A stretch of 64,000 bases of DNA, from positions 62,001 through 126,000 of the forward strand of contig JAFXKT010000001.1 in NCBI GenBank assembly GCA_017531585.1, written 5' to 3'. The translations under genes were made by a program, and so were the position numbers. Below, one piece after another: positions 1-64,000 of this stretch. Position 1 is the first letter of the stretch; every line of letters begins with the position of its first letter. Under the pieces are notes generated by a model. It was not told the DNA's origin. It made no database searches and worked only from the letters and a program-made list of their open reading frames with translations. The DNA is from Candidatus Saccharimonadota bacterium. Lineage in GTDB: Bacteria > Patescibacteriota > Saccharimonadia > Saccharimonadales > Saccharimonadaceae.

Positions 1-183
1 GACATCTCCAGGATGACAACTTTTGTCTAGGTGGTAATAGAGAGCCAAATCGCCACCATTGATGCTTGGAGACATATTGTTTGAGTTTACGCGAGCGAAA
101 CCAAAGATTATGAAAAAGAGTACAAAATAAACAAGTTCGATTACGATAATCTTGATGATTAACGATATAACTTTGCGTTTCAT
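1..183 (-). CDS. Signal peptidase I-like protein, N-terminal part (cut by window edge)
   Basis: Read on the minus strand from an ATG at 183, this gives 61 residues before the window ends. A basic start is followed by a membrane segment (about residues 6-29) and then the signal peptidase I box, with M-S-P, G-G-D and P-G-D-V in the usual order. In the family this box reads S-G-S-M-x-P and the Ser before Met is the nucleophile; here it reads S-N-N-M-S-P, so Asn replaces that Ser. The Lys half of the active site lies outside the window. It is the last visible gene of the pilin operon. By analogy with SipA of streptococcal pilus islands, a non-proteolytic pilus-assembly role is possible. The family call is firm; the loss of catalysis is inferred from this one segment. 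Confidence 0.7.
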   Translation of the reverse strand, partial: MKRKVISLIIKIIVIELVYFVLFFIIFGFARVNSNNMSPSINGGDLALYYHLDKSCHPGDV

Positions 184-197
184 AGTTTATTTATCTC

Positions 198-229
198 AAA
201 AAGCCCGAGCCGATTCAAGCCCGGGCTTT
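198..229 (-). terminator. Rho-independent terminator after the pilin gene
   Basis: An AAGCCCG/CGGGCTT stem with a T-run on the minus strand lies just after the stop of the pilin gene and before the signal-peptidase-like gene. It would cut down transcription into the latter. Confidence 0.75.
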
Positions 230-240
230 AGGTATTTATT

Positions 241-1419
241 TTAGGCTTCTTTCTTTGAAGTTTTTCTTAAGATTACTACGCTACCACCAGCGATGATTGC
301 GAGAATTACGAATGGGAGAATCATGAAGAATCTACCAGCTGGGCTACCTTCGCTTAGGGTGTTTACGTATAGATATTCGTCATTGTCGCCTAGAGAAGCC
401 TTGGTAATTGGGCGCTCCAAGATATTACCGTCATTCCAATGGTTAATTCTATTCGTGCCAGTAAGATCACTATATGCATCAGTCGTAGTTGAAGACAAAG
501 AAGAAGGTAGGTTTTCCGTAATTGTGTAGCTGTAACCGCCAGGAACTAACTCATTCGTGTTGCCGGTAACACCAATAAGCACCATTTCATTGTGGGCGAG
601 TTTAATACCTGTCTTTGTACATTTTGCACCGACATTGTTGCTCGTAAAGGTACAGGACGTTTCAGTACCATCATCTAGCTTAAAGTGAACCGTTTCGTTA
701 TTCGAGCCCGTCCATGCATAATTCCTAGTTAGTTCTACAGTAAAATCATACTGCTCTGTTGGATCAGCAATGTTACCCTTTACCTGCTTCTTGAGCGAGA
801 TATGAGTCTTGGTATATGATGCAGTGCTAGTAAAGTTTGGAGTGGCCTTAGCCTTAATCATGATGCCATAGTTGCCAGTCGTGTTGCTCGATATAGGATC
901 GCCGTTACCGTCTACGTCTAGATAGGCAGAAAATTCGATTTCCTGATTAGGATCGTCTGCATAATATCCGCCATTATCGCCACTACCAGAAGTATTTCTC
1001 TCGGTAACATTTACTGTATACTCGCCATATACCATATTAGTATTAGTAAATGCGCCGCTAAAGTTCAGGGTGGCACAATTTTCTGCGGTTGAGCTAGCGC
1101 CACCGTTGTTATTTATAGTTAACGTCAAGACACCAGCATTAGCGGCAGAAGAGCTATAGCTGACGCCAGTCGCAGAAGTAGCCGTTACGCCCTGCAAATC
1201 GATATAATTACTAACATTCGAAAGATCATAAATAAACGTATCCGAGTAAGGACCTTGTAATCCTTCTACTTTTTTACAGACCTGTACACTCTGTGCGCTT
1301 GAATCATAGCGCATTTCCATATTGTTTGCTGCGCTTGCATTGCCCGCGAAGCTTGCGATGCCGAACACGCTGGCTACGGTTGCGGCAGCAATATTTGTTA
1401 GTTGTTTTATTTTACCCAT
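241..1419 (-). CDS. FctA-type pilin-like surface protein (probable major subunit)
   Basis: This 392-residue secreted protein has an N-terminal signal peptide ending near ASA (residues 28-30), two extracellular beta domains, a C-terminal membrane segment (about 362-383) and a basic tail KTSKKEA. The second domain starts at KKQVKGNIADPTEQYDF (about residue 208), the signature of the FctA/DUF7601 pilin domain, which carries self-made Lys-Asn isopeptide bonds in Gram-positive pilins; later T-E and V-N-T positions fit the other partners. The sorting region reads SPAGRF rather than LPxTG, so covalent anchoring by a standard sortase is uncertain. It has its own promoter, so it may be expressed above the upstream genes, as expected of a major subunit. 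The subunit role is inferred. Confidence 0.7.
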   Translation of the reverse strand: MGKIKQLTNIAAATVASVFGIASFAGNASAANNMEMRYDSSAQSVQVCKKVEGLQGPYSDTFIYDLSNVSNYIDLQGVTATSATGVSYSSSAANAGVLTLTINNNGGASSTAENCATLNFSGAFTNTNMVYGEYTVNVTERNTSGSGDNGGYYADDPNQEIEFSAYLDVDGNGDPISSNTTGNYGIMIKAKATPNFTSTASYTKTHISLKKQVKGNIADPTEQYDFTVELTRNYAWTGSNNETVHFKLDDGTETSCTFTSNNVGAKCTKTGIKLAHNEMVLIGVTGNTNELVPGGYSYTITENLPSSLSSTTTDAYSDLTGTNRINHWNDGNILERPITKASLGDNDEYLYVNTLSEGSPAGRFFMILPFVILAIIAGGSVVILRKTSKKEA

Positions 1420-1446
1420 TTTCTCTCTCTTTTACCTTTAATTTTT

Positions 1447-1475
1447 ATTTTAACATAAGCGTTATTGCTTATCAA
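1447..1475 (-). promoter_or_regulatory. Promoter of the FctA-type pilin, with a palindrome in the spacer
   Basis: The minus strand shows TTGATA, a 17-base spacer and TAAAAT preceded by TGT (extended -10). The spacer region carries the palindrome ATAAGC-N6-GCTTAT at 1455-1472, a possible operator. The start codon is 27 bases downstream. Confidence 0.65.
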
Positions 1476-2579
1476 TTAATCCTTTTTCTTTTTAACTTTT
1501 TTCGACCTGATCATAATAATTGTTACGATTGCGCCTATCGATATTAGAGCCAACCATACATAAAGACCGTTTTTGTAGTTTAGACCCGTATTTACGATAT
1601 CGATAATTTCGTCGATTGGATCTTTCGGGATGTTGCGGTAGTTAATAAATAACGTAAAGTTATCTTCTGGTTCTTCGTTTACCGTCTTGGTTATTTCGGT
1701 TCGATATCCAGCGTCTTTGCTATCAATCCAGGTTTTGTAATCATTTACGTCTGGAATTTCTTCGTAGCTATATTCAAGCCCGTAAGGAATTTCGTAGTTA
1801 CCATTTTCGTCGATACCGATCGTGGCGGTTTCGCCGTGGCGCAAGTAGAAGACTGCTTTCTTGCCACCTTCGGCATATTCGTCAGAAGTTACTTCCTGGC
1901 CGCCGAATTTATATTCACCAGACGGAGTACGAATCGTATAGGTATAACCTTCGCCTTCGATTTGGAAGATATATTTGAATACATCTTTATCGCTAGCGTC
2001 GTCGCCCTCAACAGTATTCTTTATGGTGATATATGAGCGTTCTGTCGGGTTCGTGCAGGCGAAAGTCATTTTGTCGAGCTTTGCGCCCTTGCCATTCTTT
2101 TGTAGATTCGAAATCGATGCACGGTATTCGCCGGTTGCGAAGTTGTTCTCATCTACAACGTTTTCGAGCAAGACTGAGAGAGTATAGTAATCGTTATCGC
2201 AGGCGAATTCTTCTGGGCAAGAGTCGATAGAGATTTTTAAGGTATGAATTCCAAGCGCGCCAGCTACATGCAGGCCAGAGAAATCTATTGTGCCGGTTTT
2301 TGTAATCTTTCCTTCTACGAACGGCTCGTCAACTAGCGAGAAGCCATAGCTTGGAATATTCGTAATGCCAGTACTGCTGATTTCTTCAATCTTGTAGGCC
2401 CAGTCACCAGTTACAGTTTCGTTCTCTTTGTCGTAAAGATATTGAACAATCTCGTAGCTTGCTTCGCCTTCAATCGTTGCCTCGGCGATTGCGCTAGCTG
2501 GCTTTTGAGATAATCCGACCGCTGCGCCAATCGTTACAGCCGCAAACAGGAAGAATCTCTTGATACTGCTTAAGCTCAT
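1476..2579 (-). CDS. Pilin-like surface protein with IVNTG sorting-like motif (probable minor subunit)
   Basis: A secreted protein of 367 residues if it starts at the ATG at 2579, which has GAGG five bases upstream; an in-frame ATG at 2609 with AAGGG upstream is also possible. It has a signal peptide (cleavage near ASA), an acidic beta-rich exterior including an FctA-like domain beginning near ITIKNTVEGDDASDKDVF, and a C-terminal IVNTG followed by a spacer, a membrane helix and the tail KKVKKKKD. That order matches a cell-wall sorting signal in which IVNTG stands in for LPxTG. It lies between the tip-like and FctA-like genes, which suits a minor or basal pilin. The assignment rests on architecture and context. 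Confidence 0.62.
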   Translation of the reverse strand: MSLSSIKRFFLFAAVTIGAAVGLSQKPASAIAEATIEGEASYEIVQYLYDKENETVTGDWAYKIEEISSTGITNIPSYGFSLVDEPFVEGKITKTGTIDFSGLHVAGALGIHTLKISIDSCPEEFACDNDYYTLSVLLENVVDENNFATGEYRASISNLQKNGKGAKLDKMTFACTNPTERSYITIKNTVEGDDASDKDVFKYIFQIEGEGYTYTIRTPSGEYKFGGQEVTSDEYAEGGKKAVFYLRHGETATIGIDENGNYEIPYGLEYSYEEIPDVNDYKTWIDSKDAGYRTEITKTVNEEPEDNFTLFINYRNIPKDPIDEIIDIVNTGLNYKNGLYVWLALISIGAIVTIIMIRSKKVKKKKD

Positions 2580-2630
2580 TTTTGCCTCACTTTTCTTTAT
2601 CTTAATCATAAGCAATTCCCTTTTTCAAGA

Positions 2631-5600
2631 TTAGCATCTTCTTAGCTTAAGTATTACGATTACCGCAAATCCTGCCATCGCCATGCCGGCAGCCGTAAAT
2701 ATACCGAACAAGGAGGATTTATTACCAAATATACCAAAGACCGGAGCTTCGCTCGTGTTAGTAATAGTTGCAATCTGGGTACCTTCCTGGATTGTACCTT
2801 CTACGAGGCCCGTAGTAGTACAGCTTGTTTGCTGGCGTTCAGCGCCAGAAGCGTCGATTTCCTGGCAAGCATAGCTTGTTGTATAGACAGTTGCTTCCTC
2901 TTCTACGGAATATTCGCCGCCAATATATAGACCAACAATGCGAACGCCTTCATTATGTGCTAGCTCAATCGAGGTTTCACCATTATTGAAGGTTACCGAA
3001 CCCGTGAGAGTTGTCACGGTAGGATTGTCGACATTGAAGTATTCTACTCTGAAGTTACCGTTCACGTTTGTTTGATTGCTGTTTGTAGCAGTAATATCTA
3101 CCGTGAACTTCTCAGTTGGGTCAGCACTATTACCTTTGACAAGCTTGCGAACTTCGAGATCCGCAACCCTTTGTTCTGTATTTGTAACAACCCAGCGGTG
3201 CGAAGACCTTAGGACTGCGATCGAAGTAATATCTCCGTTACTATTTGCAATAATAGAGTTTGCAACGCTTTCGGCAAGGGCTTTATTGTTTGCGGTTTCC
3301 GCATAGTTACTACCTTCGTTATAGATCATGAAGTAGTGCTTGTTTGTGTCGTCAGCGAGATATGGCGATGGAACGCTCTTTTCGACCCAGTAATACAGGC
3401 TACCCATAGTTACAACTGGAGTACCTTCTGGGCTTGAAATCTTGAAACCGTTTAGGCTTTCAAACTGAACAAGACCATGTACGTCAGTTGAGAAGTCGCA
3501 GGCATTGTCGCTTCGGTTACATACCGGAGTAGTTTGACCGGTCGTCGCATAGCTTGCACTGCCAGCACTCGTTTCGTCGTATTCAACATCAAATACATTG
3601 AAGATTGCATCCTCAATTGGTTCGAAAGTGCTGCCGTCTACTTTTTCGAGGCTAATCAAACCATCGGAGCTGATCCAGCCAGCTGGCTTTGTAGCAATAT
3701 GGCTCTTGCTTACTTCGTCAGAGAAGGTGATTCTATCTGTAACTAGGTAGGCCTTGTTATAGAAGTCGTGAGAGACATTGAATTCTGGTTCGGTTAGATA
3801 GGCCTTGAACTGAATTTTGCGAAGAACACCATCTGGAATCTGGCCAGTAATCGTATGTGTTTCGCTATCATAACTAAAGCTACAGTCGTTTGTCTCGACA
3901 TTAGAGTTGTCCGTACAGACGATTGCAGAAGAATAGGTCGTGTTATTTGCAACAAGTTTATCCGATACGAAGTCAAGGTTAGACTCTAGTGTATCCGTAA
4001 AGGTCAAAGTCTTGCGATCCGCATCGCTTGCATAAGGAACGCCGCCATTATTAAAGGCATAGCCATCGCTATTAACTGTAACTACATAAAGAATCGTATT
4101 TGTATCGTCGAGAGTTGTATTGGACGCGTCGTCTTTCTGAATCGCAGTGTTAGTCTTGTAGGTAATTGAAGCGTCATCGTCTTCGATCTGTTCATAGACG
4201 CCATTATTATTCTTTACAAGGTAAGCATGATTCGTGAAGACCTTTGAAGAAAGATAATCATCATGGATTTCATTAGCGATACTCGTATAGTAGCTGATGT
4301 AGTAAGAAGCACCATTAATACCAGCGCAGCTCGTGCTTGGAACAGCAGTATTAAGCTGGCAGCCCGAAGCATTAAATAGGGCTGCAAGGTTAACTGGCTG
4401 AATAACACCATTCGTAACCGTTACAGGAACTTTCACGTGTTGTTGCCAATCGTTGCCAACAACACGATAAACCTCAATATACGCATCGAAGTTTGCTTGA
4501 CTAATATCCACCGAAGAATCACCAGTATAGTTTGGCGCAGTAGTCGGAGCGCTCCAACCCTCTTTTGTTATGTACAAACCAGCAGGAATTGTATCCGTAA
4601 AGTATGGCTCGTAGTCAGTATCGACGTAACCCTTGTTAGCGTTTATGATTGCCGTCCAATGATAGCCAGATTGGCCGCGTTGTGGGTTATTCCAGTCATA
4701 GCTGGTGCCATTATCATGCCAGTAGCCAGGAATATCTGATGGCTCGACCGTTTTCTCAATCGTGTTTGCAGTTGGGGTCAAGATTGTAGCAGAAGCCCAA
4801 GAGCTATCGTTGTCAACATAGACATTATTCTGAACCTGAACACTTCTTCCTTCATAAGCTTCCTTGAAGGCATTGTTTGCGGTAGAAGTAAAGATAAGAT
4901 CTACCTCTTCATTGTAGCCAATAGTGTTAATTGTTACATCTAGACCATTAACAGTGTAGTCGCTTGGAGTTAAGTCGGTTACCGTCTGTCCATCGGCAGA
5001 AATCCTCTTTGCACTCGTAAATACAGTGTCGATAGAACCTTGAGAATATGTATCGTTGTCATAAGTAGGCACATCGCGAACAAGGACATTATTGAACGTC
5101 TGACCTTGGGTTACTGGACCATAAACCCTGATTGTCCAGGTAATAATACCAGAGCTAGCCTGAGCCCAAGCTTCCTTATGGACATAATCCTGAACGTCGA
5201 AATCATAGTGAGTCTTAGAATGCCAGATATCGTTATAGGTTGTCTGGTCGATCGTCAAGTTGACCTTGTTATTGATATCCGCAGAGCCAATCGTAGCATC
5301 AGTAGCAATGCGAACCGTGTAAGTAAAGGTCGCGGGGCCAGTATCGGTGCTAGCAAAATCATACTTAAATAGCGTTACATCGTTTTTGCTATAAGTGCCG
5401 TCAATTGCATCCGGATTAATACACTTGGTATCACCTGCGTTTTGGCAGACGCTCGTAATTGTAGTAGTACTACCGCCCATCTGAACAGTGATGCTTACTG
5501 GAGTCAAAACCTGGCTATCTGTTAGAATATCTTCAATTACAACCTTGTCTAGAGATTCACCATTCTCACCAACCGTAACAGTATATTCAATATCCCTGTT

Positions 5601-6884
5601 GCCAGAAGCATCGGCATTACAAGTCGTAACACCATCGACAGTCGTAGAGCCAGAAACACATGTTCCCTGCTTTGAACCAGAAATAGAGCCGTTTGCACCA
5701 TAGCTTACGGTATCAGAGTCAGAGACAAGCATACTGTTTTCGCCCGTGCCAGAAACCGTAGCGGTCGCTGTATAAGTGCTACTGCTTGAGGTAGGGTTAG
5801 TACTGCCAAGATTTGCATGATACATAATGTAGTAATCTGCATAGTTGGCATTCTTCTGCATGTTGCGGTTTAGATTGTAACCACTAATATCTGGGGAGCA
5901 GTTGCCGCCTACTTCACAATAATCGTAAAGGAATTGTTCCATCTGAATTGTAGCAGTTTTCTGATCCTGACTAATCGTAATATACTGCGATGGAATAGTA
6001 ACCGTATTAACGCTGTCATTAGCGATGCAGTAGTTAGAAGTACAAGTTGCCATTACGAAATCATTGTTCCCGACAAAAGTCTGATCACCCGTAAGAGTAA
6101 TAGTGGTGGTCAAGTCTGGGAAATAAGCATCGGTCATAAACTCGGTCGTATAGGTCGCAATATAGTTGCCGCTTCCGTCAGCATCGATAGCAACGCTAGT
6201 ATTGCCCGTCTTGAAGGAATCAACTTCGTCGTCGTAGACTGATTCGGTTACATCAATAGCTGCGGTCTTGAAAGAGATTGTGTCCGCGGTATCAACCGTA
6301 GAGCCTGGCAAGGTGAGAGTAGTAGAATTCTTTGGGCCAACGCCAACTTTGTTAAGGTCAAGAATAGCACCAACACCAACACGAATGTTTGTTCTGTCTG
6401 GTGTCGCATATGCATTGTTTGTGATTTCGATTGAGATTACATTATTCGAAATCTTATAAGTGCCGACTGGTTCTGTCGTGCTATAGGACGAATCATAAAT
6501 GTTTTGTGGAGTCGTAATATCTTCGACTGCGCTAAAATCTTTGTTTGCACCAACAAGAGAACTAAGGTCGTAGGTCCAGATAGCACCACCCTGCAAAGCT
6601 GTACCCCTCTTGGCGTTATCGATACCAAAAGTAATATCGAGGGCAACTTTATCGTCACGATCGATATTAACAGGAGACGAACCGTCGGTAGCAGTCACTA
6701 CGCCAGTAATATCGCCGGATGTAAGACCCGTCGTTCCTGCCAAGTCATAGGAAGCAGCCGCTACAAAATGATAAATGGCCACTACTAATAGTAATAATAA
6801 AACTATCGCTGATGCGATTATGAAATTGCGCCGCCTCTCACCACGCCCCCTGCGCGCTAAAATTTCGTGACGTATAAACATCAT
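2631..6884 (-). CDS. Giant pilus-tip-like adhesin with SpaA/Cna_B and FctA-type domains
   Basis: About 1417 residues from the ATG at 6884, chosen because AGAGG lies 8 bases upstream; an upstream in-frame GTG lies in that site. A basic N-terminus and membrane segment (about 21-45) are followed by some 1000 residues of beta-sandwich repeats resembling DUF11/adhesin modules. A SpaA/Cna_B-like domain follows (about 1078-1180, beginning LISLEKVDGSTFEPIEDAIF), then a DUF7601/FctA domain (about 1245-1370, VKGNSADPTEKF) and a C-terminal membrane helix ending KLRRC. No LPxTG is visible. First gene of the pilus-like operon and the largest, it resembles tip adhesins of sortase-built pili; its target, perhaps the host bacterium, is unknown. 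Confidence 0.68.
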   Translation of the reverse strand: MMFIRHEILARRGRGERRRNFIIASAIVLLLLLVVAIYHFVAAASYDLAGTTGLTSGDITGVVTATDGSSPVNIDRDDKVALDITFGIDNAKRGTALQGGAIWTYDLSSLVGANKDFSAVEDITTPQNIYDSSYSTTEPVGTYKISNNVISIEITNNAYATPDRTNIRVGVGAILDLNKVGVGPKNSTTLTLPGSTVDTADTISFKTAAIDVTESVYDDEVDSFKTGNTSVAIDADGSGNYIATYTTEFMTDAYFPDLTTTITLTGDQTFVGNNDFVMATCTSNYCIANDSVNTVTIPSQYITISQDQKTATIQMEQFLYDYCEVGGNCSPDISGYNLNRNMQKNANYADYYIMYHANLGSTNPTSSSSTYTATATVSGTGENSMLVSDSDTVSYGANGSISGSKQGTCVSGSTTVDGVTTCNADASGNRDIEYTVTVGENGESLDKVVIEDILTDSQVLTPVSITVQMGGSTTTITSVCQNAGDTKCINPDAIDGTYSKNDVTLFKYDFASTDTGPATFTYTVRIATDATIGSADINNKVNLTIDQTTYNDIWHSKTHYDFDVQDYVHKEAWAQASSGIITWTIRVYGPVTQGQTFNNVLVRDVPTYDNDTYSQGSIDTVFTSAKRISADGQTVTDLTPSDYTVNGLDVTINTIGYNEEVDLIFTSTANNAFKEAYEGRSVQVQNNVYVDNDSSWASATILTPTANTIEKTVEPSDIPGYWHDNGTSYDWNNPQRGQSGYHWTAIINANKGYVDTDYEPYFTDTIPAGLYITKEGWSAPTTAPNYTGDSSVDISQANFDAYIEVYRVVGNDWQQHVKVPVTVTNGVIQPVNLAALFNASGCQLNTAVPSTSCAGINGASYYISYYTSIANEIHDDYLSSKVFTNHAYLVKNNNGVYEQIEDDDASITYKTNTAIQKDDASNTTLDDTNTILYVVTVNSDGYAFNNGGVPYASDADRKTLTFTDTLESNLDFVSDKLVANNTTYSSAIVCTDNSNVETNDCSFSYDSETHTITGQIPDGVLRKIQFKAYLTEPEFNVSHDFYNKAYLVTDRITFSDEVSKSHIATKPAGWISSDGLISLEKVDGSTFEPIEDAIFNVFDVEYDETSAGSASYATTGQTTPVCNRSDNACDFSTDVHGLVQFESLNGFKISSPEGTPVVTMGSLYYWVEKSVPSPYLADDTNKHYFMIYNEGSNYAETANNKALAESVANSIIANSNGDITSIAVLRSSHRWVVTNTEQRVADLEVRKLVKGNSADPTEKFTVDITATNSNQTNVNGNFRVEYFNVDNPTVTTLTGSVTFNNGETSIELAHNEGVRIVGLYIGGEYSVEEEATVYTTSYACQEIDASGAERQQTSCTTTGLVEGTIQEGTQIATITNTSEAPVFGIFGNKSSLFGIFTAAGMAMAGFAVIVILKLRRC

Positions 6885-6902
6885 CGAAAACACCTCTCTT
6901 TA

Positions 6903-6928
6903 TTTGTTTTGACCTTTTTGTTTTGACC
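6903..6928 (-). repeat. Two 12-base direct repeats upstream of the pilus-like operon
   Basis: TTTGTTTTGACC occurs at 6903-6914 and 6917-6928, a 14-base period, between promoter and start codon. On the minus strand the core reads GGTCAAAACAAA. A related AAAAGGTCAAAA lies in the leader of the surface-protein gene at 42806. It may be a protein or RNA binding site. Confidence 0.45.
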
Positions 6929-6945
6929 TTACAAAACTTACTTAC

Positions 6946-6974
6946 ATTTTTTCATACTTTTTTGCAAAATGCAA
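6946..6974 (-). promoter_or_regulatory. Candidate promoter of the pilus-like operon
   Basis: Minus strand TTGCAT, 17 bases, AAAAAT preceded by TATGA. A small palindrome TTGCA-TTT-TGCAA overlaps the -35. The -10 is weak, so this is tentative. Confidence 0.4.
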
Positions 6975-6983
6975 GTGCTTATT

Positions 6984-7940
6984 TTAATCTTTTTTGTCGT
7001 CTTCTTTAGATTTTGGCTTTTTGATCGTTTTATTAGATTCGACTTTTCGATTAATCGCAGCTTTGGCGCTAGCCATTATTTCTTCACGCAAACGCTCGAG
7101 TGATTCGATTGCGTTTTCTTCGCCAAGTTCGGCAGCCTGAGTGTAATATTCGATTGCCTTGATCGTGTCCTGCTTTACGCCCTGGCCAACTTCGTAGGCA
7201 TAGGCCATATTAGATAGACCAGTCGCGTCACCCATTTTCGCCGCCTGTTCGTAATAGAAAAAGCCCATCTCTGGTTCTGGCTTTTGAATACCGCGACCAA
7301 GACAATACATACGGCCGAGTTGGTTATAACAAAAAGCATCGTTCGTGCTTGCACCGAGCTGATAATACCTTAGAGCTTCTTTGTAATCTCGATTTACAAC
7401 GTAGCCATTTTCATAATACAGACCAAGATAAAATGCTGCGCCCTTAAAACCACGTTTGGTAAGCTTTTCGAATAGAAGGAATGCCGTTTCGCGATCACGG
7501 CGCACACCACGGCCAGAATGAAGCAAGTTTGCATAGTTAAAGACACCCGTGCCGTCACCAAGGAGAGCTGCGCGCTGATACCACTTTGCAGCCTCTTTAT
7601 ATTCTGGCTTGCCTGTGCGCTGACCAAATTCGTAGATGTTGCCGATATTAATCATGGCAGTAGTGTTGCCGAGGGCGGCCGCTTTTTCTAGGATAGAGAG
7701 CGCCATAGAAGTAGTCTCGGTAGAAGTACTGAGCTTTGCCAAGAGATATCCAAAATTATTCGCGCCTTTTGCACTCCCCGCCTCGTAGGCACGGCGATAG
7801 AGCGCTAGAGCTTTCGCATTATCTTTTTCGTAAAGGATGCCGTTTTCAAGATTAAAACCAAGCGAACAAAGCTCCTCAACATCTTCGGGGTTTAAGCCGT
7901 CGGTTTTGAGTCGCAATACTATCTCGTCATCCTTCATCAT
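6984..7940 (-). CDS. Sel1-like repeat protein
   Basis: About 318 residues of tandem Sel1 (TPR-like) helical pairs, each with the A-x-x-x-Y-x-x-A-A-x-x-G-x-x-x-A pattern, for example AAKWYQRAALLGDGTG and AIEYYTQAAELGEENA. The tail after about residue 275 is charged and rich in Lys. No signal peptide or membrane segment is seen, so it is probably a cytoplasmic scaffold. Sel1 proteins mediate protein-protein contacts, and the specific partner cannot be told. The start is placed at the ATG at 7940, because the upstream ATG at 7949 overlaps the -10 box TATAAT; the mRNA would then be leaderless. It is divergent from the SUF operon. Confidence 0.75.
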   Translation of the reverse strand: MMKDDEIVLRLKTDGLNPEDVEELCSLGFNLENGILYEKDNAKALALYRRAYEAGSAKGANNFGYLLAKLSTSTETTSMALSILEKAAALGNTTAMINIGNIYEFGQRTGKPEYKEAAKWYQRAALLGDGTGVFNYANLLHSGRGVRRDRETAFLLFEKLTKRGFKGAAFYLGLYYENGYVVNRDYKEALRYYQLGASTNDAFCYNQLGRMYCLGRGIQKPEPEMGFFYYEQAAKMGDATGLSNMAYAYEVGQGVKQDTIKAIEYYTQAAELGEENAIESLERLREEIMASAKAAINRKVESNKTIKKPKSKEDDKKD

Positions 7941-7947
7941 TCTTACC

Positions 7948-7953
7948 ATTATA
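7948..7953 (-). promoter_or_regulatory. Extended -10 box placed for a leaderless Sel1 mRNA
   Basis: TGATATAAT on the minus strand, with seven bases between the box and the ATG at 7940, which puts the expected transcription start at or next to the start codon. Confidence 0.6.
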
Positions 7954-8025
7954 TCATCAGGGCTAATCTAGCGCAGCGCTTCGCGATGAGTAGCGGCTCG
8001 CTTGCGGCTACCCCTTATAGCGTGC

Positions 8026-8046
8026 TAAAATTTAAGTAGTAAGGAG
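8026..8046 (+). promoter_or_regulatory. SUF operon -10 box and ribosome site
   Basis: TGCTAAAAT (-10 at 8026-8031) is followed by AAGGAG at 8041-8046, five bases before the GTG start of sufC. Unlike many resident genes here, sufC has a leader and a Shine-Dalgarno site. Confidence 0.55.
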
Positions 8047-8051
8047 ATCTT

Positions 8052-8786
8052 GTGGAGAAAATCTTAGAACTAGTTAATTTTTCAGCCTCTGCAGACAAGC
8101 ACGAGATTATTTCCGATATTTCTTTTTCTATCAACAAGGGCGAGACCGTCGCCCTGCTCGGCCCGAATGGCGCTGGCAAGTCTACTATTGCGGCCGCAAT
8201 TTCTGGCAACCCAAACTACAAGACCAAGGGTCAGATTATTTATGACGGAAAGGATATTAGCAAGCTATCCGCAGATAAGCGTGCGAAGCTTGGGATTTTT
8301 TGTTCCATGCAAAACCCTACCGAGATTCCAGGTATTTCTACCGTCGAGACGCTAAGAATTGCGCTCGAAGCCAAAGGTCAGAAGCTTGCCCTGCCAGCCG
8401 TTAAAGTTCTTATTTCCGAAGCCTGCGAAAAGCTAAAACTCTCTCCGTTTTTTGCTAAGCGCGAGCTAAACGTTGGCCTAAGTGGCGGCGAGAAGAAATA
8501 TAACGAGATGTTACAGCTCCTGATTTTGAAGCCAGATTTTATCATCTTGGACGAGCTTGATTCTGGCCTCGATGTCGACGCTTCCGACACGATTTCTCGT
8601 GAGCTCGCCAACTACCAAAAGGAGAGTGACGCGACAATTCTCGTTATTACGCATAATTTCCGTATTCTAGACAAACTAAAGGTCGACAAGACAATTATTT
8701 TGAACCACGGCAAGCTAGCCGAGATTGGCGACAAGAAGTTGCTCCAGAAGATTCAGGAGAAAGGTTTTTGTAATTATGAAAACTAG
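8052..8786 (+). CDS. sufC: Fe-S cluster assembly ATPase SufC
   Basis: ABC-type ATPase of 244 residues, the usual SufC length. It shows Walker A GPNGAGKST (37-45), the signature LSGGE (143-147) and Walker B FIILDELDSGLD (163-174). SufC binds SufB (and SufD where present) and powers conformational changes of the cytoplasmic scaffold that builds Fe-S clusters. The start is GTG with AAGGAG five bases upstream. The gene heads the compact operon sufC-sufB-sufS-sufU and overlaps sufB by 11 bases, so translation is probably coupled. Clients within the window would include NrdG and the island radical SAM protein. Confidence 0.95.
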   Translation: MEKILELVNFSASADKHEIISDISFSINKGETVALLGPNGAGKSTIAAAISGNPNYKTKGQIIYDGKDISKLSADKRAKLGIFCSMQNPTEIPGISTVETLRIALEAKGQKLALPAVKVLISEACEKLKLSPFFAKRELNVGLSGGEKKYNEMLQLLILKPDFIILDELDSGLDVDASDTISRELANYQKESDATILVITHNFRILDKLKVDKTIILNHGKLAEIGDKKLLQKIQEKGFCNYEN

Positions 8787-10137
8787 CCGCGGACTTAGCA
8801 AAGAACTTGTTCTAGAGATTTCTAGACAAAAGAAAGAGCCAAAGTGGGTACTAGATTTGCGTCTAAAGGGTTTAGAGCTTTGGGATAAGCTAGAGATGCC
8901 AAGCTGGGCACCAAAAACCACCGCCAAGCCTGGAGATAAGCCAGAAGAGTGGCTGGATTTAGAGAATATCGATACCTATGTAAAGCCCCAGTTCGAGATG
9001 GCGGATTCTTGGGATAAAGTTCCAGATGATATTCGCGAGACTTTCGAAAAGCTCGGTATTCCTCAGGCCGAAAGAGATGGCTTGGCTGGCGTTGGCGCGC
9101 AATATGATTCCGAGACGATCTACCACAGACTGAAAGCCGAGGCCGAGAAGCAAGGCGTAATCTACCTTCCTATCGAGGAAGCGTTAAGGAGTAAAAAATA
9201 TGCGAAGCTCATGCGCGAGCATTTCATGCGGCTAGTTCCACCAGAAGATCACAAATATGCAGCACTTCATGCGGCTATCTGGAGCGGCGGCTCGTTTATC
9301 TATGTTCCGAAGAATACCAGCGTCGAGATTCCGCTTCAATCTTATTACCGTCTCAATGCCCCTGGCGCAGGCCAGTTCGAGCACACCCTAATTATCTTGG
9401 ACGAAGGTGCAAATTTGCATTTTATTGAGGGCTGCTCTGCTCCAAAATACAATATCGCCAATTTGCACGCTGGTAGCGTAGAGCTTTTTGTTGGCAAGAA
9501 TGCTCACCTAAAGTTCTCGACCGTCGAATCTTGGTCAAAGAATATGTTTAACCTCAATACCAAGCGCGCGATTGTCGAAGAAGGCGGTCTGATGGAATGG
9601 GTTACAGGTAGCTTTGGCTCGAAAGTTTCCATGCTCTACCCAATGACAATTTTGAATGGCGCGAACGCACGCGAAGAGTTTACTGGCATTTCTTTTGCTG
9701 GCAAAGGTCAGGTTCTAGATACGGGCGCGAAGGTGGTTCTAAATGCGCCAAACACTTCGGCAGTAATCAATGCAAAGAGTATTTCTAAAGACGGCGGCAA
9801 CTCGATTACGAGGACATTAATCAAGATTACCGAGAAAGCCGAAGGCGCAAAGGCCTATTCTTCTTGCAAATCCTTGATCGTAGACAAAGAGTCGAAGGCG
9901 GACGCGATTCCAATCTTGAAGGTCGCCAACAAAGACTCCGAGGCAGCCCATGAAGCTTCCGTCGGCAAGATTTCCGAAGAAGCAGTTTTCTATCTAAAAT
10001 CTCGTGGCATTTCCGACGAGGAGGCTCGCTCGATGATCGTGCGTGGTTTTGTATCTGAAGTCTCTAAAGAGTTACCGGTAGAGTATGCAATGGAGATGAA
10101 CGAGTTAATTAAGCTCGAGATGGAGGGCCTAGCCTAA
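8776..10137 (+). CDS. sufB: Fe-S cluster assembly scaffold SufB
   Basis: A 453-residue SufB/SufD-family protein starting at the ATG at 8776 inside the end of sufC. The C-terminal beta-helix carries the SufB-type SSCKSLIVD segment with its conserved Cys, and the later AAHEASVGKISEEA segment with the His-Glu pair used in cluster assembly in the family. It is the scaffold on which SufS-derived sulfur and iron are joined. No sufD gene follows, so the complex may be a SufB homodimer with SufC, or sufD may lie elsewhere. The gene ends at 10137, where sufS begins with one shared base. Confidence 0.93.
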   Translation: MKTSRGLSKELVLEISRQKKEPKWVLDLRLKGLELWDKLEMPSWAPKTTAKPGDKPEEWLDLENIDTYVKPQFEMADSWDKVPDDIRETFEKLGIPQAERDGLAGVGAQYDSETIYHRLKAEAEKQGVIYLPIEEALRSKKYAKLMREHFMRLVPPEDHKYAALHAAIWSGGSFIYVPKNTSVEIPLQSYYRLNAPGAGQFEHTLIILDEGANLHFIEGCSAPKYNIANLHAGSVELFVGKNAHLKFSTVESWSKNMFNLNTKRAIVEEGGLMEWVTGSFGSKVSMLYPMTILNGANAREEFTGISFAGKGQVLDTGAKVVLNAPNTSAVINAKSISKDGGNSITRTLIKITEKAEGAKAYSSCKSLIVDKESKADAIPILKVANKDSEAAHEASVGKISEEAVFYLKSRGISDEEARSMIVRGFVSEVSKELPVEYAMEMNELIKLEMEGLA

Positions 10138-11216
10138 TGCTGCGCGAAGATTTCCCAATTCTTAGTGGTCAAGATTTCGCTTATCTAGACAGCGCTGCAA
10201 CCATGCAAAAACCGCAGGTCGTTATTGACACAGTGTCGGACTTTTACAAAACTTCAAACGCCAATCCACGTCGCGGCCTCTATGACTTATCCGTTAAGGC
10301 TACCAAGATTTTAGAGGACGCCAGAAAAACCGTCGCGAATTTTATTGGCGCAGAGCCAAAACAGATTGTCTTTACAAAGAATGCGACCGAAAGTCTAAAC
10401 CTAGCAGCATGGCTACTCAAGCAGCGCCACCCAGATGCAAAAATTTCTGCGCCACTAGATTTGCATCATAGCGCTTTGCTTCCTTTTGCGAATCTTTTTG
10501 GCCTGGACCAGGATGGAGAGATCTCGCTTAGAAGCGGCATGTCTAACGTTACGGGCGAGATGCCAGATTTTGATTCCGCAACAGTCATAGATTCAGCGCA
10601 AGAGGTCGTTCATAGAAGAATCGACGTTTCGAAACGCCCTTGCGATTTCCTGGCTTTCTCTGGACACAAGCTTGGCGCAGAGTTTGGTATTGGCGTGCTA
10701 TATATCCGCGAACCAGAAAAATACGAGCCAGTGTTTTTTGGTGGCGAGATGGTCGATGCAGTAGAGCTAAATAACAACAAAATTACGAATTATTATTCCG
10801 AAGCTCCAGCAAAGTTTGAGGCTGGCACGGTTAATGTTGCGGGGGCGCTAAGCCTGAAAATTGCGATTGAATATTTACTAAGCCATGATTTTAATAAGCT
10901 CTCCGAACATACTATAAAATTATCCGATTACGCCAAAGAGCTTCTCGGGAAGATTCCAGAGGTCAAGATTTATTCCGCAAAGAACGGGATCGTTAGCTTT
11001 AATATTGAGGGAGTTCATCCACACGATGCGGCACAAGTTCTTGCCTCGCACGGCATTATGCTCCGCGCTGGTTACCACTGCGCCCAGCCATTCCTAGACA
11101 GCAACGGATGGGGGCCAGTTCTTCGCGCTAGCTTCTGCTTCTATAACACCGAGGAAGAAGTCGAACAGCTCGCCGCAGCAGTCAAAAATATCCGCAAAGA
11201 AATGGGGCTTTCATGA
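10137..11216 (+). CDS. sufS: Cysteine desulfurase SufS
   Basis: A PLP-dependent class V aminotransferase-fold enzyme that removes sulfur from cysteine to give a persulfide for the SUF pathway. PLP Lys178 lies in AFSGHKLG, the catalytic Cys315 in RAGYHCAQPFL, and the C-terminal RASFCFYNT motif is intact. At 359 residues it is about 45 shorter than the usual roughly 405; the shortening lies mainly around residues 95-150, between the DLHH segment and IDSAQ. The start shares one base with the sufB stop, and the end overlaps sufU as ATGA. All catalytic residues are present, so it should be active. Confidence 0.93.
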   Translation: MLREDFPILSGQDFAYLDSAATMQKPQVVIDTVSDFYKTSNANPRRGLYDLSVKATKILEDARKTVANFIGAEPKQIVFTKNATESLNLAAWLLKQRHPDAKISAPLDLHHSALLPFANLFGLDQDGEISLRSGMSNVTGEMPDFDSATVIDSAQEVVHRRIDVSKRPCDFLAFSGHKLGAEFGIGVLYIREPEKYEPVFFGGEMVDAVELNNNKITNYYSEAPAKFEAGTVNVAGALSLKIAIEYLLSHDFNKLSEHTIKLSDYAKELLGKIPEVKIYSAKNGIVSFNIEGVHPHDAAQVLASHGIMLRAGYHCAQPFLDSNGWGPVLRASFCFYNTEEEVEQLAAAVKNIRKEMGLS

Positions 11217-11611
11217 TCTACGACGAGGTTTTACTCGAACACAACATGCATCCCGAGCATAACGGCAAGCTATCTGGCGACGACGTAAAGAATTACAAAC
11301 TTTTCAATGCTAGCTGCGGAGATAAGCTCGAGATTTCCTTAAAGATAAAGGACAACAAGATTATTGATGGCTGTTTTTCTGGAGTTGGTTGCGCCATCTC
11401 CAAAGCTTCTGCAGATTTGATGCTTGACCAGATTATTGGTAAAAGTTTCGAAGAAGCCAAGATAATTACAGACAAGTTCTTTGCCTGCTTTGATGCCGAC
11501 GAAGCTAAAGATGCGCCGGAGCTCGGTGAGGCGAATGCCCTGCTAGAAGTTAGACGCATGCCCGCCCGCGCAAAATGCGCAAAGCTTGCCTGGAATATTT
11601 TCAAAGAGTGA
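11213..11611 (+). CDS. sufU: SufU zinc-dependent sulfurtransferase
   Basis: A 132-residue IscU-fold protein. The Zn site of the SufU type is visible: Cys35 and Asp37 in ASCGD, Cys60 in GVGCAIS and Cys122 in RAKCAKLAW. In Firmicute-type SUF systems SufU accepts the persulfide from SufS and passes it to SufB; Zn is swapped for the SufS active-site Cys. Overlap with sufS (ATGA) and the terminator just after the stop make it the last gene of the operon. Confidence 0.92.
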   Translation: MIYDEVLLEHNMHPEHNGKLSGDDVKNYKLFNASCGDKLEISLKIKDNKIIDGCFSGVGCAISKASADLMLDQIIGKSFEEAKIITDKFFACFDADEAKDAPELGEANALLEVRRMPARAKCAKLAWNIFKE

Positions 11612-11637
11612 AAAAGCTCCCCTTCCGGGGAGTTTTC
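11612..11637. terminator. Bidirectional terminator between sufU and the convergent orphan gene
   Basis: AGCTCCCC-TTCC-GGGGAGTT hairpin with A/T runs on both sides, serving both converging genes. Confidence 0.8.
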
Positions 11638-12475
11638 AGTCATCAATACAGAAAGCTATGAACTGGTCGAGAAGTGCGAACTTGGGAGGCTCAATACCTC
11701 TCTTATTGCAGTCGTCCATGTAAGTTCTATGGAGGTAGCAAAGCACATCAAGTGCAGTCTCCCCGTCTTTCGTAACCAGATGACAGAGCCTTTCGGGCTC
11801 AATAGTAACGGATTTGCCGAGCGGAGTGGACATGTTCCATTTTTCCGCTTTCTGAGAGAAGACGTCAGTGCTGATTCCGGAACCGTAGATCTCGCAAGCA
11901 TATTCACTATACTGAATCAGTTCCTTCTTCGGGTCGTCCTGATCAGGATCAAAGTCCACGCCGCTTTCCAGGCCGAGCGAGAAGTAGTAGCTAGATTCCA
12001 GCTCAGATTTCTCATACTCAAACACTGGCTCGAGCAGGTCTTTGTTTTCGCGGTATCGCTGAGATTCGACATACCCGTACCAAATGCCAGCAAATCTCAT
12101 AGCTGTCTTGGGGTCGCATTTTAGGCCGCTTTGCGCAGCGATAGGATTGTAGATCTGACACATTTTCCATTTGAGCCATACGTCCCAATTATGCAGGACA
12201 CCCTCGATCCCCCAAGAGAAATAGATTGCCTCTTGCTTATCGAGATTCTTGGAGTTGCGACCGATGGTAGACTTTAAGCCCTGAGATTCGATAGAGCGAC
12301 CATGATTCATCAAAGAATAATGAAACTTCATGTCGTTCATATCGTCACATCTATCAAGCTCGAGCTTACGGATTCGATCATGCCTCAGAAGGTTGGAAAT
12401 TCTAGGCTCCCAACTAGCCTTAGCTTTTGATACATAATGATCAACTTGATCAGCTCTGAATGGGGTTACTAACAT
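11636..12475 (-). CDS. Hypothetical protein, possible ADP-ribosyltransferase-like fold
   Basis: A 279-residue soluble protein of unknown function, starting at the ATG at 12475 with AAGAGGTG eight bases upstream; an in-frame GTG at 12487 sits in that site. Residues near 50-85 read FHYSLMNHGRSIESQGLK, then an E-A-I-Y-F-S strand and GIEGVLHNWDVWLKW. This His..Ser-Ile..Gly-Leu..Tyr-Phe-Ser order recalls ADP-ribosyltransferase/RNA 2'-phosphotransferase folds, but the similarity is weak and functional residues cannot be assigned. Its perfect consensus promoter differs from resident genes and suggests acquisition. It could be a defence or toxin protein, or a metabolic enzyme. Confidence 0.55.
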   Translation of the reverse strand: MLVTPFRADQVDHYVSKAKASWEPRISNLLRHDRIRKLELDRCDDMNDMKFHYSLMNHGRSIESQGLKSTIGRNSKNLDKQEAIYFSWGIEGVLHNWDVWLKWKMCQIYNPIAAQSGLKCDPKTAMRFAGIWYGYVESQRYRENKDLLEPVFEYEKSELESSYYFSLGLESGVDFDPDQDDPKKELIQYSEYACEIYGSGISTDVFSQKAEKWNMSTPLGKSVTIEPERLCHLVTKDGETALDVLCYLHRTYMDDCNKRGIEPPKFALLDQFIAFCIDD

Positions 12476-12528
12476 AGTAGAAAACACCTCTTTCTGTAGG
12501 ATGATGGTAATGTGCGGTTAATATGTAT

Positions 12529-12557
12529 ATTATAGCACAAAATACCGCTTATGTCAA
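12529..12557 (-). promoter_or_regulatory. Perfect consensus sigma-70 promoter of the orphan gene
   Basis: Minus strand TTGACA (12557-12552), 17-base spacer, TATAAT (12534-12529) preceded by TGC. All twelve consensus bases are present. Confidence 0.8.
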
Positions 12558-12573
12558 TCCGTACCCCTGTTAT

Positions 12574-13077
12574 TTATCGCCCAAGATAGTCGCGCACTTT
12601 CTCAAAACAAGCGATTTGATCCTGATTTAATTCCCCATTTTCTACCATATGTCTCAATTCTTCCATAGAAAACCACCTAACCTCGGTAAGCTCTTCTTTT
12701 TGAACCAAAATATCGTCTATACTTATATCTCTATTTACGAGATACATCTTATAACAATCTTTACCATCACAACCCGAGTCAAATTCTATAAATTCTTCTG
12801 CCGAAAAATCTAAGCCCAACTCTTCTTTTACTTCTGTAATTATTCCCTCAATAGGTGTTTCTCCGGATTTTGGATGTCCTCCAGTAACTCCCCAATCACC
12901 GCCTTTAGACTCAACTCTTTTCTGCATTAGAAACTCTCCTTTTGAGTTTCTAATCATAGCCATAACAACCATAGGATAACAATCGTCTGGAATAGCTTCG
13001 CCTTTGCGATAAGTCTTACCTATAAAATTTGAGTTTTTATCATATAAATCCCTTAATTCCATCTGATTATTATTCAT
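12574..13077 (-). CDS. NUDIX hydrolase (IDI-like subgroup) directly behind tRNA-Arg
   Basis: A 167-residue NUDIX protein. The start is the ATG at 13077, with GGAG six bases upstream; a TTG further upstream is less likely. The NUDIX box is GHPKSGETPIEGII followed by TEVKEELGL, matching G-x5-E-x7-R-E-U-x-E-E-x-G-U except Thr for the Arg. The N-terminal LYDKNSNFIGKTYRKGE resembles isopentenyl-diphosphate isomerase-like NUDIX proteins, which hydrolyse nucleoside diphosphate derivatives; the substrate is unknown. The gene begins 17 bases after the tRNA-Arg on the same strand and no separate promoter is seen, so it is probably expressed from a tRNA-mRNA transcript. Confidence 0.82.
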   Translation of the reverse strand: MNNNQMELRDLYDKNSNFIGKTYRKGEAIPDDCYPMVVMAMIRNSKGEFLMQKRVESKGGDWGVTGGHPKSGETPIEGIITEVKEELGLDFSAEEFIEFDSGCDGKDCYKMYLVNRDISIDDILVQKEELTEVRWFSMEELRHMVENGELNQDQIACFEKVRDYLGR

Positions 13078-13094
13078 GTTTTTCTCCAAAAAAT

Positions 13095-13171
13095 TGGTAC
13101 ACCCGACACGATTCGAACGTGCGACACCTGGTACCGGAAACCAGTGCTCTAATCCACTGAGCTACGGGTGC
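13095..13171 (-). tRNA. tRNA-Arg (anticodon CCG)
   Basis: A 77-base cloverleaf on the minus strand: acceptor GCACCCG/CGGGTGT, D-arm GCTC/GAGC, anticodon stem CTGGT/ACCAG with loop TTCCGGT (anticodon CCG, reading CGG), T-loop TTCGAAT, encoded CCA end. The NUDIX gene follows at once on the same strand. Confidence 0.93.
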
Positions 13172-13223
13172 ATCTATGGCTATTATATAACGCCGTTTTC
13201 GTCTTGCTTAAAACCATAAATAG

Positions 13224-13229
13224 TATAAT
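13224..13229 (+). promoter_or_regulatory. -10 box placed for a leaderless mRNA
   Basis: TATAAT ends seven bases before the ATG at 13237, putting the predicted transcription start at the start codon; no ribosome site fits in the space. Confidence 0.55.
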
Positions 13230-13236
13230 TATCTTA

Positions 13237-13695
13237 ATGATTTTTATGAACCCAGCGCTATTTCTATATAGCCACGAATTACAACTTCTACTATTACCAT
13301 CAGCTATCATTTTTCTGTTTGGCCTATACAAATTAATAATCGCAATCTATCTACAGACCTGCAAAATCTGCCGTGGCGAGATTATAAACGTTACCCCAAT
13401 CAAAACTGATGGTTTCCGCAAGGGTGGCTTTATTGCCTATGCCAATGCCTCCATCGAAGGACAAGATTATACCGAAATTGAGGTAAAAGATTTGTCTGGC
13501 AAGAAAAATGTCCCTTGCCCAAACCTCAAGGAAGAAACTAAACTTCGCTACAAATTCGACAGTTCCGGTCGACCAAAGTTATACCAAAACAACGCAAACC
13601 GAATCATGTCTATAGCCTCAACCTGCTTGATTATTGGGATAATTCTTTTCATAGTTATTAGTTATGTCTGGTCTACGTTCAGAGCACTAGGCTAG
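13237..13695 (+). CDS. Small two-TM membrane protein, DUF3592-like
   Basis: A 152-residue protein with two membrane helices (about 12-38 and 124-146) flanking a soluble beta-rich loop that begins CRGEIINVTPIKTDGFRKGG and contains K-L-R-Y-K-F-D-S-S-G-R-P. This layout is that of DUF3592-type proteins of unknown function. Longer versions of the reading frame start inside tRNA-Arg and are rejected; the ATG at 13237 has a -10 box seven bases upstream. It is a single gene between the divergent tRNA-Arg/NUDIX unit and murB. No role can be assigned. Confidence 0.7.
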   Translation: MIFMNPALFLYSHELQLLLLPSAIIFLFGLYKLIIAIYLQTCKICRGEIINVTPIKTDGFRKGGFIAYANASIEGQDYTEIEVKDLSGKKNVPCPNLKEETKLRYKFDSSGRPKLYQNNANRIMSIASTCLIIGIILFIVISYVWSTFRALG

Positions 13696-13725
13696 CCCCC
13701 CCTAAACAACAGCCCCATTCGATGG

Positions 13726-13731
13726 TATAAT
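13726..13731 (+). promoter_or_regulatory. Extended -10 box of murB, leaderless spacing
   Basis: TGGTATAAT, six bases before the ATG at 13738. An earlier ATG at 13732 abuts the box and is unlikely to be transcribed intact. Confidence 0.65.
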
Positions 13732-13737
13732 ATGTCC

Positions 13738-14751
13738 ATGAAAATACGAGAGAATGTGCCAATTTCCAGATTAACAACTATGCGCCTAGGTGGCCCTGCT
13801 CGCTTCGTGATTGAGATTCGTGAAGAGTCGGACATCCCAGAGGCCTACGCTTTCGCAAAAGAGCGCGATCTTCCAGTCTATGTTCTTGGCGAAGGTAGCA
13901 ACATCGTTGGTCGCGATGGGGGTTTTGATGGCGTTATTCTCGTAAACAAACTTCTTGGCATGGGCGAAGTTGCCCCAGAAAAAGACAATAAAATCCAGCT
14001 CTGGTCCGCCAGTGGCGAAATTCTCGACGATTTCGTTCGCTATAGCACCAAATATGGCTGGTCTGGCATTGAATGTCTTAGCGCCGTACCTGGCACAGTT
14101 GGCGCTGCCCCAGTACAGAACGTTGGCGCTTACGGCCAAGATATCGCACAGACTCTCGTTAATGTCGACGCTTATGATACCAAGACCGAGAAGTTCGTCA
14201 CCCTTGACGCAAAGAAGCTAGACCTTGGCTACCGCCACAGCATCTTCAACTCTGGCGACGAGATTGGTCGTTACTTTATCACAAAGATTACCGTCGCACT
14301 AGAAAAGAAGGAGCTCAAGCCACCTTTCTACAATTCCCTACAGAAATATCTCGACGATAACAACATCGACGAATACACTCCAGAAAACATCCGCAAGGCA
14401 GTCCATGCCGTCCGCACCAAGCTTCCAAATCCAGAATTTATCGCAAGTAGCGGCAGCTTCTTCAAGAACGTCTACCTTGATCCAGAAGAATCTATCAAGG
14501 CCGAGAAAAAAGGCATTCCAGTCTGGGATGGCGGTAAAGTTCCTTCTGGCTGGCTTCTTGAAAATGCTGGCCTCAAGGGTAAACTTATCCATGGTATGCG
14601 CGTTTGGGAGACAGCCTCCCTCGTCCTCGTAAACGAGAGCGCAAAGAGTTACAGCGATCTTGACGCCGCTCGCAAAGAGATTATCAAGACCGTCAAAGAC
14701 AAATTCGGCTACACCCTAGAACAAGAGCCGATGGAATTAGGAGACGAATGA
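13738..14751 (+). CDS. murB: UDP-N-acetylenolpyruvoylglucosamine reductase MurB
   Basis: FAD-dependent reductase making UDP-MurNAc, the second committed step of peptidoglycan precursor synthesis after MurA (the HTH-fused enzyme at 52.3 kb). 337 residues. The FAD/PP-loop segments VLGEGSNIVGRDGGF and GIECLSAVPGTVGAAPVQNV are intact, as are the YRHSIF Tyr-Arg and the catalytic Ser in ASSGSFFKNV (near residue 238). The start at 13738 follows from the -10 spacing. It overlaps folD by four bases (ATGA), so the two form one operon ending at the terminator at 15539. Confidence 0.94.
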   Translation: MKIRENVPISRLTTMRLGGPARFVIEIREESDIPEAYAFAKERDLPVYVLGEGSNIVGRDGGFDGVILVNKLLGMGEVAPEKDNKIQLWSASGEILDDFVRYSTKYGWSGIECLSAVPGTVGAAPVQNVGAYGQDIAQTLVNVDAYDTKTEKFVTLDAKKLDLGYRHSIFNSGDEIGRYFITKITVALEKKELKPPFYNSLQKYLDDNNIDEYTPENIRKAVHAVRTKLPNPEFIASSGSFFKNVYLDPEESIKAEKKGIPVWDGGKVPSGWLLENAGLKGKLIHGMRVWETASLVLVNESAKSYSDLDAARKEIIKTVKDKFGYTLEQEPMELGDE

Positions 14752-15536
14752 GCAAAATACTAAACGGAACCGAGCTCGCAGATTTTATCAAGGAACGCCA
14801 AGCCGCCCAGGTACGAAGCTTACGTGGGCGCAAGCTTTTTCCGAAGCTCAGCATCATCTACGACAACGACAGCCCAGTCATCGCAAAATACATGACTCTT
14901 AAAGAGCAGTATGGTGGCGATATCAATATCGACGTAGAAATCACGAAGATCAACAAAGACAACGCCGAGCAAGAGATGACACGCGTCGCGAACGATCGGA
15001 ATATTCATGGCATTATCGTTCAGCTGCCACTCAAGGAAGTAGATAATTCTATTCTCGAGATGATCCCTCTAGAAAAAGACGTCGATGGTCTTCGCGAGCA
15101 ATCTGATACAGCTACAGCAATGGCAATTCACTGGTTGCTTACGAGCTATGGCGTAGAGCTTCAAAAGAGCAAGCTCGCCATCGTTGGTCAAGGCAAACTT
15201 GTCGGCCGACCACTTACAAAAATGTGGCGCGAAAGCAACTACGACATTACCACTTTCGATAAAGGCGACGACCTAAATGAATTAATCAATTACGATGTCA
15301 TTGTAACTGCAACGGGCGTTCCAGGGCTAATCAAATCTTCTATGCTAAAGCAAGGCGCAACCGTAGTCGATGCCGGCACAGCAAGCGAAGGCGGCGTAAT
15401 TAAGGGTGACCTCGACGAAGAAGTTCGCGAAAGAAAAGACCTAACCCTCACGCCAAAAGTAGGCGGCGTCGGTCCACTCACAATTGCAATGCTCTTCGAA
15501 AGAGTTTTACAAGCTACCGAAAAATCCAAATCTTAA
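14748..15536 (+). CDS. folD: Bifunctional methylene-THF dehydrogenase/cyclohydrolase FolD
   Basis: 262 residues, slightly shorter than the usual 280-300. It interconverts 5,10-methylene-, methenyl- and 10-formyl-tetrahydrofolate in the cytoplasm. The active-site pair Tyr48/Lys52 is in KYMTLK, the family segment GIIVQLPL is at about residue 87, the Rossmann NADP site is VGQGKLVGRPL, and the C-terminal PKVGGVGPLTIAML is intact. The start overlaps the murB stop. Methenyl-THF products could supply purine and formyl-Met synthesis; no other folate genes are in the window. Confidence 0.94.
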   Translation: MSKILNGTELADFIKERQAAQVRSLRGRKLFPKLSIIYDNDSPVIAKYMTLKEQYGGDINIDVEITKINKDNAEQEMTRVANDRNIHGIIVQLPLKEVDNSILEMIPLEKDVDGLREQSDTATAMAIHWLLTSYGVELQKSKLAIVGQGKLVGRPLTKMWRESNYDITTFDKGDDLNELINYDVIVTATGVPGLIKSSMLKQGATVVDAGTASEGGVIKGDLDEEVRERKDLTLTPKVGGVGPLTIAMLFERVLQATEKSKS

Positions 15537-15538
15537 TC

Positions 15539-15568
15539 AAAAAACAGACTCGCCCAAGTCTGTTTTTT
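15539..15568. terminator. Bidirectional terminator between folD and P1
   Basis: AAAACAGACT-CGCCCA-AGTCTGTTTT: a long perfect hairpin with A and T flanks serving both convergent genes. Confidence 0.85.
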
Positions 15569-15572
15569 GTTT

Positions 15573-18500
15573 CTAGTGCCCGATAACTTGTTGCAACGGC
15601 TTGAAGGTGTCCGCGTCGGATTCGCCAGCACGTTGAGTACCGCGGTTATCGTAGGCGGCACGAATAATCGCCTGGTCAGCCGTAGAAGCGCGTCTGTAGT
15701 AATTCGCAAGATTTTCAACTTCACCGCCAGCATAACCCGCCAACGCGCCACCACTAAAGCCTTCGCTATTAACAACCCTATGCATAACGTCGTCCTGATA
15801 ATTTTGATAATCTACAGCTCGTGCTTGCTCCTCTGGAGTCCCATTAGGGTCGCCCCTATCCGTAACAACCTGCCTTCCTGCAATCATATCTTGATACTTA
15901 ATATAATCCGACGGGCTCTTCGCAAGCATACCATTACCAGCGTGCTTGAGGCGCGCACGCGCGACTGCGGCCATAGTCTCTTGAGAAGCGCCCCTCTCGT
16001 TCATAAAACGCATAATCGTTTCGTCAATTGGGCCTTTCTTGTTACCATGCGTCCTACTCGCAGATGCGCTACGTGCAATGGCCTCAATCGTAGCACGTCC
16101 TTCGGCAGAATTTATATCAGTAACACGATTCTCCAAAGCATGCCAAACCGCATTCTCTTCATCCGTAACATGGTTGGCATCCAAATCAACACCCTCATCC
16201 TCAAGCGCCTGCATTTCATCTTTAACATTCTGCTCAAACATTGCCTGTTCTGGATGATCTGCCATATATTGAGCATCGCGACGTTCAGCCCTATCCTTCG
16301 AAGCAGCCTCTTCGGCAGCCATTCTTCTAGACGAGCTACGCGCTCTAGTTAGACGACCAAAGGCAGTTGCGTTGCCCTGCCTATCAACGCCAGCATTCAT
16401 GCGATTTGCCCTCGCCTCGGCACCATGTTGCATTCTCTTCGCAAAGTCCGAACCCTTGAAACCGCCAGTCATACGATTAGTCAGTCTTCTTGCAGCACCC
16501 TGAACCAAAGCGCCTAGCTTACCAGTAGAATTGATAATCATCTTTGGCAAGAAGAATATCGGAGCAACGTTGGCAGCAATAGCAATGACATATACTAGCG
16601 GATTAAATCCTAGACCAGCAAAGATACCAGAGTTTATTTCTTTTGCTCCACCCATTACAGTGACAATAATTTTCGCAGCAAAGTCACCACCGCTCACGAC
16701 CAGACTACATAACGGATATGCAATCAATAATCCGCTCACGAGCTTTGTCCATTTCCTAAAGGTTGCATTACCGGCCGGAACAAGATAGAACAGCAATGCG
16801 ATAGGTGCTGTAGTAGACAGAACAATAATAAGAGCCTGCCTCAAAATAAATATCAAGAACATCATAAGTACGGCAATAGCAACAATAATTATGGCCGAAA
16901 GAGCAAGAACAACAATAGATTGACCGCTCTTCAAGAAGCCGATAATAGAGAAGAAACCGGCTATGGCGACCAGTATGGAAGTACCCCCTTCAAACAACTC
17001 TCTTCCTGGCTTACCTCTAAAGAGGTCGCTAGGTGGAGGGGTGGCCGTAATGCCGTTTTTTACCGATTCAAATATATTTGTTATTGCTGAGCCAAATATA
17101 TTAGCAAGATCAACTGCCGCCCTAAACAATATGAACGAAAGATTTATAAGAAGCACACCAATAACAATGCGTGGCAACATCTTCTTAATGCCATAATTAT
17201 CGATTCCGATACCAGATATCTGCGACAAGATAATAATCAGAAGGAGGATTACTAGTACACCATTAGCGATAGTCCTTGCAGTATTCCAGGCATCGTAGAG
17301 ACCAGATTCTTTCTTAAAAACAGTCGGATCAAGATTCAAAAAGCCAGTTACATAAGTATAAATATTACCAACCTGCTCGCTAATCTCTTTTGTTGCTGCG
17401 CAGGCAAACCAGCTCCAACCGCCACTATTATCCGTGCACTTTGGTTCAGGCTCATCGCTATCATACAAATCTAGCGTAGAAAGTTCTGGCATAATAAATG
17501 CACTACTTACGCCATCCGTATCTATAAATAGACACTTATCATACTCATCCCCTTCTTTCCAGTCTGCCGGACATATAGTTAAGGCAATGTAATTCTCTGA
17601 AGCATTAGGATTACGGCCGATGGCCGAATTTATAGCACCGCCATTCTCGGAGTTTTTAATCCTAACATTTACCTTTTTATACTGCAGATCACCGTCCGAT
17701 ACTGGAGACATGTCTTCATCTTTGATTTCGTGAATTTTCGTAAGTGGATAGTCAACATACTCGCGAGTAGACGAAGTAGATATAAACGAATGCCCCTGAC
17801 CTAGTTCCCCGATTTTGGCAGGATAATCTACTAGCTGAATATTTTGCGGATCGATTGGCATACCACCAGCCAAGGCACTTACGCCGACCGTTATTACAAT
17901 ATCCTTATCATCCATCTCGATTTGCGTACTAGGAATCGCAAAAACTACATCTCTACCAGATTTAATCTTTGACGGGTCATAAATCGAACAAACAACACGG
18001 TCTGTACCTTTTAGTGTCTCTTCGTAATTATCGCCGTCATTACCCTCGAGCCCACCTTCAAAAAAGCTAGAGCAGGATCCCGGGCCACCCGTACCATTCT
18101 TTCCTGTTAGTTTATCTGCATTTTTCACCCGATAGAGCTTACTATTTTTATCTTGAATGTAACCCATAATATCGCTGCAACTGTATAAAACCTTGCCACG
18201 ATGAACCGTCATTCCGTCCTCACCATTACCCCCAAGAGTGCCAGTATTAAAGCCGACATACTGGTAATTATAGTTACTACCCGTTCCGTAGCCGTCAAGC
18301 AATTTCGTTTCACTATCCCTGTCATCAAGCCATGCGCCAACAGCCTCGAAGTGTTTTACTGAGCCGTCTTCGTGACACATCGTAAGCATGGTACTATATC
18401 GCTCAAACGAATAATCATTTTTAAGTGCCGAAGTTTCTAGATGATTCTCGTTCCAATAATTATCCCCTAAGGAAGCTCCCAAAAATGGATCATGATCATT

Positions 18501-18797
18501 ATTCCAAGCATGATACCAACACGAAATCGAGACTATATTATCTGCACTATAATACATACCATTTGGACCCGCATCTTCATCTACCCATGCTAAAGTCCCT
18601 TCTCTACTAGCACCCTCATCATTTTTATCGTAGCGCATATCAATACTGCCATTTCCAGACAATATTCCCGCTCCGCTGACCGTCGCTTCGACGTAATTTT
18701 TACAAGTATCAGTACCTGCCGCATAACTAGGAGAAACAGTAACAAAAAGAGCTAGCGCGAGCGAACAGGCCAATACTAATATCTTTTTCTGTTTCAT
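15573..18797 (-). CDS. P1: VirB6/TrbL-like polytopic protein with long C-terminal tail
   Basis: 1074 residues: signal peptide (cleavage near SYA), the largest of the five exterior regions (about 27-460), a C-x(n)-GWSWFAC motif, a hydrophobic core of several helices (about 505-765) and an Arg/Ala-rich cytoplasmic tail (about 770-1074). The core carries ILSQISG, YGIKKMLPR and INLSFILFRAAVDLANI, shared with P2-P5. VirB6/TrbL proteins form the inner-membrane passage of type IV secretion systems; here the family is inferred from topology and motif. S1 ends four bases upstream, so the two are likely translated together. P1 is the most divergent paralog: it keeps neither the CPL motif nor the NGD-x3-ME tail motif. 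The transported substrate is unknown. Confidence 0.75.
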   Translation of the reverse strand: MKQKKILVLACSLALALFVTVSPSYAAGTDTCKNYVEATVSGAGILSGNGSIDMRYDKNDEGASREGTLAWVDEDAGPNGMYYSADNIVSISCWYHAWNNDHDPFLGASLGDNYWNENHLETSALKNDYSFERYSTMLTMCHEDGSVKHFEAVGAWLDDRDSETKLLDGYGTGSNYNYQYVGFNTGTLGGNGEDGMTVHRGKVLYSCSDIMGYIQDKNSKLYRVKNADKLTGKNGTGGPGSCSSFFEGGLEGNDGDNYEETLKGTDRVVCSIYDPSKIKSGRDVVFAIPSTQIEMDDKDIVITVGVSALAGGMPIDPQNIQLVDYPAKIGELGQGHSFISTSSTREYVDYPLTKIHEIKDEDMSPVSDGDLQYKKVNVRIKNSENGGAINSAIGRNPNASENYIALTICPADWKEGDEYDKCLFIDTDGVSSAFIMPELSTLDLYDSDEPEPKCTDNSGGWSWFACAATKEISEQVGNIYTYVTGFLNLDPTVFKKESGLYDAWNTARTIANGVLVILLLIIILSQISGIGIDNYGIKKMLPRIVIGVLLINLSFILFRAAVDLANIFGSAITNIFESVKNGITATPPPSDLFRGKPGRELFEGGTSILVAIAGFFSIIGFLKSGQSIVVLALSAIIIVAIAVLMMFLIFILRQALIIVLSTTAPIALLFYLVPAGNATFRKWTKLVSGLLIAYPLCSLVVSGGDFAAKIIVTVMGGAKEINSGIFAGLGFNPLVYVIAIAANVAPIFFLPKMIINSTGKLGALVQGAARRLTNRMTGGFKGSDFAKRMQHGAEARANRMNAGVDRQGNATAFGRLTRARSSSRRMAAEEAASKDRAERRDAQYMADHPEQAMFEQNVKDEMQALEDEGVDLDANHVTDEENAVWHALENRVTDINSAEGRATIEAIARSASASRTHGNKKGPIDETIMRFMNERGASQETMAAVARARLKHAGNGMLAKSPSDYIKYQDMIAGRQVVTDRGDPNGTPEEQARAVDYQNYQDDVMHRVVNSEGFSGGALAGYAGGEVENLANYYRRASTADQAIIRAAYDNRGTQRAGESDADTFKPLQQVIGH

Positions 18798-18801
18798 TTT
18801 T

Positions 18802-19413
18802 TTATTTTTCCTCCGTAGTGGTATCTATCCAAGATTTAATATCCTTTGGTTGCGAATAGCCAGAAGTTCCGCCATCTCGACAAATAATCTCGGTTCCAGC
18901 AGGTAAATCAGGAATCATATTATTTATAAATTTCCTTAACCCAAAGTACTGATCGTTGAATTCTTCTCTCGTTATGATAACGCTATCCACTCGTCTCAGC
19001 TCCGCCTCTTTTTGGTATAGCTCATTTGCTTTTAGCAGATCAGAGACCGGTGACCAGATATAAGCTTTATCTTCTGTAACATAGAAAGCTTTTATTGTGT
19101 TTTCCGTTTGATAGCGACTCATATAAATCTTCTTCCAATCTTTGTCTGCCGCAAAAGTTATGCTCTGCTTTTTTGGATTCGGAATTGAGCCTCCTTTGAC
19201 GTATTGCAAATAGTCTTCCGTTTCCCAGGAGATCGTGCAGTCTACTGCTTCCTTCTTGTCTATTATGCGAGCAAACTCGCTACGCAAAACCTTATGCGCA
19301 GTAGCGTTCGTACGGTTTCGAATAGCCAAAATAGTAAGGACAACAAAAACAACCAAGAGGATTCCAACAATTACAGAGATAGTAACAATCGATTTCTTTT
19401 TCTCTTTTTCCAT
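18802..19413 (-). CDS. S1: single-pass membrane partner of P1
   Basis: 203 residues with a short basic cytoplasmic N-terminus, one membrane helix (about 10-31) and an extracellular domain with two Cys (VDCTISWE and IICRDGG). The domain shares with S2 and S3 a pattern: Cys in a beta strand, then DWKKIYMSRY (compare GWKNVFISNY in S3), then a Y-I-W strand, and a second Cys near the end. The size and N-in/C-out layout resemble VirB8-type components, but the fold cannot be assigned by eye; the YIW-strand pattern also recalls LolA/LppX-like beta sheets. The start at 19413 has GAGGAG seven bases upstream, located inside the last codons of P2. Confidence 0.68.
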   Translation of the reverse strand: MEKEKKKSIVTISVIVGILLVVFVVLTILAIRNRTNATAHKVLRSEFARIIDKKEAVDCTISWETEDYLQYVKGGSIPNPKKQSITFAADKDWKKIYMSRYQTENTIKAFYVTEDKAYIWSPVSDLLKANELYQKEAELRRVDSVIITREEFNDQYFGLRKFINNMIPDLPAGTEIICRDGGTSGYSQPKDIKSWIDTTTEEK

Positions 19414-19416
19414 ATC

Positions 19417-22400
19417 CTATCTCCTCATATTCTTTCTTCTTCTATCCATGCGACCGTTCAACAAATCAACAAAGCCATCTCTTGCATCTCTATTAAGTCT
19501 CCTCTCATCATCATTTGCACCATTAAAATCATTAAGACCAAGGCCGTCTACGCCCTCATCATGAGGTGTTCCGTCGCCATTATTCAGTCTAGTATATACT
19601 TCTTGAAGCGTTGCAAGCATCATCGCCTCAGCATCTTCAGACAAAGTAACGCCAGCATTACGGAGATTATCGCGGTATTTAGACTCGATAGCAATCTGAA
19701 TAGATTCCATACGAACCGTGTCGCCGTTCTTTGCAGCATTTTCATATTCTGTTTTTAGTGAGCTCTGAGCAATGCCGTTCACGAAGTCCATACCAATAGT
19801 ATCGACAAGTTTTTGGCCAGCCGCATTCGTAGTAGACATTCCATTAATTGCCGCCAAATCTGCTGCACGATTAGTGTGAACAGATTGGTTAACTGCATCC
19901 TCGCGAATACGGACGATGTTTTCAAGATTGCTTAGGCGCTCCGCGCTAATTGTGCCGCGCAAGCTTGGATCAGAAAGAATTTCCTCCGCAAGGTTGGCCG
20001 CAGCTGCTACGATACCATCCTCTGGATTATATCCAGTACCTGCACCATAAATATTCGGATCAGTAATTTCGTCAATAAGACGGTTCTGAGCAGAAATATC
20101 CATTTCGGAGAACTGCTTTGCAGACATACCGCGTATATCCTGACAATTCATCCTGAAGTTTGCATCATTATTCATGTTACCAGCGCCAATAGCACGATTT
20201 CTCTTGATTGCCTGAAGGCGATTGAATAGATAGCGATCCTTCTTCTTGATATCGTTCATTTCGGCCACGCTAACCGAGTCTGCAATGATCTCAAGAGCAG
20301 CACCCGAAAGACCATTGGTTCTTAGACACTGAAGCAAAGCATCACGACCAGCCTCGCCATTTCCAAGCAGGACAGTAATGTATGCAGAGGTAAGTTCAGT
20401 GTTTCCGGAGTTAGCGGCATCAATAATACTATCCGACATGCCATCTTCGGTCAGACCAGACTGCGCCTCAATCTGCTTAATATATTCCCTAGTCCTCTGA
20501 TTCTGAGTACTATTATTGATGTTTTCCTGAGTTGTTTCAAAGTCGCTCCTAACACCGGTAAAGTCTCCAGCCGCATTTCTGAAGGCCTGCGGAGTAAAGC
20601 TTTCGAATTCCCCACCGGCACCAAACATGCGATTCACGCGGCGTGTAATGCCCGCCGTCGATAGTCCCATGCGACGGTTGAATTCTAGTCTCCTGCGCAA
20701 AGCAGCCTTTTCTCTCAATAGGTCCGCAGAATCACCGCTTCTGTCCTGCAAGATCTGATCAAGCTGGTTATCTCCAGTAAGGTATGACCTACCGCGCCTA
20801 CGTTGAGCAGCCATAGCGTTCGCGTTCCTAGCATACATGGCACGAGACGGATGATTATAATAAGCATCACGGGCACGAGCAAACGCGCGAGTTACCGCGT
20901 TGTTGCCTGGTCTACGACGATTCTCGACGGTACCAGTCCTACGGTTATAATGAAGGCCGGCACGGCGGACATTGCGCCTAAATTCCTGGGTATCATTTTG
21001 ACGCTGAGCAAAAGCAGAACCACGAACTGCGCCAGACGTGTTACGAATTAGCGCATTGCCAATTCTCGACGTAATACCTTCCAGTGCCGTGAGGGACTTC
21101 ATAATAATTCTTGGAATGAAGAAGTATGGCACTGTGACCACTAGGAGACCAGCAATAGATTTTAGGAAGGTCTCAAAGAAATTATCCGCTTTAACTTGAG
21201 AAGTAAAGCCCCAAGCCTTCAGTAGTATCGACGAAGCATAAGATGAGCCATATACGACCAGGCTTGTCATCGGATAAGCAATCAATACGCCCTTAAATAT
21301 ACCGAACCATTTATTAAACACTCCTTTTGTTCCAGGTATCATATAGCAACATAGAGCGACTGGAGAAACAACGACAGCCAAGATGCATAGCGCCTGACGA
21401 ATAACCGAAACGGCAAGCATAATAAACATCGCAACCGCACATATGAGCAAAAGAGCAATAAGCGCAACCCAAATTCTGGCGCCAAAATGAATAATTGCCA
21501 CAACGACAGCGATTAGAACAAAGATAAGAGTAGCAATTGTTGAACCCTGGAAGGCGTCCGAATGAATTGGACCGCCCGAAGCCTCAAGCATTCCTTCGAA
21601 GATATCGCCGATCCTATGGCCAAAGATATTCGAAAGATCGATTGCGCCCTGGCAGATAAGATACGATAAATTAACCAACAGTGCCGCGATAACAATCTTT
21701 GGCAAGCTCTTCTTTATGCCATAGTTTGTTATACCAAAACCGCTAATCTGAGAAAGAATAACGATTAGCAGTGCCGCAACGAGCATTGCATTCGCAATAT
21801 CCCTAAAGCTACTCCATGCCTTATGAATAGCATAGCCAGCAGTTCCGCGTTTGTTGCCACTAAATACAGCTGGATCAATATTTAAGAAGAAGTCACTAAA
21901 GATATCGTAGACAGTCTTTAGGAAGTTAGACATTGATTCGGCGAGCGGGCAAGTAAAGAATCCTACCACACCGCCACATTGCTCTTCTTGCGTTTGCTGT
22001 TCATAAGTAATCGCGGCAGCTGCGGCAGCCTTTTGTTCCGCTGTAAGAGAATCACGGTATATCCCCTTATAGAGCATAGTACACGTAGCATGAGATTCAA
22101 AGCTATTATAGAAATGACTACTAGCACAACTGCCATAACCTTGCGTATTACTAGGCTGCCAGTTTCCAATTGGAGCCAAACCGTCAGGGCTAGAACCGGC
22201 AGGAAAATTACTAAAGGTTCTCTCAAGACTATCAACCACAATAGCATCACTAAATAAGTTATGACAAGAAAAGGCCCATTCATAGTCACCACCGCAGGCC
22301 GTATTGCCATCGTAACCGCATTCATCCGGCCCCATAGGGTGCCCTTCGGTATTACCAAACATCACCAAATCCGCACTTCCATCTACATAAGTAATGACAG

Positions 22401-22839
22401 CCCAAGTAGCACGAACATAATATGCGCCACTTTGAGTTATTCGACGAGTAGGATCACCTGCTTCATCAACTATGGATAGATCATCCGCATTAATGATAGA
22501 TATATTATCCGAACTTATAGGCTTGCTGTCATTGTATGGCTTTATTTTATAGCCAGGCTTCATCAAGAACGACATACCACAAGTTGCAGAAGTCGCATGC
22601 CCAAGATCACCACCGTAAAAGTTTGGAGCTAATCCTGCTGGTCCACTGTACGTACTACTTACACCTTCCGCTACTGGAATTACATGATCATAAGTAATAT
22701 CCGCCATCGCGTCTTGGGTGCTAGCATACTTACCTTCCTGCGCAAAGCTAGACTGAGAAATTATAACACCAAAGAAGAGCGACAAAAACAACGCCAAAAT
22801 CAGAGTTTTTCCGCGGCTCCTAAAGATACCTTTAGTCAT
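19417..22839 (-). CDS. P2: VirB6/TrbL-like polytopic protein with the longest tail
   Basis: 1140 residues: signal peptide (SSFA/Q), an exterior domain with several Cys (to about 285), GFFTCPL, a multi-helix core (about 345-595) with LSQISGFGI, YGIKKSLPK and LVNLSYLICQGAIDLSNIFG, and a tail of about 540 residues. The tail starts with Arg-rich stretches, then carries the G-E-A-G-R-D-A-L-L segment also seen in P3-P5 and AAKNGDTVRME near the end, matched in P3 and P4. It overlaps S2 by eight bases (ATGACTAA), the same junction as S3/P4, so translation is coupled. Role inferred as an inner-membrane channel of a type IV secretion-like system, with the tail as cytoplasmic scaffold or specificity region. 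Confidence 0.76.
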   Translation of the reverse strand: MTKGIFRSRGKTLILALFLSLFFGVIISQSSFAQEGKYASTQDAMADITYDHVIPVAEGVSSTYSGPAGLAPNFYGGDLGHATSATCGMSFLMKPGYKIKPYNDSKPISSDNISIINADDLSIVDEAGDPTRRITQSGAYYVRATWAVITYVDGSADLVMFGNTEGHPMGPDECGYDGNTACGGDYEWAFSCHNLFSDAIVVDSLERTFSNFPAGSSPDGLAPIGNWQPSNTQGYGSCASSHFYNSFESHATCTMLYKGIYRDSLTAEQKAAAAAAITYEQQTQEEQCGGVVGFFTCPLAESMSNFLKTVYDIFSDFFLNIDPAVFSGNKRGTAGYAIHKAWSSFRDIANAMLVAALLIVILSQISGFGITNYGIKKSLPKIVIAALLVNLSYLICQGAIDLSNIFGHRIGDIFEGMLEASGGPIHSDAFQGSTIATLIFVLIAVVVAIIHFGARIWVALIALLLICAVAMFIMLAVSVIRQALCILAVVVSPVALCCYMIPGTKGVFNKWFGIFKGVLIAYPMTSLVVYGSSYASSILLKAWGFTSQVKADNFFETFLKSIAGLLVVTVPYFFIPRIIMKSLTALEGITSRIGNALIRNTSGAVRGSAFAQRQNDTQEFRRNVRRAGLHYNRRTGTVENRRRPGNNAVTRAFARARDAYYNHPSRAMYARNANAMAAQRRRGRSYLTGDNQLDQILQDRSGDSADLLREKAALRRRLEFNRRMGLSTAGITRRVNRMFGAGGEFESFTPQAFRNAAGDFTGVRSDFETTQENINNSTQNQRTREYIKQIEAQSGLTEDGMSDSIIDAANSGNTELTSAYITVLLGNGEAGRDALLQCLRTNGLSGAALEIIADSVSVAEMNDIKKKDRYLFNRLQAIKRNRAIGAGNMNNDANFRMNCQDIRGMSAKQFSEMDISAQNRLIDEITDPNIYGAGTGYNPEDGIVAAAANLAEEILSDPSLRGTISAERLSNLENIVRIREDAVNQSVHTNRAADLAAINGMSTTNAAGQKLVDTIGMDFVNGIAQSSLKTEYENAAKNGDTVRMESIQIAIESKYRDNLRNAGVTLSEDAEAMMLATLQEVYTRLNNGDGTPHDEGVDGLGLNDFNGANDDERRLNRDARDGFVDLLNGRMDRRRKNMRR

Positions 22840-23578
22840 TTTTATCCTTAACTACCGTACGTTGGTCATTGAACAGATTATCGTCAGGTTTCTTAAAGAC
22901 ATAGTCATCAAGTGTTTTGCATCTTATTTCACGGTCTTTTATGCCGTTACCGAGAAAACTGAGCTTATTACGAATGTCATAGTTCTTAATAACTTCAAAG
23001 TCTTCATACTTATAGATAACAGAGTCGGAATGATTCATTTTTCGGTTTTCGTTATCATAGCTATCGAATCGCCAGACATACACATCGCCATCATAGATAG
23101 TAATATCAACAAGCACGTCGTCCAGGAGAACGCCTTTTATTTCTGCATTCTTCCAGCCATCGTTGGCGACAATACTAAATTTTCTCTCTTTGCCAAGGTT
23201 GTAATAGGTAGCCTCGCAATTCATTTCATCGCGATAATAAATCCTATCCCGGAACTCTTTTTCAGATAGCTTATTACCAATACTTCGGTTAAAGATATTA
23301 ACAATTGCAATAGCAATAATAACAACCAGCACCGCTACAGCTGCAATAATGCCAAGAATCTTCCAAAGTTTGCTTCTATCAACTGTTCTAGCTGGCGCAT
23401 TATTCTGCATGGCGGCAGCAAAAAATCGTGGCATTTGTTCGGTGTTTTGCGCAGAAAAATCCCGAGAGACATTACCCTCGCTGCGCCTTCTTCCGCCGGT
23501 TATATAGCGCTTATTCGACTCGTTTTTGTCTTGCGCATTATCGGCGCCGTTCGTGTTTGCGCCAGATTGGCCATCCAT
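22832..23578 (-). CDS. S2: single-pass membrane partner of P2
   Basis: 248 residues: a polar, Asn/Gln-rich cytoplasmic segment (1-70), a membrane helix (about 72-95) and an extracellular domain with Cys in MNCEATYYN and in REIRCKTL, plus NDGWKNAEI and a D-V-Y-V-W strand, matching S1 and S3. The start at 23578 has an extended -10 box six bases upstream and no ribosome site, so the message is predicted to be leaderless. The last codons overlap the P2 start by eight bases. The pairing of S and P genes suggests a stoichiometric partner; no enzymatic motif is visible. Confidence 0.68.
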   Translation of the reverse strand: MDGQSGANTNGADNAQDKNESNKRYITGGRRRSEGNVSRDFSAQNTEQMPRFFAAAMQNNAPARTVDRSKLWKILGIIAAVAVLVVIIAIAIVNIFNRSIGNKLSEKEFRDRIYYRDEMNCEATYYNLGKERKFSIVANDGWKNAEIKGVLLDDVLVDITIYDGDVYVWRFDSYDNENRKMNHSDSVIYKYEDFEVIKNYDIRNKLSFLGNGIKDREIRCKTLDDYVFKKPDDNLFNDQRTVVKDKND

Positions 23579-23584
23579 GTTTTT

Positions 23585-23606
23585 ATTTTATCATAAAACG
23601 CTTATG
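23585..23606 (-). promoter_or_regulatory. S2 promoter with palindrome, leaderless spacing
   Basis: TGATAAAAT with the -10 at 23585-23590, six bases before the ATG at 23578. The 15-base palindrome CATAA-N5-TTATG (23592-23606) sits where the -35/-10 spacer would be, as at the P5 promoter. Confidence 0.55.
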
Positions 23607-23621
23607 CTATTTTATAGCTAA

Positions 23622-26333
23622 TTAAGCAATTCTGTGCCCAGGCATACTAATTAGGTCAAGCTGAGCACCGATTACGTCTTGATGGCCATTAGCCTGAGCA
23701 GCAGCACGAGCGCCATTTGCCCAGCTATCAATATTCGTCCTGGCTGCCTCTACGGCCGCATCGTTCGTTCGGTTAGCAGCAGCATTTCTATAGGCATAGG
23801 CAACAGCCTCCATTCTCTCGGCATCGCCAGCCGCAGCCGCGGCATTGTAATCTGCCTGAGCCTGAGCATTCAATTGAGCAGAATTCATGCCATTATAAGC
23901 ACCAAATGCGCTACTCGCCGTAGCCCTAATGCGACTATTGCGCTGAGTCAAGAAGCCGTTTGCGCCAGTGAGAGCATCGAGCTTTTGGCTGTTGAGGCTT
24001 GGCGCCAACTTCTCATTATTCGCAAGACGTTCGGCAATCCTGGCAAATTCAACAGCCTGTCTACTATTATTGTTTGCAGGGTTAGCAGTAAGCTGGTTGA
24101 CGATTTCGTTGAATTCGGCAGTATCCATTTTGGCAACACTTTCTTCCGTGAGGTTATCCAGCATACCAGAATTAAATACATTGATAGTATTGTAATCGCC
24201 ACGCCCAATAGTTCCATTCTTGACACCTTCGATATAGGTAGCCATATGTGGGCTTACTTCGCGCAAAGCATCAATCTCATCTGCGCCAAAACTAGACATC
24301 ATAGCATTGAATGATTCATCGCTTAACGCATTTGGACCAGCTGTACGAGTGGCAAAAATATTAGCAAGTGCCGCACGACCTTCGCTAGACTCTTTAAGCT
24401 TGTTAGTATAGGCCGTAATTAGAGCATTATTATCATCGCTAGCATCCGCAGCAAGCGCAGCATTTAGATTTGTGGTCATATCCTGAACAGTTTCATTAGC
24501 GGAATCAATATGACTCTCATTCTCCCTTACTTTAGCAAGCGCCTCTTCCTGTCTTACCATGTCCGGGTTATTTCTATAATCCTGTACACGCCTATGCCTT
24601 GCATTAATAGCATCGGCCTGTCTTCGATAAGCAGCGCCGCCTGGCATTCTTGCCCAACGTTGCATCCTTCTTTCGTCGCCAGCCCTTCTGAGATCCTGGC
24701 CAAGACCAGATCTATTAAGGCGGTTCCTTGCGTGGCCAGTTATATTATTTCTAATGTTATCTACTACTTTATTGACAGCACCTAATGAAGCCGTAATGGT
24801 TTTCGGAATAAAGAAGAATGGCGCGACCGTAATTACTAAAGCGCTAGAAAAAGTAAGCAAACTATCACCCCAGACGCATGCCATAATTTTACCAAGCAAG
24901 GCGCCACCATAGACCATCAAGCTGGCGATCGGATAAGATAATAGCAAGCCCTTGCACAAATCGAGCCACTTCTTATATACCGACTTCGTACCAGGCAAAA
25001 CATAGCAAGCAAAAGCAATCGGAGAAACAGTCACTGCCAAAATCATCATCGCTTGACGGATACCCATCGTAATGAATAGGAACAGAATCGCAATTAGGGC
25101 AACAATGAGGGCGGCAAGCGCAAACAATAAGAGCGCCGGGTTAACGAATATCATTACAAGAATCAATGCAACAAGTCCGGCAACAAACAGGACTGCTCCC
25201 GCACCCAAAGTTACGGAACCAGAGGCAGTGGTTACCTGACTAATAGCATTCATTTCACCCTCTAGTATCCCCTTTAGGCCAAAGCCAACAATATTACTTA
25301 GATCGATAGCCGCCTGGCAAACAATATACGAAAGATTGATTAAAATTGCAGCCGTAATAAGGCGCGGCAATGCCTTCTTGATACCATAATTAGAGATACC
25401 AAACCCTGTTATTTGAGAGAGAATAATTATCAATAACAACAAAACTACTGCTATATTCGCTATATCCCTAAATCTAGACCAAGCTTCGTAGACGTTATTT
25501 CCCTCGCCAGACCGCGTAAATAATTGCGGCTCAACCAAAAGCCAATCTTCTATAACATTCGTATATATATCCGTAATAAAATCAGATGCGGTATAGAGCA
25601 ACGGGCAAGACACCCAGCCAAAAAGACCAGAAGCTTCATCTAGACACCTATCCGCAATATTGCTATGAATATGTACATCTATAGGCCTAAAAAGTGCCAT
25701 TCCAGAACAAGTAGTAGTGTCACTATTCTTCAGAAGGTCCATCTCGTAGCCGTACACAAAACCAGTACTATCGATGCCTATTAATCCTTTTCTGAAATCA
25801 CAAGTTGCTTTGTCAGCTTCCTTGTTTAGGATACATGCGCCAACGGACCACATGGAGAACGGTCTGCGATTCATACCTCCGCCACCAACCGCAACCTGAC
25901 TTATATCCACAGCGGACGCCAGCTGTATCTCATCTTCCGCTTCAAAATAATATCGTCCGTCGTCCTGCTTCTCGAATTTCGTAACCTTTATTTCCCGATC
26001 CGAAGACGACATTCCAGAATCTTCCTCAATGCTAGAATCGCCTTTCTTAGGAACCGATATTCCAAAAGAGGTCGCAGCGAAGCTTTTCTCCTCGTATTCA
26101 TTCTTGGCAGCACCGTTATTTCCGTCATGAATATAGCCGTTCAGCTCTACATTACCGTCTTTATCAACATCAATGGACGATATTGAAACTTGATCGAACG
26201 CACTACAATCAATATCATTTGCGAAGGCTGCTGAGGCTGGAGCAAAAGCACTAAAAACTGCCAAAAATAGAATTTTCAGCTTTACCAGAGATTTTTTACT
26301 CTTTTTTTGTTTATTGACCCAGCCCCTAATCAT
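23622..26333 (-). CDS. P3: VirB6/TrbL-like polytopic protein
   Basis: About 903 residues from the ATG at 26333; the ATG at 26339 touches the -10 box TAAAAT and so should not be used. Signal peptide (SAAFA), exterior domain with Cys, GWVSCPLL (about 240), multi-helix core (about 300-517) with LSQITGFGI, YGIKKALPR and LINLSYIVCQAAIDLSNIVG, then an Arg-rich linker and an Ala/Asn/Gln-rich helical tail containing GRAALANIF and AAGDAERMEA, both matched in the other tails. It has no S gene directly before it; P4 lies 17 bases upstream of the longer start, and the promoter overlaps the P4 end. P3 and P4 may share S3. Confidence 0.75.
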   Translation of the reverse strand: MIRGWVNKQKKSKKSLVKLKILFLAVFSAFAPASAAFANDIDCSAFDQVSISSIDVDKDGNVELNGYIHDGNNGAAKNEYEEKSFAATSFGISVPKKGDSSIEEDSGMSSSDREIKVTKFEKQDDGRYYFEAEDEIQLASAVDISQVAVGGGGMNRRPFSMWSVGACILNKEADKATCDFRKGLIGIDSTGFVYGYEMDLLKNSDTTTCSGMALFRPIDVHIHSNIADRCLDEASGLFGWVSCPLLYTASDFITDIYTNVIEDWLLVEPQLFTRSGEGNNVYEAWSRFRDIANIAVVLLLLIIILSQITGFGISNYGIKKALPRLITAAILINLSYIVCQAAIDLSNIVGFGLKGILEGEMNAISQVTTASGSVTLGAGAVLFVAGLVALILVMIFVNPALLLFALAALIVALIAILFLFITMGIRQAMMILAVTVSPIAFACYVLPGTKSVYKKWLDLCKGLLLSYPIASLMVYGGALLGKIMACVWGDSLLTFSSALVITVAPFFFIPKTITASLGAVNKVVDNIRNNITGHARNRLNRSGLGQDLRRAGDERRMQRWARMPGGAAYRRQADAINARHRRVQDYRNNPDMVRQEEALAKVRENESHIDSANETVQDMTTNLNAALAADASDDNNALITAYTNKLKESSEGRAALANIFATRTAGPNALSDESFNAMMSSFGADEIDALREVSPHMATYIEGVKNGTIGRGDYNTINVFNSGMLDNLTEESVAKMDTAEFNEIVNQLTANPANNNSRQAVEFARIAERLANNEKLAPSLNSQKLDALTGANGFLTQRNSRIRATASSAFGAYNGMNSAQLNAQAQADYNAAAAAGDAERMEAVAYAYRNAAANRTNDAAVEAARTNIDSWANGARAAAQANGHQDVIGAQLDLISMPGHRIA

Positions 26334-26339
26334 AATCAT

Positions 26340-26345
26340 ATTTTA
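26340..26345 (-). promoter_or_regulatory. P3 extended -10 box, leaderless spacing
   Basis: TATGGTAAAAT on the minus strand, six bases before the ATG at 26333. Confidence 0.5.
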
Positions 26346-26356
26346 CCATATTAGCA

Positions 26357-29029
26357 TTAGCGGAATCTGTTCTCTCTTGCGCGGACTAGGCCCACCGAAG
26401 CGCGAATTGCGCCGCGCACACGCTCATCGCCAGTAAACGAAGCTTGCGTGACATTCGTGCGCCAACCAGACAAAGTATCCTCAACCGTAGCAGCATTAAT
26501 AGTCGAGCCCGCGCGTGTAGCCGCATTTCTAAAGGCCTGCTCGGCAGCTTCCATACCGACAGTATCGCCATTGCGCGCATTCCTCTCGTATTCTGCCTGA
26601 TAGTAATCAACTTCGTTTGTAAACCTGCCAGAACTAATCGCAGAAGCACTGCCGCTCTCAATTACACCAGCATTAGCAGTCACCGCATTGCTGCGCTGAG
26701 TCGTAAAGTTAGTAATATCTTGACGCGCCTGAGCATTAATATGCTGAGACAACTCAGGATTGCTCTGAGCTTCTTCCATCATCCTCTGTAGGTTAGCCGC
26801 CATAGCACCACCCAAGTTTGCGCCCGCCTCGGTAGCCATGCGATGCGAATCGCGGTCATCCATCTTGAGGTAATCTTGACCAGACAATGTGCTAAGAAGA
26901 TCATCGCTGAGGCGAGTGTAATTAATATTGCCATGGTTACCATTCTTAACATCCAAGAGATGCTGTGCAATATATGGAGACTCTTTGGTCATATCGTAAA
27001 GCTCTTCCTGAGAGAAAGCATTTGCCATTGCATCTGCAGTTTCGTCGTCATAGTTGTGCGTCTGCATGTTATCATGCAAAACCGTACGACCATCACTAGT
27101 CGCAGACAGCTTTCTCGTACAGGCCGCAACCCTTGCGTGATTGCCGCTCGCCTGTGCGCGCTCTAGCTCTTCGCCAAGCTCGTCAGCAGAATAATTCATC
27201 GTTTCAAGGCGCTTCTCTTCAAGACCAACCTGTTTCTGGAACTGCTCATTTCTAAAGACATCAGGGTTCTGAGCGATATCATTACGCCTATTGCGTTTAT
27301 TAAGAACGGCTTGCGCGCCAGGAAGATACATATTCTGACTCGCTCTTCTGCCGCGTCGCTGAACTAGCTGACCATTGCGAATTCTCACGCCAGCTAGACG
27401 TAAAGCTTTTCTATCTGCCTGATCCTGCATACGATTCGACATAAAGGTACTGTTACTAACGACACGATTCGCACTTCTACTTGTACTTCTCTGAATCTTA
27501 CTGATCATATTCTGGATTGCGCCAAGAGAGGCCGTAATTGTCTTTGGAATAAAGTAATATGGAACAACACAAATAATTAGAGCCGCCAAATCCGCCACCG
27601 TAGTTAGCAGACGATTAGATGCATCCGTGTCCCAAACTTCGTGCAAAATTTGCGCCGCCATTGCGCCACCATAAACCATAATACTGGCGATAGGATAGGC
27701 GATTAGAACACCCTTCAATAAATCAAACCACTTCTTAAATATTGACTGAGTGTTTGGCAAAATATTACAAATAAACGCAATCGGAGCAACCGTTACGAGA
27801 ATGATCGCTAAAGCCTGACGCAAACCGAGAGAGATAATCAAAATCAAGACGCCGCCCAAGATGCCAAGGAAGCCCATAATAAGCGGCGGCATCAAGGCTG
27901 GAATCATAATAACAGCAAAAATCGTCGCCGCAATCAAGCCAACAGCAAGCACAATAGCGCCCGCCGAAACACTCAAATCTGTTAGAGCAACATCAAAGAA
28001 GCCACCGATATTTGTACCGACAATATTCGAAAGATCAACTGCTGCCTGGCAGATAATATAGGACATATTTACTAGAATGGCCGAAATAATTACACGCGGC
28101 AACATTTTCTTAATGCCATAGTTTGTAATACCAAAGCCAGAAATTTGAGAGAAAATCATCGCAATAATGACTACGACAAGCAAGCCATTAGCTATATTTC
28201 TAAACCATGACCACGCATTAAAAACAGAAGACCCGCCACCATTCCTATTTAGGAGCTCTGGCTCTAGTCGCAGCATATCCGCAATCACATCTTCGTAGAG
28301 ACTCGTAATAGCATCGCCAAGGCCAGTCAAAAGCGGACAGGTAATCCAACCGATTAGACCATTCGTAGATCTACAAGTATCTGCAATGTCTTCTTCATCC
28401 TCTTTTTCTACCTCTTCGTAGCCGACCTTTTCGTCTGCAACAGTAGGTAGCATTTCTGGACAGCCATCAATATCATCGGCAGCAGGCATACCATTTTGTT
28501 CGATGACTCGGTTGTTATAATTCTTGTTATTATATTCCCTACAATACGCCGTCGAAGCATCCGCCTCACGAATACAAATATTAAAGCTAAACTCGTAAAA
28601 AGCTGGGTACTGGTCTTCTAGAGGGATAGGACCATAAATATTGTTGCCGTCTTTATCTATGCCCTGATTAACATTTGTATTTGAAATAGAGCCAGAAGTT
28701 TTGGAGCCCCAAAATTTATAGGTGCCGTCCTGTTGCTTAATGACTCTATAAACCTGGTATTTTGCTGTAACGTTTTCGTCGTGGCTAGAATCGGTAATCT
28801 TGATATCGTCTACGGTATATTCATGGGCAGCCGCGCTCTTATTGGGGCCGCCAATAACCCCCGAGACGTGGATCGAGCTATTCGGCTTGACGTTCTTTTC
28901 GTAATTTACGCCAAAGAGATAATCGTGCGTATCTACACAAGTAGTTGTTGGGTCAGCAAAAACATTCTGCCCAAACACAACAGAGGCAAGAAGAATAAAT
29001 CCAAATCTTACAAGCCATTTTTTAGTCAT
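26357..29029 (-). CDS. P4: VirB6/TrbL-like polytopic protein
   Basis: 890 residues: signal peptide (NVFA), an exterior region that includes an acidic Glu/Asp run before the motif C-x(6)-GWITCPLL (about 228), multi-helix core (about 285-510) with FSQISGFGI, YGIKKMLPR and LVNMSYIICQAAVDLSNIVG, and a tail with Arg-rich linker, GRTVLHDNM and ARNGDTVGMEAAEQAFRNAA. The core is closest to P3 by eye. The start overlaps S3 by eight bases with the same ATGACTAA junction as S2/P2, so coupling is strongly implied. As with the other P proteins the substrate and the ATPase partner are not in the window. Confidence 0.76.
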   Translation of the reverse strand: MTKKWLVRFGFILLASVVFGQNVFADPTTTCVDTHDYLFGVNYEKNVKPNSSIHVSGVIGGPNKSAAAHEYTVDDIKITDSSHDENVTAKYQVYRVIKQQDGTYKFWGSKTSGSISNTNVNQGIDKDGNNIYGPIPLEDQYPAFYEFSFNICIREADASTAYCREYNNKNYNNRVIEQNGMPAADDIDGCPEMLPTVADEKVGYEEVEKEDEEDIADTCRSTNGLIGWITCPLLTGLGDAITSLYEDVIADMLRLEPELLNRNGGGSSVFNAWSWFRNIANGLLVVVIIAMIFSQISGFGITNYGIKKMLPRVIISAILVNMSYIICQAAVDLSNIVGTNIGGFFDVALTDLSVSAGAIVLAVGLIAATIFAVIMIPALMPPLIMGFLGILGGVLILIISLGLRQALAIILVTVAPIAFICNILPNTQSIFKKWFDLLKGVLIAYPIASIMVYGGAMAAQILHEVWDTDASNRLLTTVADLAALIICVVPYYFIPKTITASLGAIQNMISKIQRSTSRSANRVVSNSTFMSNRMQDQADRKALRLAGVRIRNGQLVQRRGRRASQNMYLPGAQAVLNKRNRRNDIAQNPDVFRNEQFQKQVGLEEKRLETMNYSADELGEELERAQASGNHARVAACTRKLSATSDGRTVLHDNMQTHNYDDETADAMANAFSQEELYDMTKESPYIAQHLLDVKNGNHGNINYTRLSDDLLSTLSGQDYLKMDDRDSHRMATEAGANLGGAMAANLQRMMEEAQSNPELSQHINAQARQDITNFTTQRSNAVTANAGVIESGSASAISSGRFTNEVDYYQAEYERNARNGDTVGMEAAEQAFRNAATRAGSTINAATVEDTLSGWRTNVTQASFTGDERVRGAIRASVGLVRARENRFR

Positions 29030-30230
29030 TGCTAGAGCTAATTTCAGCCTTTCGTGCTTTTAGTAGCTCTGCAAATTCACTCATATCCGCATCTTTACAA
29101 ACGATAGTAACGTCGCCCGCCTCAGTATCATTTGCATCAGCAGAGCTCATTTGGAAATTATCATACAAGTTTGTTTCGAGAGCATTTTCTATTTGTTCGC
29201 GGTCAACTTCGAGTGTTGGCGCAATGCCTTCATAAGCGTCCGTAATACGATAGACAGCTTTGCCGTCGCCACCTGCGCGTGGAGTCTTAGTTACGGACCA
29301 AATATATGCAGTGTTGTTCTCGATATAGATCGAGCTTGGCCTATATTTCAAATCATAACGGTTTACAATAGAGTTTTCTTTGGCCTTCGCAGAGCTAAAG
29401 TCATAGTTACTAATAAAGACATTCTTCCAACCATCGTCAGCAGCAATCGTCCAAGCCTTCTCGGCAAAGATATCATACTCACCTTCGGCGTAATCCGAAC
29501 CGTTATGCGACGATTTGTTGTAAGTTGCAGTACAGTTTAGAGCCTGTCTATTCTTGATCTTATTATTGTATTCTTCGTAGCTCACTTTGCCGTCGCTTTC
29601 TGCAGGCTTACTTGGATTCTGTGGCTCGTTTTTCTTATTCAAGACATAGAACGCAAAAATACCACCGCCAATCAAGACAATGACGCCAAGAGCAATCAAA
29701 ATAATTAACGGCAAAGACAAAGCTTTCTTACGCTCAACTTCTGGTTCTGGAGCAAAGAAATTCTGAACTGGAGCCGGTTCTGGAGATGGAGCCGGCTTAA
29801 ACTCAGGCGCTGGCGGAGGAAGTTCTTCCTCGACAGGTTCTGGTTCTGGAGCTGGAGCTGGCATTGGTTCCGGTTCAGGCGTAACCGGTTCTTCGACAAC
29901 TGGAGCAACAGGCACTGGTTCTGGTTCTGGAGTTGGTGGCAAATCTGGCTCGCCAGAAATAAACTGAAAGTTATTATCATCTTCACCATGACCAAAAGAA
30001 GTTGCAGAGCCCGCAACAGTAACCTCTGGTTCATAGTTTGTATTTGTAACACTAAATGCATTCGCACGATCATGAGAAGACGTAGCATACGCACGGTTAT
30101 CTACCTGGCTTCTAAGCTCTTCTAGCTGCGCATCTTTGCTAGCAGGAAGCGCATTATTTGTACCGTCTGCAAAAGAATTGTCCTTGGCGGAATTGTTGTT
30201 GTTTTGAGCCGCCTGATTGCTCTTATCCAT
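29022..30230 (-). CDS. S3: single-pass membrane partner of P4 with Pro/Glu-rich cytoplasmic stalk
   Basis: 402 residues. Residues 1-90 are polar; 93-165 are a Pro/Glu-rich stalk with repeated P-E-P-E-P units; a membrane helix spans about 171-196; the extracellular part carries Cys in LNCTATYNK and VTIVCKDAD plus DDGWKNVFISNY and T-A-Y-I-W-S, the S-family pattern. Pro/Glu-rich stalks before a single helix occur in envelope-spanning proteins such as TonB and VirB10 and would let the cytoplasmic end reach other components; that comparison is only architectural. The start has a -10 box six bases upstream (leaderless prediction), and the end is coupled to P4. Confidence 0.7.
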   Translation of the reverse strand: MDKSNQAAQNNNNSAKDNSFADGTNNALPASKDAQLEELRSQVDNRAYATSSHDRANAFSVTNTNYEPEVTVAGSATSFGHGEDDNNFQFISGEPDLPPTPEPEPVPVAPVVEEPVTPEPEPMPAPAPEPEPVEEELPPPAPEFKPAPSPEPAPVQNFFAPEPEVERKKALSLPLIILIALGVIVLIGGGIFAFYVLNKKNEPQNPSKPAESDGKVSYEEYNNKIKNRQALNCTATYNKSSHNGSDYAEGEYDIFAEKAWTIAADDGWKNVFISNYDFSSAKAKENSIVNRYDLKYRPSSIYIENNTAYIWSVTKTPRAGGDGKAVYRITDAYEGIAPTLEVDREQIENALETNLYDNFQMSSADANDTEAGDVTIVCKDADMSEFAELLKARKAEISSSND

Positions 30231-30236
30231 ATTTTT

Positions 30237-30242
30237 ATTTTA
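30237..30242 (-). promoter_or_regulatory. S3 extended -10 box, leaderless spacing
   Basis: TGGTAAAAT on the minus strand, six bases from the ATG at 30230; no ribosome site in between. Confidence 0.5.
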
Positions 30243-30270
30243 CCACAAAGTTTATGCTTATTTATTTTGT

Positions 30271-32562
30271 TTACGCTAGCCACGAACCTGTTGATGGGCC
30301 ACTTAGGTTCTCGGAGGCAAATTGCTCGAGCATTCTTCTCTTTTCTACCGACAGCTCACTAGCGTTACTACTACTAAGCAAATCTCGAACTGATTGCTGT
30401 ACATGTGCTGCCGCGTGCGTACCCGAGTTCTGGCGTATCTGATTGAGATAATTATCTACGGCACGGGTATCCATCGTCTTGAAGCTTGCACCCGTAGTTC
30501 TGTTAACCTGATCGTTAGTGAGCTGACGCGTAGATAGCCTACCAGCGGCGGCGACACCATTAGTCGTAACATCTCTTGCCCAGTCAGACATAACCATATC
30601 TTCATTCCTGAGCTGTTCACGACCGCGATTCAACTCGCCAGCAATATTCGTAAGAGCCGTCTCTGCTTGTGCGCCGCCCGTAGTTTCGAGCTGACCAATT
30701 CTATTCGCAAGCGCATCACGACCATTATCTCCTTGCTGCCTGAGTCTGCGCGTGATTGCAGCATCCATTGCCGGATCATTAGTAGTGCCAAGCATATTTG
30801 CAAGCTGCTCAGATGTCATGCTGCCCTGTCTATCTAGGCGAGTATTTGCCTCAGAAATAAGCTGTTCATCAAGTGTATTACGCCTGAAACGGGCATCCCT
30901 ATAATTATTCATATCCCCGATCCGAGCACCCAATCCCTGAGCATCGGCCAAATGATCATTCATGTGCCTTGTTCTAAAATGTCGGCGCATCACGACCGTA
31001 CCATCTCTTCGGATATGTGTACCACTCGCGCGTTCGACCTTGCGCTTTTGTGTCTGGCGCCTCATCCTATCCGCCATACGACTGTTGCCTACAGCGTTCT
31101 GAGCTCCACCAGTTACGCGCTGTCTCATTCTCAAAATTGCGCCATCAATAGCAGCGACCGAGCTAGTCGTAATCTTTGGCAAGAAACACGGCGGAACAAC
31201 AACCACCGCTATGCCAATGAGGCCCGAGACGAAGTTATCCTCGCCCATCGACTTTACAACTAGGCGCCCAGCAAACGAACCACCATAAACCAAAAATGCC
31301 GCAATTGGATAAGTAAATATTAGCCCCTTAAATAGTCCGAACCATTTCTTGTATAGTTTCTCGGTACCAGGCAACACCGCACAGGCAATCGCTATCGGCG
31401 AAATGATTACCAAGCCCGTCATTAATGCTTGGCGCACAACCAGCATTATAAAAGTGAAGAAGATAGTTACGCCGGCACCTATGAGTGCAAAGAGGATTGG
31501 CAACAAGAATGCAGGCCCAAAGAAGAAGGCAGCAATAATAACACCGACCAAAACTACAATAAGCGCTAATAATCCCCCCGTGCCATTCACGGCGCTTGAA
31601 CCCTCAGCCGAAAGAACCACCGATTGATTTAGCGTCTTAAAGATGCCGCCAACACCACTACCAAGAATGTTACTGATATCTACAGCTCCCTGACAGACAA
31701 GATACGAGAGGTTCACGATTATAATCATAACAACAGCACGCGGAAGCGCCTTCTTGATACCATATTGTTGAATCTGCCAACCAGAAATTTGCGAGAAAAT
31801 AATCAACAAAAGATAGACAATAAACAGAGCATTGGCGATATTACGAATATCCGACCAAACCTTGAATGTTACCTTTCCTGCATTAGAAGACTGCTGCAAA
31901 GCTTGTGGCGGATAAATAAGCCATTCTTCTATAAGATGTTCGTAGAGGTACGTAATTAGATTAGACAAATCATCCGCGAGCGGACAGGCAAACCAGCCCA
32001 TCTCTGGATTATCTCCGTAGCAAGTCGACTGTTCAGTCATGAAGTTTTCATACTCACCACCAGCAGCCATAGCATCTGCAGAGTTAGCCGTAGACGCTTC
32101 AGTCCCATCACCATTTGCCTCGTGTATACACTGCACAACCTCACTAATCGAGTGGCCCGAGCCTTGCATTATGCCTGCCTGCATCTGCAAACAATAGTCT
32201 TCGGTAGGTACGGCCGTAGTAGTTGTCGTAGTACTATCACTCGGAACAGATGGATCTCGCCCCGCTGGCTCTGTCTCCGGCTCAGTCGTCGGTTCGGTCG
32301 TCGGCTCGGTAGTAGTTGTGGTAGTTGTAGTTGTCGTAGTAGACTCAGTCGGCTCGGTTGTAGTAGTCGTAGTGTTTTGCTGATTCTGCTGAGCCCAGAT
32401 TTCTTCGCAAGTCACACCCCTTTCTACTTGGTCAACCGTCATTGTACAGGTAGTCTCTGCATAAGTATCTTGCCCAAAAAGATTAAGGACGCCCGCAAAC
32501 AAAAAGGCCGCAAAAACTGCACATACAATCCCCCACCTTCTTATATGAGTCTTTTGCGACAT
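30271..32562 (-). CDS. P5: VirB6/TrbL-like polytopic protein with Thr-rich exterior tract
   Basis: 763 residues, the shortest paralog and the first of the array in transcription order. After the signal peptide (residues to about 31) comes a low-complexity Thr/Glu/Pro tract (about 65-105) that may be a flexible, possibly glycosylated linker. GWFACPL is at about 189, the multi-helix core (about 240-474) has FSQISGWQI, YGIKKALPR and IVNLSYLVCQGAVDISNILG, and the tail is shorter, with GRDALANRI but without the NGD-x3-ME motif. It has its own palindromic promoter and no paired S gene. Twelve bases separate the -10 from the start, and no ribosome site is evident. Confidence 0.75.
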   Translation of the reverse strand: MSQKTHIRRWGIVCAVFAAFLFAGVLNLFGQDTYAETTCTMTVDQVERGVTCEEIWAQQNQQNTTTTTTEPTESTTTTTTTTTTTEPTTEPTTEPETEPAGRDPSVPSDSTTTTTTAVPTEDYCLQMQAGIMQGSGHSISEVVQCIHEANGDGTEASTANSADAMAAGGEYENFMTEQSTCYGDNPEMGWFACPLADDLSNLITYLYEHLIEEWLIYPPQALQQSSNAGKVTFKVWSDIRNIANALFIVYLLLIIFSQISGWQIQQYGIKKALPRAVVMIIIVNLSYLVCQGAVDISNILGSGVGGIFKTLNQSVVLSAEGSSAVNGTGGLLALIVVLVGVIIAAFFFGPAFLLPILFALIGAGVTIFFTFIMLVVRQALMTGLVIISPIAIACAVLPGTEKLYKKWFGLFKGLIFTYPIAAFLVYGGSFAGRLVVKSMGEDNFVSGLIGIAVVVVPPCFLPKITTSSVAAIDGAILRMRQRVTGGAQNAVGNSRMADRMRRQTQKRKVERASGTHIRRDGTVVMRRHFRTRHMNDHLADAQGLGARIGDMNNYRDARFRRNTLDEQLISEANTRLDRQGSMTSEQLANMLGTTNDPAMDAAITRRLRQQGDNGRDALANRIGQLETTGGAQAETALTNIAGELNRGREQLRNEDMVMSDWARDVTTNGVAAAGRLSTRQLTNDQVNRTTGASFKTMDTRAVDNYLNQIRQNSGTHAAAHVQQSVRDLLSSSNASELSVEKRRMLEQFASENLSGPSTGSWLA

Positions 32563-32574
32563 AATGTTAGTTTT

Positions 32575-32596
32575 ATTTTAGCATAAACGTTTTATG
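32575..32596 (-). promoter_or_regulatory. P5 promoter with perfect 15-base palindrome
   Basis: TATGCTAAAAT with -10 at 32575-32580; CATAAA-CGT-TTTATG at 32582-32596 abuts it upstream. Likely an operator, or coincidental overlap with the extended -10. Confidence 0.55.
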
Positions 32597-32609
32597 ATTT
32601 TTATCGCAC

Positions 32610-32640
32610 AAAAAACCTCCCGAAAAATTCGAGAGGCTTT
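32610..32640 (-). terminator. Terminator after the structured RNA and LPKTG gene
   Basis: On the minus strand, CCTC-x-CGAA/TTCG-x-GAGG arms with an AAA/TTT loop, followed by six T. Confidence 0.8.
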
Positions 32641-32645
32641 TTGTG

Positions 32646-32790
32646 GGACAAGCCGGATCAAGACTAATCGCTTGATCTAAGAAGGACAGCTTGTGCGACT
32701 AGCGGAGCCGAAGCCCCGCCAGTCGTTTCCCAGCAATCCCCGACCAATCTAGTCATCAGCTTCTGGGGAAGCTCTATACTAGGCGGTCAA
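32646..32790 (-). ncRNA. Candidate structured RNA or 3' UTR element
   Basis: About 145 bases between the LPKTG stop codon and its terminator fold into three strong helices on the minus strand. (1) 742-753 with 778-788 (GACC/GGTC and CTAGT/ACTAG, offsets from 32000) enclosing the hairpin AGCTTC/GAAGCT. (2) A 13-bp stem at 32696-32725 closed by a C(UUCG)G tetraloop, which with its G-U pairs is better formed on this strand. (3) ACAAGC/GCTTGT at 32648-32653 and 32689-32694 enclosing GATCAAG/CTTGATC. It matches no family I recognise (not SRP, 6S, tmRNA or RNase P). It could be a 3'-derived small RNA. Confidence 0.55.
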
Positions 32791-32791
32791 G

Positions 32792-34948
32792 TTATTTCTT
32801 GCGGCTAATGATATAGCCAGCAGCTGCTGCGCTTACGGATGCGATAGCAATCGTTGCGCCAAGAACATCTGCGTTACCAGTCTTAGGAAGTTCGGTTGGA
32901 GTATCCTCACAAACCTGGCCTTCGACTGTGACGTCAGCATCATCGGTCTTTTCCGTGTTGTTGTCGTCATTGTATTTACCCTTAGCGACGTTTGTGAGTT
33001 TAGAAGAATCACAATTGTCTGCATAGGATTCGTCAACAGTGGCATAGAAGTAAACAGTTACTTCAGTACCAGCATCAACATGATCAATCTTTAGACCATC
33101 GGCAATGATTTCATCACCCATAGTCTTACCATCGGTATATTCAGAGCTATAAACGATAGTAGAACCGTTTACATAGTTCAAACCAGCTGGCAATGCGTCG
33201 CTGATTACAACATTGTTAAGAACAGTGTTACCAGTGTTCTTGAACTGAATGCGGTAACGAACAGTTTCGCCTGCCTTAGCGGTAACATTTTCGCTCCAAG
33301 TATCAGAACCCTTGATCTGAACCATCTTGTCGATAGTGTAACCAGGGTGTTCCTCAGTACAGACCTTACCATCAATCGTGACGGTTGCAATGTCTGTCTT
33401 AATCTTGCTGTCGTCGTTACCGTATTTACCAGTAACAGTGTTGATCAAGTCAACCTTTTCACAGCTATCAGCATATACGCCAGAGACTGTAGCGTTGAAG
33501 TAAACACCAATAGTCTGACCGGCCTTAACGGTACCGATGTTCATACCATCACCGAAGAAGCCTTCGCCAGTAGTTAGCTGGTCGTTGTTGCTATTTTCGG
33601 TAATTGGACCGTAAACAACTTCGCTTACGTTTTCAACACCTTCTGGAAGCTGATCTTTAACGATTACGTCATTAAGATCGGTTTCACCAGTGTTGAAGAA
33701 GCGGATGCGGTAATAAATCTTTTCACCTGGCTTAGCCTTAACGGTTTCAGACCATTCCGTATCGTTTTCAAGACGAACCATCTTGTCGATTTCGAAACTT
33801 TCAGTACAGACCTTACCATCGATGTAAACATCGGCAGTATCAGTCTTAACATCAGTTACAGTACCATCAGTCTTATAAGCCTTGGCTTCGACGACGTTAC
33901 GACGTGGAGCTGGATTACATTCGTCGCCTAGTTCGCTATTAACAGTAACATTGAAGTAAACAATAGCTTCACCGTTTGGTTCGTAATCACCGATATTTAG
34001 ACCTTCTGAAGAGAAGAGAGTATCTGGATACTGAACACCATCAGTGTGCTGATCATTTACAACATAGGTTGTACCTGGGACGTAAGTAACGCCTTCAGGA
34101 AGCGTATCACGTAGGCTGACGTCGTTTAGTCTAACATCTCCAGTGTTGGTGAACTTAAGCTTGTAAACAAGCGTATCACCAGCTTTTGCATTAGTGCTAT
34201 CAGCGAAATCGCCTTCAGCACCCTTTACCTTAACATCTTTTACGATTTCATAGTTTGGATGTTCAGCGAACTGAGCTTTAACATGGAAAGTAACCCAACC
34301 AGAATAGCCGACACAGCCAGGAATGATACCATTCATAGTTTCATAACCAAGCTGAGCACCGTCTTCTGTGAAGAGCTCAGTATTAAGACCAAACTTATCT
34401 ACGTTATTAGTATATTTTGCAGTACCTTCAACGTATGCTAGGTTAAATTCTTCACCGTTAGCAGAGATAAAGGTTGTTTCGTCCCAAACTTCTTTTGGAC
34501 TTGCGTTATCAGCGCGAATTGTACCCTGAACGGAAATGGATGTACCAGTTGTCGTTGGAAGGTTAACAATTGCCCTTACGTTTTCAGCCTGAAGATTTAG
34601 GTTAGAAGCAGCGTTGTTGTGTACATACATACGAACAACATATTCTTTACCTGGTTCAACCATAGTTTCATCAGACCAGTTGTTTTGATTTGCATCACCA
34701 GTATATTCAGATGCGATTACGAAGTAACGCTCATCACAAGCAGCGCCACGACCTTCACAGTCTGCAATATTGGTGCTTTGAATCAAAGCGGGGTTATTAG
34801 TGATAGAGTTGAATGTAACCTTGTCCGCAGGTTGTTCCATCGTGTAAGTATCACGACTTGGACCATAGGCCAAAGCTACGAGAGCGCCAGCGCCAGCGAC
34901 TGCAGCAACAGCTGCAACACCGATACTAGCTTTAGTGATTTTCTTCAT
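32792..34948 (-). CDS. LPKTG wall-anchored surface protein with DUF11 repeats
   Basis: 718 residues: an N-terminal hydrophobic signal (about 8-28), an N-terminal beta domain, three DUF11-type repeats of about 150 residues each containing the pattern K-x-x-G-x-x-F-x-N-T-G-x-x-x-L-x-x-V and a closing D-G-K-V-C-T-E, then TELPKTGNADVLG, a hydrophobic helix and SRKK. This is a complete class A-type sortase signal, in contrast to the pilin-like genes. It is probably a major wall or stalk protein at the cell surface. No sortase gene is in the window. AAAGGAA lies upstream of the ATG, and TGATATAGT is a possible -10. Confidence 0.82.
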   Translation of the reverse strand: MKKITKASIGVAAVAAVAGAGALVALAYGPSRDTYTMEQPADKVTFNSITNNPALIQSTNIADCEGRGAACDERYFVIASEYTGDANQNNWSDETMVEPGKEYVVRMYVHNNAASNLNLQAENVRAIVNLPTTTGTSISVQGTIRADNASPKEVWDETTFISANGEEFNLAYVEGTAKYTNNVDKFGLNTELFTEDGAQLGYETMNGIIPGCVGYSGWVTFHVKAQFAEHPNYEIVKDVKVKGAEGDFADSTNAKAGDTLVYKLKFTNTGDVRLNDVSLRDTLPEGVTYVPGTTYVVNDQHTDGVQYPDTLFSSEGLNIGDYEPNGEAIVYFNVTVNSELGDECNPAPRRNVVEAKAYKTDGTVTDVKTDTADVYIDGKVCTESFEIDKMVRLENDTEWSETVKAKPGEKIYYRIRFFNTGETDLNDVIVKDQLPEGVENVSEVVYGPITENSNNDQLTTGEGFFGDGMNIGTVKAGQTIGVYFNATVSGVYADSCEKVDLINTVTGKYGNDDSKIKTDIATVTIDGKVCTEEHPGYTIDKMVQIKGSDTWSENVTAKAGETVRYRIQFKNTGNTVLNNVVISDALPAGLNYVNGSTIVYSSEYTDGKTMGDEIIADGLKIDHVDAGTEVTVYFYATVDESYADNCDSSKLTNVAKGKYNDDNNTEKTDDADVTVEGQVCEDTPTELPKTGNADVLGATIAIASVSAAAAGYIISRKK

Positions 34949-35025
34949 AAAAATTAATTCCTTTCTTAAAAAGTAGATTAAGTGGAAATGTTAACTATAT
35001 CATTTTGCCTTATTGTTAAACTATC

Positions 35026-35041
35026 AAAATCGGACTGTTAC
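35026..35041 (+). repeat. Left copy of a 16-base inverted repeat
   Basis: AAAATCGGACTGTTAC; the exact reverse complement is at 36987-37002. The next 14 bases inward are also alike (TATGCAGAACATGG against CGTGCACAACAGTG). The pair brackets the two-gene module. Confidence 0.65.
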
Positions 35042-35059
35042 TATGCAGAACATGGAAGC

Positions 35060-35086
35060 AGGAGGGGTCAGGGGGTGACCCCTCCT
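35060..35086. terminator. Strong 11-bp hairpin after the Pro/Thr-rich gene
   Basis: AGGAGGGGTCA-GGGGG-TGACCCCTCCT, perfectly paired. There is no T-run on either side, so it may be an RNA-stabilising hairpin or recognition site and not a classic terminator. Confidence 0.5.
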
Positions 35087-35113
35087 ATAAGGAACGTTTG
35101 AGCAATTCAGGAA

Positions 35114-36235
35114 TTAGCCAAACTTATCGTCGGCTGCCTTTTCCTGCTGATCGTTCAGTTCTCCGTGCGGTTTATCCGTAGCTACAGCCTGAGGAACAGT
35201 TGCCGGAGCAACCTCTTCAAAAGGAACTGTATACGGAGCGCCTGTCACGAATTCAACCTTCTCCGTTGCGGGAGGAGCTTGAGTCTGAACGGACTCAGTC
35301 TGTGTCTCGGTCTTCTTGGCTTCCGTCGGCAGCTCCGGTGCTACATAGCTAGACGGAGCGGTCTCACGAGGAGTTTCATCCGTGTGGATTTTGCTCTCAT
35401 CAACCTTTCCACCGATGCTCGGATCGTTAGGACGAACCGGAGCAACGCTCGGGTCTTTCGGCGCGAGGGTTGTAACTGTGGTTGTCTGAGGTGTTGTTTC
35501 CTCAGGCGGTGCAGTTGTTGTCGGAGGTGGGGTCGTGGTTCCTGTCGGCGGATTCCAATCAGGAACATCCACCGGCTGTCCACCGCACTGAATCCTGAGC
35601 TTCAGGATCGAACCGTCATCCCACTTGATTACGATTGCAGTACCGCCATCGTTCTTAGTGTTCTTGACAGTCAGCGCCGGACGTTTACCGTTGTCGTATG
35701 CACCATTGATCTGGTACATCTGACTCGTGTAATTGTTCAGCTCTTCAGTGCTGATGTTACCCTTCTTGATCTCGTCCTTGATAGACTCAACCATTTTGAG
35801 GTATTCATCTTTGTGACCCTTGCCACCGTCGTTGACGTAGTAGTCAGCCGCATCATTGGCTCTTGCGCCAATCAGCGAACCAGACCACTTGTCCAGAAAC
35901 TTTGTGCCGTGGCCCTGATCCATAGCCAGCGCAATCGCGCAGCCGAGAACAGGGTCAGCCTTACCGTCATCCGAACCATCCATTCTTGCGAACAGATCAT
36001 CCAGAGCGGTTTCGGCTTTGCCGTCATCGAACTTCAGGGATTTGCCGAAATTATAATCATTGTTTGCGTCCCCGTCGTTCTGAACCTTGTCGTTCTCGTA
36101 TTCCACCCATTCAGGAGTGGGGGTGTCATCGCCAGTGAAGCTAGACACCATATCTCCGTAGGCGCCGCCAGTCAGAAGACCGACGATAGCCGTCGAGAAG
36201 AGGAGAACGACGACCGTTACGATCAATCGTCTCAT
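35114..36235 (-). CDS. Secreted or membrane-anchored Pro/Thr-rich protein
   Basis: 373 residues from the ATG at 36235, which has AGGAGG eight bases upstream inside the end of the previous gene. An N-terminal signal anchor (about 5-25) leads to an acidic folded domain (about 30-215) with MDQGHGTKFLDKWSGSLIGA, then a Pro/Thr-rich region (about 215-360) with T-T-T-A-P-P-E-E-T-T runs typical of Clostridia-like secreted proteins. No sorting signal or C-terminal helix is seen. I do not recognise the folded domain. Together with the Ala-rich gene it forms a bicistron driven by a perfect consensus promoter, with signs of transfer. Confidence 0.65.
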   Translation of the reverse strand: MRRLIVTVVVLLFSTAIVGLLTGGAYGDMVSSFTGDDTPTPEWVEYENDKVQNDGDANNDYNFGKSLKFDDGKAETALDDLFARMDGSDDGKADPVLGCAIALAMDQGHGTKFLDKWSGSLIGARANDAADYYVNDGGKGHKDEYLKMVESIKDEIKKGNISTEELNNYTSQMYQINGAYDNGKRPALTVKNTKNDGGTAIVIKWDDGSILKLRIQCGGQPVDVPDWNPPTGTTTPPPTTTAPPEETTPQTTTVTTLAPKDPSVAPVRPNDPSIGGKVDESKIHTDETPRETAPSSYVAPELPTEAKKTETQTESVQTQAPPATEKVEFVTGAPYTVPFEEVAPATVPQAVATDKPHGELNDQQEKAADDKFG

Positions 36236-36240
36236 TAAAG

Positions 36241-36876
36241 TCACCTCCTAGCGACTCTGTACGCAAAGGCCGCAATGGCCTGAGCGACGGCGTAGACAAC
36301 CCAGCTAACTGTTGCTCCTACAAGAACCGAGATAAGTCTGCACACGAATGTGCTGTATTTCGGTTCGGTATAGAGCACTGTGCCGGTTGCCTTATCTACG
36401 ATGTTGGTTACCTCAGAAAGAAGAGAAGCGTTAATATTGAGGCCGACGATGATGCCAGCGACAATTGCAAGCACGATCAGCAGGATAGTGAGCCATGTAG
36501 GCACACCGCCGCCGATTCTTGCGATGAGAGTACCCAGCATGGTGCGGGTATCCTCTCCTTCTCTCCTGACTGCCTTAGTAACCTCGGTGGCTGCTGCTGT
36601 CGTAACAGCACGGGACTTCTTGCCTTCGGCTTTGGTAGCCTTGGCGTTTTCTACAGCTGCAGCAGTCACTACGGCTCTGGTGGCCTTGTGCTGCTTCTTG
36701 CTGGTTTTGGCGGTCTCTGCAGCGGCTGCTGCGATGACTGCCTGGGTCTGCTTGTGCTGCTTGTGGTTGTCCTTCGATGTTGCAGCTGCGGCTGCAGCGG
36801 CGATCTGGGCAACCTGCTTTGCAGTAGCAGGCTTACCGGTGCTGGGTTTCGTGGACTTCTTCTTACTTGTTGCCAT
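36241..36876 (-). CDS. Ala/Lys-rich repeat protein with two C-terminal membrane helices
   Basis: 211 residues from the ATG at 36876, preceded by AAGGAGG at eight bases. Residues 1-110 are low-complexity: three to four units of about 22 residues with the pattern K-x-x-K-x-T-x-A-V-x-x-A-A-A-x-E-x-x-K, likely one long amphipathic helix or coiled coil. Two hydrophobic segments follow (about 130-152 and 180-205). The repeats resemble nucleic-acid-binding or scaffold helices, but no function can be assigned. It precedes the Pro/Thr-rich gene by five bases, and both sit between inverted repeats. Confidence 0.62.
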   Translation of the reverse strand: MATSKKKSTKPSTGKPATAKQVAQIAAAAAAATSKDNHKQHKQTQAVIAAAAAETAKTSKKQHKATRAVVTAAAVENAKATKAEGKKSRAVTTAAATEVTKAVRREGEDTRTMLGTLIARIGGGVPTWLTILLIVLAIVAGIIVGLNINASLLSEVTNIVDKATGTVLYTEPKYSTFVCRLISVLVGATVSWVVYAVAQAIAAFAYRVARR

Positions 36877-37058
36877 AAGATCAACCTCCTTAAGGTGTGG
36901 CAAAAATTTTTCGGGCCTCCGAAGTATAAAAGCCCTTTGACTTATTGACACTTGCTCAAAAGTGTCGCCGTACACTGTTGTGCACGGTAACAGTCCGATT
37001 TTAATTAGCTCTTCTCGTAGGGCCTTGCGCGGTCTTACAATAAGATGCCCTTATTATA
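36877..37058 (-). promoter_or_regulatory. Structured 5' leader of the Ala-rich/Pro-Thr-rich bicistron
   Basis: About 170 bases separate the predicted transcription start from the ATG. On the minus strand the leader folds into CCGTGCAC-AACA-GTGTACGG, GACACTT-N6-AAGTGTC and TTCGG-AGGC-CCGAA followed by AAATTTTT, the last a possible weak terminator just before the ribosome site. This layout suits attenuation or a riboswitch; no known aptamer is recognised. Confidence 0.45.
36987..37002 (-). repeat. Right copy of the 16-base inverted repeat
   Basis: GTAACAGTCCGATTTT on the plus strand, the exact reverse complement of 35026-35041. It lies in the mRNA leader downstream of the promoter, so leader and 3' end of the transcript are complementary. 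Confidence 0.65.
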
Positions 37059-37081
37059 TCAAATCTTTGCTTTTTTGTCAA
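37053..37081 (-). promoter_or_regulatory. Perfect consensus promoter of the two-gene module
   Basis: Minus strand TTGACA (37081-37076), 17-base spacer, TATAAT (37058-37053). The remaining bases up to the prmC end at 37174 hold nothing else I can support. Confidence 0.8.
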
Positions 37082-37173
37082 TAGCATTATAGGGGAGTTT
37101 ACAGCACTAGCTTTTTGTTTTGTTCATAAGCGGTTTGTGTGATTTATGGGGCTGTTTTTGGCGTCATTTTTAG

Positions 37174-37962
37174 CTATTTTTCGAACATTTGGGCCAGACC
37201 AGAGGTCTTGACAAGGCGCATATTTGTGTTGCTTTTTACAAAACTCTCGATCGCCTCATGTTGGCTAATATCCGATTCTAAGATTAGTTTGCCCTGCTCG
37301 GCTAGTTTCGTATTGCTTTCTAAGATTAGATTCTTGATATCTTTGAGGCCAAAATCCTCGGAATAGAGGGCAGTTTCTGGCTCAAAATCCAACTCTGGGC
37401 TGAGCCAATCCCAGTTTTTGTCCACATAAGGGAGATTTGCAACGATAATATCGAATTTTTCATCCACATTTTTTAGAAGGTCGGATTTCTTAAATTCTAG
37501 ATTCGCATGCATATTATTTGCGTTTTTCTCTGCTACTGCTAAAGCTTTTTCGGAAATGTCTACCGCAATAACATCGCTTTCGGGAAGCTCAAGCTTAAGA
37601 GTAATAGCGATGCAGCCACTGCCCGTGCCAACATCTAGGATTTTTGGTTTTTCTAGAGATAGTTCTTTAACAAGATCAATAATCGCCTCGGTTTCTGGGC
37701 GAGGAATAAGCGTATCCGGAGTTACTGCAAACTCCCTGCCATAAAATTCCTTAGAACCAAGGATATATGCGACAGGTTCGTGGTTTTGGCGACGTTTTAG
37801 GTAATCTTCGGCCTTTTTTTGCTCGGATTCGGTCAATTCGTAATCTGGATGAGCATGCAAAAAGACACGCTCTTTGTTAAGAGCGTGCGCTAGAATTAAT
37901 TCCGCGTCGAGGTGGCTAATTTGCGATGTCGCTGCTCTTTTCAGCCATGAGCTCACGTTCAT
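37174..37962 (-). CDS. prmC: Release factor glutamine methyltransferase PrmC/HemK
   Basis: 262 residues from the ATG at 37962 (GAGGAG nine to ten bases upstream), overlapping prfA by 47 bases; a start at 38001 would overlap further. It methylates the GGQ glutamine of release factors. An N-terminal helical domain (1-75) precedes the Rossmann SAM domain with [14 protein letters not shown] and the substrate motif NLPY in [11 protein letters not shown], where the family norm is NPPY. The Asn and Tyr that hold the glutamine amide are kept. PETE in LIPRPETE is typical. The gene lies behind prfA, the classical arrangement. Confidence 0.9.
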
Positions 37963-38962
37963 TTTTCTGTAGCTCCTCGATAATATCTTCGATATCGCCA
38001 TCCATAGCAGCAGAGATATTACTGCGAGAATAATGGATACGGTGATCTGTTATGCGATCCTGAGGGAAGTTGTAAGTGCGAATCTTTTCACTGCGGTCGC
38101 CAGTACCAATAAGGGATTTGCGAGCATCGGAGGCGTTAGCGCGATCCTCGGCAAGCTTGCGCTCCAAGAGGCGACTACGAAGAACAGTCATAGCCTTGAT
38201 ACGGTTCTGCTGCTGAGAACGTTCGTCCTGCATAGCGACAACGAGACCAGTTGGCAAGTGAGTAATACGGACAGCGGAGTCGGTAGTGTTAACACCCTGA
38301 CCGCCGTGACCACCAGAACGATAGATATCGATTCGAAGATCTTCTGGATTGATTTCAAGATCCTGCTCCTCTGCTTCCGGAAGAACAGCTACGGTTGCCG
38401 TACTAGTATGAATACGACCCTGAGATTCGGTCACTGGGATACGCTGAACGCGATGAACGCCGCCTTCAAACTTTAGCTGACCATATGGGCGGTCGCCAGA
38501 AACACGGAAGATGACCTCTTTGTAGCCACCAGCGTCATTAACGCTTTCGGACTGAAGTTCAACCTTCATGTTATGGGTTTCAGCGTAGCGGAGATACATG
38601 CGATAGAGGTCGCCAGCAAAAAGGCTAGCCTCGTCACCGCCTGCGCCGGCGCGAATTTCGATAATAGCAGGCTTGTCATCGTTAGGATCGCGAGGAAGAA
38701 GCATTTCGGAAAGCTTAGCTTCGGACTCTTCGAGCTCTTTTTCAAGGTCGGCTTTGAATTCGGCAAGCTCGGCGTCAGTTTCAGCTTCTTTGATGTCAGA
38801 TTTAAGCTGTTCGATTTTGTGACCTAGTTCTAGGAGGGCATCAATCTCGCCAAGACGGCGATTTTTGGTTGCAAAATTTGCGTCAGCATAAGCATTTGGC
38901 TGACTAAGGAAGTCGGTAATCTCCTGTTTTTCTTTATTTAGAGCATCAAAATCTAGATTCAT
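37916..38962 (-). CDS. prfA: Peptide chain release factor 1
   Basis: 348 residues, near the usual 355-360. It ends translation at UAA/UAG. GGQ lies in [17 protein letters not shown], with R-S-G-G-H before it as in all class I release factors. The specificity loop has P-V-T in [14 protein letters not shown], where RF1 usually has P-A-T; the RF2 signature S-P-F is absent, so RF1 is preferred. It forms the prfA-prmC pair. The -10 box TGTTATAAT sits eight bases from the start, so the leader would be only one or two bases. Confidence 0.92.
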
Positions 38963-38970
38963 TAAGGGGT

Positions 38971-38976
38971 ATTATA
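38971..38976 (-). promoter_or_regulatory. Extended -10 box of prfA-prmC
   Basis: TATGTTATAAT on the minus strand, eight bases from the prfA ATG at 38962. Confidence 0.6.
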
Positions 38977-39016
38977 ACATAAAAAAGCCCTTTTGGCATT
39001 ATGCGGCCTCAAAATG

Positions 39017-39053
39017 CTTGACATAATAATATTCCGATGTTATTATAGTCAAG
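39017..39053 (+). promoter_or_regulatory. Consensus promoter embedded in a long inverted repeat
   Basis: TTGACA (39018-39023), 17 bases, TATTAT (39041-39046). The whole is an inverted repeat: CTTGACATAATAA on the left against TTATTATAGTCAAG on the right, with one extra base. A dimeric repressor could bind here and block both promoter boxes. Confidence 0.65.
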
Positions 39054-39108
39054 CGTTTTTTGCGCGTACCTAAACAAGCTTATTCATTCACACCCGCTTT
39101 ACCAAAAG

Positions 39109-39237
39109 AAGGAGGTTATTGGTATGCAGGACAAGAATCAGATACACATCATCGCCTATACCACGAAGGAGGAAACTGGTATGGAAAAGAATTATTCAAA
39201 CGCATCCACACCCGCCAACAAGGAGGTATCAAACATG
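39109..39237 (+). repeat. Three tandem in-frame Shine-Dalgarno-ATG units
   Basis: AAGGAGG-N8-ATG occurs three times: AAGGAGG at 39109, 39166 and 39220, with ATGs at 39124, 39181 and 39235. Spacings between ATGs are 57 and 54 bases, so all are in one frame. The surrounding bases are also related (GGAGG-N5-GGTATG in the first two), which points to local duplication. Confidence 0.75.
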
Positions 39238-39747
39238 CAAGAAAAGTACTGTTCAACCGCGTGCGCAATATACGACAAAGTGGCAACAATCCTTACACTC
39301 GTTATGTCGCTTTTGCTCGCAGTCGGCGTTTTCTATCTTAATAGAAAAACTGCAGGTGAGTCGTTTGAGGAGCATTTGCTCTTGGCGAAGAAGGCCGTCG
39401 CTCAGGAAATCGGTTATAGCGGCAGTCTCGATAGCGATTCCTTTACCATCGCCAGCAATCACACCTATGTTATCTATAAGAACGGAATTATTGCCGATTC
39501 CGGAACCTTCAAGGATAGCACCGCAATCAAGGAATTAGACGAGGCTCTGTGGCACAATAATCATCACCAGGACGCTACAGAGGCGTCAGTCGACTCCTTT
39601 TTAAACCGCATAGATCTTTGGGCTAGCGCAATCATTACATTCTTTTTAGCAATCTGCGTAGCTACACTCTTCGCAACCGAATGCAGAGAGCCCTTCGAAA
39701 AGTTCATTCAGCGCAAATACTCAGAACTCACAAATGCTCCCAGATGA
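39124..39747 (+). CDS. Two-TM membrane protein with extracytoplasmic loop, three alternative starts
   Basis: 207, 188 or 170 residues depending on which of three equivalent ATGs (39124, 39181, 39235) is used; each has AAGGAGG exactly eight bases upstream. The common part has two helices (about residues 53-72 and 166-186 of the longest form) flanking an exterior domain with ASNHTYVIYKNGIIADSGTF, reminiscent of small sensor-like loops, but no signalling output domain follows. I do not recognise the family. It is a single gene with a consensus promoter and a terminator, of foreign appearance. Confidence 0.65.
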   Translation: MQDKNQIHIIAYTTKEETGMEKNYSNASTPANKEVSNMQEKYCSTACAIYDKVATILTLVMSLLLAVGVFYLNRKTAGESFEEHLLLAKKAVAQEIGYSGSLDSDSFTIASNHTYVIYKNGIIADSGTFKDSTAIKELDEALWHNNHHQDATEASVDSFLNRIDLWASAIITFFLAICVATLFATECREPFEKFIQRKYSELTNAPR

Positions 39748-39783
39748 TACTGTTTCATTTCGTGAATATATGCACTTTATTTC

Positions 39784-39811
39784 GCCGTAGGCTTTAGTCC
39801 TGCGGCTTTTT
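39784..39811 (+). terminator. Terminator of the two-TM membrane protein gene
   Basis: GCCG-x-AGG / CCT-x-CGGC hairpin followed by five T. Confidence 0.7.
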
Positions 39812-39825
39812 CTTGGTTTTTGTCA

Positions 39826-39851
39826 ATAAAAAGCCCCGCGGGATGCGGGGC
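39826..39851 (-). terminator. Terminator of the small orphan gene
   Basis: GCCCCGC-GGGAT-GCGGGGC with a T-run on the minus strand, just after the stop at 39860. Confidence 0.8.
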
Positions 39852-39859
39852 GAGATAAA

Positions 39860-40150
39860 TTAAATATAGTAGGCACTAAGAAGAGTTGCCCAGCGGCCAC
39901 GCTCCTTTTCTACCTCATCGGCGGTAGTCTCGTAGTTCTTGGCGATTATCTTGTCAGGCCAACAGCTGTCGAGGTAATGCCTGCAGAAGCAATACAAATC
40001 TTCCTCGATGTCTTCGGACTTGCTGTCGGGCTGATGCAGCTTTTTCTTGTAGTGCGCCGGAAAAGACAGTTTAATCTTGCCAGACTGATAATCTCTAACC
40101 AGCGAACCAAGATCAAGCGTCCTTCTTACTGTTCCTTCATTTTTACTCAT
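39860..40150 (-). CDS. Small hypothetical soluble protein (96 aa)
   Basis: A charged 96-residue protein with no signal or membrane segment, and a Cys pair in LYCFCRHYLDSCW. The ending KNYETTADEVEKERGRWATLLSAYY looks helical. Not recognised; the size would suit a regulator or small DNA-binding protein, but no helix-turn-helix is clear. It has AAAAGGAGG before the ATG, a TTGACG-17-TATAAT promoter and a strong terminator, so it is an independent unit with signals like those of the other presumed acquired genes. Confidence 0.6.
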   Translation of the reverse strand: MSKNEGTVRRTLDLGSLVRDYQSGKIKLSFPAHYKKKLHQPDSKSEDIEEDLYCFCRHYLDSCWPDKIIAKNYETTADEVEKERGRWATLLSAYYI

Positions 40151-40184
40151 ATATAACGACCTCCTTTTGGAACAGGATTATATT

Positions 40185-40213
40185 ATTATAATATATTTTA
40201 CCCCATCCGTCAA
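40185..40213 (-). promoter_or_regulatory. Near-consensus promoter of the small orphan gene
   Basis: Minus strand TTGACG (40213-40208), 17 bases, TATAAT (40190-40185). Confidence 0.75.
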
Positions 40214-40241
40214 GGTATGTGAGCCTAAGGTGATTCCGTGA

Positions 40242-40247
40242 TATAAT
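40242..40247 (+). promoter_or_regulatory. -10 box of tRNA-Val
   Basis: TATAAT nine bases before the tRNA 5' end; probably also serves the GNAT gene behind the tRNA. Confidence 0.6.
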
Positions 40248-40256
40248 TCTTGATAT

Positions 40257-40333
40257 GGATCTTTAGCTCAGTTGGCTAGAGCGTGCGATTCACATTCGCA
40301 AGGTCACTGGTTCGAGCCCAGTAAGATCCACCA
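40257..40333 (+). tRNA. tRNA-Val (anticodon CAC)
   Basis: 77 bases: acceptor GGATCTT/AAGATCC, D-arm GCTC/GAGC, anticodon stem TGCGA/TCGCA with loop TTCACAT (anticodon CAC, reading GTG), T-loop TTCGAGC, CCA encoded. A GNAT gene starts seven bases after the CCA. Confidence 0.94.
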
Positions 40334-40340
40334 TTTTTTT

Positions 40341-40850
40341 ATGACGAATATTAGACTCGTTTCACTGACTTTAGAAAACTCAGAATTTGCTGAGTTTATT
40401 TTGAAGATGCGCTTAGATGATACGAATTACGATTTTTATCAGGCAGATGCAAATTTAGAATCCGTAAAAAAATGGATAAGTAAAAATATAGCAAATAAAG
40501 ATGATTACTTTATTATCTTGAACAACGAAAAAATGGCGGGATATTGCGCACTATATGACTATAACCTCGAAAAGAAATCCGCAATGCTCAGTATCGGATT
40601 ATATGGTAAAGATACTCGCGGAAAAGGCATTGGCACGGCAGCAACCAAGCAATTGGTAAAATACGGCTTCGAAAATCGTGGCTTAAAAAGCATCCGACTA
40701 TTAGTAAGCGAAGGAAACCCAGCCGCAATTAAAAGTTACGAAAAAGCTGGCTTTTTGAGTTTTGGCACGCAGCCAGCCAACCGTCCGTACAATGGACAAA
40801 TGTTTGATTTACGCCGAATGGCAATTATGAATCCAAATTCTTTAGCCTAA
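40341..40850 (+). CDS. GNAT acetyltransferase (RimJ/RimL-like) directly behind tRNA-Val
   Basis: 169 residues from the ATG at 40341; longer frames begin inside the tRNA and are rejected. The acetyl-CoA loop is RGKGIGTAA (Q/R-x-x-G-x-G/A) followed by a helix, and the late segment GNPAAIKSYEKAGF is typical of RimJ/RimL-like enzymes that acetylate protein N-termini or small amines. The substrate is not predictable. Only TTTTTTT separates it from the tRNA CCA and no ribosome site exists, so tRNA 3' processing would yield an mRNA with a seven-base leader. A small AGCC-TAATT-GGCT-TTTTT terminator overlaps the stop codon. Confidence 0.85.
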   Translation: MTNIRLVSLTLENSEFAEFILKMRLDDTNYDFYQADANLESVKKWISKNIANKDDYFIILNNEKMAGYCALYDYNLEKKSAMLSIGLYGKDTRGKGIGTAATKQLVKYGFENRGLKSIRLLVSEGNPAAIKSYEKAGFLSFGTQPANRPYNGQMFDLRRMAIMNPNSLA

Positions 40851-40862
40851 TTGGCTTTTTGT
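40846..40862 (+). terminator. Short terminator of the GNAT gene
   Basis: AGCC-TAATT-GGCT followed by TTTTTG; weak stem but well-placed. The following bases to 40969 contain nothing else I can support. Confidence 0.5.
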
Positions 40863-40969
40863 ATATCGTTAAAACCTGGCTAATTAAGACTCACCAGATT
40901 TTATACAACTCGGCGTTTTGTCCGATTTTTAGTAGTATATTTCAGTTAATACCCTAAACAATCAGGTTA

Positions 40970-41629
40970 TTATTTTCTGATTAGTACGTGATAGTGATAT
41001 GAGCTAGTAGTTTGCTCTTTCATAATAAAATCTTCAACTTGAAAAACTTTCACGATTTCAAAGTCCTTGAATAAATCTACGATTAGATCATAGTCGGCAT
41101 AAAAATGCGGTATGCCATTCTCCGGTCCATCCTCAACTCTAATTTTTGTGTTCTCGTCCACCACCGGCCAATCTTGCTGAAAACCCCAGGTCTGCTTTGA
41201 CCCCAAAGTCAAATAACACTCCCCGCCTTTCCTCAAGACTCGTTTTAGCTCAGAAACAATTTTTCTCATTCCCGCTGTATCGGTATGAGATATTACGTTG
41301 CGACAATAAATACAGTCGAAACTATCGTCACTGTACGGCAAGTTCAACATATCACCAACTCGTAAATCGACTTTTACCCCTGCTCGCTCAGCGTATTCCC
41401 CCGTTCTTTCGATTGATGTTTCGCTTAAATCGAACCCGGAAGTATTAAATCCTGCTTTAGCAAATTGAATAGTATGCCTCCCCAAACCACAACCGAGATC
41501 GAGGAAATCGCTTTTGTTCTGGGAAAGCCATCGGTTGATGAGATAATAAGATTCCATCGCTGGCTCTTGCCAATATTTCTCGTGGTCGCCTTTTACTATA
41601 TTCCAGTTCCATGCTTTAGAATCTATCAT
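40970..41629 (-). CDS. Class I SAM-dependent methyltransferase
   Basis: 219 residues. Motif I is LDLGCGLGRHTIQF (about 43-56), motif II acidic residue in SGFDLSE, and motif IV region is FDCIYCRNVISH; the pattern fits UbiE/MenG-like small-molecule methyltransferases. Substrate unknown. AAAGGAG lies five bases before the ATG. It is the last gene of a three-gene minus-strand unit (NUDIX, isochorismatase-like, methyltransferase) with gaps of 14 and 27 bases; such sets often act in metabolite repair or modification. Confidence 0.82.
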   Translation of the reverse strand: MIDSKAWNWNIVKGDHEKYWQEPAMESYYLINRWLSQNKSDFLDLGCGLGRHTIQFAKAGFNTSGFDLSETSIERTGEYAERAGVKVDLRVGDMLNLPYSDDSFDCIYCRNVISHTDTAGMRKIVSELKRVLRKGGECYLTLGSKQTWGFQQDWPVVDENTKIRVEDGPENGIPHFYADYDLIVDLFKDFEIVKVFQVEDFIMKEQTTSSYHYHVLIRK

Positions 41630-41656
41630 CTATTCTCCTTTCCGCTATTATGCGTT

Positions 41657-42154
41657 TTATCTAATAAACGTTGCGCCCTTCTTTTCTAGCATTTGGAAGT
41701 ATTTATCTTTCTTTTTCTCGAACATAGTTCCGATAGCTTTCGTATTCACGATAACTTTGAAACCATTTTCAATTGCACCAAGCGCAGTCAAAGCGACACA
41801 GCCGCCGCCATCAACGCCTACTACTTCTACGGTGTCGATACCATTCTTCCGTAAGTGTTCAAGCAGTTGTGGATTAGAAAAAGCATCGCCTTTGTATTTA
41901 TCAAAAACTGCATTGCCTTTTTTGAGCAAATCTTCAGCCAATTCAGCACTCTTGTCGCCATCAAATATTTGTACTGGTGCAAGTTTATTAATGAAGTTTT
42001 TCTTCATGAGATTGCGAATATAGACGACATTCTCATTGGCTTTTATTTCTTCATTAACTTTAGTGATAATATCGCCGTCGTATTTAAAGAATTCTGCGTG
42101 GTTCTTACCGACACACGCTTCTTGCATATCAATTACAAGTAATGCTTTGCTCAT
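41657..42154 (-). CDS. Isochorismatase-fold cysteine hydrolase
   Basis: 165 residues, the alpha/beta hydrolase-like fold used by nicotinamidases and isochorismatases. The likely triad is Asp9 (VIDMQ), a Lys in FDKYKGDAF (86 or 88) and Cys119 (GGGCVAL). The pyrazinamidase/nicotinamidase metal ligands D-x-H-x-x-H are not visible, so nicotinamide is not favoured as substrate. AAAAGGAC lies eight bases before the start. Middle gene of a three-gene unit. Confidence 0.82.
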   Translation of the reverse strand: MSKALLVIDMQEACVGKNHAEFFKYDGDIITKVNEEIKANENVVYIRNLMKKNFINKLAPVQIFDGDKSAELAEDLLKKGNAVFDKYKGDAFSNPQLLEHLRKNGIDTVEVVGVDGGGCVALTALGAIENGFKVIVNTKAIGTMFEKKKDKYFQMLEKKGATFIR

Positions 42155-42168
42155 TTTAAGTCGTCCTT

Positions 42169-42693
42169 TTAGCCGATTATACCATTTAGCAGAATCTCGA
42201 GAACTCTTCTTTCTCGCTCGGCCATTTGCATCACGAATGAGTTATCGCACCTGAGAGTAGCATTCGCAGCGATAGCCTCCTCGATCGGAACAAATCTCAA
42301 TACAAAATCTAGTGATTTTTCGTCCTCGTCTAGCGCCTGGTCGCCAATCTCTTCTTCGACTTTGCAAGTATAGTAATAGTTGTTCTGAATATGAATAATA
42401 TCTTTGCCGGATTCATCGCCGTTCTGAATCTTTAGGACTTCGCCAAATTCCTTAACCGTTTCCGGAATTAGCGTCATGCCGGTCTCTTCTTTTATCTCAC
42501 GAGTCAGCGTTTCTAGATGAGTCTCGTCGCCTTCGATTCCGCCGCCTGGAAATTTATAGAAATGAAGTTTCTTGCTATAAATCATGGCAATATTGCCCTT
42601 TCCATCAAAAATAATGCCACGAACCGACGGACGATAGAACTTTTTGCCGTTTGGGTTATAATCTTTCAAATCTATAGTAAAGAGATGTTTCAT
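42169..42693 (-). CDS. NUDIX hydrolase
   Basis: 174 residues with a complete NUDIX box starting GGGIEGDETHLETLT and ending REIKEETGM, matching G-x5-E-x7-R-E-U-x-E-E-x-G-U. It would hydrolyse a nucleotide diphosphate derivative; the substrate class cannot be told. First gene of the three-gene minus-strand unit. Its -10 box TGCAATAAT lies six bases from the ATG, predicting a leaderless message, and it is divergent from the surface-protein gene at 42806. Confidence 0.88.
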   Translation of the reverse strand: MKHLFTIDLKDYNPNGKKFYRPSVRGIIFDGKGNIAMIYSKKLHFYKFPGGGIEGDETHLETLTREIKEETGMTLIPETVKEFGEVLKIQNGDESGKDIIHIQNNYYYTCKVEEEIGDQALDEDEKSLDFVLRFVPIEEAIAANATLRCDNSFVMQMAERERRVLEILLNGIIG

Positions 42694-42699
42694 AATTCT

Positions 42700-42705
42700 A
42701 TTATT
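42700..42705 (-). promoter_or_regulatory. -10 box of the NUDIX unit, leaderless spacing
   Basis: TGCAATAAT on the minus strand, six bases from the ATG at 42693. Confidence 0.45.
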
Positions 42706-42724
42706 GCATTTTTTCGAAAAGGTC

Positions 42725-42753
42725 TTTACATTACATTTCGCTTATGCTATATT
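42725..42753 (+). promoter_or_regulatory. Promoter of the propeller/Big_2 surface protein
   Basis: TTTACA (42725-42730), 17 bases ending CGCTTATGC, TATATT (42748-42753). The CGCTTATG just before the -10 also occurs at the pilin promoter at 1447. Confidence 0.65.
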
Positions 42754-42805
42754 GGGCTTACAAAAGGTCAAAATAAAAATATTAAAAACAAATGGGAGGT
42801 TTTAT

Positions 42806-44656
42806 ATGGCTAAGAAAAAGGCCAATTTTGGCGGCAAGCTGTTAATTGCTGCTGCATGCGCAGCCACAATTGCACAGTTTCCTATCTCACAAGTCAATGC
42901 ATATTCCGAGGGCATAGTCCCAGTTTTCGCTACTACATTAGGAATCAGCGGCTCTGACTGGGTTAAAGGCTCGGTCGTAGGCAGCGACGGCAATCTTGTA
43001 GTCGTTGGCGTTGGCGAAATTAACGGAAGCACTGATACTGCAGTCATCGCTAAATATTCTCCAAAAGGAGAGATGATTTGGGGCACAGAGCTTGGCGGAA
43101 CCCAATCTAACGGTACATACATGTACGACGTCGAGCAGCTCAAGAGTGGTAATTATTTGGCTGTCGGCGAAATCGATGGCGTGCCAACAGCTTTTGAAAT
43201 CGATGGCGAAGATGGCAGCGTCGTGACCGCTTCGGATATAAGAATAAAAGTTACAAGTATTGCCCTTGATGAGTCATTCGATAACCCTCAATTTGTTGGC
43301 GTAGACGGCGAAAACGCTTCAATTTATCTCTTTTCCTATAATCCACAGAGTCCTGGATATATGCTTCAGAATGCTACTAATATTCAGGATGGCAAGCCGA
43401 TCAGAGCTATCGAATCTAATGGTAATAATGGCTATGTCGCAGTAGGCTTCGATAATACCGGTGACGACGATAGCAACTCTAGCGTTCTTTACTACGGCGA
43501 CCGTGCAGGCGCATATCCAACAATTAGGACAATCTTGAGCCGTGGCACAGTTATTAATAACGTAATTCCTTACGGCGATAGTTATATCGGCGTCGGTCAG
43601 GAAAGCGGCTGCTTCTATATCGCTAAGATTAATAGCGAAGGTAGCATAACAGATGATTATATCCTAGGCGGAGGCAATGCGGCGGGTAAGGTTTCTGAAT
43701 TCCATTCCGTAAAAGCTCTAGATAATGGCGAAATCGTTGCAGTAGGTACTTCAAACTACACAAGTTCCGCTATTAACCCTAAGGGCGGCAGTGATGGTGT
43801 TATCGCACGCTTCTCTAGCGACATAAACTTGATTTCCGCATTGAACCCATCCGGCGAAGGTGACGATGAGCTTTATACAGTCGCCACAAATGGCAATAAA
43901 TTCTATGTAGGCGGTTCTTCTACATCTTTAGATATCGGCATCGAATATTCTGGCAATGAAATGTACAGTATTATCGCAGGCTACGGCCAAGGCGTAACCG
44001 CAGACGTCACCTTCCATATCGATGGTGACATCCCAGAGGGTGTAGACGCTCCAGAAGATGGCGAATATCACTTCACAGAAGATGGCAACGATCTTCCTAT
44101 CCCAGGCAGCACCGACAATCAGCTCTTTAGTGGCTGGTATACAGATGAGGGTCTAGAAGATGAACTAGGCGACCAGGTCCCAAGCGATGATTTGGATCTT
44201 TATGGTAAATATTTCGACGTAGAAACCGAAAATCTAAACGATCTAGACACCTTTGACCACTGGTGCGAATACCAGAACGAGGGCACTCTCCTTGTCTGCA
44301 CGAACCCAGAAGACAATACCATTACCGCAGGTGAAACTTCCGATCCATTTACTCCACAGGTACCAAGCGTTGTCATGGATGATGCCGCTACTGGTAAATG
44401 GGTATCCGATGATCCAACTATCGCAACCGTAGATCAGAATGGTAAAGTAACCGGCGTCTCCGAAGGTACGACAAATATCCGCTTCATCGTCTATGACGAA
44501 AACGGCAATATTATCTACGAATACGTCCTATCCTTCACTGTTAAGGCAGCCGCAAACCCAGATACAGTTGACGTGACTCCAATGATTCTTACCATTGCAG
44601 CCTTCTCTGCAGTAAGCTTCGCAGCAATCTTCCGCAGAGCATTCAATAAGCGCTAA
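42806..44656 (+). CDS. Surface protein: beta-propeller, InlB_B repeat, Big_2 domain, C-terminal anchor
   Basis: 616 residues from the ATG at 42806, which has GGGAGG six bases upstream; a longer frame from 42704 runs through the promoter and is rejected. Signal peptide (to about SQVNA), then propeller-like repeats (about 40-410) with V-V-G-x-G and A-V-G strands, a Listeria-Bacteroides InlB_B-type repeat (about 415-475, LFSGWYTDEGLED), a Big_2 Ig-like domain (about 525-585, DPTIATVDQNGKVTGVSEGT) and a C-terminal helix with RRAFNKR. It is exported and membrane-held with no LPxTG. Probably adhesive or structural; no partner is known. Confidence 0.78.
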   Translation: MAKKKANFGGKLLIAAACAATIAQFPISQVNAYSEGIVPVFATTLGISGSDWVKGSVVGSDGNLVVVGVGEINGSTDTAVIAKYSPKGEMIWGTELGGTQSNGTYMYDVEQLKSGNYLAVGEIDGVPTAFEIDGEDGSVVTASDIRIKVTSIALDESFDNPQFVGVDGENASIYLFSYNPQSPGYMLQNATNIQDGKPIRAIESNGNNGYVAVGFDNTGDDDSNSSVLYYGDRAGAYPTIRTILSRGTVINNVIPYGDSYIGVGQESGCFYIAKINSEGSITDDYILGGGNAAGKVSEFHSVKALDNGEIVAVGTSNYTSSAINPKGGSDGVIARFSSDINLISALNPSGEGDDELYTVATNGNKFYVGGSSTSLDIGIEYSGNEMYSIIAGYGQGVTADVTFHIDGDIPEGVDAPEDGEYHFTEDGNDLPIPGSTDNQLFSGWYTDEGLEDELGDQVPSDDLDLYGKYFDVETENLNDLDTFDHWCEYQNEGTLLVCTNPEDNTITAGETSDPFTPQVPSVVMDDAATGKWVSDDPTIATVDQNGKVTGVSEGTTNIRFIVYDENGNIIYEYVLSFTVKAAANPDTVDVTPMILTIAAFSAVSFAAIFRRAFNKR

Positions 44657-44671
44657 TAAGCCTTAGATAGC

Positions 44672-44713
44672 AAAATACGACACGTTAAGTGTCGTATTTT
44701 TGTCGTATTTTTG
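44672..44713. repeat. Terminator copy 1, left boundary of the island
   Basis: AAAATACGACAC-GTTAA-GTGTCGTATTTT hairpin plus TGTCGTATTTTTG. It terminates the surface-protein gene. A closely similar 42-base stretch lies at 48957-48998. Confidence 0.75.
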
Positions 44714-44772
44714 TCTCGCAAAAAAGAAAGGGCCAGCCGAAGCTAACCCTAGATATAAATAATAATAAGGAA

Positions 44773-45678
44773 TTACATGATGTAGTCGAACATGTAGGCG
44801 TACTGCAGGAAGTGACCGCGATGGTTAAATGCCGGATGGTTCCAGCACTTAATCAGGCCCTCCTTGAAGATATTGCCCGTAATAATGCAGTCATCCTCGC
44901 TATAGCCCTGAGAAACAATGTCGCCACGGGAGTTGATCAGGAAACAGCTGTGCAGATTAACTGCATAATCCTGGATAGTGATGAAAGGACTGTCTCCGGA
45001 CGCCTTCTTCTTCTCGCGAAGGATCTCGAGGTAATGCTCGCGCTCCTCGTCGCTGAGCAAAAGATCATCGTTGTTGTATGCCTTGCCCTGCGGCGCAATC
45101 AGGATGTAGAAGAGGCGCTCAACGCCAAGCTCCTTCACGAGATCGTAGATATAGTCAATCTGATCGAGATTATCGCGGCGGACAAGATAATTCACGCGAA
45201 GAGGCACACCGGCAGCTTTGTAGCGCTTGATGCTCTCAACTGCACGATCATACGCGCCATCACCGCGAGACTTGTCGTGCGTCTCTTTATTGCCGTCAAG
45301 AGAGATCAGGAGCAGAGTGTTTGTGTCAAGCAGAGTCTGCGCAATCTTGTCGGAATACTGACTGCCGTTCGACGTAACGAGTGTCTCGATTCCGCTCTCG
45401 CTAGCATAGCGAAGAATATCGAGGAAATCGGGACGAAGCAGCGGCTCGCCTCCCGTAAAATCGATGCGAACAAGATTGTTCTCTTTGAGAATATCAACAA
45501 TCTCAAGCATCTTCTCGAGAGGAAGTTCGTTCGGGTCCTGTTCGCCACTCAGGCAGAACGGACAGTGGTAGTTGCATTTCTTTGTAACCTGCCAGCAAAG
45601 AGAAAGCGGATTGCTCATCTGAACCTTGAGCTTGGCCAGCTTCTCGTCGTGACCAGGTTTCTTCTCGACGATTTTCAT
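44773..45678 (-). CDS. Radical SAM protein of the MoaA/PqqE-like type
   Basis: 301 residues. The cluster motif is CNYHCPFC (CxxxCxxC, about 35-42), followed by FTGGEPLLRPDF (the GGEP SAM motif), SNGS and ISLDG strands of the radical SAM barrel. The C-terminal part has only a few Cys (SCFLINSRGD, EDDCIITG, KCW), so it looks like a shortened SPASM/Twitch region. Such enzymes modify peptides or small molecules. It is in an apparent operon with a methyltransferase one base upstream. No precursor peptide ORF is apparent nearby. Confidence 0.82.
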   Translation of the reverse strand: MKIVEKKPGHDEKLAKLKVQMSNPLSLCWQVTKKCNYHCPFCLSGEQDPNELPLEKMLEIVDILKENNLVRIDFTGGEPLLRPDFLDILRYASESGIETLVTSNGSQYSDKIAQTLLDTNTLLLISLDGNKETHDKSRGDGAYDRAVESIKRYKAAGVPLRVNYLVRRDNLDQIDYIYDLVKELGVERLFYILIAPQGKAYNNDDLLLSDEEREHYLEILREKKKASGDSPFITIQDYAVNLHSCFLINSRGDIVSQGYSEDDCIITGNIFKEGLIKCWNHPAFNHRGHFLQYAYMFDYIM

Positions 45679-45679
45679 A

Positions 45680-46363
45680 TTATTCCTCCAGTCTGAAGTC
45701 AGGTGCGGAAGCCCTCATGATGACAACTTTGTGCGAAATCTCCAGCGAAGGCAGCTTAATGCCCTGAGCTTTCAAATTCGGAAAAGCGTCAAAGAAGGTT
45801 TCCTGATTCGGCAAGCGGATAACTGTATCGAGCACGGCTTCTTCTTTGAAACCGCATTCGGCATAGAAGTTGCGCATCTGAGAAGTAAGCTCCTCGATGC
45901 CTGCGATTTTTGTGAATTCGTCATTCCCTGCGTTTTCGACGATAATGATCTGTCCATCTTTTTTCATTGCGTTCTGTAAAATAGGAAAAACCCTACCAAA
46001 CATGTCACGCATAGATGTAAGACTCCAACCGCCAAAAACGACATCGAAACTGTCTGCGTCGAAATCAAGTTTCCCAAGATCGGAGTTGATAAAATCAGCT
46101 CTGTTGCGATTCTTGGACTCATTGATTGCGATCAGCGATGCACTGCGCTCGACCACCGCCAAAGACGTTGTGCGCTCTGCAAGAAAGCCCGTAAACTTTC
46201 CGCTACCAGCACCAATCTCGAGGATGGCCTTGTTTGAAAAATCGAACCTTGCGGACAGACACTGCGCAATGGCACCATCTGCGTCTTCGCACTGGCTGAA
46301 TCTCTCGTATGCCATACCCTGATCATAGTCGAACAGCCAAATAGAATCGGCTTCCATCTTCAT
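45680..46363 (-). CDS. Class I SAM-dependent methyltransferase (island, minus unit)
   Basis: 227 residues from the ATG at 46363, with AAGGGG about nine bases upstream; a GTG at 46372 is an alternative. Motif I is ILEIGAGSGKFTGFL, followed by AVVERS and the acidic DSFDVVFGGWSL segment. Substrate unknown. It is the promoter-proximal gene of the minus-strand pair with the radical SAM gene (one-base gap) and divergent from the plus-strand methyltransferase. A radical SAM/methyltransferase pair suggests joint modification of one substrate, but this is inference. Confidence 0.8.
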   Translation of the reverse strand: MKMEADSIWLFDYDQGMAYERFSQCEDADGAIAQCLSARFDFSNKAILEIGAGSGKFTGFLAERTTSLAVVERSASLIAINESKNRNRADFINSDLGKLDFDADSFDVVFGGWSLTSMRDMFGRVFPILQNAMKKDGQIIIVENAGNDEFTKIAGIEELTSQMRNFYAECGFKEEAVLDTVIRLPNQETFFDAFPNLKAQGIKLPSLEISHKVVIMRASAPDFRLEE

Positions 46364-46420
46364 GCATATCACCCCTTATTATTTGAAAGTACTAGCCCAT
46401 CTGCAAGACGAACCAAAATC

Positions 46421-46483
46421 ATAATACCACCTTCTTGCATATTTATCAAATATATTGCAATATATTACTTCTTGTGGTATCAT
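46421..46483. promoter_or_regulatory. Divergent promoters of the island
   Basis: Minus: TTGATA (46449-46444), 17 bases, TATTAT (46426-46421). Plus: TTGCAA (46455-46460), 17 bases, TATCAT (46478-46483) preceded by TGG. The two -35 boxes lie five bases apart, so one regulator could control both operons. Confidence 0.65.
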
Positions 46484-46547
46484 TTTACCGATTGGACCTA
46501 GTCCTTTCGCTTTTTTATAACCAAGCGTATTTTACAAGAAAGGAAGC

Positions 46548-47267
46548 GTGATTGAGTTGCTTGATGATTACACGACCGCTACTCTTGAAAGCCGCAAAAA
46601 GGCCATGTCCTTGCAGCCCGAGCAAGAAGTTGACGTAGGTAATATCTTCTTCAAAGAGATTACTAGCCGACTTTTTAACGACTCGAGGGTTCTGGATATT
46701 GGAACTGGAAACGGTTATGTTCTTGCTGAAATCAAACGAGCTACGCCAGAGTTAAAACTGAAGTTATTTGGGATTGACTATTCCGTCAGAATGGTCGAGA
46801 TTGCTTCAGAGCAGCTTGGCGACTCTGCCGAGATTAAGCAAGCCGATTGTGCAGCAATTCCATACGAGAACTCAAGCTTCGATGTCGTGTGTGCAAAAAA
46901 CGTTACACGCATCAACGCGAGAGAAATCGCACGAGTATTGAAGCCCGGCGGTTACTTCGTCTTTCGTGAATATGGTCCCGGCAAGGGGCTTTGCGAAATC
47001 GCAGAAATGTTTCGTGGTCGAATTATTAGGCAGCGAACCATTTCGTTCTACAAAGACGCTCTTACCGAAGCTGGACTTTCTATTGTCTCCGCAAAAGAAT
47101 ATACTATTCAGAGACGGTATGCTTGCGCAGAAGAGCTGGCAACAATCGCCAAAAGTTTTCCATTCGTTAGTGATTTTTCGGAAGCCGACGAAAAGGCTAT
47201 TCTTGAAAAATTTCATAACAATGCAACCGTAACATCCGACCCGTTCATCCTGGTAGCCCAGGCTTGA
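46548..47267 (+). CDS. Class I SAM-dependent methyltransferase (island, plus unit)
   Basis: 239 residues starting at GTG with AAAGGAAG just upstream. Motif I is VLDIGTGNGYVLAEI, then FGIDYS and YENSSFDVVCAKNV; LKPGGYFVFREYGPG is a typical post-core strand. Substrate unknown. First gene of the plus-strand unit, 28 bases before the SPOUT methyltransferase. It differs clearly from the minus-strand methyltransferase, so it is not a simple duplicate. Confidence 0.82.
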   Translation: MIELLDDYTTATLESRKKAMSLQPEQEVDVGNIFFKEITSRLFNDSRVLDIGTGNGYVLAEIKRATPELKLKLFGIDYSVRMVEIASEQLGDSAEIKQADCAAIPYENSSFDVVCAKNVTRINAREIARVLKPGGYFVFREYGPGKGLCEIAEMFRGRIIRQRTISFYKDALTEAGLSIVSAKEYTIQRRYACAEELATIAKSFPFVSDFSEADEKAILEKFHNNATVTSDPFILVAQA

Positions 47268-47295
47268 GCACGACCATCCAAAAGGAGAGTCTACT

Positions 47296-47769
47296 ATGAA
47301 AAAAGTTGAAATCTTATTCGATGCCCTCAGATCGCCGTACGACATGGCGCACATTGTGCAGATTGCACAGTCTATCGATGCTCAGGTTTACACCTGCGGC
47401 AATTCCCTGTCTTTCGATCATCCCAAGGTGCTCAACAAGGTTCGCTCTTGGAACATCCCTGATGGTTTCAAGGCTATTCACTACAATACCTTCGAGGAAG
47501 CCATCGCTGACCTCAAGGCAAAAGGCAAATACCTTATTGGAACCAGCGGCGAAACAAACAAGATCTTCTATGCGACAAGCATCCCGACAGACAAGGACAT
47601 TGTTATTGTCTTCGGTACCGAATCCTCGGGACTCACTCGCGCAAAGCAGGCTATGCTTGACGATGTCGTAAAGCTCCCGATGGATAAGAGCAAGGTCGAT
47701 TTCCTCACTCTGCCCGTTGCGGTTTCCGCAATGAGTTACGAGATCTATCGCCAGATCCACTTCGCCTAA
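47296..47769 (+). CDS. TrmH/SpoU-family RNA 2'-O-methyltransferase-like protein
   Basis: 157 residues, the length of minimal TrmL-type SPOUT enzymes. SPOUT motif 2 is IVIVFGTESSGL and motif 3 is VDFLTLPVAVSAMSYEIYRQ; the N-terminal FDALRSPYDMAHIVQ matches the family's N-terminal strand but lacks its usual N-V-G-x-x-x-R Arg. Family members methylate tRNA or rRNA ribose; the missing Arg leaves activity uncertain. AAAGGAG is about eight bases before the ATG. Middle gene of the plus-strand island unit. Confidence 0.82.
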   Translation: MKKVEILFDALRSPYDMAHIVQIAQSIDAQVYTCGNSLSFDHPKVLNKVRSWNIPDGFKAIHYNTFEEAIADLKAKGKYLIGTSGETNKIFYATSIPTDKDIVIVFGTESSGLTRAKQAMLDDVVKLPMDKSKVDFLTLPVAVSAMSYEIYRQIHFA

Positions 47770-47797
47770 GCGTTCAGCATTCTAGGGGGTGTTCACG

Positions 47798-48868
47798 ATG
47801 CTGAAAGACAAAACCATTTACTGTATCGTGACAGGCGCCAATCGCACAAAAACGATTGGCGATTTCCTCGTCATACTGCAAAAATTCGGCTTCAAAAATA
47901 TTATCCTCATGCCGACAGAAAACTCTCGTCCATTCCTTAGAGAAGCAGAAATACCGGAAGGTATTACCGTGCGATTCGACTCTATTACATCCAAAGAGAA
48001 GATTCCCGAGGAAGACGTAGTTGTCGTTGCGCCTTGCACATTCAATACGATGGGCAAGATCGCAAACGGCGACGCGAGTAGCTATCCTCTGAGTATTCTT
48101 CATGCCGCCATCGGCAAGAAGAAGCCCATCATCGTAGCTTTCTCTATGGCTGACCATTATTGGAATCATCCGCTTGCCGAAAATTTCCGCAAAACCTTGT
48201 CTTCCTTCGGAATCGAGCTGATCTGGCCCGAGTTTCTCTATTCGGACAACGGGGAGTTTATCAAACTCACGATGTCTCCTTGGGAAAAGGTCGCGGATTC
48301 TGTTTGCCACAAATTCGAGAAATGTCGGTTCGTTAGCCATCAGGTTTCCGATAGAGTTAACGAGGGTATTCTCGAAAAATGGGCGGACGCTTTTATTAAG
48401 ACCGGCAACACACTGGAATGGCAACATTTCACAAGAGATACCGCAGGATGTCTTGGAGTTAGAATCCCTGAAGGCATCTTGACTACCCGTACTGGCGCCA
48501 AGGTCGGAAAGTTAAGTCGCGACGATTTGACTCTTATTACCAAGCGCGATAACAAAGACATCTATTGGGTAGGTAAATTCCCGCCTTCTTCCGAGACTCC
48601 AATGATCTTGGAGCTCTTCGAGCATTTCCCCGCAGCTCAGGCTATCATTCATGGCCACTGTACGGAAATTACCTATTCTCCGCTTGCAAACAAGTACAAG
48701 ACAGAAAGCTATCTGTCGTATGGCAGTTTCGGACAAGCAGAAAAGCTCTATGAAATTCTTGAGGAAAACAAGATTGCTATTATGAGGCTGCATGGCGAAG
48801 TTGTAATTGGAAACAGTTTCGATGATGCACTTTGCAAGTATCTTGACCTCTACCACGAGATGACATAA
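47798..48868 (+). CDS. Flavoprotein (PPCDC-like)-class II aldolase fusion
   Basis: 356 residues from the ATG at 47798 with AGGGGG upstream. Residues 1-165 are a Dfp/HFCD-type flavoprotein: a V-T-G-A-N-R start and VAPCTFNTMGKIANGDA, the FMN-holding loop of phosphopantothenoylcysteine decarboxylases. Residues about 185-356 are a class II aldolase/adducin domain with IHGHCTEITYS (His-x-His metal ligands) and MRLHGEVVIGNS. The family join suggests decarboxylation or redox chemistry next to sugar-phosphate cleavage, but the substrate is unknown. It ends the island and has a strong terminator. Confidence 0.75.
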   Translation: MLKDKTIYCIVTGANRTKTIGDFLVILQKFGFKNIILMPTENSRPFLREAEIPEGITVRFDSITSKEKIPEEDVVVVAPCTFNTMGKIANGDASSYPLSILHAAIGKKKPIIVAFSMADHYWNHPLAENFRKTLSSFGIELIWPEFLYSDNGEFIKLTMSPWEKVADSVCHKFEKCRFVSHQVSDRVNEGILEKWADAFIKTGNTLEWQHFTRDTAGCLGVRIPEGILTTRTGAKVGKLSRDDLTLITKRDNKDIYWVGKFPPSSETPMILELFEHFPAAQAIIHGHCTEITYSPLANKYKTESYLSYGSFGQAEKLYEILEENKIAIMRLHGEVVIGNSFDDALCKYLDLYHEMT

Positions 48869-48876
48869 TACGCTAA

Positions 48877-48906
48877 GAGCTCCAGGCAAACTGGGGCTCT
48901 TTTTTT
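48877..48906 (+). terminator. Terminator of the plus-strand island unit
   Basis: GAGCTCCAG-GCAAA-CTGGGGCTC followed by seven or more T. Confidence 0.85.
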
Positions 48907-48956
48907 GACCAGCAATACATTATCGTCGAGTAACGATTAGCATCGTATTTTTAGCA

Positions 48957-48998
48957 AAAATACGGCACCTTACAGCGTCGTATTTTTGTCGTGTTTTT
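48957..48998. repeat. Terminator copy 2, right boundary of the island
   Basis: AAAATACGGCAC, a short loop, GTCGTATTTTTGTCGTGTTTTT. It matches the copy at 44672-44713 outside the loop, including the TTTTTGTCGT-R-TTTTT extension beyond the hairpin. The rest of 48999-49069 holds nothing I can support. Confidence 0.7.
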
Positions 48999-49069
48999 AT
49001 ACCCTTAGCGTTAGCAGAATTTTTACCCGATAGCGCGCAAACTCTTTCAGAACCCCCTTCTTCGTTTGA

Positions 49070-49648
49070 TTATTCTATAGATTCAATTTCGCCATTCTTG
49101 AGATGAAGGATTCGCTGATTGCGGCTTCCGCGGAACTTGAGAGTTAAATCTCGCTCCGCCTGAATAAACGGACCGTCAATAAGCGCATCGAGTTCTTTTA
49201 CAAATTCCCAAGCAACGGAATCGCGTGGGATTTTTTCGTAAACCAATCCAGAGAAGGACCAGACATTCCAGCCAAGCTCTTCGTGGCAGAATTTTGCGAT
49301 TTCTAGACAAGCTTTTGCCTGAAGTAGCGGTTCGCCACCGCAGAAAGTAATACCACTCTGCCCTTTGAGCTTGCGTAGCTCTTCTTTGACCTTCTCGATT
49401 TTAACTGGCATACCAGCGTCTTCTTCTGCCCAAGTTTCTGGGTTCTGGCAGCCTGGACAATGCTGGCGACAGCCCTGGGTCCAGAGCACTGCTCTGAGAC
49501 CTGGACCATTTACAATCGAGTCGCTTTCGAGGTCACCCGAAAGGAGAATATATCCTTCGGGGACCTTCAATTGTGGTTCACAAAGCTTTTCAAACCATGG
49601 CTTTGGCGAACTAGAGACAGCGGCTGGACCTTTTGCTTCTTTCGTCAT
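49070..49648 (-). CDS. nrdG: Anaerobic ribonucleotide reductase activase NrdG
   Basis: 192 residues. The radical SAM cluster motif is Cys60-x3-Cys64-x2-Cys67 in GCRQHCPGCQ, followed by ITFCGGEPLLQ. It installs the glycyl radical on NrdD under anoxic conditions. The start shares the TAATG overlap with the nrdD stop, so the two are translated together. The N-terminal 30 residues before the core are a little longer than usual. Confidence 0.93.
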   Translation of the reverse strand: MTKEAKGPAAVSSSPKPWFEKLCEPQLKVPEGYILLSGDLESDSIVNGPGLRAVLWTQGCRQHCPGCQNPETWAEEDAGMPVKIEKVKEELRKLKGQSGITFCGGEPLLQAKACLEIAKFCHEELGWNVWSFSGLVYEKIPRDSVAWEFVKELDALIDGPFIQAERDLTLKFRGSRNQRILHLKNGEIESIE

Positions 49649-51996
49649 TATTTCTTTCCGACAGCAGCTTTCGCCTTAGATTTCTTGCATTCGCGCTCTA
49701 CCTTGGTCTTTACATCATACTGACCAACAGCAACATTGTGCTTTACGCGAGCCTTTTCCTCTGCCTTTTTACCGTCATTCCAACGTTCGAGAGAGCCGAC
49801 TAGGTAGCCAGTGATGCGGCGTAGACGTTCGAAGCCAAATTCTCCATCGGTTTCGTGGCGGCCACAACCTGGGCAAGTATCACCCTTGATGATCCCGGAG
49901 TAGCCACAAACAGGGTCGCGATCGACTGGGTGATTAACTGAACCATAACCAATACCAGCCTCCTTCATATGGCGAATAACAGCTTCGAAAGCTTCGATGT
50001 TTTCGCTTGGGTCACCATCCATCTCAATGTAGGTGATATGACCTGCGTTGCAGAGGTTATGATATGGAGCCTCAATATCTATCTTTTCAAAGGCAGAGAT
50101 TGGGTAGTATACAGGAACATGGAAGGAGTTCGTATAGAATTCGCGGTCAGTTACGCCCTTGATTTCGCCGTAAACCTTCTTATCCATTCTTGTAAAGCGA
50201 CCGGAGAGGCCTTCAGCTGGAGTTGCGAGAAGTGAGAAATTAAGACGGTTCTTCTTGCTATATTCGTCGCACTTATCACGCATGTGGCCAATAATATCTA
50301 GACCAAATTCCTGAGCCTCGGCAGATTCGCCATGATGCTTGCCAATCATAGCCACGAGCGTCTCGGCAAGACCAATGAAGCCAATCGAGAGCGTACCATG
50401 TTTAATAACATCGCGAAGCGTATCGTTTGGACCAAGCTTTTCAGAACCAATCCAGTTGCCCTGACCCATAAGGAATGGGAAGTTCTTAACTTTTTGGTTT
50501 GCCTGGAACTCAAAGCGTTCGAGGAGCTGGTCACGACAGAGATCCATAAGATCGTCAAGTTCGCGATAGAAGCCATCCCAGTCAGCCTCTTTGCGTTCGC
50601 CTAGCGCAATACCATGCTTAATACCAAGGCGGACAAGATTAATACTTGTAAAGCTGTTGTTTCCGCGGCTTACAGGCGTACCATCAGATTCTGGGAAAAC
50701 CGAGCTCATAACACGAGTACGGCAGCCCATGGTTGCGATTTCTGTATGGTAATCACCTGGCTTGTAGTACTGAAGATTGAATGGAGCATCAATGAAGGTG
50801 AAGTTCGGGAATAGGCGCTTGCTGGAGACTTCCATACTGCGCTTGAAGAGATCGTAGTTTGGATCACCTGGATTATAGTTGACACCTTCCTTAACCTTAA
50901 AGATTGAAATTGGGAAGATTGGCGTTTCATGATGACCAAGACCATTCATTGTAGCCTCTAGGAGCATCTTGGAGACTAGGCGACCACTTGGAGTAGTGTC
51001 TGTACCGAAGTTAATGCTCGTAAATGGAACCTGGGCACCTGCACGAGAATGCATCGTGTTTAGGTTATGAATGAAGCCTTCCATTGCTTGGAGGGTCTGC
51101 TTTTCGGTATCTTCGTTAGCGTCTCTGACGACTGCTTCTGGGAGCTTGAGCTTCTTGATGGCTTTTTCGTCACCATAGCTTAGGTCTTCTGGGATAGTAG
51201 CTTTTAGCTCTGTGCCAGTGAAATCTTCGAATTTCTTGATGTTGTCGCTTAGGCTCTTGCGGAAAGTCTTATCTACGCTTGGAGCGAGAGCATAATCGAA
51301 GTTTGGAATAGACTGACCACCGTGCTGTTCGTTCTGGTTTGCCTGAAGAATAATTGCGCATAGGGCGGCTGCGGTACCGATAGACTGAGGCGTACGGAGG
51401 AAACCATGGCCAGTATTGAAACCATGTTCAAAGAGTTTTAGAGGGTCGGTCTGACAGCAAGTAAGAGTACCGGTGGCTAGAAAATCTAGATCGTGAATAT
51501 GGATATCGCCATTATCATGAGCATAGCTAAAGCGTGGCTGCATAATGCAAATCTTGGCATATTCCTTCGAACCTTCGGCACCGAACTGAAGCATCTTGCC
51601 CATAGCGGAGTTACCGTCAACATTTGCATTGCCGCGCTTAACATCAGAATCCTCACTTGCATCAGCACCAGAAATCGTCTGGTAGGTTTGCATGAGCTTG
51701 GACTTTGCCTCGCGCTTGCGGTTGCGCTCTGCACGATATTCGATATATTCCTTTGCTGTCTTCTTGAAAGCGGACTGCATGAGAACCTTCTCGACGATAT
51801 CCTGAATCTGCTCGACGCTAGGAATGCGAACTTTTATTTCTTCCTCAGCAACGCGAAGCACCTTCTCGGTGATATTTGCTGCACGATCGTGGCCAAATTC
51901 GCCTGTGGCTGCACCTGCCTTAGCGATGGCTTCTGTTATTTTTTCTGGATTGAAAGCTTTAACTTTGCCGTCACGCTTTCGAATTGACTTAAACAT
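49648..51996 (-). CDS. nrdD: Anaerobic (class III) ribonucleoside-triphosphate reductase NrdD
   Basis: 782 residues from the ATG at 51996, with GGAGG four to five bases upstream; a start at 52026 is less likely. An N-terminal ATP cone (about 1-90, FKSIRKRDGKVKAFNPEKI) gives allosteric control; the core holds TLTCCQTDP with Cys residues, the C-terminal zinc site is in DPVCGYSG and TCPGCGR, and the glycyl-radical segment is RRITGYLVGSLERWN. It reduces NTPs to dNTPs without oxygen. Three NrdR-like boxes lie upstream. No aerobic class I or class II enzyme is in the window. Confidence 0.95.
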   Translation of the reverse strand: MFKSIRKRDGKVKAFNPEKITEAIAKAGAATGEFGHDRAANITEKVLRVAEEEIKVRIPSVEQIQDIVEKVLMQSAFKKTAKEYIEYRAERNRKREAKSKLMQTYQTISGADASEDSDVKRGNANVDGNSAMGKMLQFGAEGSKEYAKICIMQPRFSYAHDNGDIHIHDLDFLATGTLTCCQTDPLKLFEHGFNTGHGFLRTPQSIGTAAALCAIILQANQNEQHGGQSIPNFDYALAPSVDKTFRKSLSDNIKKFEDFTGTELKATIPEDLSYGDEKAIKKLKLPEAVVRDANEDTEKQTLQAMEGFIHNLNTMHSRAGAQVPFTSINFGTDTTPSGRLVSKMLLEATMNGLGHHETPIFPISIFKVKEGVNYNPGDPNYDLFKRSMEVSSKRLFPNFTFIDAPFNLQYYKPGDYHTEIATMGCRTRVMSSVFPESDGTPVSRGNNSFTSINLVRLGIKHGIALGERKEADWDGFYRELDDLMDLCRDQLLERFEFQANQKVKNFPFLMGQGNWIGSEKLGPNDTLRDVIKHGTLSIGFIGLAETLVAMIGKHHGESAEAQEFGLDIIGHMRDKCDEYSKKNRLNFSLLATPAEGLSGRFTRMDKKVYGEIKGVTDREFYTNSFHVPVYYPISAFEKIDIEAPYHNLCNAGHITYIEMDGDPSENIEAFEAVIRHMKEAGIGYGSVNHPVDRDPVCGYSGIIKGDTCPGCGRHETDGEFGFERLRRITGYLVGSLERWNDGKKAEEKARVKHNVAVGQYDVKTKVERECKKSKAKAAVGKK

Positions 51997-52052
51997 ATTA
52001 CCTCCGTATGTTTTTTCAATTTTCAATTTCTAATGAATTTTGTTATTCCAGC

Positions 52053-52177
52053 ACGCCATATGTAGTGTGTGTTGAAATAATGGTAACGCTATATGTGGAG
52101 CCCTGCAATACTGTTTGTAAATAATACAACGCCTAACAGATTGACGATTTTTTGGCTTCAGACGCTATATATAGTGT
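52053..52177 (-). promoter_or_regulatory. Three NrdR-like boxes upstream of nrdDG
   Basis: Close matches to acaCwATATwGtgt: ACGCCATATGTAGTGT (52053-52068), ACGCTATATGTGGAG (52086-52100) and ACGCTATATATAGTGT (52162-52177). The first two start 33 bases apart, about three helical turns, as in known NrdR operators. The middle box lies between a possible TTGCAG and TACCAT. No nrdR gene is in the window. The rest of 52027-52311 is A/T-rich spacer. Confidence 0.75.
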
Positions 52178-52299
52178 TTCCGCTTTTGCTTATACGCTAT
52201 TTTTATTTTATAGTTTTTGTGTTTGCTAATGCGAACATAACACTATTTTAAGACTAATCGATTACAAATGTAAATATCGATATTCTATGCATTTGGTGA

Positions 52300-52305
52300 T
52301 ATACT
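52300..52305 (+). promoter_or_regulatory. Extended -10 box of the HTH-MurA gene, leaderless spacing
   Basis: TGATATACT, six bases before the ATG at 52312. Confidence 0.6.
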
Positions 52306-52311
52306 ATAGGC

Positions 52312-53853
52312 ATGAACGATATCGCAGATTTTATGGCACAAATTGGGCAAGATATTGCTAAGGCTCGCGAGCGCCGCAATATGACCCAGACTGAACTTGC
52401 TAAAAAGATTGGCACTAGCCAATCAGCGATCAACCGCATCGAGCATGGCAAACAGAATGCCTCTCTAGAGATAATTAGCAAGATTTCAAAGGCTTTGAAT
52501 CAACAAATTGTCAGTATTAGTAATGGCTCTACTCAGAGCTATCGCATCCGTGGTGGCAATGCCTTGCATGGTTCCGCAAAGATTAACACCTCTAAGAATG
52601 CCGCTGTAGGCCTTCTTTGCGCTAGCTTGCTCAACAAGGGTACTACTACTCTACATCACCTTGCGCATATCGAGGAAGTATATCGTATTATCGAAGTCCT
52701 CAAATCTATTGGCGTAAAGGTCGTTTGGAACGAAAAGAATAACAGTCTAAAAATCACTCCGCCAGAAAAACTCGATATCGATAGCCTAGATAATGCCGCC
52801 GCACGTCGCACGCGCTCTGTCATTATGCTTATGGGCGTTCTTCTGCATCATTTCGGTAGCTTCCGCTTGCCTTATGCTGGTGGTTGCTCGCTTGGTACTC
52901 GCACGGTCGGTCCACACCTTATGGCACTCAGTCACTTTGGCCTAGAAGTTGACGCCAAGAGCGAATCCGGATTCTACCTTGCTCGCGTAAATCCTATCAA
53001 GGACGACGAGCGTAAAATTGTGCTTATTGAGCGCGGCGATACCGTCACAGAGAATGCCGTTATGGCTGCCGCTTTGACTCCTGGTATTACCAGAATCGTT
53101 GGCGCTAGCCCGAACTACATGGTTCAGGACGTCTGCCGCTTTGTTGAGAAGCTTGGTGTTAAGATCGAAGGCATTGGTACTACAAATCTAACCATCCATG
53201 GCGTCGAAGAGATTAATACTAATGTAGACTTTACTCCTGGCGAAGACCCAATTGAAGCTATGAGTTTTATTGCAGCCGCAATCGCAACCAAATCCGAGCT
53301 AGAAATTAAGCGCATCCCAATCGAGTTTCTCGAGATCGAGTTCGAAGTTATGCGCAGCATGGGTCAGAAGATCGAAATTACCAAGGAGTACATCAGCGAG
53401 AATGGCTTTACAAAGCTTATCGACGCCACATTCTATCCATCTAAGCTCGTCGCTCCAGCCGACAAGATTCACCCAATGCCATTCCCTGGCCTCAATATTG
53501 ACAGCTTGCCATTCTTCTCTTTGATTGCCGCGCAAGCCGAAGGCCGCACAATGATTCATGACTGGGTATTCGAGAACCGCGCAATCTATTCTACGGAACT
53601 TAGTAATCTTAATGCCAAGGTCGAATTGCTCGATGCTCACCGCATCTTTGTCTATGGCCCAACCAACTGGCGTCCAGCCGAGATGATGGCGCCATCTGCA
53701 CTGCGCCCAAGCGTTGTAATCATGCTCGCAATGCTCGCCGCACCTGGCACATCGATTATCCGCAACACCTACTCTATCGCGCGCGGCTACGAAAAGTTTG
53801 CCGAGAGATTATGCGAACTTGGCGCAGATATCGAGTTATTGAGCGATATTTAG
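52312..53853 (+). CDS. murA: XRE-family HTH fused to MurA (UDP-GlcNAc enolpyruvyl transferase)
   Basis: 513 residues: an XRE/Cro helix-turn-helix (about 11-66, MTQTELAKKIGTSQSAINRI) joined to an EPSP synthase-fold MurA domain (about 75-513). The MurA part has Lys95-Asn96 in SKNAA and Cys192 in AGGCSLGTRTVG, the position bound by phosphoenolpyruvate and fosfomycin; MPFPGLNIDS supplies the late Asp. It starts peptidoglycan precursor synthesis, feeding murB. The DNA-binding part suggests direct control of transcription by enzyme or substrate state. The ATG follows an extended -10 box by six bases. The peptidase-like gene follows by seven bases. Confidence 0.88.
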   Translation: MNDIADFMAQIGQDIAKARERRNMTQTELAKKIGTSQSAINRIEHGKQNASLEIISKISKALNQQIVSISNGSTQSYRIRGGNALHGSAKINTSKNAAVGLLCASLLNKGTTTLHHLAHIEEVYRIIEVLKSIGVKVVWNEKNNSLKITPPEKLDIDSLDNAAARRTRSVIMLMGVLLHHFGSFRLPYAGGCSLGTRTVGPHLMALSHFGLEVDAKSESGFYLARVNPIKDDERKIVLIERGDTVTENAVMAAALTPGITRIVGASPNYMVQDVCRFVEKLGVKIEGIGTTNLTIHGVEEINTNVDFTPGEDPIEAMSFIAAAIATKSELEIKRIPIEFLEIEFEVMRSMGQKIEITKEYISENGFTKLIDATFYPSKLVAPADKIHPMPFPGLNIDSLPFFSLIAAQAEGRTMIHDWVFENRAIYSTELSNLNAKVELLDAHRIFVYGPTNWRPAEMMAPSALRPSVVIMLAMLAAPGTSIIRNTYSIARGYEKFAERLCELGADIELLSDI

Positions 53854-53860
53854 GAAGTTT

Positions 53861-54424
53861 ATGGACGAACCGAAAGTATTTCTAATTGGTGGCGGCGAAA
53901 TCATATCTCGCGAGACCGAAGAAATTGACCGCGCGGCGCTAGCGGCACGCAAGAAGTCTGGCGCTATCGTATTTGTTGGCGCAGCTGCAAATGATTCCGA
54001 AAGCTACTATGAATGTTTTAAGAATTATTATGCTTCGATGTGCGACGAGAAAGATTTTGTAATGCTAAAATCTACCACTTCAGCCAAAGAAGCGCGAGAG
54101 GTTTTACTTGGCGCTAGCTTGGTTTATTTTGGTGGCGGTAGCACGGAAGTTTTGTATGATGTCATCCAAAAATGGGGCGGTAAACAGCTTTTGGAAGATG
54201 CCCTAGAAAACGACGTTATTTTGGCTGGACTTTCTGCGGGCGCTTATGTCCTCGCCAAAGAATGGAGACATTTCGAAGACGGCAAGGTCGAGACTGGACC
54301 TGGGTTTGGTTTGGCCGATATAACTATCGAGTGCCATTCTACCGACGATAGCCGTAAGGCAATTGCGGAACAGACCGACGAGAACTTTATTCCGCTCCGA
54401 AATTGCGAATATTACAGCTGTTAA
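53861..54424 (+). CDS. Peptidase S51 family protein (dipeptidase E-like)
   Basis: 187 residues, shorter than PepE (about 229). The nucleophile is Ser125 in AGLSAGAYV, preceded by VYFGGGST, and ECHSTDD carries the likely His159. S51 enzymes cleave Asp-X dipeptides or cyanophycin-like bonds. The C-terminus ends soon after FIPLRNCEYYSC, so the last strand-helix of larger relatives is missing. It is probably co-transcribed with HTH-MurA. Substrate unknown; intracellular peptide turnover is plausible. Confidence 0.83.
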   Translation: MDEPKVFLIGGGEIISRETEEIDRAALAARKKSGAIVFVGAAANDSESYYECFKNYYASMCDEKDFVMLKSTTSAKEAREVLLGASLVYFGGGSTEVLYDVIQKWGGKQLLEDALENDVILAGLSAGAYVLAKEWRHFEDGKVETGPGFGLADITIECHSTDDSRKAIAEQTDENFIPLRNCEYYSC

Positions 54425-54425
54425 T

Positions 54426-54455
54426 AAAAAATGCCTCCGCTAGGAGGTATTTTTT
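54426..54455. terminator. Terminator after the S51 gene
   Basis: AAAAAATGCCTCC-GCTA-GGAGGTATTTTTT, strong in either direction. Confidence 0.85.
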
Positions 54456-54517
54456 AATTGGTACGAATTCGCGTCAATTAACCCTTCCCACCCCTATTAT
54501 GACCAGAGAAAAGATGT

Positions 54518-54523
54518 TATAAT
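54518..54523 (+). promoter_or_regulatory. Extended -10 box of the gatC operon, leaderless spacing
   Basis: TGTTATAAT, six bases before the gatC ATG at 54530. Confidence 0.65.
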
Positions 54524-54529
54524 ATTCCT

Positions 54530-54817
54530 ATGTCAATATCAAGAGAAGACGTGCTACATTTAGCAGAACTTTCTCGCCTTAGCATCAGCGAGGAAGAAAT
54601 CGAGCCCCTTAAGAAAGATCTCGACAGCATCGTGTCCTACATTTCTCAGCTCAACGAGCTAAATACCGATGGCGTCGAGCCAACTTACCAATGCTTTGAT
54701 ATGCAGAATGTTTGGCGCGAAGACGAGATTCAGGAATTCGAGGCAAAGCGTGAAGATTTGCTAGCTCTCGCTCCAGAATCCGAAGATAATCAGATAAAGG
54801 TGCCAAAAGTATTATGA
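54530..54817 (+). CDS. gatC: Asp-tRNA(Asn)/Glu-tRNA(Gln) amidotransferase subunit C
   Basis: 95 residues with the usual GatC start, I-S-R-E-D-V-x-x-L-A-E-L-S-R-L, and a D-G-V-E-P-T-Y turn. GatC wraps GatA and GatB to hold the GatCAB complex, which converts misacylated Glu-tRNA(Gln) and Asp-tRNA(Asn). It overlaps gatA by four bases (ATGA). First gene of a seven-gene unit running to 59525. Confidence 0.93.
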   Translation: MSISREDVLHLAELSRLSISEEEIEPLKKDLDSIVSYISQLNELNTDGVEPTYQCFDMQNVWREDEIQEFEAKREDLLALAPESEDNQIKVPKVL

Positions 54818-56208
54818 AAATAGCAGACAAAAATACCAAAGCAGTCGATTTGGTCAAAGCTGCGCTTGCCAAGGCCGAAGAATACAAAGATTACAATGTC
54901 TTTATTTCCATGAATGCCGAAGCTGCGCTTGCAAAAGCTGCCGAAATCGACGAAAAAATCGCTAAGGGCGAGAAAGTCGGTAAACTCGCTGGCGTCCCTT
55001 ACGCACTCAAAGACAACTATTCTAGCCACGACGGCAATACAACCGCCGCAGCTCACATTCTTGATAGCTACCACTCGCCAATCACAGCTACCGCAGTAGC
55101 AAAAATCGAAGCAGAAGGTGCGATCATGATTGGTCGCGCAAACCTTGATGCTTTCGCTCATGGTGGTTCTACTGAGAACTCTTATTTTGGACCAACCAAA
55201 AACTCCGCAGATGACACCCGCGTCGCTGGTGGTTCTTCTGGTGGCTCCGCAGTTGCAACTGCTCTAGATATCGTAGAGTTTGCCCTCGGTTCAGATACTG
55301 GTGGTTCTATTCGCCAGCCAGCCAGCTTTAACGGCGTTTATGGCATCAAGCCAACCTATGGCGCAGTTAGCCGCTATGGCGTTGTTGCTATGGCCTCCTC
55401 TACCGACACAATGGGTTGTTTTGCAAAGAAAGCCGAAGATGTCGACCTAGTTATGAGCATCATGGCTGGTCAGGACGCAAAAGATTCTACAACTTTGCCA
55501 GATTACTGGACTAAGAACCTAGACGAAGTTAAGCCAGCCAAGAAAAAGATTGGTTTGATTCGTGACTGTTTTGGCGACGGTATCGACCCAGAGGTTGCAA
55601 AGATTGTTCGCGAATATGGCGACAAACTCAAAGCTCAGGGCTTTGAAATCGAAGAATTCGATATGCCAATCCTTAAGTATGGTCTTGCAATTTATTATGT
55701 CGTTCAGCCCGCAGAGGTTGCTTCCAACCTTAGCCGCTACGACGGCGTTCGCTATGCACTTCGCAGCAAGGATGTTAAGAGCCTTGACGACGTCTTTGTA
55801 AATAGCCGCAACGAAGGCTTTATGAAGGAAAACAAGCGTCGCATCATGATCGGTAACTTCGTACTAAGCTCTGGCTTCTACGATGCCTACTATCTTAAAG
55901 CCCAGAAAGCACGCACTCTCTTGATTAATGCTTATAATGAAGCTTTTGAAAAATACGATGCTTTACTTTGCCCTGTAGCTCCAACCCCAGCCTTCAAGCT
56001 AGGCGAAAAGACGAGCGATCCGCTTACAATGTATCTCGAAGATGCTATGACAGTTCCAGCAAGCATGGCTGGCCTTCCAGCTCTATCCGTTCCTGCTGGC
56101 GAAACCGAAGCTGGCCTTCCAGTTGGCGCGCAGCTAATTGGTCGCGCCCAGAGCGATCAGCTTCTTCTTAGTATCGCAAAGCAAATCGAAGACAGTGAGG
56201 CTAAGTAA
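54814..56208 (+). CDS. gatA: Asp-tRNA(Asn)/Glu-tRNA(Gln) amidotransferase subunit A
   Basis: 464-residue amidase-signature protein. The Ser-cisSer-Lys triad is complete: Lys66 in YALKDNY, Ser141 in AGGSSGGSA and Ser165 in DTGGSIRQP. It releases ammonia from glutamine for GatB. The length is slightly below the usual 480-490. Its stop overlaps the next start as TAATG, so the small membrane protein behind it is translated in step with it. Confidence 0.95.
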   Translation: MKIADKNTKAVDLVKAALAKAEEYKDYNVFISMNAEAALAKAAEIDEKIAKGEKVGKLAGVPYALKDNYSSHDGNTTAAAHILDSYHSPITATAVAKIEAEGAIMIGRANLDAFAHGGSTENSYFGPTKNSADDTRVAGGSSGGSAVATALDIVEFALGSDTGGSIRQPASFNGVYGIKPTYGAVSRYGVVAMASSTDTMGCFAKKAEDVDLVMSIMAGQDAKDSTTLPDYWTKNLDEVKPAKKKIGLIRDCFGDGIDPEVAKIVREYGDKLKAQGFEIEEFDMPILKYGLAIYYVVQPAEVASNLSRYDGVRYALRSKDVKSLDDVFVNSRNEGFMKENKRRIMIGNFVLSSGFYDAYYLKAQKARTLLINAYNEAFEKYDALLCPVAPTPAFKLGEKTSDPLTMYLEDAMTVPASMAGLPALSVPAGETEAGLPVGAQLIGRAQSDQLLLSIAKQIEDSEAK

Positions 56209-56630
56209 TGAACAACACCCCACTAATCTTTCTAGTCGCAGTGCTTGTTGTAGCAATTTTGCTATTTATCACAATCCAACTTACAAAGAAGCGTAGCCCA
56301 AAGCTAGACAAAGAACAGTACCAGATTGATTTCCTAAGAATCCAGAATTCTTTACAGAAAGACAATCCAAGCAGCTGCGCCATGGCGATTATTAACGGAG
56401 ATAAACTCCTTGATCGCGCTCTTATCGAGACTGGTGCTTCCGGTCGTACGATGGGTGACAGATTGAAGAAGGTTGGCAAAGCCAAATTTAGCCAGCTTAA
56501 TGCCGTATGGCACGCACACAAACTACGTAACGAGATTGCACACGAACCAGATTTTGAGCCAACCTACGCTCAAGCTTCGCACGCACTCGAAACCTACAAA
56601 CAGGCCTTAAAAGATTTAGGAGCTATTTAA
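56208..56630 (+). CDS. Membrane-anchored HEPN-like protein between gatA and gatB
   Basis: 140 residues: an N-terminal membrane helix (about 5-25), a basic linker and a helical domain (about 38-138) ending in KLRNEIAHEPDF. Arg107-Asn-x3-His112 matches the R-x4-6-H motif of HEPN RNases and nucleotidyltransferase-associated HEPN domains. HEPN proteins act on RNA or as dimer scaffolds; catalytic activity here is not shown by the sequence. TAATG overlaps on both sides lock it into the gat operon, suggesting function near tRNA or translation at the membrane. Alternatively it is a passenger gene. Confidence 0.65.
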   Translation: MNNTPLIFLVAVLVVAILLFITIQLTKKRSPKLDKEQYQIDFLRIQNSLQKDNPSSCAMAIINGDKLLDRALIETGASGRTMGDRLKKVGKAKFSQLNAVWHAHKLRNEIAHEPDFEPTYAQASHALETYKQALKDLGAI

Positions 56631-58048
56631 TGAGTGAATATAAGATTACTGTCGGTATCGAATGTCACGTTCAGCTAAATACTAAGACGAAACTTTTTAG
56701 CGCCGTAGATAATGATGCCGTAGACAAAGAACCAAACAGCTGCGTTAGCCCATTCGACTACGCACTTCCTGGCATGCTTCCAGTTCTTAACAAAGAAGCC
56801 GTCCATAAAGCCGTCCAGGCTGGTCTTGCAATGAATTGTAAGATTGGTCTAGAAAGCCGCTTTGATCGCAAACATTATTTCTATCCAGATTCCCCTGCTG
56901 GTTACCAGATTACCCAGATGTATAAGCCAATTATTGGCGCCGGCGTAATCCATCTTCAGGGCTTCGATGATGTTCGCATTAACCACGCCCACCTCGAGGG
57001 TGATGCAGGTAAGTTAACTCACTTCGACGATTATTCTCTCGTTGATTTAAACCGCGCTGGCACACCACTTATCGAGATTGTTTCTGAGGCAGATATTCAT
57101 TCTGCTGCCCAGGCACGTGCTTACGCCGAAGAACTTCATCGCCTCATGATTTATGCAGGTGTCTCTAATGGTGACCTTTATCAAGGAAACATGCGCTTTG
57201 ACGTTAACACTTCTGTTTCCAAGACCGACGAGCTTGGCACTCGTACCGAGGTTAAGAATTTGAACTCTTTCCGCAGTGTCGAGCGTGCAGTAGAATACGA
57301 AGCTGCTCGCCAGATCGCATTGCTTGAAAAAGGCGAGAAAGTCGTTCAGGAAACCCGTGGTTGGAATGATGCTACCGGCAAAACTACCGGGCAGCGCAGT
57401 AAGGAAGGCGCAGCAGATTATCGCTATATGCCAGAACCAGATATTCCACCAGTTGTTTTGACTCAGGAATACGTAGACAAAGTTGCTAGCGAAATGCCAG
57501 CAATGCCAGATTTTTATCGCGAAAAGTTTGAGCCACTCAAGCTCGACAACAGCGAACGCGAAGCGATCCTTAACTATCCACTTCTTGCTGGACGTCTAGC
57601 TGAGGTTTGTGAAGAAAATATCAAGCTTGCACCACGCGTCGCTCACTGGTTCTCTGGCGTTCTTCTTGCCGAAGAAAACTTAGATAAAGATTTCTCTCTA
57701 GCAACTGCAGCCGAGCTTGCCGAGCTATCCGAAATGGTAGAAAAAAGCGAACTTTCTTCAACTGCTGGTAAAGAAGTCTTCATTCAGTTGTATAATAAGA
57801 AAAACACTAGTAAGACACCACACGCGCTTGCTAAAGAAATGAATCTCTTGCAGGAAAACGACGAGGGTGCGCTAGAGCAAATTATTGACGAAGTTTTGGC
57901 CGCCCCTGAATGCCAGAAGGCAGCAGAAGACGTCCGAAACGGCGAAATGAAGGCGATTGGCTTCTTAGTGGGACAAGTTATGAAGAAGTCAAAGGGCAAG
58001 GCAAACCCTGGCGCCGTAAATAAGTTAATTCAAAAGAAGTTATCGTAA
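56630..58048 (+). CDS. gatB: Asp-tRNA(Asn)/Glu-tRNA(Gln) amidotransferase subunit B
   Basis: 472 residues. The kinase-like GatB domain opens with VGIECHVQLNTKTKLF and contains FYPDSPAGYQITQM and HLEGDAGKLTH; the C-terminal YqeY-like tRNA-binding tail ends GKANPGAVNKLIQKKL. GatB activates the misacylated tRNA with ATP and uses ammonia from GatA. It follows the HEPN-like gene by the TAATG overlap and precedes galU by 17 bases. Confidence 0.95.
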   Translation: MSEYKITVGIECHVQLNTKTKLFSAVDNDAVDKEPNSCVSPFDYALPGMLPVLNKEAVHKAVQAGLAMNCKIGLESRFDRKHYFYPDSPAGYQITQMYKPIIGAGVIHLQGFDDVRINHAHLEGDAGKLTHFDDYSLVDLNRAGTPLIEIVSEADIHSAAQARAYAEELHRLMIYAGVSNGDLYQGNMRFDVNTSVSKTDELGTRTEVKNLNSFRSVERAVEYEAARQIALLEKGEKVVQETRGWNDATGKTTGQRSKEGAADYRYMPEPDIPPVVLTQEYVDKVASEMPAMPDFYREKFEPLKLDNSEREAILNYPLLAGRLAEVCEENIKLAPRVAHWFSGVLLAEENLDKDFSLATAAELAELSEMVEKSELSSTAGKEVFIQLYNKKNTSKTPHALAKEMNLLQENDEGALEQIIDEVLAAPECQKAAEDVRNGEMKAIGFLVGQVMKKSKGKANPGAVNKLIQKKLS

Positions 58049-58065
58049 AGATAAAAGGAGAAAAT

Positions 58066-58914
58066 ATGTCCTACAAAATGCCAACCAAAGCAGTAATCAC
58101 AGATGCAGGCTTCGCTAGCCGCTTCCTACCAATTACTAAGACTGTGCCAAAAGCTATGCTTCCACTTGGCCCAAAACCAATCATGCAGCACGTCGTCGAA
58201 GAATGTGTCGCAGCTGGCATTAAGCAAATTATCATCGTTGCTACACCTGAAGGTAAGCCAATCTACGAAGATTACTTTAATAATCCAGTAGAAAAGATCG
58301 AAAAGCAGCTCGCTTCTCAGGGCAAGTCTGATCGCTTCGAAAGCGTCAAAGCAGTTCTCGACATGGCAGACATTACAGTTATCGAGCAGGACCAGAGCCT
58401 TCCTTACGGTAACGGTTCCCCAATCGTAAGCGCAAAGCCATACCTAAACGAAGACGAAGCTTTCGTTGCTCTATATAGCGACGATCTAGTGTTCGGCGAA
58501 GGCGACGTAAAGACTCTTCTCGAAGCTTACAAGGCAAATCCAGAAGCAAAGGCAATCATTACTGCTCAGGAAATGCCAGAAGAAACCTGGAAGAAGTATG
58601 GCATGATTGCTCTAGCAGACAAGGAGAAGATGACTCTCGACCATATTGTCGAAAAGCCAGCAACTCCAGCAGATTCTCCATCAAATCTAACTTCCTATGG
58701 TCGTTACCTACTTACACCAGATATCTTTAAGTATCTCGTTCCTGGCAACACTGGCCTAGACAACGAACTCTGGACAGTCGATGCTATTACCCGCCTAACC
58801 AAGGACGGCGACGTTATCATTACGAAGAGCAAGGGCAAATGGCTAACTACTGGTGATCCAGCAAACTTCTACAAAGCTTACCAGGAATTCATGAGCATGG
58901 AGGAAAACCAGTAA
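58066..58914 (+). CDS. galU: UTP-glucose-1-phosphate uridylyltransferase
   Basis: 282 residues. The nucleotide-binding start reads KAVITDAGFASRFLPITKTVPKAMLP, where family members usually have A-A-G-L-G-T-R-F-L-P; the Arg and the Lys of K-x-M-L-P are kept. VVEECVAAGIKQIIIV and LYSDDLVFG follow as usual. It makes UDP-glucose for envelope polysaccharides or glycolipids. AAAGGAG lies five bases before the ATG. It stands in the gat operon followed by two membrane or envelope stress-type genes. Confidence 0.9.
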   Translation: MSYKMPTKAVITDAGFASRFLPITKTVPKAMLPLGPKPIMQHVVEECVAAGIKQIIIVATPEGKPIYEDYFNNPVEKIEKQLASQGKSDRFESVKAVLDMADITVIEQDQSLPYGNGSPIVSAKPYLNEDEAFVALYSDDLVFGEGDVKTLLEAYKANPEAKAIITAQEMPEETWKKYGMIALADKEKMTLDHIVEKPATPADSPSNLTSYGRYLLTPDIFKYLVPGNTGLDNELWTVDAITRLTKDGDVIITKSKGKWLTTGDPANFYKAYQEFMSMEENQ

Positions 58915-58915
58915 T

Positions 58916-59239
58916 ATGGAAGCACCAGCCTGGATATTGGTAATCTTCTTGTCTGTAGCCCTATTTATCTTCTTAGTTCTCGGAATCGTGCTTATTATTG
59001 CACTTATCGGAGTTACAAAAGAAGCCAAGAAAATCATGCTACAAGGCCAGAATATTGCCGAAACCGCTGGAGATATCGCGGAGAATGTACGCGATTTTAC
59101 AACAGTTGGTGGTTTAGTTCGTTATTTTGTAGACAACTACATGGACAAGCAGAGTGCACGCAAAAAGCGCAACTCTGCTAAGAAAATAAGCTCTAAGGAA
59201 GGCAAGTCTTCCAAAGAAAGCGAGGACAAAGATGAGTAA
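58916..59239 (+). CDS. Small single-TM protein, YtxG/DUF948-like
   Basis: 107 residues: a membrane helix (about 6-31), an amphipathic stretch with TKEAKKIMLQGQNIAETAGD as in DUF948/YtxG-type proteins, and a Lys/Ser/Glu-rich tail. It overlaps the YtxH-like gene by eight bases, the same pair that occurs in Bacillus general-stress operons, though here it is linked to galU. Function unknown, probably envelope-associated. Confidence 0.7.
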   Translation: MEAPAWILVIFLSVALFIFLVLGIVLIIALIGVTKEAKKIMLQGQNIAETAGDIAENVRDFTTVGGLVRYFVDNYMDKQSARKKRNSAKKISSKEGKSSKESEDKDE

Positions 59240-59525
59240 TTGCGATAACTGCGACTGCAACGATTGTAGCTGCAAAGGCAAAGGTGGCAAATTCGCTCTT
59301 GGCGCAATCCTAGGCGCCGCCGCTGGTGCAATCGCTGGCGTACTACTAGCTCCAAAATCTGGCAAAGAAACCAGAAAAGACCTTAAAGAAGGTGGCAAAA
59401 AAGCCATCAAGAAAGGTCAGGAAGCCGGCAAGAAGGTTGGCGAGCAAGCAGAAAAGCTCAAAGACGCAGCCAAGGACAAAATCGAAGATTTCAAAAAGAA
59501 ATCCGAAGATAAATCTGAAGAATAA
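59232..59525 (+). CDS. YtxH-like protein with Cys-rich N-terminus
   Basis: 97 residues: CDNCDCNDCSC at positions 4-14, then a Gly/Ala-rich helix (about 20-42, GAILGAAAGAIAGVLLAPKSGKE), the hallmark of YtxH proteins, and a Lys/Glu-rich helical tail. The five-Cys start is unusual for YtxH and could bind metal. Last gene of the gat-galU unit, followed by a terminator. Confidence 0.75.
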   Translation: MSNCDNCDCNDCSCKGKGGKFALGAILGAAAGAIAGVLLAPKSGKETRKDLKEGGKKAIKKGQEAGKKVGEQAEKLKDAAKDKIEDFKKKSEDKSEE

Positions 59526-59530
59526 TTGAC

Positions 59531-59566
59531 TAGCAAAAATCCCGCTCTTAGTGGCGGGCTTTTTGT
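59531..59566. terminator. Terminator between the gat-galU unit and murJ
   Basis: CCCGC-N8-GCGGG flanked by AAAAA and TTTTT; serves convergent units. Confidence 0.8.
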
Positions 59567-59582
59567 TGGTTTTATTATTTCT

Positions 59583-61247
59583 CTATTTCTTCTGACTCTT
59601 GAAGATATTGTTACTAAATAGGATTTTCTTTAGTCCAGCATAGATAGGCTTAACTTCTTCAAGACGAAGAATGGTGCAGACAATCATATAAGCCACAACG
59701 CTTACGAAAGAGATAACGCAGAACTTCGGGAAGGTTTCGAGGAAGGAGTTATCTGCCTGACGGAGTGGTAATAGGCGAGTCATAATATAACAGACTACGC
59801 CAGTACAAGCTGCGGCGAGTAACATCCTAGCAAGAGCGCCCCAAAGTTTTGGCGTGAAGATCTTTTTATCTAGAGCCTTATTCTGGAAGATTAGAAGAAC
59901 CGTAACCTCGAACAATGCTGAGAGAGAGACAGCGTAAGCCAAGCCATCTGGACCAAAGCCAAGAGCATTCAAAGCAAACACCACGATTAGCCAGAATACG
60001 AAGGCGACGACAGAAATAATAAACGGAGTTTTTGCATCTTGGCGTGCATAGAAGCCGCGCGAAGCAATATGAAATACGGACTGACAGAAAATTGCTAAGA
60101 CAAAGGAACCTAAGACACTAGCAATCTTTGGATCACCACCGTTCTTGATAAAGTTTACAACGTAGCCACGTTCAAAGAATACAAGCACCGCGATAGGCAT
60201 CGCAATCCAAACAATAGAACGGAGTGCCTTGCAGAAAGTCTCAATAAAGGCCGAGTTATCTTTGCTGCTCTTCCCCTTCGCAGCATCCTCGCTAAGCTTC
60301 GAGAAATAGGCGGTAGAAATAGCGACGCCAATTAGGTTTACCGGCATAAGCTGGAGACTCGAAGCCTGTTGATAGGCACGGATCGACTGCTCGCCCATAT
60401 GAGAAGCAAGGTTGGTATTTACAATACCAGTAACGTAGTCGATACCCTGATCAAGAGAACGAGTTGGAAGAAGCTTCAATACAGTCCTAAAACCGCGGTT
60501 CTTCCACGAAATCTTGAAGTTGTAATCAAAGCCTAGACCAATGAGACCAATCACACTAACGATAAGCTGAAGCAAAGCACCAAAGACAACGCCGATTGCG
60601 ACACCCATGATGCCACCTTCGAAAATTTGAATACCAAAGATATTAATACCCTTCGTGAAGCTCAGGATACCAACAATAATACCGATGTTATAGAGGGCCG
60701 GAGCGGCAGCACAGAAGACAAAACGGCCAACTGCCTGCTGCATACTGTTTAAAACAGTAGTGATCGAGAATAGGAATGGATTAATTGCGATCACGCGCAT
60801 CATATTGATTGCGAGTGACATCGAGGATTCATTAAGACCCGGGGCAACAACATAGCGAACTAGAGGGTCAGCAAAAATCATGATAAAAATCGAAGCAACA
60901 CAGCAAAGAAGCGCCAAGAAGTTTAGTGTACTAGAGCTGAGCTCCCATGCAGATTTTCTATTCTTCGCAACCAAGCGTTCGTTAAGAATAGGAATAAATG
61001 TCACAGAAAGAGCACCAGATGTAATAACGAAGTACAAAAAATCTGGTACCGTAAAGGCCGCCGTATAAGCATCGAGACCTTCCGGGTAGGTGTCGTAATA
61101 CATAGAGTTTAGCCAGCGATCGCGGAAAATACCGAGAAGCGCCGAAACCAAAGTAGACGAAGCAAGAACCAAAGATGCGGCTTTGACTGACAATTTCATG
61201 TTAGCAGCAGAAACTGCTGAGCGTACATAGTTCTTTCTTCGCGGCAT
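59583..61247 (-). CDS. murJ: Lipid II flippase MurJ
   Basis: 554 residues, polytopic, MATE/MVF fold with about 14 helices. GIFRDRWL carries the family Arg-Asp-Arg of helix 1; ITSGALSVTFIPIL and MRVIAINPFLFSITTVLNSMQQAVGRF are typical. It flips lipid II to the outer leaflet, continuing the pathway from MurA and MurB. The ATG at 61247 lies six bases from the -10 box TGGTATAAT. It is monocistronic, but follows the membrane-partner gene by 45 bases. Confidence 0.92.
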   Translation of the reverse strand: MPRRKNYVRSAVSAANMKLSVKAASLVLASSTLVSALLGIFRDRWLNSMYYDTYPEGLDAYTAAFTVPDFLYFVITSGALSVTFIPILNERLVAKNRKSAWELSSSTLNFLALLCCVASIFIMIFADPLVRYVVAPGLNESSMSLAINMMRVIAINPFLFSITTVLNSMQQAVGRFVFCAAAPALYNIGIIVGILSFTKGINIFGIQIFEGGIMGVAIGVVFGALLQLIVSVIGLIGLGFDYNFKISWKNRGFRTVLKLLPTRSLDQGIDYVTGIVNTNLASHMGEQSIRAYQQASSLQLMPVNLIGVAISTAYFSKLSEDAAKGKSSKDNSAFIETFCKALRSIVWIAMPIAVLVFFERGYVVNFIKNGGDPKIASVLGSFVLAIFCQSVFHIASRGFYARQDAKTPFIISVVAFVFWLIVVFALNALGFGPDGLAYAVSLSALFEVTVLLIFQNKALDKKIFTPKLWGALARMLLAAACTGVVCYIMTRLLPLRQADNSFLETFPKFCVISFVSVVAYMIVCTILRLEEVKPIYAGLKKILFSNNIFKSQKK

Positions 61248-61253
61248 GTTCTT

Positions 61254-61259
61254 ATTATA
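61254..61259 (-). promoter_or_regulatory. Extended -10 box of murJ, leaderless spacing
   Basis: TGGTATAAT on the minus strand, six bases from the ATG. Confidence 0.65.
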
Positions 61260-61292
61260 CCATCCAGTCCAGTTTTATCACTTAGACAATGC

Positions 61293-62411
61293 TTATTTTT
61301 CGCAGTGTTTTATAACGTTAATTTCAAAATCTTCAGGATTAAACCCTTGCAGTTTTATCCATTCATTAATATGCTTTTTCGCCATGTCCGTATCTTTTTC
61401 CAGGGCGCAGTTTTCGACGTTTACATTCAACTTTTTGCCACCCGCAAAACGAATTGCAATAGCAGTTCCGTCATCTAGTTCAATCTCAGCAGGAAGATAA
61501 TTCTTGAGCAATAAGAAGTGACGTGAAGCAGTTTTTATCTTGCTTGAATCATAATGAAGAAGCTCGTTACCGTCAGATTTCAAGACGATTGTTATTTCTT
61601 TATCTACATTTTCGATTACGAGTTGATAGCTCTTTTTGTTGTTCGTCTCAATAATTGCAGAAACATTATTGCCATTTTTAACAATGGAGCGAGGCATAGT
61701 CATAATCGAATCCAGATTGTTTTCAAATTTCTTTAGATAGTTTTTAAGCGTTTCTCTAAGAACCGAAAGATTCATATCGTTCAGGCTGCCATATTTTTCC
61801 GCCTTTAGCAGAGCGAAGTTATCTAGAATATCTGTTCCCCACAAATAGCTATCCGAAATAATGTCCACACAAGTAGATTCTGGATATTTGCTATGCTCTT
61901 TTTCGGCACAACTTACGCGTGCAGGAGTACCGCCAGCGTCTTCCGTAAAGAAGCCGATCGCCCACTGGGTTTGAACGAGAAGAGATAGCTGCAAATCTTC
62001 GCTATCAATATAGAAGCTAGCGTAGCCCTGCTTAGTTTCGTTATCTGTTCGGTAGACATATTCGCCATCCTTTTTCTCGCGCACAGTAAAGGTAGCTTTT
62101 ACATTCTTGTTACCAGTGTTTAGAAGAACGATTTTATCAATCTCTTGCTGAGCGAGTGCCTGAGACGAAGAAGAGATATTACGCAGCTCGCCATTAAAAC
62201 CTTCGACGTTCAGCTTCTTGAAATTAAAATTCGAGACAATACCAGCAAATAGACAGGAGACAATCAAAATTACACAGAAGATAGTAATTATCTTTTTAAG
62301 TTTGCGAGGCATCGCAAAATGAGGCTTCTTTTCTTCTTCGGCCTTCGCCTGCTTCTCTTCCGAAGTCTTTTTTGCCGCCTGTTTGGAACTAGTTACCTTG
62401 TTTTCCCACAT
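61293..62411 (-). CDS. Single-pass membrane protein coupled to the wall hydrolase
   Basis: 372 residues from the ATG at 62411, which has AGGAA about eight bases upstream; it overlaps the hydrolase gene by 23 bases. A Lys/Glu-rich cytoplasmic segment (1-38) precedes one helix (about 40-63) and a large extracellular domain with VSCAEKEHSKYP and STCVDI Cys residues, a possible disulfide. The domain is not recognised. Its layout resembles S1-S3 (N-in, one helix, Cys-bearing exterior), but the GWKN/YIW signature is not clear. Coupling to a GH73 protein suggests control or placement of the hydrolase. Confidence 0.62.
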   Translation of the reverse strand: MWENKVTSSKQAAKKTSEEKQAKAEEEKKPHFAMPRKLKKIITIFCVILIVSCLFAGIVSNFNFKKLNVEGFNGELRNISSSSQALAQQEIDKIVLLNTGNKNVKATFTVREKKDGEYVYRTDNETKQGYASFYIDSEDLQLSLLVQTQWAIGFFTEDAGGTPARVSCAEKEHSKYPESTCVDIISDSYLWGTDILDNFALLKAEKYGSLNDMNLSVLRETLKNYLKKFENNLDSIMTMPRSIVKNGNNVSAIIETNNKKSYQLVIENVDKEITIVLKSDGNELLHYDSSKIKTASRHFLLLKNYLPAEIELDDGTAIAIRFAGGKKLNVNVENCALEKDTDMAKKHINEWIKLQGFNPEDFEINVIKHCEK

Positions 62412-64000
62412 TGAATTCTTCCTGGTTAATTTCCGACTCGAGATATACAAAAGTTACTCCATTGGCACTGTTTTCAAAATATGAGATAGGATGTTTTTTG
62501 ATCTTTGCTGAAGTATTTGGGTAGTCCGCCTCGATTGTATAGACCAGGTTGTCCTTAAATCCAAGCACAATTCCTGTATGGCCACAGGAGTAATCTCCGC
62601 ACTTAATACTGTCATCCGTAACACTAAAGACTGCGAGTGGTTTTACCTCTGTACCAGTGGAAAATTGAGGATAATCATCAGAGAGTTTCTTTGCTACGTC
62701 GCGCGGCAAACCCCAATCGCGGTCAACTTTACCAAGATTCGTGAAGCGCTGAACAAAGTAGGCAACGAGACTCGTGTCGTTATTTTTAGTCCCGAGCGGC
62801 AAATTCCAATCTTCCGCAGACACCGAGGAGGAATTATAGTGTTTGATAATTCGCTTCATTTCGCGCTCTTCTAGACCAGACTTTTTGGCGGTTTCAGTCA
62901 TGCATTTATAAGTCTTAGTGATTTCGTCACTAAAGTTAGTCGTGACAATTTCTTGGAGCTTTGAGTTAGTAGTCTCGATTTTATCTTTCGTAATACCATA
63001 TTGCTCCGCAACACCCAGAACAATCTTCGAAGCATAGGAATAATCATTGAGCGCGGAGAGATTATTATCACCTAGATTCCATGCACTGCTATCAGAAAAA
63101 TCCCCGACAAGAGTAATATAAATCACACCATCACGATTCGAATCTTTCGAGAAGGCGGCAGACTTGTTAATTGGGAAGTGCTGCACCGTGCGTTTAGAAA
63201 ACAGATCTACCGTAATATGCGGATAATAGCCGTCATAGAGCTTACTATAATTCGAAATTTCGCCAATTATGTTGTCTTTTGGAGATATAACACTCACGAC
63301 AATTTTATATGCTTTTTTCTCGCCATTGGTTTTGTCCGAGGCTTTAAAAGTCATGCCATAGTCACTAACTTTTAGGGAGTATTCCCTGCTCGTACCCATG
63401 ACTTCTTCTCTATGGAAGCCATTTACACTATCGCCAACAATCCAGCCATCATTAAAGCGTGTACCAGAAGATTTTGAGCTGTCCGAGCAAGAGCAATCGT
63501 TGTTTAGAACCGTATTCTGGATATAGTTAACGTTATCTTTCGAGTAGCTATTCTGATTAGCATGTTCACTCATTCTCTCGTTGCTTTCCGCTAGTTCCGC
63601 AGAGCTGAGCCAGCCAAGTTGCATAGAGCGCGCAACGACATAATCAATGTAGCTCGACACCTTGGCAACATAATTTGGATCCGTCGCATAGCCAGCAGCC
63701 TTGATAGCCTCAAGATATTTATACGGGTCAGTCATAGCTTCTTTCGTAAAGACACCTTTGGCGCCATAGGTTTTATAGTTTTGCTGGATTAGTTCAAAAT
63801 AACCACGCCAACCAGCCTCTAGATTGTCGTAATAATAGGCATTGTCTGGATTCGAGTCGTAAGCGCCGAGGCCAAAAAAGTTGTTGCGCATCGTAGCGAA
63901 ATAGCTTGTACCGGCAGTAGATTCTACGATACTCTGAGCCATCACAGCTTCCCAAGGAATACCAAATTCTACAGATAGATTTTGTGCGATTCCATGGTTT
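62389..64000 (-). CDS. GH73-type peptidoglycan hydrolase with CHAP-like domain lacking Cys (5' end cut)
   Basis: The frame is open through the window edge at 64000, so the N-terminus is missing; reading upstream gives FGIPWEAVMAQSIVESTAGTSY, the GH73/FlgJ-type N-acetylglucosaminidase motif with the catalytic Glu in Q-S-I-V-E-S. N-F-F-G-L-G follows. The last 140 residues (from about WNLPLGTKNNDT) resemble a CHAP amidase: A-Y-F-V-Q-R-F and GHTGIVLGF with His, but no Cys stands where CHAP needs its nucleophile. It would cut glycan strands, possibly as a VirB1-like wall-opening enzyme for the secretion apparatus, or during host attachment. Confidence 0.75.
   Translation of the reverse strand, partial: NHGIAQNLSVEFGIPWEAVMAQSIVESTAGTSYFATMRNNFFGLGAYDSNPDNAYYYDNLEAGWRGYFELIQQNYKTYGAKGVFTKEAMTDPYKYLEAIKAAGYATDPNYVAKVSSYIDYVVARSMQLGWLSSAELAESNERMSEHANQNSYSKDNVNYIQNTVLNNDCSCSDSSKSSGTRFNDGWIVGDSVNGFHREEVMGTSREYSLKVSDYGMTFKASDKTNGEKKAYKIVVSVISPKDNIIGEISNYSKLYDGYYPHITVDLFSKRTVQHFPINKSAAFSKDSNRDGVIYITLVGDFSDSSAWNLGDNNLSALNDYSYASKIVLGVAEQYGITKDKIETTNSKLQEIVTTNFSDEITKTYKCMTETAKKSGLEEREMKRIIKHYNSSSVSAEDWNLPLGTKNNDTSLVAYFVQRFTNLGKVDRDWGLPRDVAKKLSDDYPQFSTGTEVKPLAVFSVTDDSIKCGDYSCGHTGIVLGFKDNLVYTIEADYPNTSAKIKKHPISYFENSANGVTFVYLESEINQEEFNVGKQGN

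Follow-up and report, generated by a model that had tools for sequence, protein, structure and literature searches.

Introduction

VirB6 is a pentamer in the solved type IV secretion system (T4SS) machines, and R388 TrwI/VirB6 and Legionella DotA both form a pentameric platform or protochannel. The nearest precedent for a locus with many VirB6 proteins comes from the Rickettsiales, which carry four to five VirB6 paralogs, i.e. RvhB6a-e in Rickettsia and VirB6-1 to -4 in Anaplasma/Ehrlichia (PMC2653234, PMC7648143). These paralogs are expressed, and two of the Anaplasma members are surface exposed (PMC7648143). In a recent review, the purpose of extended VirB6 domains is listed as not known (PMC12857230). 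Similarly, the role of the T4SS in Saccharibacteria has been termed “completely unknown” (PMC11665869). According to another report (PMC12102498), a Saccharibacterium needs its T4SS for epibiotic growth, and this system is among the few host-contact machines shown to be essential for it. As described in that report, VirB4, a TrsD-like protein, PrgI and VirB6 are encoded in one locus in TM7x and Southlakia epibionticum together with a VirB2 pilin array and a lysozyme/peptidase gene, the FATA-like systems of Patescibacteria have no relaxase, and VirB6 profiles found 480 proteins in 3,035 genomes. VirB2 arrays are reported there; VirB6 arrays and a module of VirB6 with a single-pass partner (S) are not mentioned in its accessible part. 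By our literature search, a VirB6 array in Patescibacteria, the S partner and the turnover of exterior domains are new.

An array of five extended VirB6-like proteins and three partners

The window (the whole stretch of 64,000 nucleotides analysed; coordinates are positions in it in forward-strand numbering) is from a tiny bacterium whose group lives on other bacteria. On the minus strand, ORF calls give five homologous, polytopic, extended VirB6-like proteins (P1-P5) interleaved with three homologous single-pass proteins (Sa, Sb and Sc). All eight reading frames that an earlier note on this DNA had placed at 15573-32562 are present, and they are open under table 11 with no need for the table 25 code. 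P1 (30271-32562, 763 aa; exterior 32038-32475, core 31051-32037, predicted cytoplasmic tail 30274-31050) opens the array and, like P3 (23622-26339, 905 aa; exterior 25659-26216, core 24678-25658), has no S partner of its own. The other three are paired, i.e. Sa (29022-30230, 402 aa) with P2 (26357-29029, 890 aa; exterior 28391-28954, core 27413-28390), Sb (22832-23578, 248 aa) with P4 (19417-22839, 1140 aa; exterior 21994-22740, core 20983-21993), and Sc (18802-19413, 203 aa) with P5 (15573-18797, 1074 aa; exterior 17454-18719, core 16422-17453). The genes are packed closely with 8 bp overlaps (Sa/P2 and Sb/P4) or gaps of 3-43 bp. Directly upstream on the same strand is a gene for a DUF11-repeat surface protein with an LPXTG-like C terminus (32792-34948), and a DUF11-type surface protein is also encoded upstream of the S-P module in the relatives L021, L017, L023 and L027.

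Each P protein has an N-terminal hydrophobic, signal-like segment followed by an exterior stretch of ~145-420 aa, a C-x(n)-GW-like-C pair, ~6-8 hydrophobic segments including the N-terminal one, and a tail of 260-520 aa. Based on the signal-like segment, the number of TM segments and the Arg-rich tail, we infer an N-out, C-in topology. The signal-like segment and the Cys pair are common to all five proteins as the earlier note had described, while the LPR motif listed there reads LPK in P4. The same note had raised the case that the five cores are unrelated; every pair of P proteins aligns over the core by blastp, with E-values from 2e-44 to 6e-111.

The proposal that these cores are VirB6/TrbL-like was supported by structure comparison, including against the case that structure would point elsewhere. 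The model of the P3 core is helical, and most of its core blocks reach pLDDT 75-96. Using Foldseek against 350,542 PDB chains, its best matches were R388 TrwI/VirB6 (probability 0.96-0.99, E 0.0095), and structural re-alignment ranked Legionella DotA first (Z 8.9, 215 aligned) and TrwI second (Z 7.6, 240 aligned). These scores are modest, with E 0.0095 as the best and a Z of 8.9 within reach of chance helical matches; VirB6-family entries head both lists. P4 matched the Pfam TrbL profile PF04610 below the cut-off (E 0.0037, 17.5 bits; cut-off 25.9), and five of 12 family cores match this profile at E<=1, the best at 2.4e-7 in relatives, with no match for the remaining cores. The core profile had no match among PDB chain sequences. 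As modelled, the P core is a VirB6-like helical core that resembles TrwI and DotA, its top structural matches; it differs from them in sequence, in the large N-terminal exterior and C-terminal cytoplasmic domain that P adds, and in occurring as five or six paralogs. No P exterior or S protein matched Pfam or NCBIfam over the cut-off, the P4 and P5 exteriors had no match among PDB chain sequences, and these searches revealed a recognisable fold or ligand for none of the exterior domains. A fold name for the P3 exterior was dropped because the model blocks, at pLDDT 29-62, are too low.

The single-pass partners

Sa has a Pro/Glu-rich N-terminal tail, which is predicted to be cytoplasmic, a TM segment near aa 175-193 and then an exterior domain. 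The homology of the S proteins holds by blastp (Sa-Sb, E 2e-6; Sa-Sc, E 7e-6), but the motifs previously described as shared are not invariant: DGWKN is KDWKK in Sc, and YIW is YVW in Sb. The S exteriors are conserved (omega 0.07-0.15) and the variable part lies elsewhere; therefore, these exteriors have the look of parts of a machine and not of domains that confer specificity.

The LolA superfamily fold is an unclosed beta-barrel with embedded helices, while the exterior of VirB8 has an NTF2-like fold. The top matches of the Sc model (pLDDT 74.7) are weak yet consistently of the LolA/LolB/RseB/LprG superfamily (Foldseek E 0.09; Z 5.1, rmsd 6.1), suggesting a LolA-like half-barrel. Unlike members of this superfamily, S is membrane-anchored, single-pass and encoded with VirB6, and there is no sequence match between them. 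S resembles VirB8 in being a single-pass, N-inside bitopic protein encoded beside VirB6; however, the Sc model, itself weak, is closer to LolA than to the NTF2-like fold. VirB8, which is absent among the structure matches listed for this model, is still a candidate. In relatives, the S slot more often holds a helical exterior (type II), whereas the exterior of S in the window is of type I. The two types fill the same slot, but they could not be treated as one family because hhalign detected no homology between their exteriors (probability 0.1%), and weak links between them were produced by a profile that took in the TM segment.

The T4SS of the genome and the array in relatives

The earlier note reported that the window has no VirB4, which is correct because the T4SS locus of the genome lies outside it. 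A search beyond the window found virB4 on the same contig (C4:262141-263940). In this locus (L003/L004), ~173 kb from the array, a sixth VirB6 paralog (VirB6-A) is encoded with prgI, a TraC/TrsD-like gene, virB4, a pilin array (10 pilin-domain matches in a single cluster) and a lysozyme/peptidase gene; for TrsD, the evidence is a weak TraC match (E 0.002) plus the place of the gene in the locus. A 348-aa single-pass protein of this locus is, like the S proteins of type II described above, a candidate counterpart of VirB8. Thus, the genome encodes a T4SS with VirB4, VirB3/PrgI and pilin that the array would serve. As in the FATA-like systems, a relaxase is lacking to the extent that the genome has no match to PF03432, and no VirD4-type match was over the cut-off.

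The rule of usually one VirB6 per system, as given in the earlier note, has a known exception in the Rickettsiales with their four to five, and the present genome has a sixth VirB6 with its own T4SS. The two cases are similar in having four to five extended VirB6 genes in tandem (five here) in an obligately host-dependent bacterium, in protein size (674-1154 aa there and 763-1140 aa here) and in that the paralogs are strongly diverged with unrelated flanking regions. By contrast, the Rickettsiales genes form one operon with virB3-virB4 in a Gram-negative system with no S partner described, while here the array is a separate locus in a monoderm, FATA-like Patescibacteria type, with P paired with S and an additional VirB6 at the T4SS locus. 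We therefore file the array as working in a comparable manner and not as a member. The parallel with Rickettsia, which is unrelated, host-dependent and has kept five extended VirB6 proteins, suggests that VirB6 has been multiplied repeatedly where bacteria use a T4SS to live on or inside other cells.

Our core profile finds VirB6 in 138 of the 147 genomes of the class, compared to the 480 in 3,035 genomes reported in PMC12102498. In the family, S immediately precedes a long-exterior VirB6 in 74 of 102 cases compared to 7 of 455 control genes, and the two genes form a conserved module. Conservation of the array among relatives, a check the earlier note had proposed, is of two kinds: the distant relative L027 has the identical eight-gene order at ~41% identity, with P1, P4 and P5 orthologous to those in the window (tree, 100% bootstrap), while most congeners have one extra VirB6 and not five. 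Three genomes (G000, G058 and G154) have 5+1 copies. Elsewhere in the family, in genus g7, extended VirB6 genes are in tandem beside T4SS genes, e.g. virB4-trsD-prgI-(lipoprotein)-VirB6-VirB6-pilins in G039 (L011), the only case of tandem VirB6 beside prgI/virB4 among the loci compared, and pilins followed by five VirB6 in G079 (L008). Because these arrays are without S, S is dispensable for multi-VirB6 systems.

Exterior domains turn over while core, tail and partner are kept

As had been claimed, the P exteriors differ, and they diverge much faster than the cores. Between relatives, the core, the cytoplasmic tail and S are kept, and exteriors are swapped, lost or replaced. In P4, the exterior is 62% identical and the core 97%. 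Compared with the near relative L026, the replaced P4 exterior (22050-22800, minus strand) is 59-74% identical in DNA and the flanks on both sides are ~91-98% identical, while L025, another relative, retains 89-92% across the segment. Strong purifying selection acts on core and tail (omega 0.04-0.15), S is under purifying selection too, and the P tails, but not the exteriors, are homologous between the window and the L027 orthologs. Fast exterior evolution could also come from phage or immune pressure.

Proposed function of the array

We suggest a model in which the array encodes lineage-specific extended VirB6 subunits with variable extracellular domains for the chromosomal T4SS, and we regard this T4SS role, with host contact, as the probable reading. 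In this model, the five extra VirB6 proteins and three partners would serve the genome's one VirB4/PrgI/VirB2-type T4SS. Each P would be anchored by its VirB6-like helical core with the N-terminal domain outside the cell and the C-terminal tail in the cytoplasm. At the foot of the VirB2 fibre, the core would form the VirB6 platform/protochannel or decorate it, and the conserved tail and S would keep P attached to the machine. The variable exterior, probably for host contact and presumably by binding to the host surface, would face the neighbouring cell; because exteriors are exchanged between strains, the bacterium could vary or combine contact surfaces. The array thus suggests exchangeable contact parts on a T4SS, its conservation and fast-swapped exteriors provide candidate host-facing parts and testable genes, and it bears on the purpose of extended VirB6 domains. 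Points against the model are the modest structure scores, exteriors in which the searches recognised no fold or ligand, the genus g7 arrays that do without S, the other pressures that could explain fast exterior evolution, and the distance of ~173 kb from the T4SS locus.

That distance, together with the quick exterior turnover and the DUF11/LPXTG-type gene immediately upstream, would also fit P proteins that are stand-alone surface proteins outside any secretion machine, with duplicated VirB6 cores that do no more than anchor variable adhesin or decoy domains, and with S as a partner that helps in folding or anchoring. We consider this unlikely, although it deserves to be taken seriously, because a plain anchor needs no tail that remains homologous where exteriors do not, core and tail are under strong purifying selection, and the multiplied VirB6 genes of genus g7 adjoin T4SS genes. 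It is likewise rather unlikely that phage or other antagonists using P as receptors, and not host choice, are the main cause of exterior variability: the abrupt, local allele replacement in the P4 exterior is also typical of phage-receptor loci, but the exterior pattern alone fits both pressures alike. Such a driver would still leave room for the P cores to act in the T4SS.

The fixed set of five in a fixed layout in distant relatives is the basis for a more specific and doubtful idea, namely that the five paralogs, like the VirB6 pentamer of the solved machines, come together in a single hetero-pentamer. This would be an asymmetric VirB6 ring in which each subunit has a different extracellular domain and which the three S proteins hold in place. 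It is similarly doubtful that this ring crowns or replaces the ordinary VirB6-A platform on meeting a host. Finally, we reject an origin as the leftover of an integrated conjugative element or second T4SS as highly improbable, because, although conjugative elements typically carry VirB6/TrbL proteins, as is well established and stated in the Pfam description, neither virB4 nor a relaxase is nearby, the genome lacks a PF03432 match and a VirD4-type match over the cut-off, the site beside folD/murB is kept in several congeners and family members, and the array genes are under purifying selection.

Promoter-like elements

Matches in sigma-70 and terminator scans were no commoner than chance. Extended -10-like elements on the minus strand are present before P1 (TGCTAAAATAAAA, 32571-32583) and, with leaderless spacing, immediately before Sa (TGGTAAAATAAAA, 30233-30245) and Sb (TGATAAAATAAAA, 23581-23593). 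We rejected the argument that a common promoter proves co-regulation with prgI: TTATGNTAAAATA occurs at 28 sites across the genome compared to one in the control, and many of these precede housekeeping genes, e.g. those for ribosomal proteins, triosephosphate isomerase and pyruvate kinase (names read from translations).

Relationship of the array proteins to VirB6

The eight open reading frames of the array at 15573-32562 are real and lie on the minus strand at the coordinates assigned to them in the earlier note, in the order P1, Sa, P2, P3, Sb, P4, Sc, P5, with 8 bp overlaps or gaps of 3-43 bp between genes; an LPXTG-type surface protein with DUF11 repeats is encoded immediately upstream. 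As the earlier note had proposed from shared motifs, the five extended VirB6-like proteins P1-P5 are related to one another, with homology over a core of ~330 residues in every pair (blastp E 2e-44 to 6e-111), and their N-terminal exteriors and C-terminal tails are of unequal lengths and mostly divergent in sequence. The single-pass proteins Sa, Sb and Sc are genuine homologs by blastp, with weaker homology than the P proteins; P2, P4 and P5 each have an S partner and P1 and P3 have none.

The TrbL/VirB6 Pfam profile matches P4 weakly and under the cut-off (E 0.0037), and matches the same core in relatives with E down to 2.4e-7. In a structure model of P3 built from 66 relatives, the helical core is well predicted (blocks mostly pLDDT 75-96), and its top Foldseek matches among 350,542 PDB chains are R388 TrwI/VirB6 (probability 0.96-0.99; E modest, best 0.0095). 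Structural re-alignment ranks DotA, Legionella's VirB6 counterpart, first (Z 8.9), followed by TrwI (Z 7.6). Because VirB6-family entries head both lists, we read the P cores as VirB6, in line with the VirB6/TrbL-like assignment made earlier, although the single scores are moderate.

The T4SS locus and the distribution of VirB6

The window spans C4:62001-126000 in a genome of 1.01 Mb, which has six VirB6 cores, five in the array and one at C4:267699-268700 on the same contig, ~173 kb from the array. The sixth belongs to a T4SS locus of the classic Patescibacteria kind, where its neighbours are prgI (E 2e-11), a TraC/TrsD-like gene, virB4 (P-loop_TraG, E 4e-30), a VirB2-type pilin array and a gene of lysozyme/GDSL/NlpC type; ten pilin-domain matches occur in the genome. 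Given prgI, virB4 and the pilin array around the sixth VirB6, the organism thus possesses a T4SS. The earlier note saw no VirB4 ATPase within the window; beyond it, virB4 is present at this locus. No VirD4-type match scored above the cut-off in the genome, and a search for one relaxase family found no member there.

The VirB6 core is present in 138 of 147 genomes of the class, mostly as one copy in other families and as two or three in the family of the window. Most of the 45 genomes of the window's genus have one to three copies, and three (G000, G058 and G154) have six, five clustered on a single contig plus one. In the tree, the T4SS-locus copies of the genus separate from a second VirB6 type, and the array expansions fall inside genera. 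In g7, another genus of the family, tandem extended VirB6 genes adjoin T4SS genes, named here by sequence resemblance to those of the window genome: G039 has the order virB4-trsD-prgI-lipoprotein-VirB6-VirB6-pilins, and G079 has pilins followed by five VirB6 genes, shortly after which the contig ends. This placement lends independent support to a T4SS role. A contig titled "uncultured Oscillospiraceae" (L070) carries a Saccharibacteria VirB6 that groups among Saccharibacteria in the tree; the probable cause is mis-binning or mislabelling of a MAG contig.

The S-VirB6 module

Among long-exterior VirB6 genes with sufficient upstream sequence, 74 of 102 have a single-pass gene (170-500 aa) directly upstream, compared with 7 of 455 other large genes of the same loci. 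The partners have two kinds of exterior, between which homology was not detected: type I occurs in the five-gene arrays, where G000, G058 and G154 each have all three genes and a fragment of G167 has two, and the helical type II occurs in most relatives. Further members of the genus, G140 and G045 (loci L015 and L023), have at least two S-VirB6 pairs, in which the exteriors are very long and VirB6 reaches 1718 aa; these are apparently separate expansions.

In a model of Sc (pLDDT 74.7), a TM helix leads into an antiparallel sheet accompanied by helices, and the best structural matches of the model are LolA and relatives, which are weak (Foldseek E 0.09; Z 5.1, rmsd 6.1). From this model, S may be a half-barrel of lipid- or peptide-binding type occupying the place that VirB8 has elsewhere. 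VirB8 itself has seldom been detected in Patescibacteria (PMC12102498). Separately, a 348-aa single-pass protein of the T4SS locus, at L003:13504-14550, adjoins virB4 and the lysozyme gene, has no Pfam match above the cut-off, and is a candidate for the VirB8 missing from this phylum.

Conserved parts and changing exteriors

L027, a distantly related Saccharibacterium locus from cattle jejunum whose best array core is 41% identical to the P3 query, carries the DUF11 gene together with all eight genes of the array, arranged as in the window. In a tree with the window proteins, P1, P4 and P5 pair with their counterparts at 100% bootstrap, and P2 and P3 pair crosswise, a pattern indicating that the five paralogs predate the split of the two lineages and stayed together. 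The ortholog tails are still homologous (E 2e-7 to 3e-24), whereas between the exteriors no homology was found except over 38 residues at the P1 N terminus; in L027 P2 and P4, the exterior is nearly absent (37-38 residues), with the P2 start an uncertain ORF call.

Relative to the near relative L026, omega is 0.065-0.109 for the P1-P5 cores, 0.066-0.145 for the S exteriors and 0.042-0.145 for the tails. Most P exteriors evolve faster, with omega of 0.455 in P1, 0.452 in P3 (77% identity) and 0.38 in P5, while that of P2 barely exceeds its core (0.131 vs 0.109). The P4 exterior is 62% identical with a dS of 1.52, compared with 0.15 for the P4 core. Across 22050-22800, DNA identity to L026 is 59-74%, compared with about 91-98% in the flanks, and 89-92% is retained to L025, another relative; judged from these identities, the difference is a local allele replacement. 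Considering omega and the L027 comparison together, the core, the tail and S resemble components of a machine, and the exterior resembles an outward-facing domain that can be exchanged.

Model and precedents

With homology, the S-P module, gene order and selection pattern established by the analysis, we suggest a model in which the P cores would build or decorate a VirB6 platform, the tails and S would link them to the machine, and the exteriors would extend outward and be exchanged between strains. Membership of the array products in the T4SS, their surface exposure and host contact are what we infer. As a precedent, Rickettsiales retain four to five extended VirB6 genes of sizes similar to the five in the window (PMC2653234, PMC7648143), and in Anaplasma two of the VirB6 proteins are surface exposed. 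Because VirB6 forms pentamers in the R388 and Dot/Icm systems (PMC12857230), the five paralogs might conceivably assemble as a hetero-pentamer; this is unlikely, and it is opposed by the presence of a sixth VirB6 and by genomes that retain just one or two additional copies.

T4SS and VirB2 arrays have already been described in Patescibacteria (PMC12102498), and clade-specific VirB6 variation was noted earlier in oral TM7 (PMC7739484). A search of the open-access literature brought up no account of VirB6 arrays, the S-VirB6 module or exterior swapping for the phylum.

Promoter-like motif and other surface genes

The extended -10-like motif TTATGNTAAAATA lies at 23581-23593, 30233-30245, 32571-32583 and 1443-1455 in the window. 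It is a strong motif with 28 sites genome-wide, compared with 1 for the reversed control, and many sites precede housekeeping or membrane-protein genes. As it stands a few bases ahead of many start codons, many transcripts look leaderless. At 241-6893, three neighbouring surface proteins, one of 1420 aa, have DUF7601 domains and C-terminal membrane anchors and likely form a second surface-protein cluster, and the 650-aa product of 42704-44656, in which a bacterial Ig-like (Big_2) domain occurs, is a possible further surface protein.

Follow-up and report, generated by a model that had tools for sequence, protein, structure and literature searches.

The window, that is the whole stretch of 64,000 nucleotides that was analysed, comes from a genome of 1.01 Mb and carries on its minus strand the gene of a secreted surface protein (Table 1), the reading frame of which (34948-32792) contains DUF11-type repeats (Pfam DUF11, E 4.9e-24) and an LPKTG sorting signal. 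The stop codon of this gene, a TAA, lies at 32794-32792, and the structured stretch that begins 1 nt past it on the minus strand forms the 3' untranslated region of the LPKTG mRNA. The relatives of this genome in the named collection are Candidatus Saccharibacteria, several of them from gut or rumen samples of sheep, goat, deer, buffalo and horse. Further downstream, the minus-strand ORFs of the interval 26357-32562 (763 and 402 aa) have the look of type IV secretion genes, as has a related multi-spanning protein of 890 aa (26357-29029, minus strand); a Pfam scan of the 763 aa and 402 aa ORFs returned no match.

A structured RNA directly past the stop codon had been proposed in the initial annotation, and the folding energies bear this out: the minus strand from 32791 to 32605 (187 nt) folds at -91.6 kcal/mol against a mean of -57.7 for shuffled sequences (z -7.7, equalled by 0 of 200 shuffles) and at -66.1 kcal/mol (z -4.8) when the terminator is left off, while the plus strand of the stretch is less stable (-52.3 kcal/mol, z -3.1). 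The 13-pair UUCG stem and the long terminator hairpin belonging to the element are both present in the minus-strand fold, and so are all three helical domains described before, but the conserved unit consists of the 5' part and the terminator only; the interval first assigned to the element, 32646-32790, was 1 nt short at the conserved 5' end and omitted the terminator (about 32646-32608). As had been stated, no standard RNA is resembled, since nothing in Rfam (Rfam 15) reaches the gathering threshold; with E up to 10, the element gives only sub-threshold matches to unrelated sRNA and miRNA families. A promoter search beside the element in the window found no promoter-like site above chance. 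A hammerhead (CUGAUGA and GAAAC are both present in the window copy) was rejected, CUGAUGA being not conserved and Rfam giving no match, and so was a riboswitch, as the conserved core lies outside the terminator stem and the gene past the terminator appears from the sequence to lie on the opposite strand in several relatives (L007, L010-L015).

Table 1. The LPKTG gene, the parts of the RNA element that follows it and the partner non-coding RNA (ncRNA); positions are those of the window unless a contig is named.
Feature	Position	Strand	Description and basis
LPKTG gene	32792..34948	-	718 aa, secreted surface protein (ORF list and Pfam)
Whole 3'UTR RNA element with terminator	32608..32791	-	Fold z -7.7; 98-100% identical in G011/G035
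Putative docking block 1, UUGACCGCC	32782..32790	-	Complements ncRNA GGCGGUCAA; exact in 35/45 genus genomes; trans-covariation
Putative docking block 2, GUAUAGAG	32772..32779	-	Complements ncRNA CUCUAUAC (hairpin loop and 5' strand)
5' domain	32739..32791	-	Helix CUUGACCG/UGGUCGGG sequesters the docking site in cis (predicted structure)
Further helices of the 5' domain	inside 32739..32791	-	Inner helix CUAGU/ACUAG; hairpin AGCUUC/GAAGCU
CUGGGAAAC	32725..32733	-	GGGAAAC, nearly invariant in the genus; able to pair with the CCC of the first-hairpin loop (pseudoknot)
13-pair stem with UUCG loop	32696..32725	-	Lineage-specific; only in G000, G011, G035
Third helical domain	32647..32693	-	Lineage-specific (fold and relatives)
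Intrinsic terminator hairpin, U run at its end	32608..32646	-	Equivalent after the element in nearly all relatives
Partner ncRNA	G000:C4 about 444,945-445,500 (L218 1255-1810, L306)		Single copy, structured (predicted)

Within the genus, the whole element is common to three genomes only (G000, G011 and G035, 98-100% identical there); in the remaining members, the first about 34 nt are up to 97% identical and the sequence is divergent beyond. The UUCG and third hairpins are thus a local expansion specific to this lineage, and of the conservation in relatives that had been named as a check of the annotation, the 5' part is kept, while helices 2 and 3 occur only in the near-identical genomes (the UUCG stem has one compensatory change, A-U to G-C, in L004). 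In the genus, the stop codon is followed after 0-5 nt by UUGACCGCC and, 5-9 nt further, by UAGAG, after which come a small hairpin whose loop contains CCC, a stretch of variable sequence, (G)ACGGGAAAC and the terminator; the window copy has UUGACCGCC, a short spacer, UAUAGAG and the small hairpin. The CCC loop could pair with a downstream GGG, and the pseudoknot suggested at first, between CCCAG of the first hairpin loop region and the downstream CUGGG, can indeed be drawn; the relatives keep the CCC loop and GGGAAAC, which are nearly invariant and therefore conserved in sequence, yet their pairing is unsupported by covariation.

The exact pattern TTGACCGCCN{3,8}TAGAGYTT is found in 35 of the 45 genomes of the genus as a single copy each (one genome has two matches, both at contig edges), and the reversed control pattern gives 0 matches in the same 45 genomes; divergent copies (e.g., those of G013, G006 and G016) are picked up by a model of the element, R1. 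A pattern scan of 84,980 species gave 38 matches, confined to Saccharibacteria but for four in named other phyla, which are regarded as chance, the downstream GACGGG being absent. Matches on viral contigs, without the downstream GGGAAAC, are likewise attributed to chance, the plasmid collection held no match to the element, and R1 matches in other genera were rejected, as they lie inside or among unrelated ORFs and not after LPxTG stop codons.

Elsewhere in the family, LPxTG homologues have a related sequence, GAGNCUGACCGCUC, placed 0 to about 10 nt past the stop codon, and the family pattern GAGNYTGACCGCTC is present in 65 of 121 genomes, at about one copy each. Among the 61 distinct post-stop copies, 58 follow LPxTG-like proteins and one each an LPRSG protein, EF-Tu (in G424, the host gene matching Pfam GTP_EFTU_D3 with E 2e-37) and another protein. 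Standalone copies, with no adjoining LPxTG gene, occur in G395 (L182 1500) and G442 (L239 534), between a tRNA-like gene and a small KKKRNK-type gene, which is the usual downstream neighbour, and a promoter-like sequence can be read in front of them. This neighbour, a conserved small basic protein (MAKQKKKRNKxYTG...), stands 3' of the element in many loci of other genera (L179, L198). In cis, the 5' strand GAGNCUGA of these genera forms a helix with a UCAGNCUC-type strand further downstream, and the two covary, matched strands giving -7.3 and swapped strands -6.5 kcal/mol (0 of 20,000 permutations, P < 1e-4).

Recurrent weak R1 matches in about 15 genomes first drew attention to a second locus, an ORF-poor region about 0.6-1 kb downstream of the tmRNA, to which an ncRNA of about 0.6 kb is assigned, present once per genome and carrying the complement of the docking sequence of the element. 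A sigma70-like promoter, TTGACA-17-TATAGT, precedes the ncRNA on the complementary strand (G000:C4 about 444,909-444,937), a terminator lies 3' of it in L326, and past about C4:445,500, where the conserved RNA-like sequence ends, there is a membrane-protein gene with a -10 box of its own. The core hairpin, AUGCCUCUC-UAUAC-GAGAGGCGGUCAAU, is the bipartite complement of UUGACCGCC...GUAUAGAG. The model R2 detects the ncRNA once in 43 of the 45 genus genomes, with E values from 1e-22 to 1e-51, and also in other genera; a further model, R3, added nine credible ncRNAs from additional genera, followed by the same operon, corresponding to 9 of the 40 other-genus genomes with the motif, and its match in G310, inside an ORF, was discarded. 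At this locus the Rfam threshold is reached only by the neighbouring tmRNA and tRNA; RNase P, SRP and 6S RNA were rejected as identities of the ncRNA for want of an Rfam match, and a short ORF in its hairpin (AAGGACUAUGCC...CAAUAA) is not kept outside the genus. At another place in the same genome (G000:C2 about 17,300-17,750; L202 1150-1600), two tandem small-RNA-like units with terminators share GUACGCGUYGACCGCUACG and a closing pair CUAGC...GCUAG, and they contain YGACCGC too.

The strongest signal among the relatives is covariation in trans with this second non-coding RNA, and not the cis-structure: the conserved first 19 bases of the element co-vary with the ncRNA site in 51 genome pairs that represent about ten genera. 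Partner sequences were predicted from the 3'UTR variants before the ncRNAs were read. As predicted, the UTR variant GUUUAGAG is accompanied by CUCUAAAC in the ncRNA of G065, and CAUGUAGAG by CUCUACAUG in that of G031; the four AUAUAGAG genomes carry CUCUAUAU, which had already been seen ahead of the predictions, and G013 is altered on both sides (UUUGACCGCUUCU together with AGAAGCGGUCAAA). Docking block 2 thus covaries within the genus (GUUUAGAG/CUCUAAAC, AUGUAGAG/CUCUACAU and AUAUAGAG/CUCUAUAU). For g27, g29 and g53, the ncRNAs of which contain GAAGCGGUCAA or GGAGCGGUCAA, the LPxTG 3'UTRs fetched later have UUGACCGCUUC or UUGACCGCUC, as required. GGUCAG was forecast for the CUGACC genera, and the R3 ncRNAs agree in G189, G304, G424, G157, G152 and G407 (duplexes of 13, 12, 11, 14, 12 and 11 bp, respectively, that of G424, with the UTR behind tuf, including one G-U pair); in G347, G230 and G363 GGUCA is followed by a bulge or mismatch, and G125, G230 and G363 have a C-A mismatch at position -1. 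The prediction CUCUAUCG failed in G034, G026, G008 and G033, where the ncRNA has CUCUAUAC and pairing requires a bulge, and so did CUCUAUAG for the AAUCUAUAGAG genomes, in which 7 bp remain; both AAUCGAUAGAG and AAUCUAUAGAG genomes retain CUCUAUAC, the 4-bp loop block being down to 2-3 pairs. A full 14-nt complement in the ncRNA was dropped as a requirement, the pairing spanning 9-14 nt.

The permutation statistics, in which P values are optimistic because shared descent inflates significance, give a duplex energy of -29.9 kcal/mol with the own partner and of -25.8 with swapped partners over 21 representatives (0 of 20,000 permutations), 32 of 20,000 permutations (P 0.0016) with one genome per genus (n=10), and 0 of 20,000 for 25 distinct pairs within the genus. 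Among the pair columns, the UGACCGC core is invariant, and covariation is found at columns -1 (U-A, C-G; P 0.0086), 7 (U-A, C-G, U-G; P 0.0008) and 8 (C-G, U-A; P below 0.0002); in the second block, 125 of 136 positions are paired in the genus, against 117.9 (sd 0.87) when partners are swapped. The independent changes in G013, G031 and G065 are firmer evidence than these P values, and the trans-covariation as a whole is strong evidence that the element and the ncRNA pair with each other. When the cis-folds of both pieces are included, in cofold energies that take in neither pseudoknots nor co-transcriptional folding, binding to the own partner averages -7.2 against -5.65 kcal/mol for swapped partners (P 0.0007); for several representatives among the 21 (e.g., G157, G407 and G368), the own partner is bound less well than partners are on average. 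In the genome of the window, the expanded cis-fold equals the duplex in stability; the cofold gives a net binding of 0.0 kcal/mol and predicts that the cis-fold prevails, contrary to the first expectation that pairing would win in every genome. The expanded 5' domain is predicted to sequester the docking site, so that the tail of this lineage appears locked.

The LPKTG 3'UTR probably is, or yields, a small trans-acting RNA that pairs with the ncRNA and is restrained by its own folding in cis. The conserved post-stop sequence (UUGACCGCC and UAUAGAG here, GAGNCUGACCGCUC in other genera) would pair with the 3' strand, the flank and, in this genus, the loop of the hairpin AUGCCUCUC-UAUAC-GAGAGGCGGUCAA; pairing would start at the GGUCA flank and then proceed by invasion of the ncRNA hairpin, provided that both RNAs are expressed and meet. 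Within the mRNA tail the docking sequence has a cis partner too, so that the tail may act as a locked strand that needs opening. It would act on the ncRNA, as a decoy or as an activator, and this direction is favoured over regulation of the surface protein because the site persists behind tuf and where no LPxTG gene adjoins. A possible arrangement, put forward tentatively, is a dedicated two-RNA system of Saccharibacteria in which the cis-locked tail of an abundant mRNA (for the surface protein or EF-Tu) opens and switches the large structured ncRNA through strand invasion, which ncRNA would thereby read out the expression of the mRNA. The reverse, with the ncRNA as regulator binding past the stop codon and acting on the LPxTG mRNA through its stability, termination or translation, would account for the presence of LPxTG-like ORFs at 0 to about 10 nt before 58 of the 61 distinct post-stop copies, and the duplex would overlap the footprint that a terminating ribosome is known to have; it is considered unlikely, as the RNA site is kept without an LPxTG gene, behind EF-Tu in G424 and standalone in G395 and G442 beside the usual neighbour.

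Explanations that dispense with the RNA pair fare less well. The strong fold, the conserved hairpin, the conserved GGGAAAC and the covariation in cis would all be compatible with a purely structural 3'UTR element, be it a stability hairpin or pseudoknot before the terminator or a protein-binding site, but it is the trans partner, not cis pairing in the minimal forms, that accounts for the bases conserved most strongly (UUGACCGCC, GAGNCUGACCGCUC), and the variants co-vary with a distant locus, which makes this improbable. Co-evolving sites would be expected as well if a DNA-binding protein recognised both loci, with covariation arising without RNA pairing; such a protein would, however, be intolerant of a block spacing that in the genus ranges from 5 to 9 nt (to UAGAG) in the 3'UTR and is constant in the ncRNA, and both sites lie within hairpins whose cis partners change too, the orientation is always sense-antisense and the duplex of G424 is preserved by a G-U pair, so that very little likelihood is left to it. 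A stimulator of stop-codon readthrough or frameshifting, which a pseudoknot-like element shortly past a stop codon might bring to mind, is refuted by the sequence, as the varying stop spacing (TAAG, TAAAG) shifts the downstream frame and a stop is met at once (e.g., TAA AGT TGA).

To our knowledge, hardly anything is known of RNA regulation in the Candidate Phyla Radiation, and a literature search found no small-RNA work on Saccharibacteria; the present data offer a concrete candidate RNA pair, made up of the conserved tail of a surface-protein mRNA and a large ncRNA that Rfam lacks, in which base pairs covary across about ten genera. That a 3'UTR tail pairs with a further regulatory RNA is a mechanism of a known kind (3'UTR-derived sRNA, sponge); the novelty lies in the two RNA families, in the large partner, in the cis-lock and in the lineage. 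Like the 3'UTR-derived sRNAs of bacteria, the element is a conserved mRNA 3' end, lies within the 3'UTR, ends at the gene's own terminator and has a conserved antisense seed, the predicted pairing of which with a trans target is supported by covariation; those sRNAs are usually studied against many mRNA targets, whereas a single dedicated partner, itself a large non-coding RNA, is proposed here, and a strand resembling that partner is predicted to lock the tail in cis. The contact, predicted to involve a hairpin loop and the adjacent single strand, recalls antisense pairs such as RNAI/RNAII, from which the present pair differs in its distant, trans-encoded loci, its partial complementarity and its having no part in plasmid replication. 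As in the RNA sponges and anti-sRNAs of enterobacteria, a piece of an abundant transcript would titrate a regulatory RNA by base pairing; unlike there, the partner is not a short sRNA but an RNA of about 0.6 kb with a conserved fold of its own, and the pair belongs to a family of Saccharibacteria.
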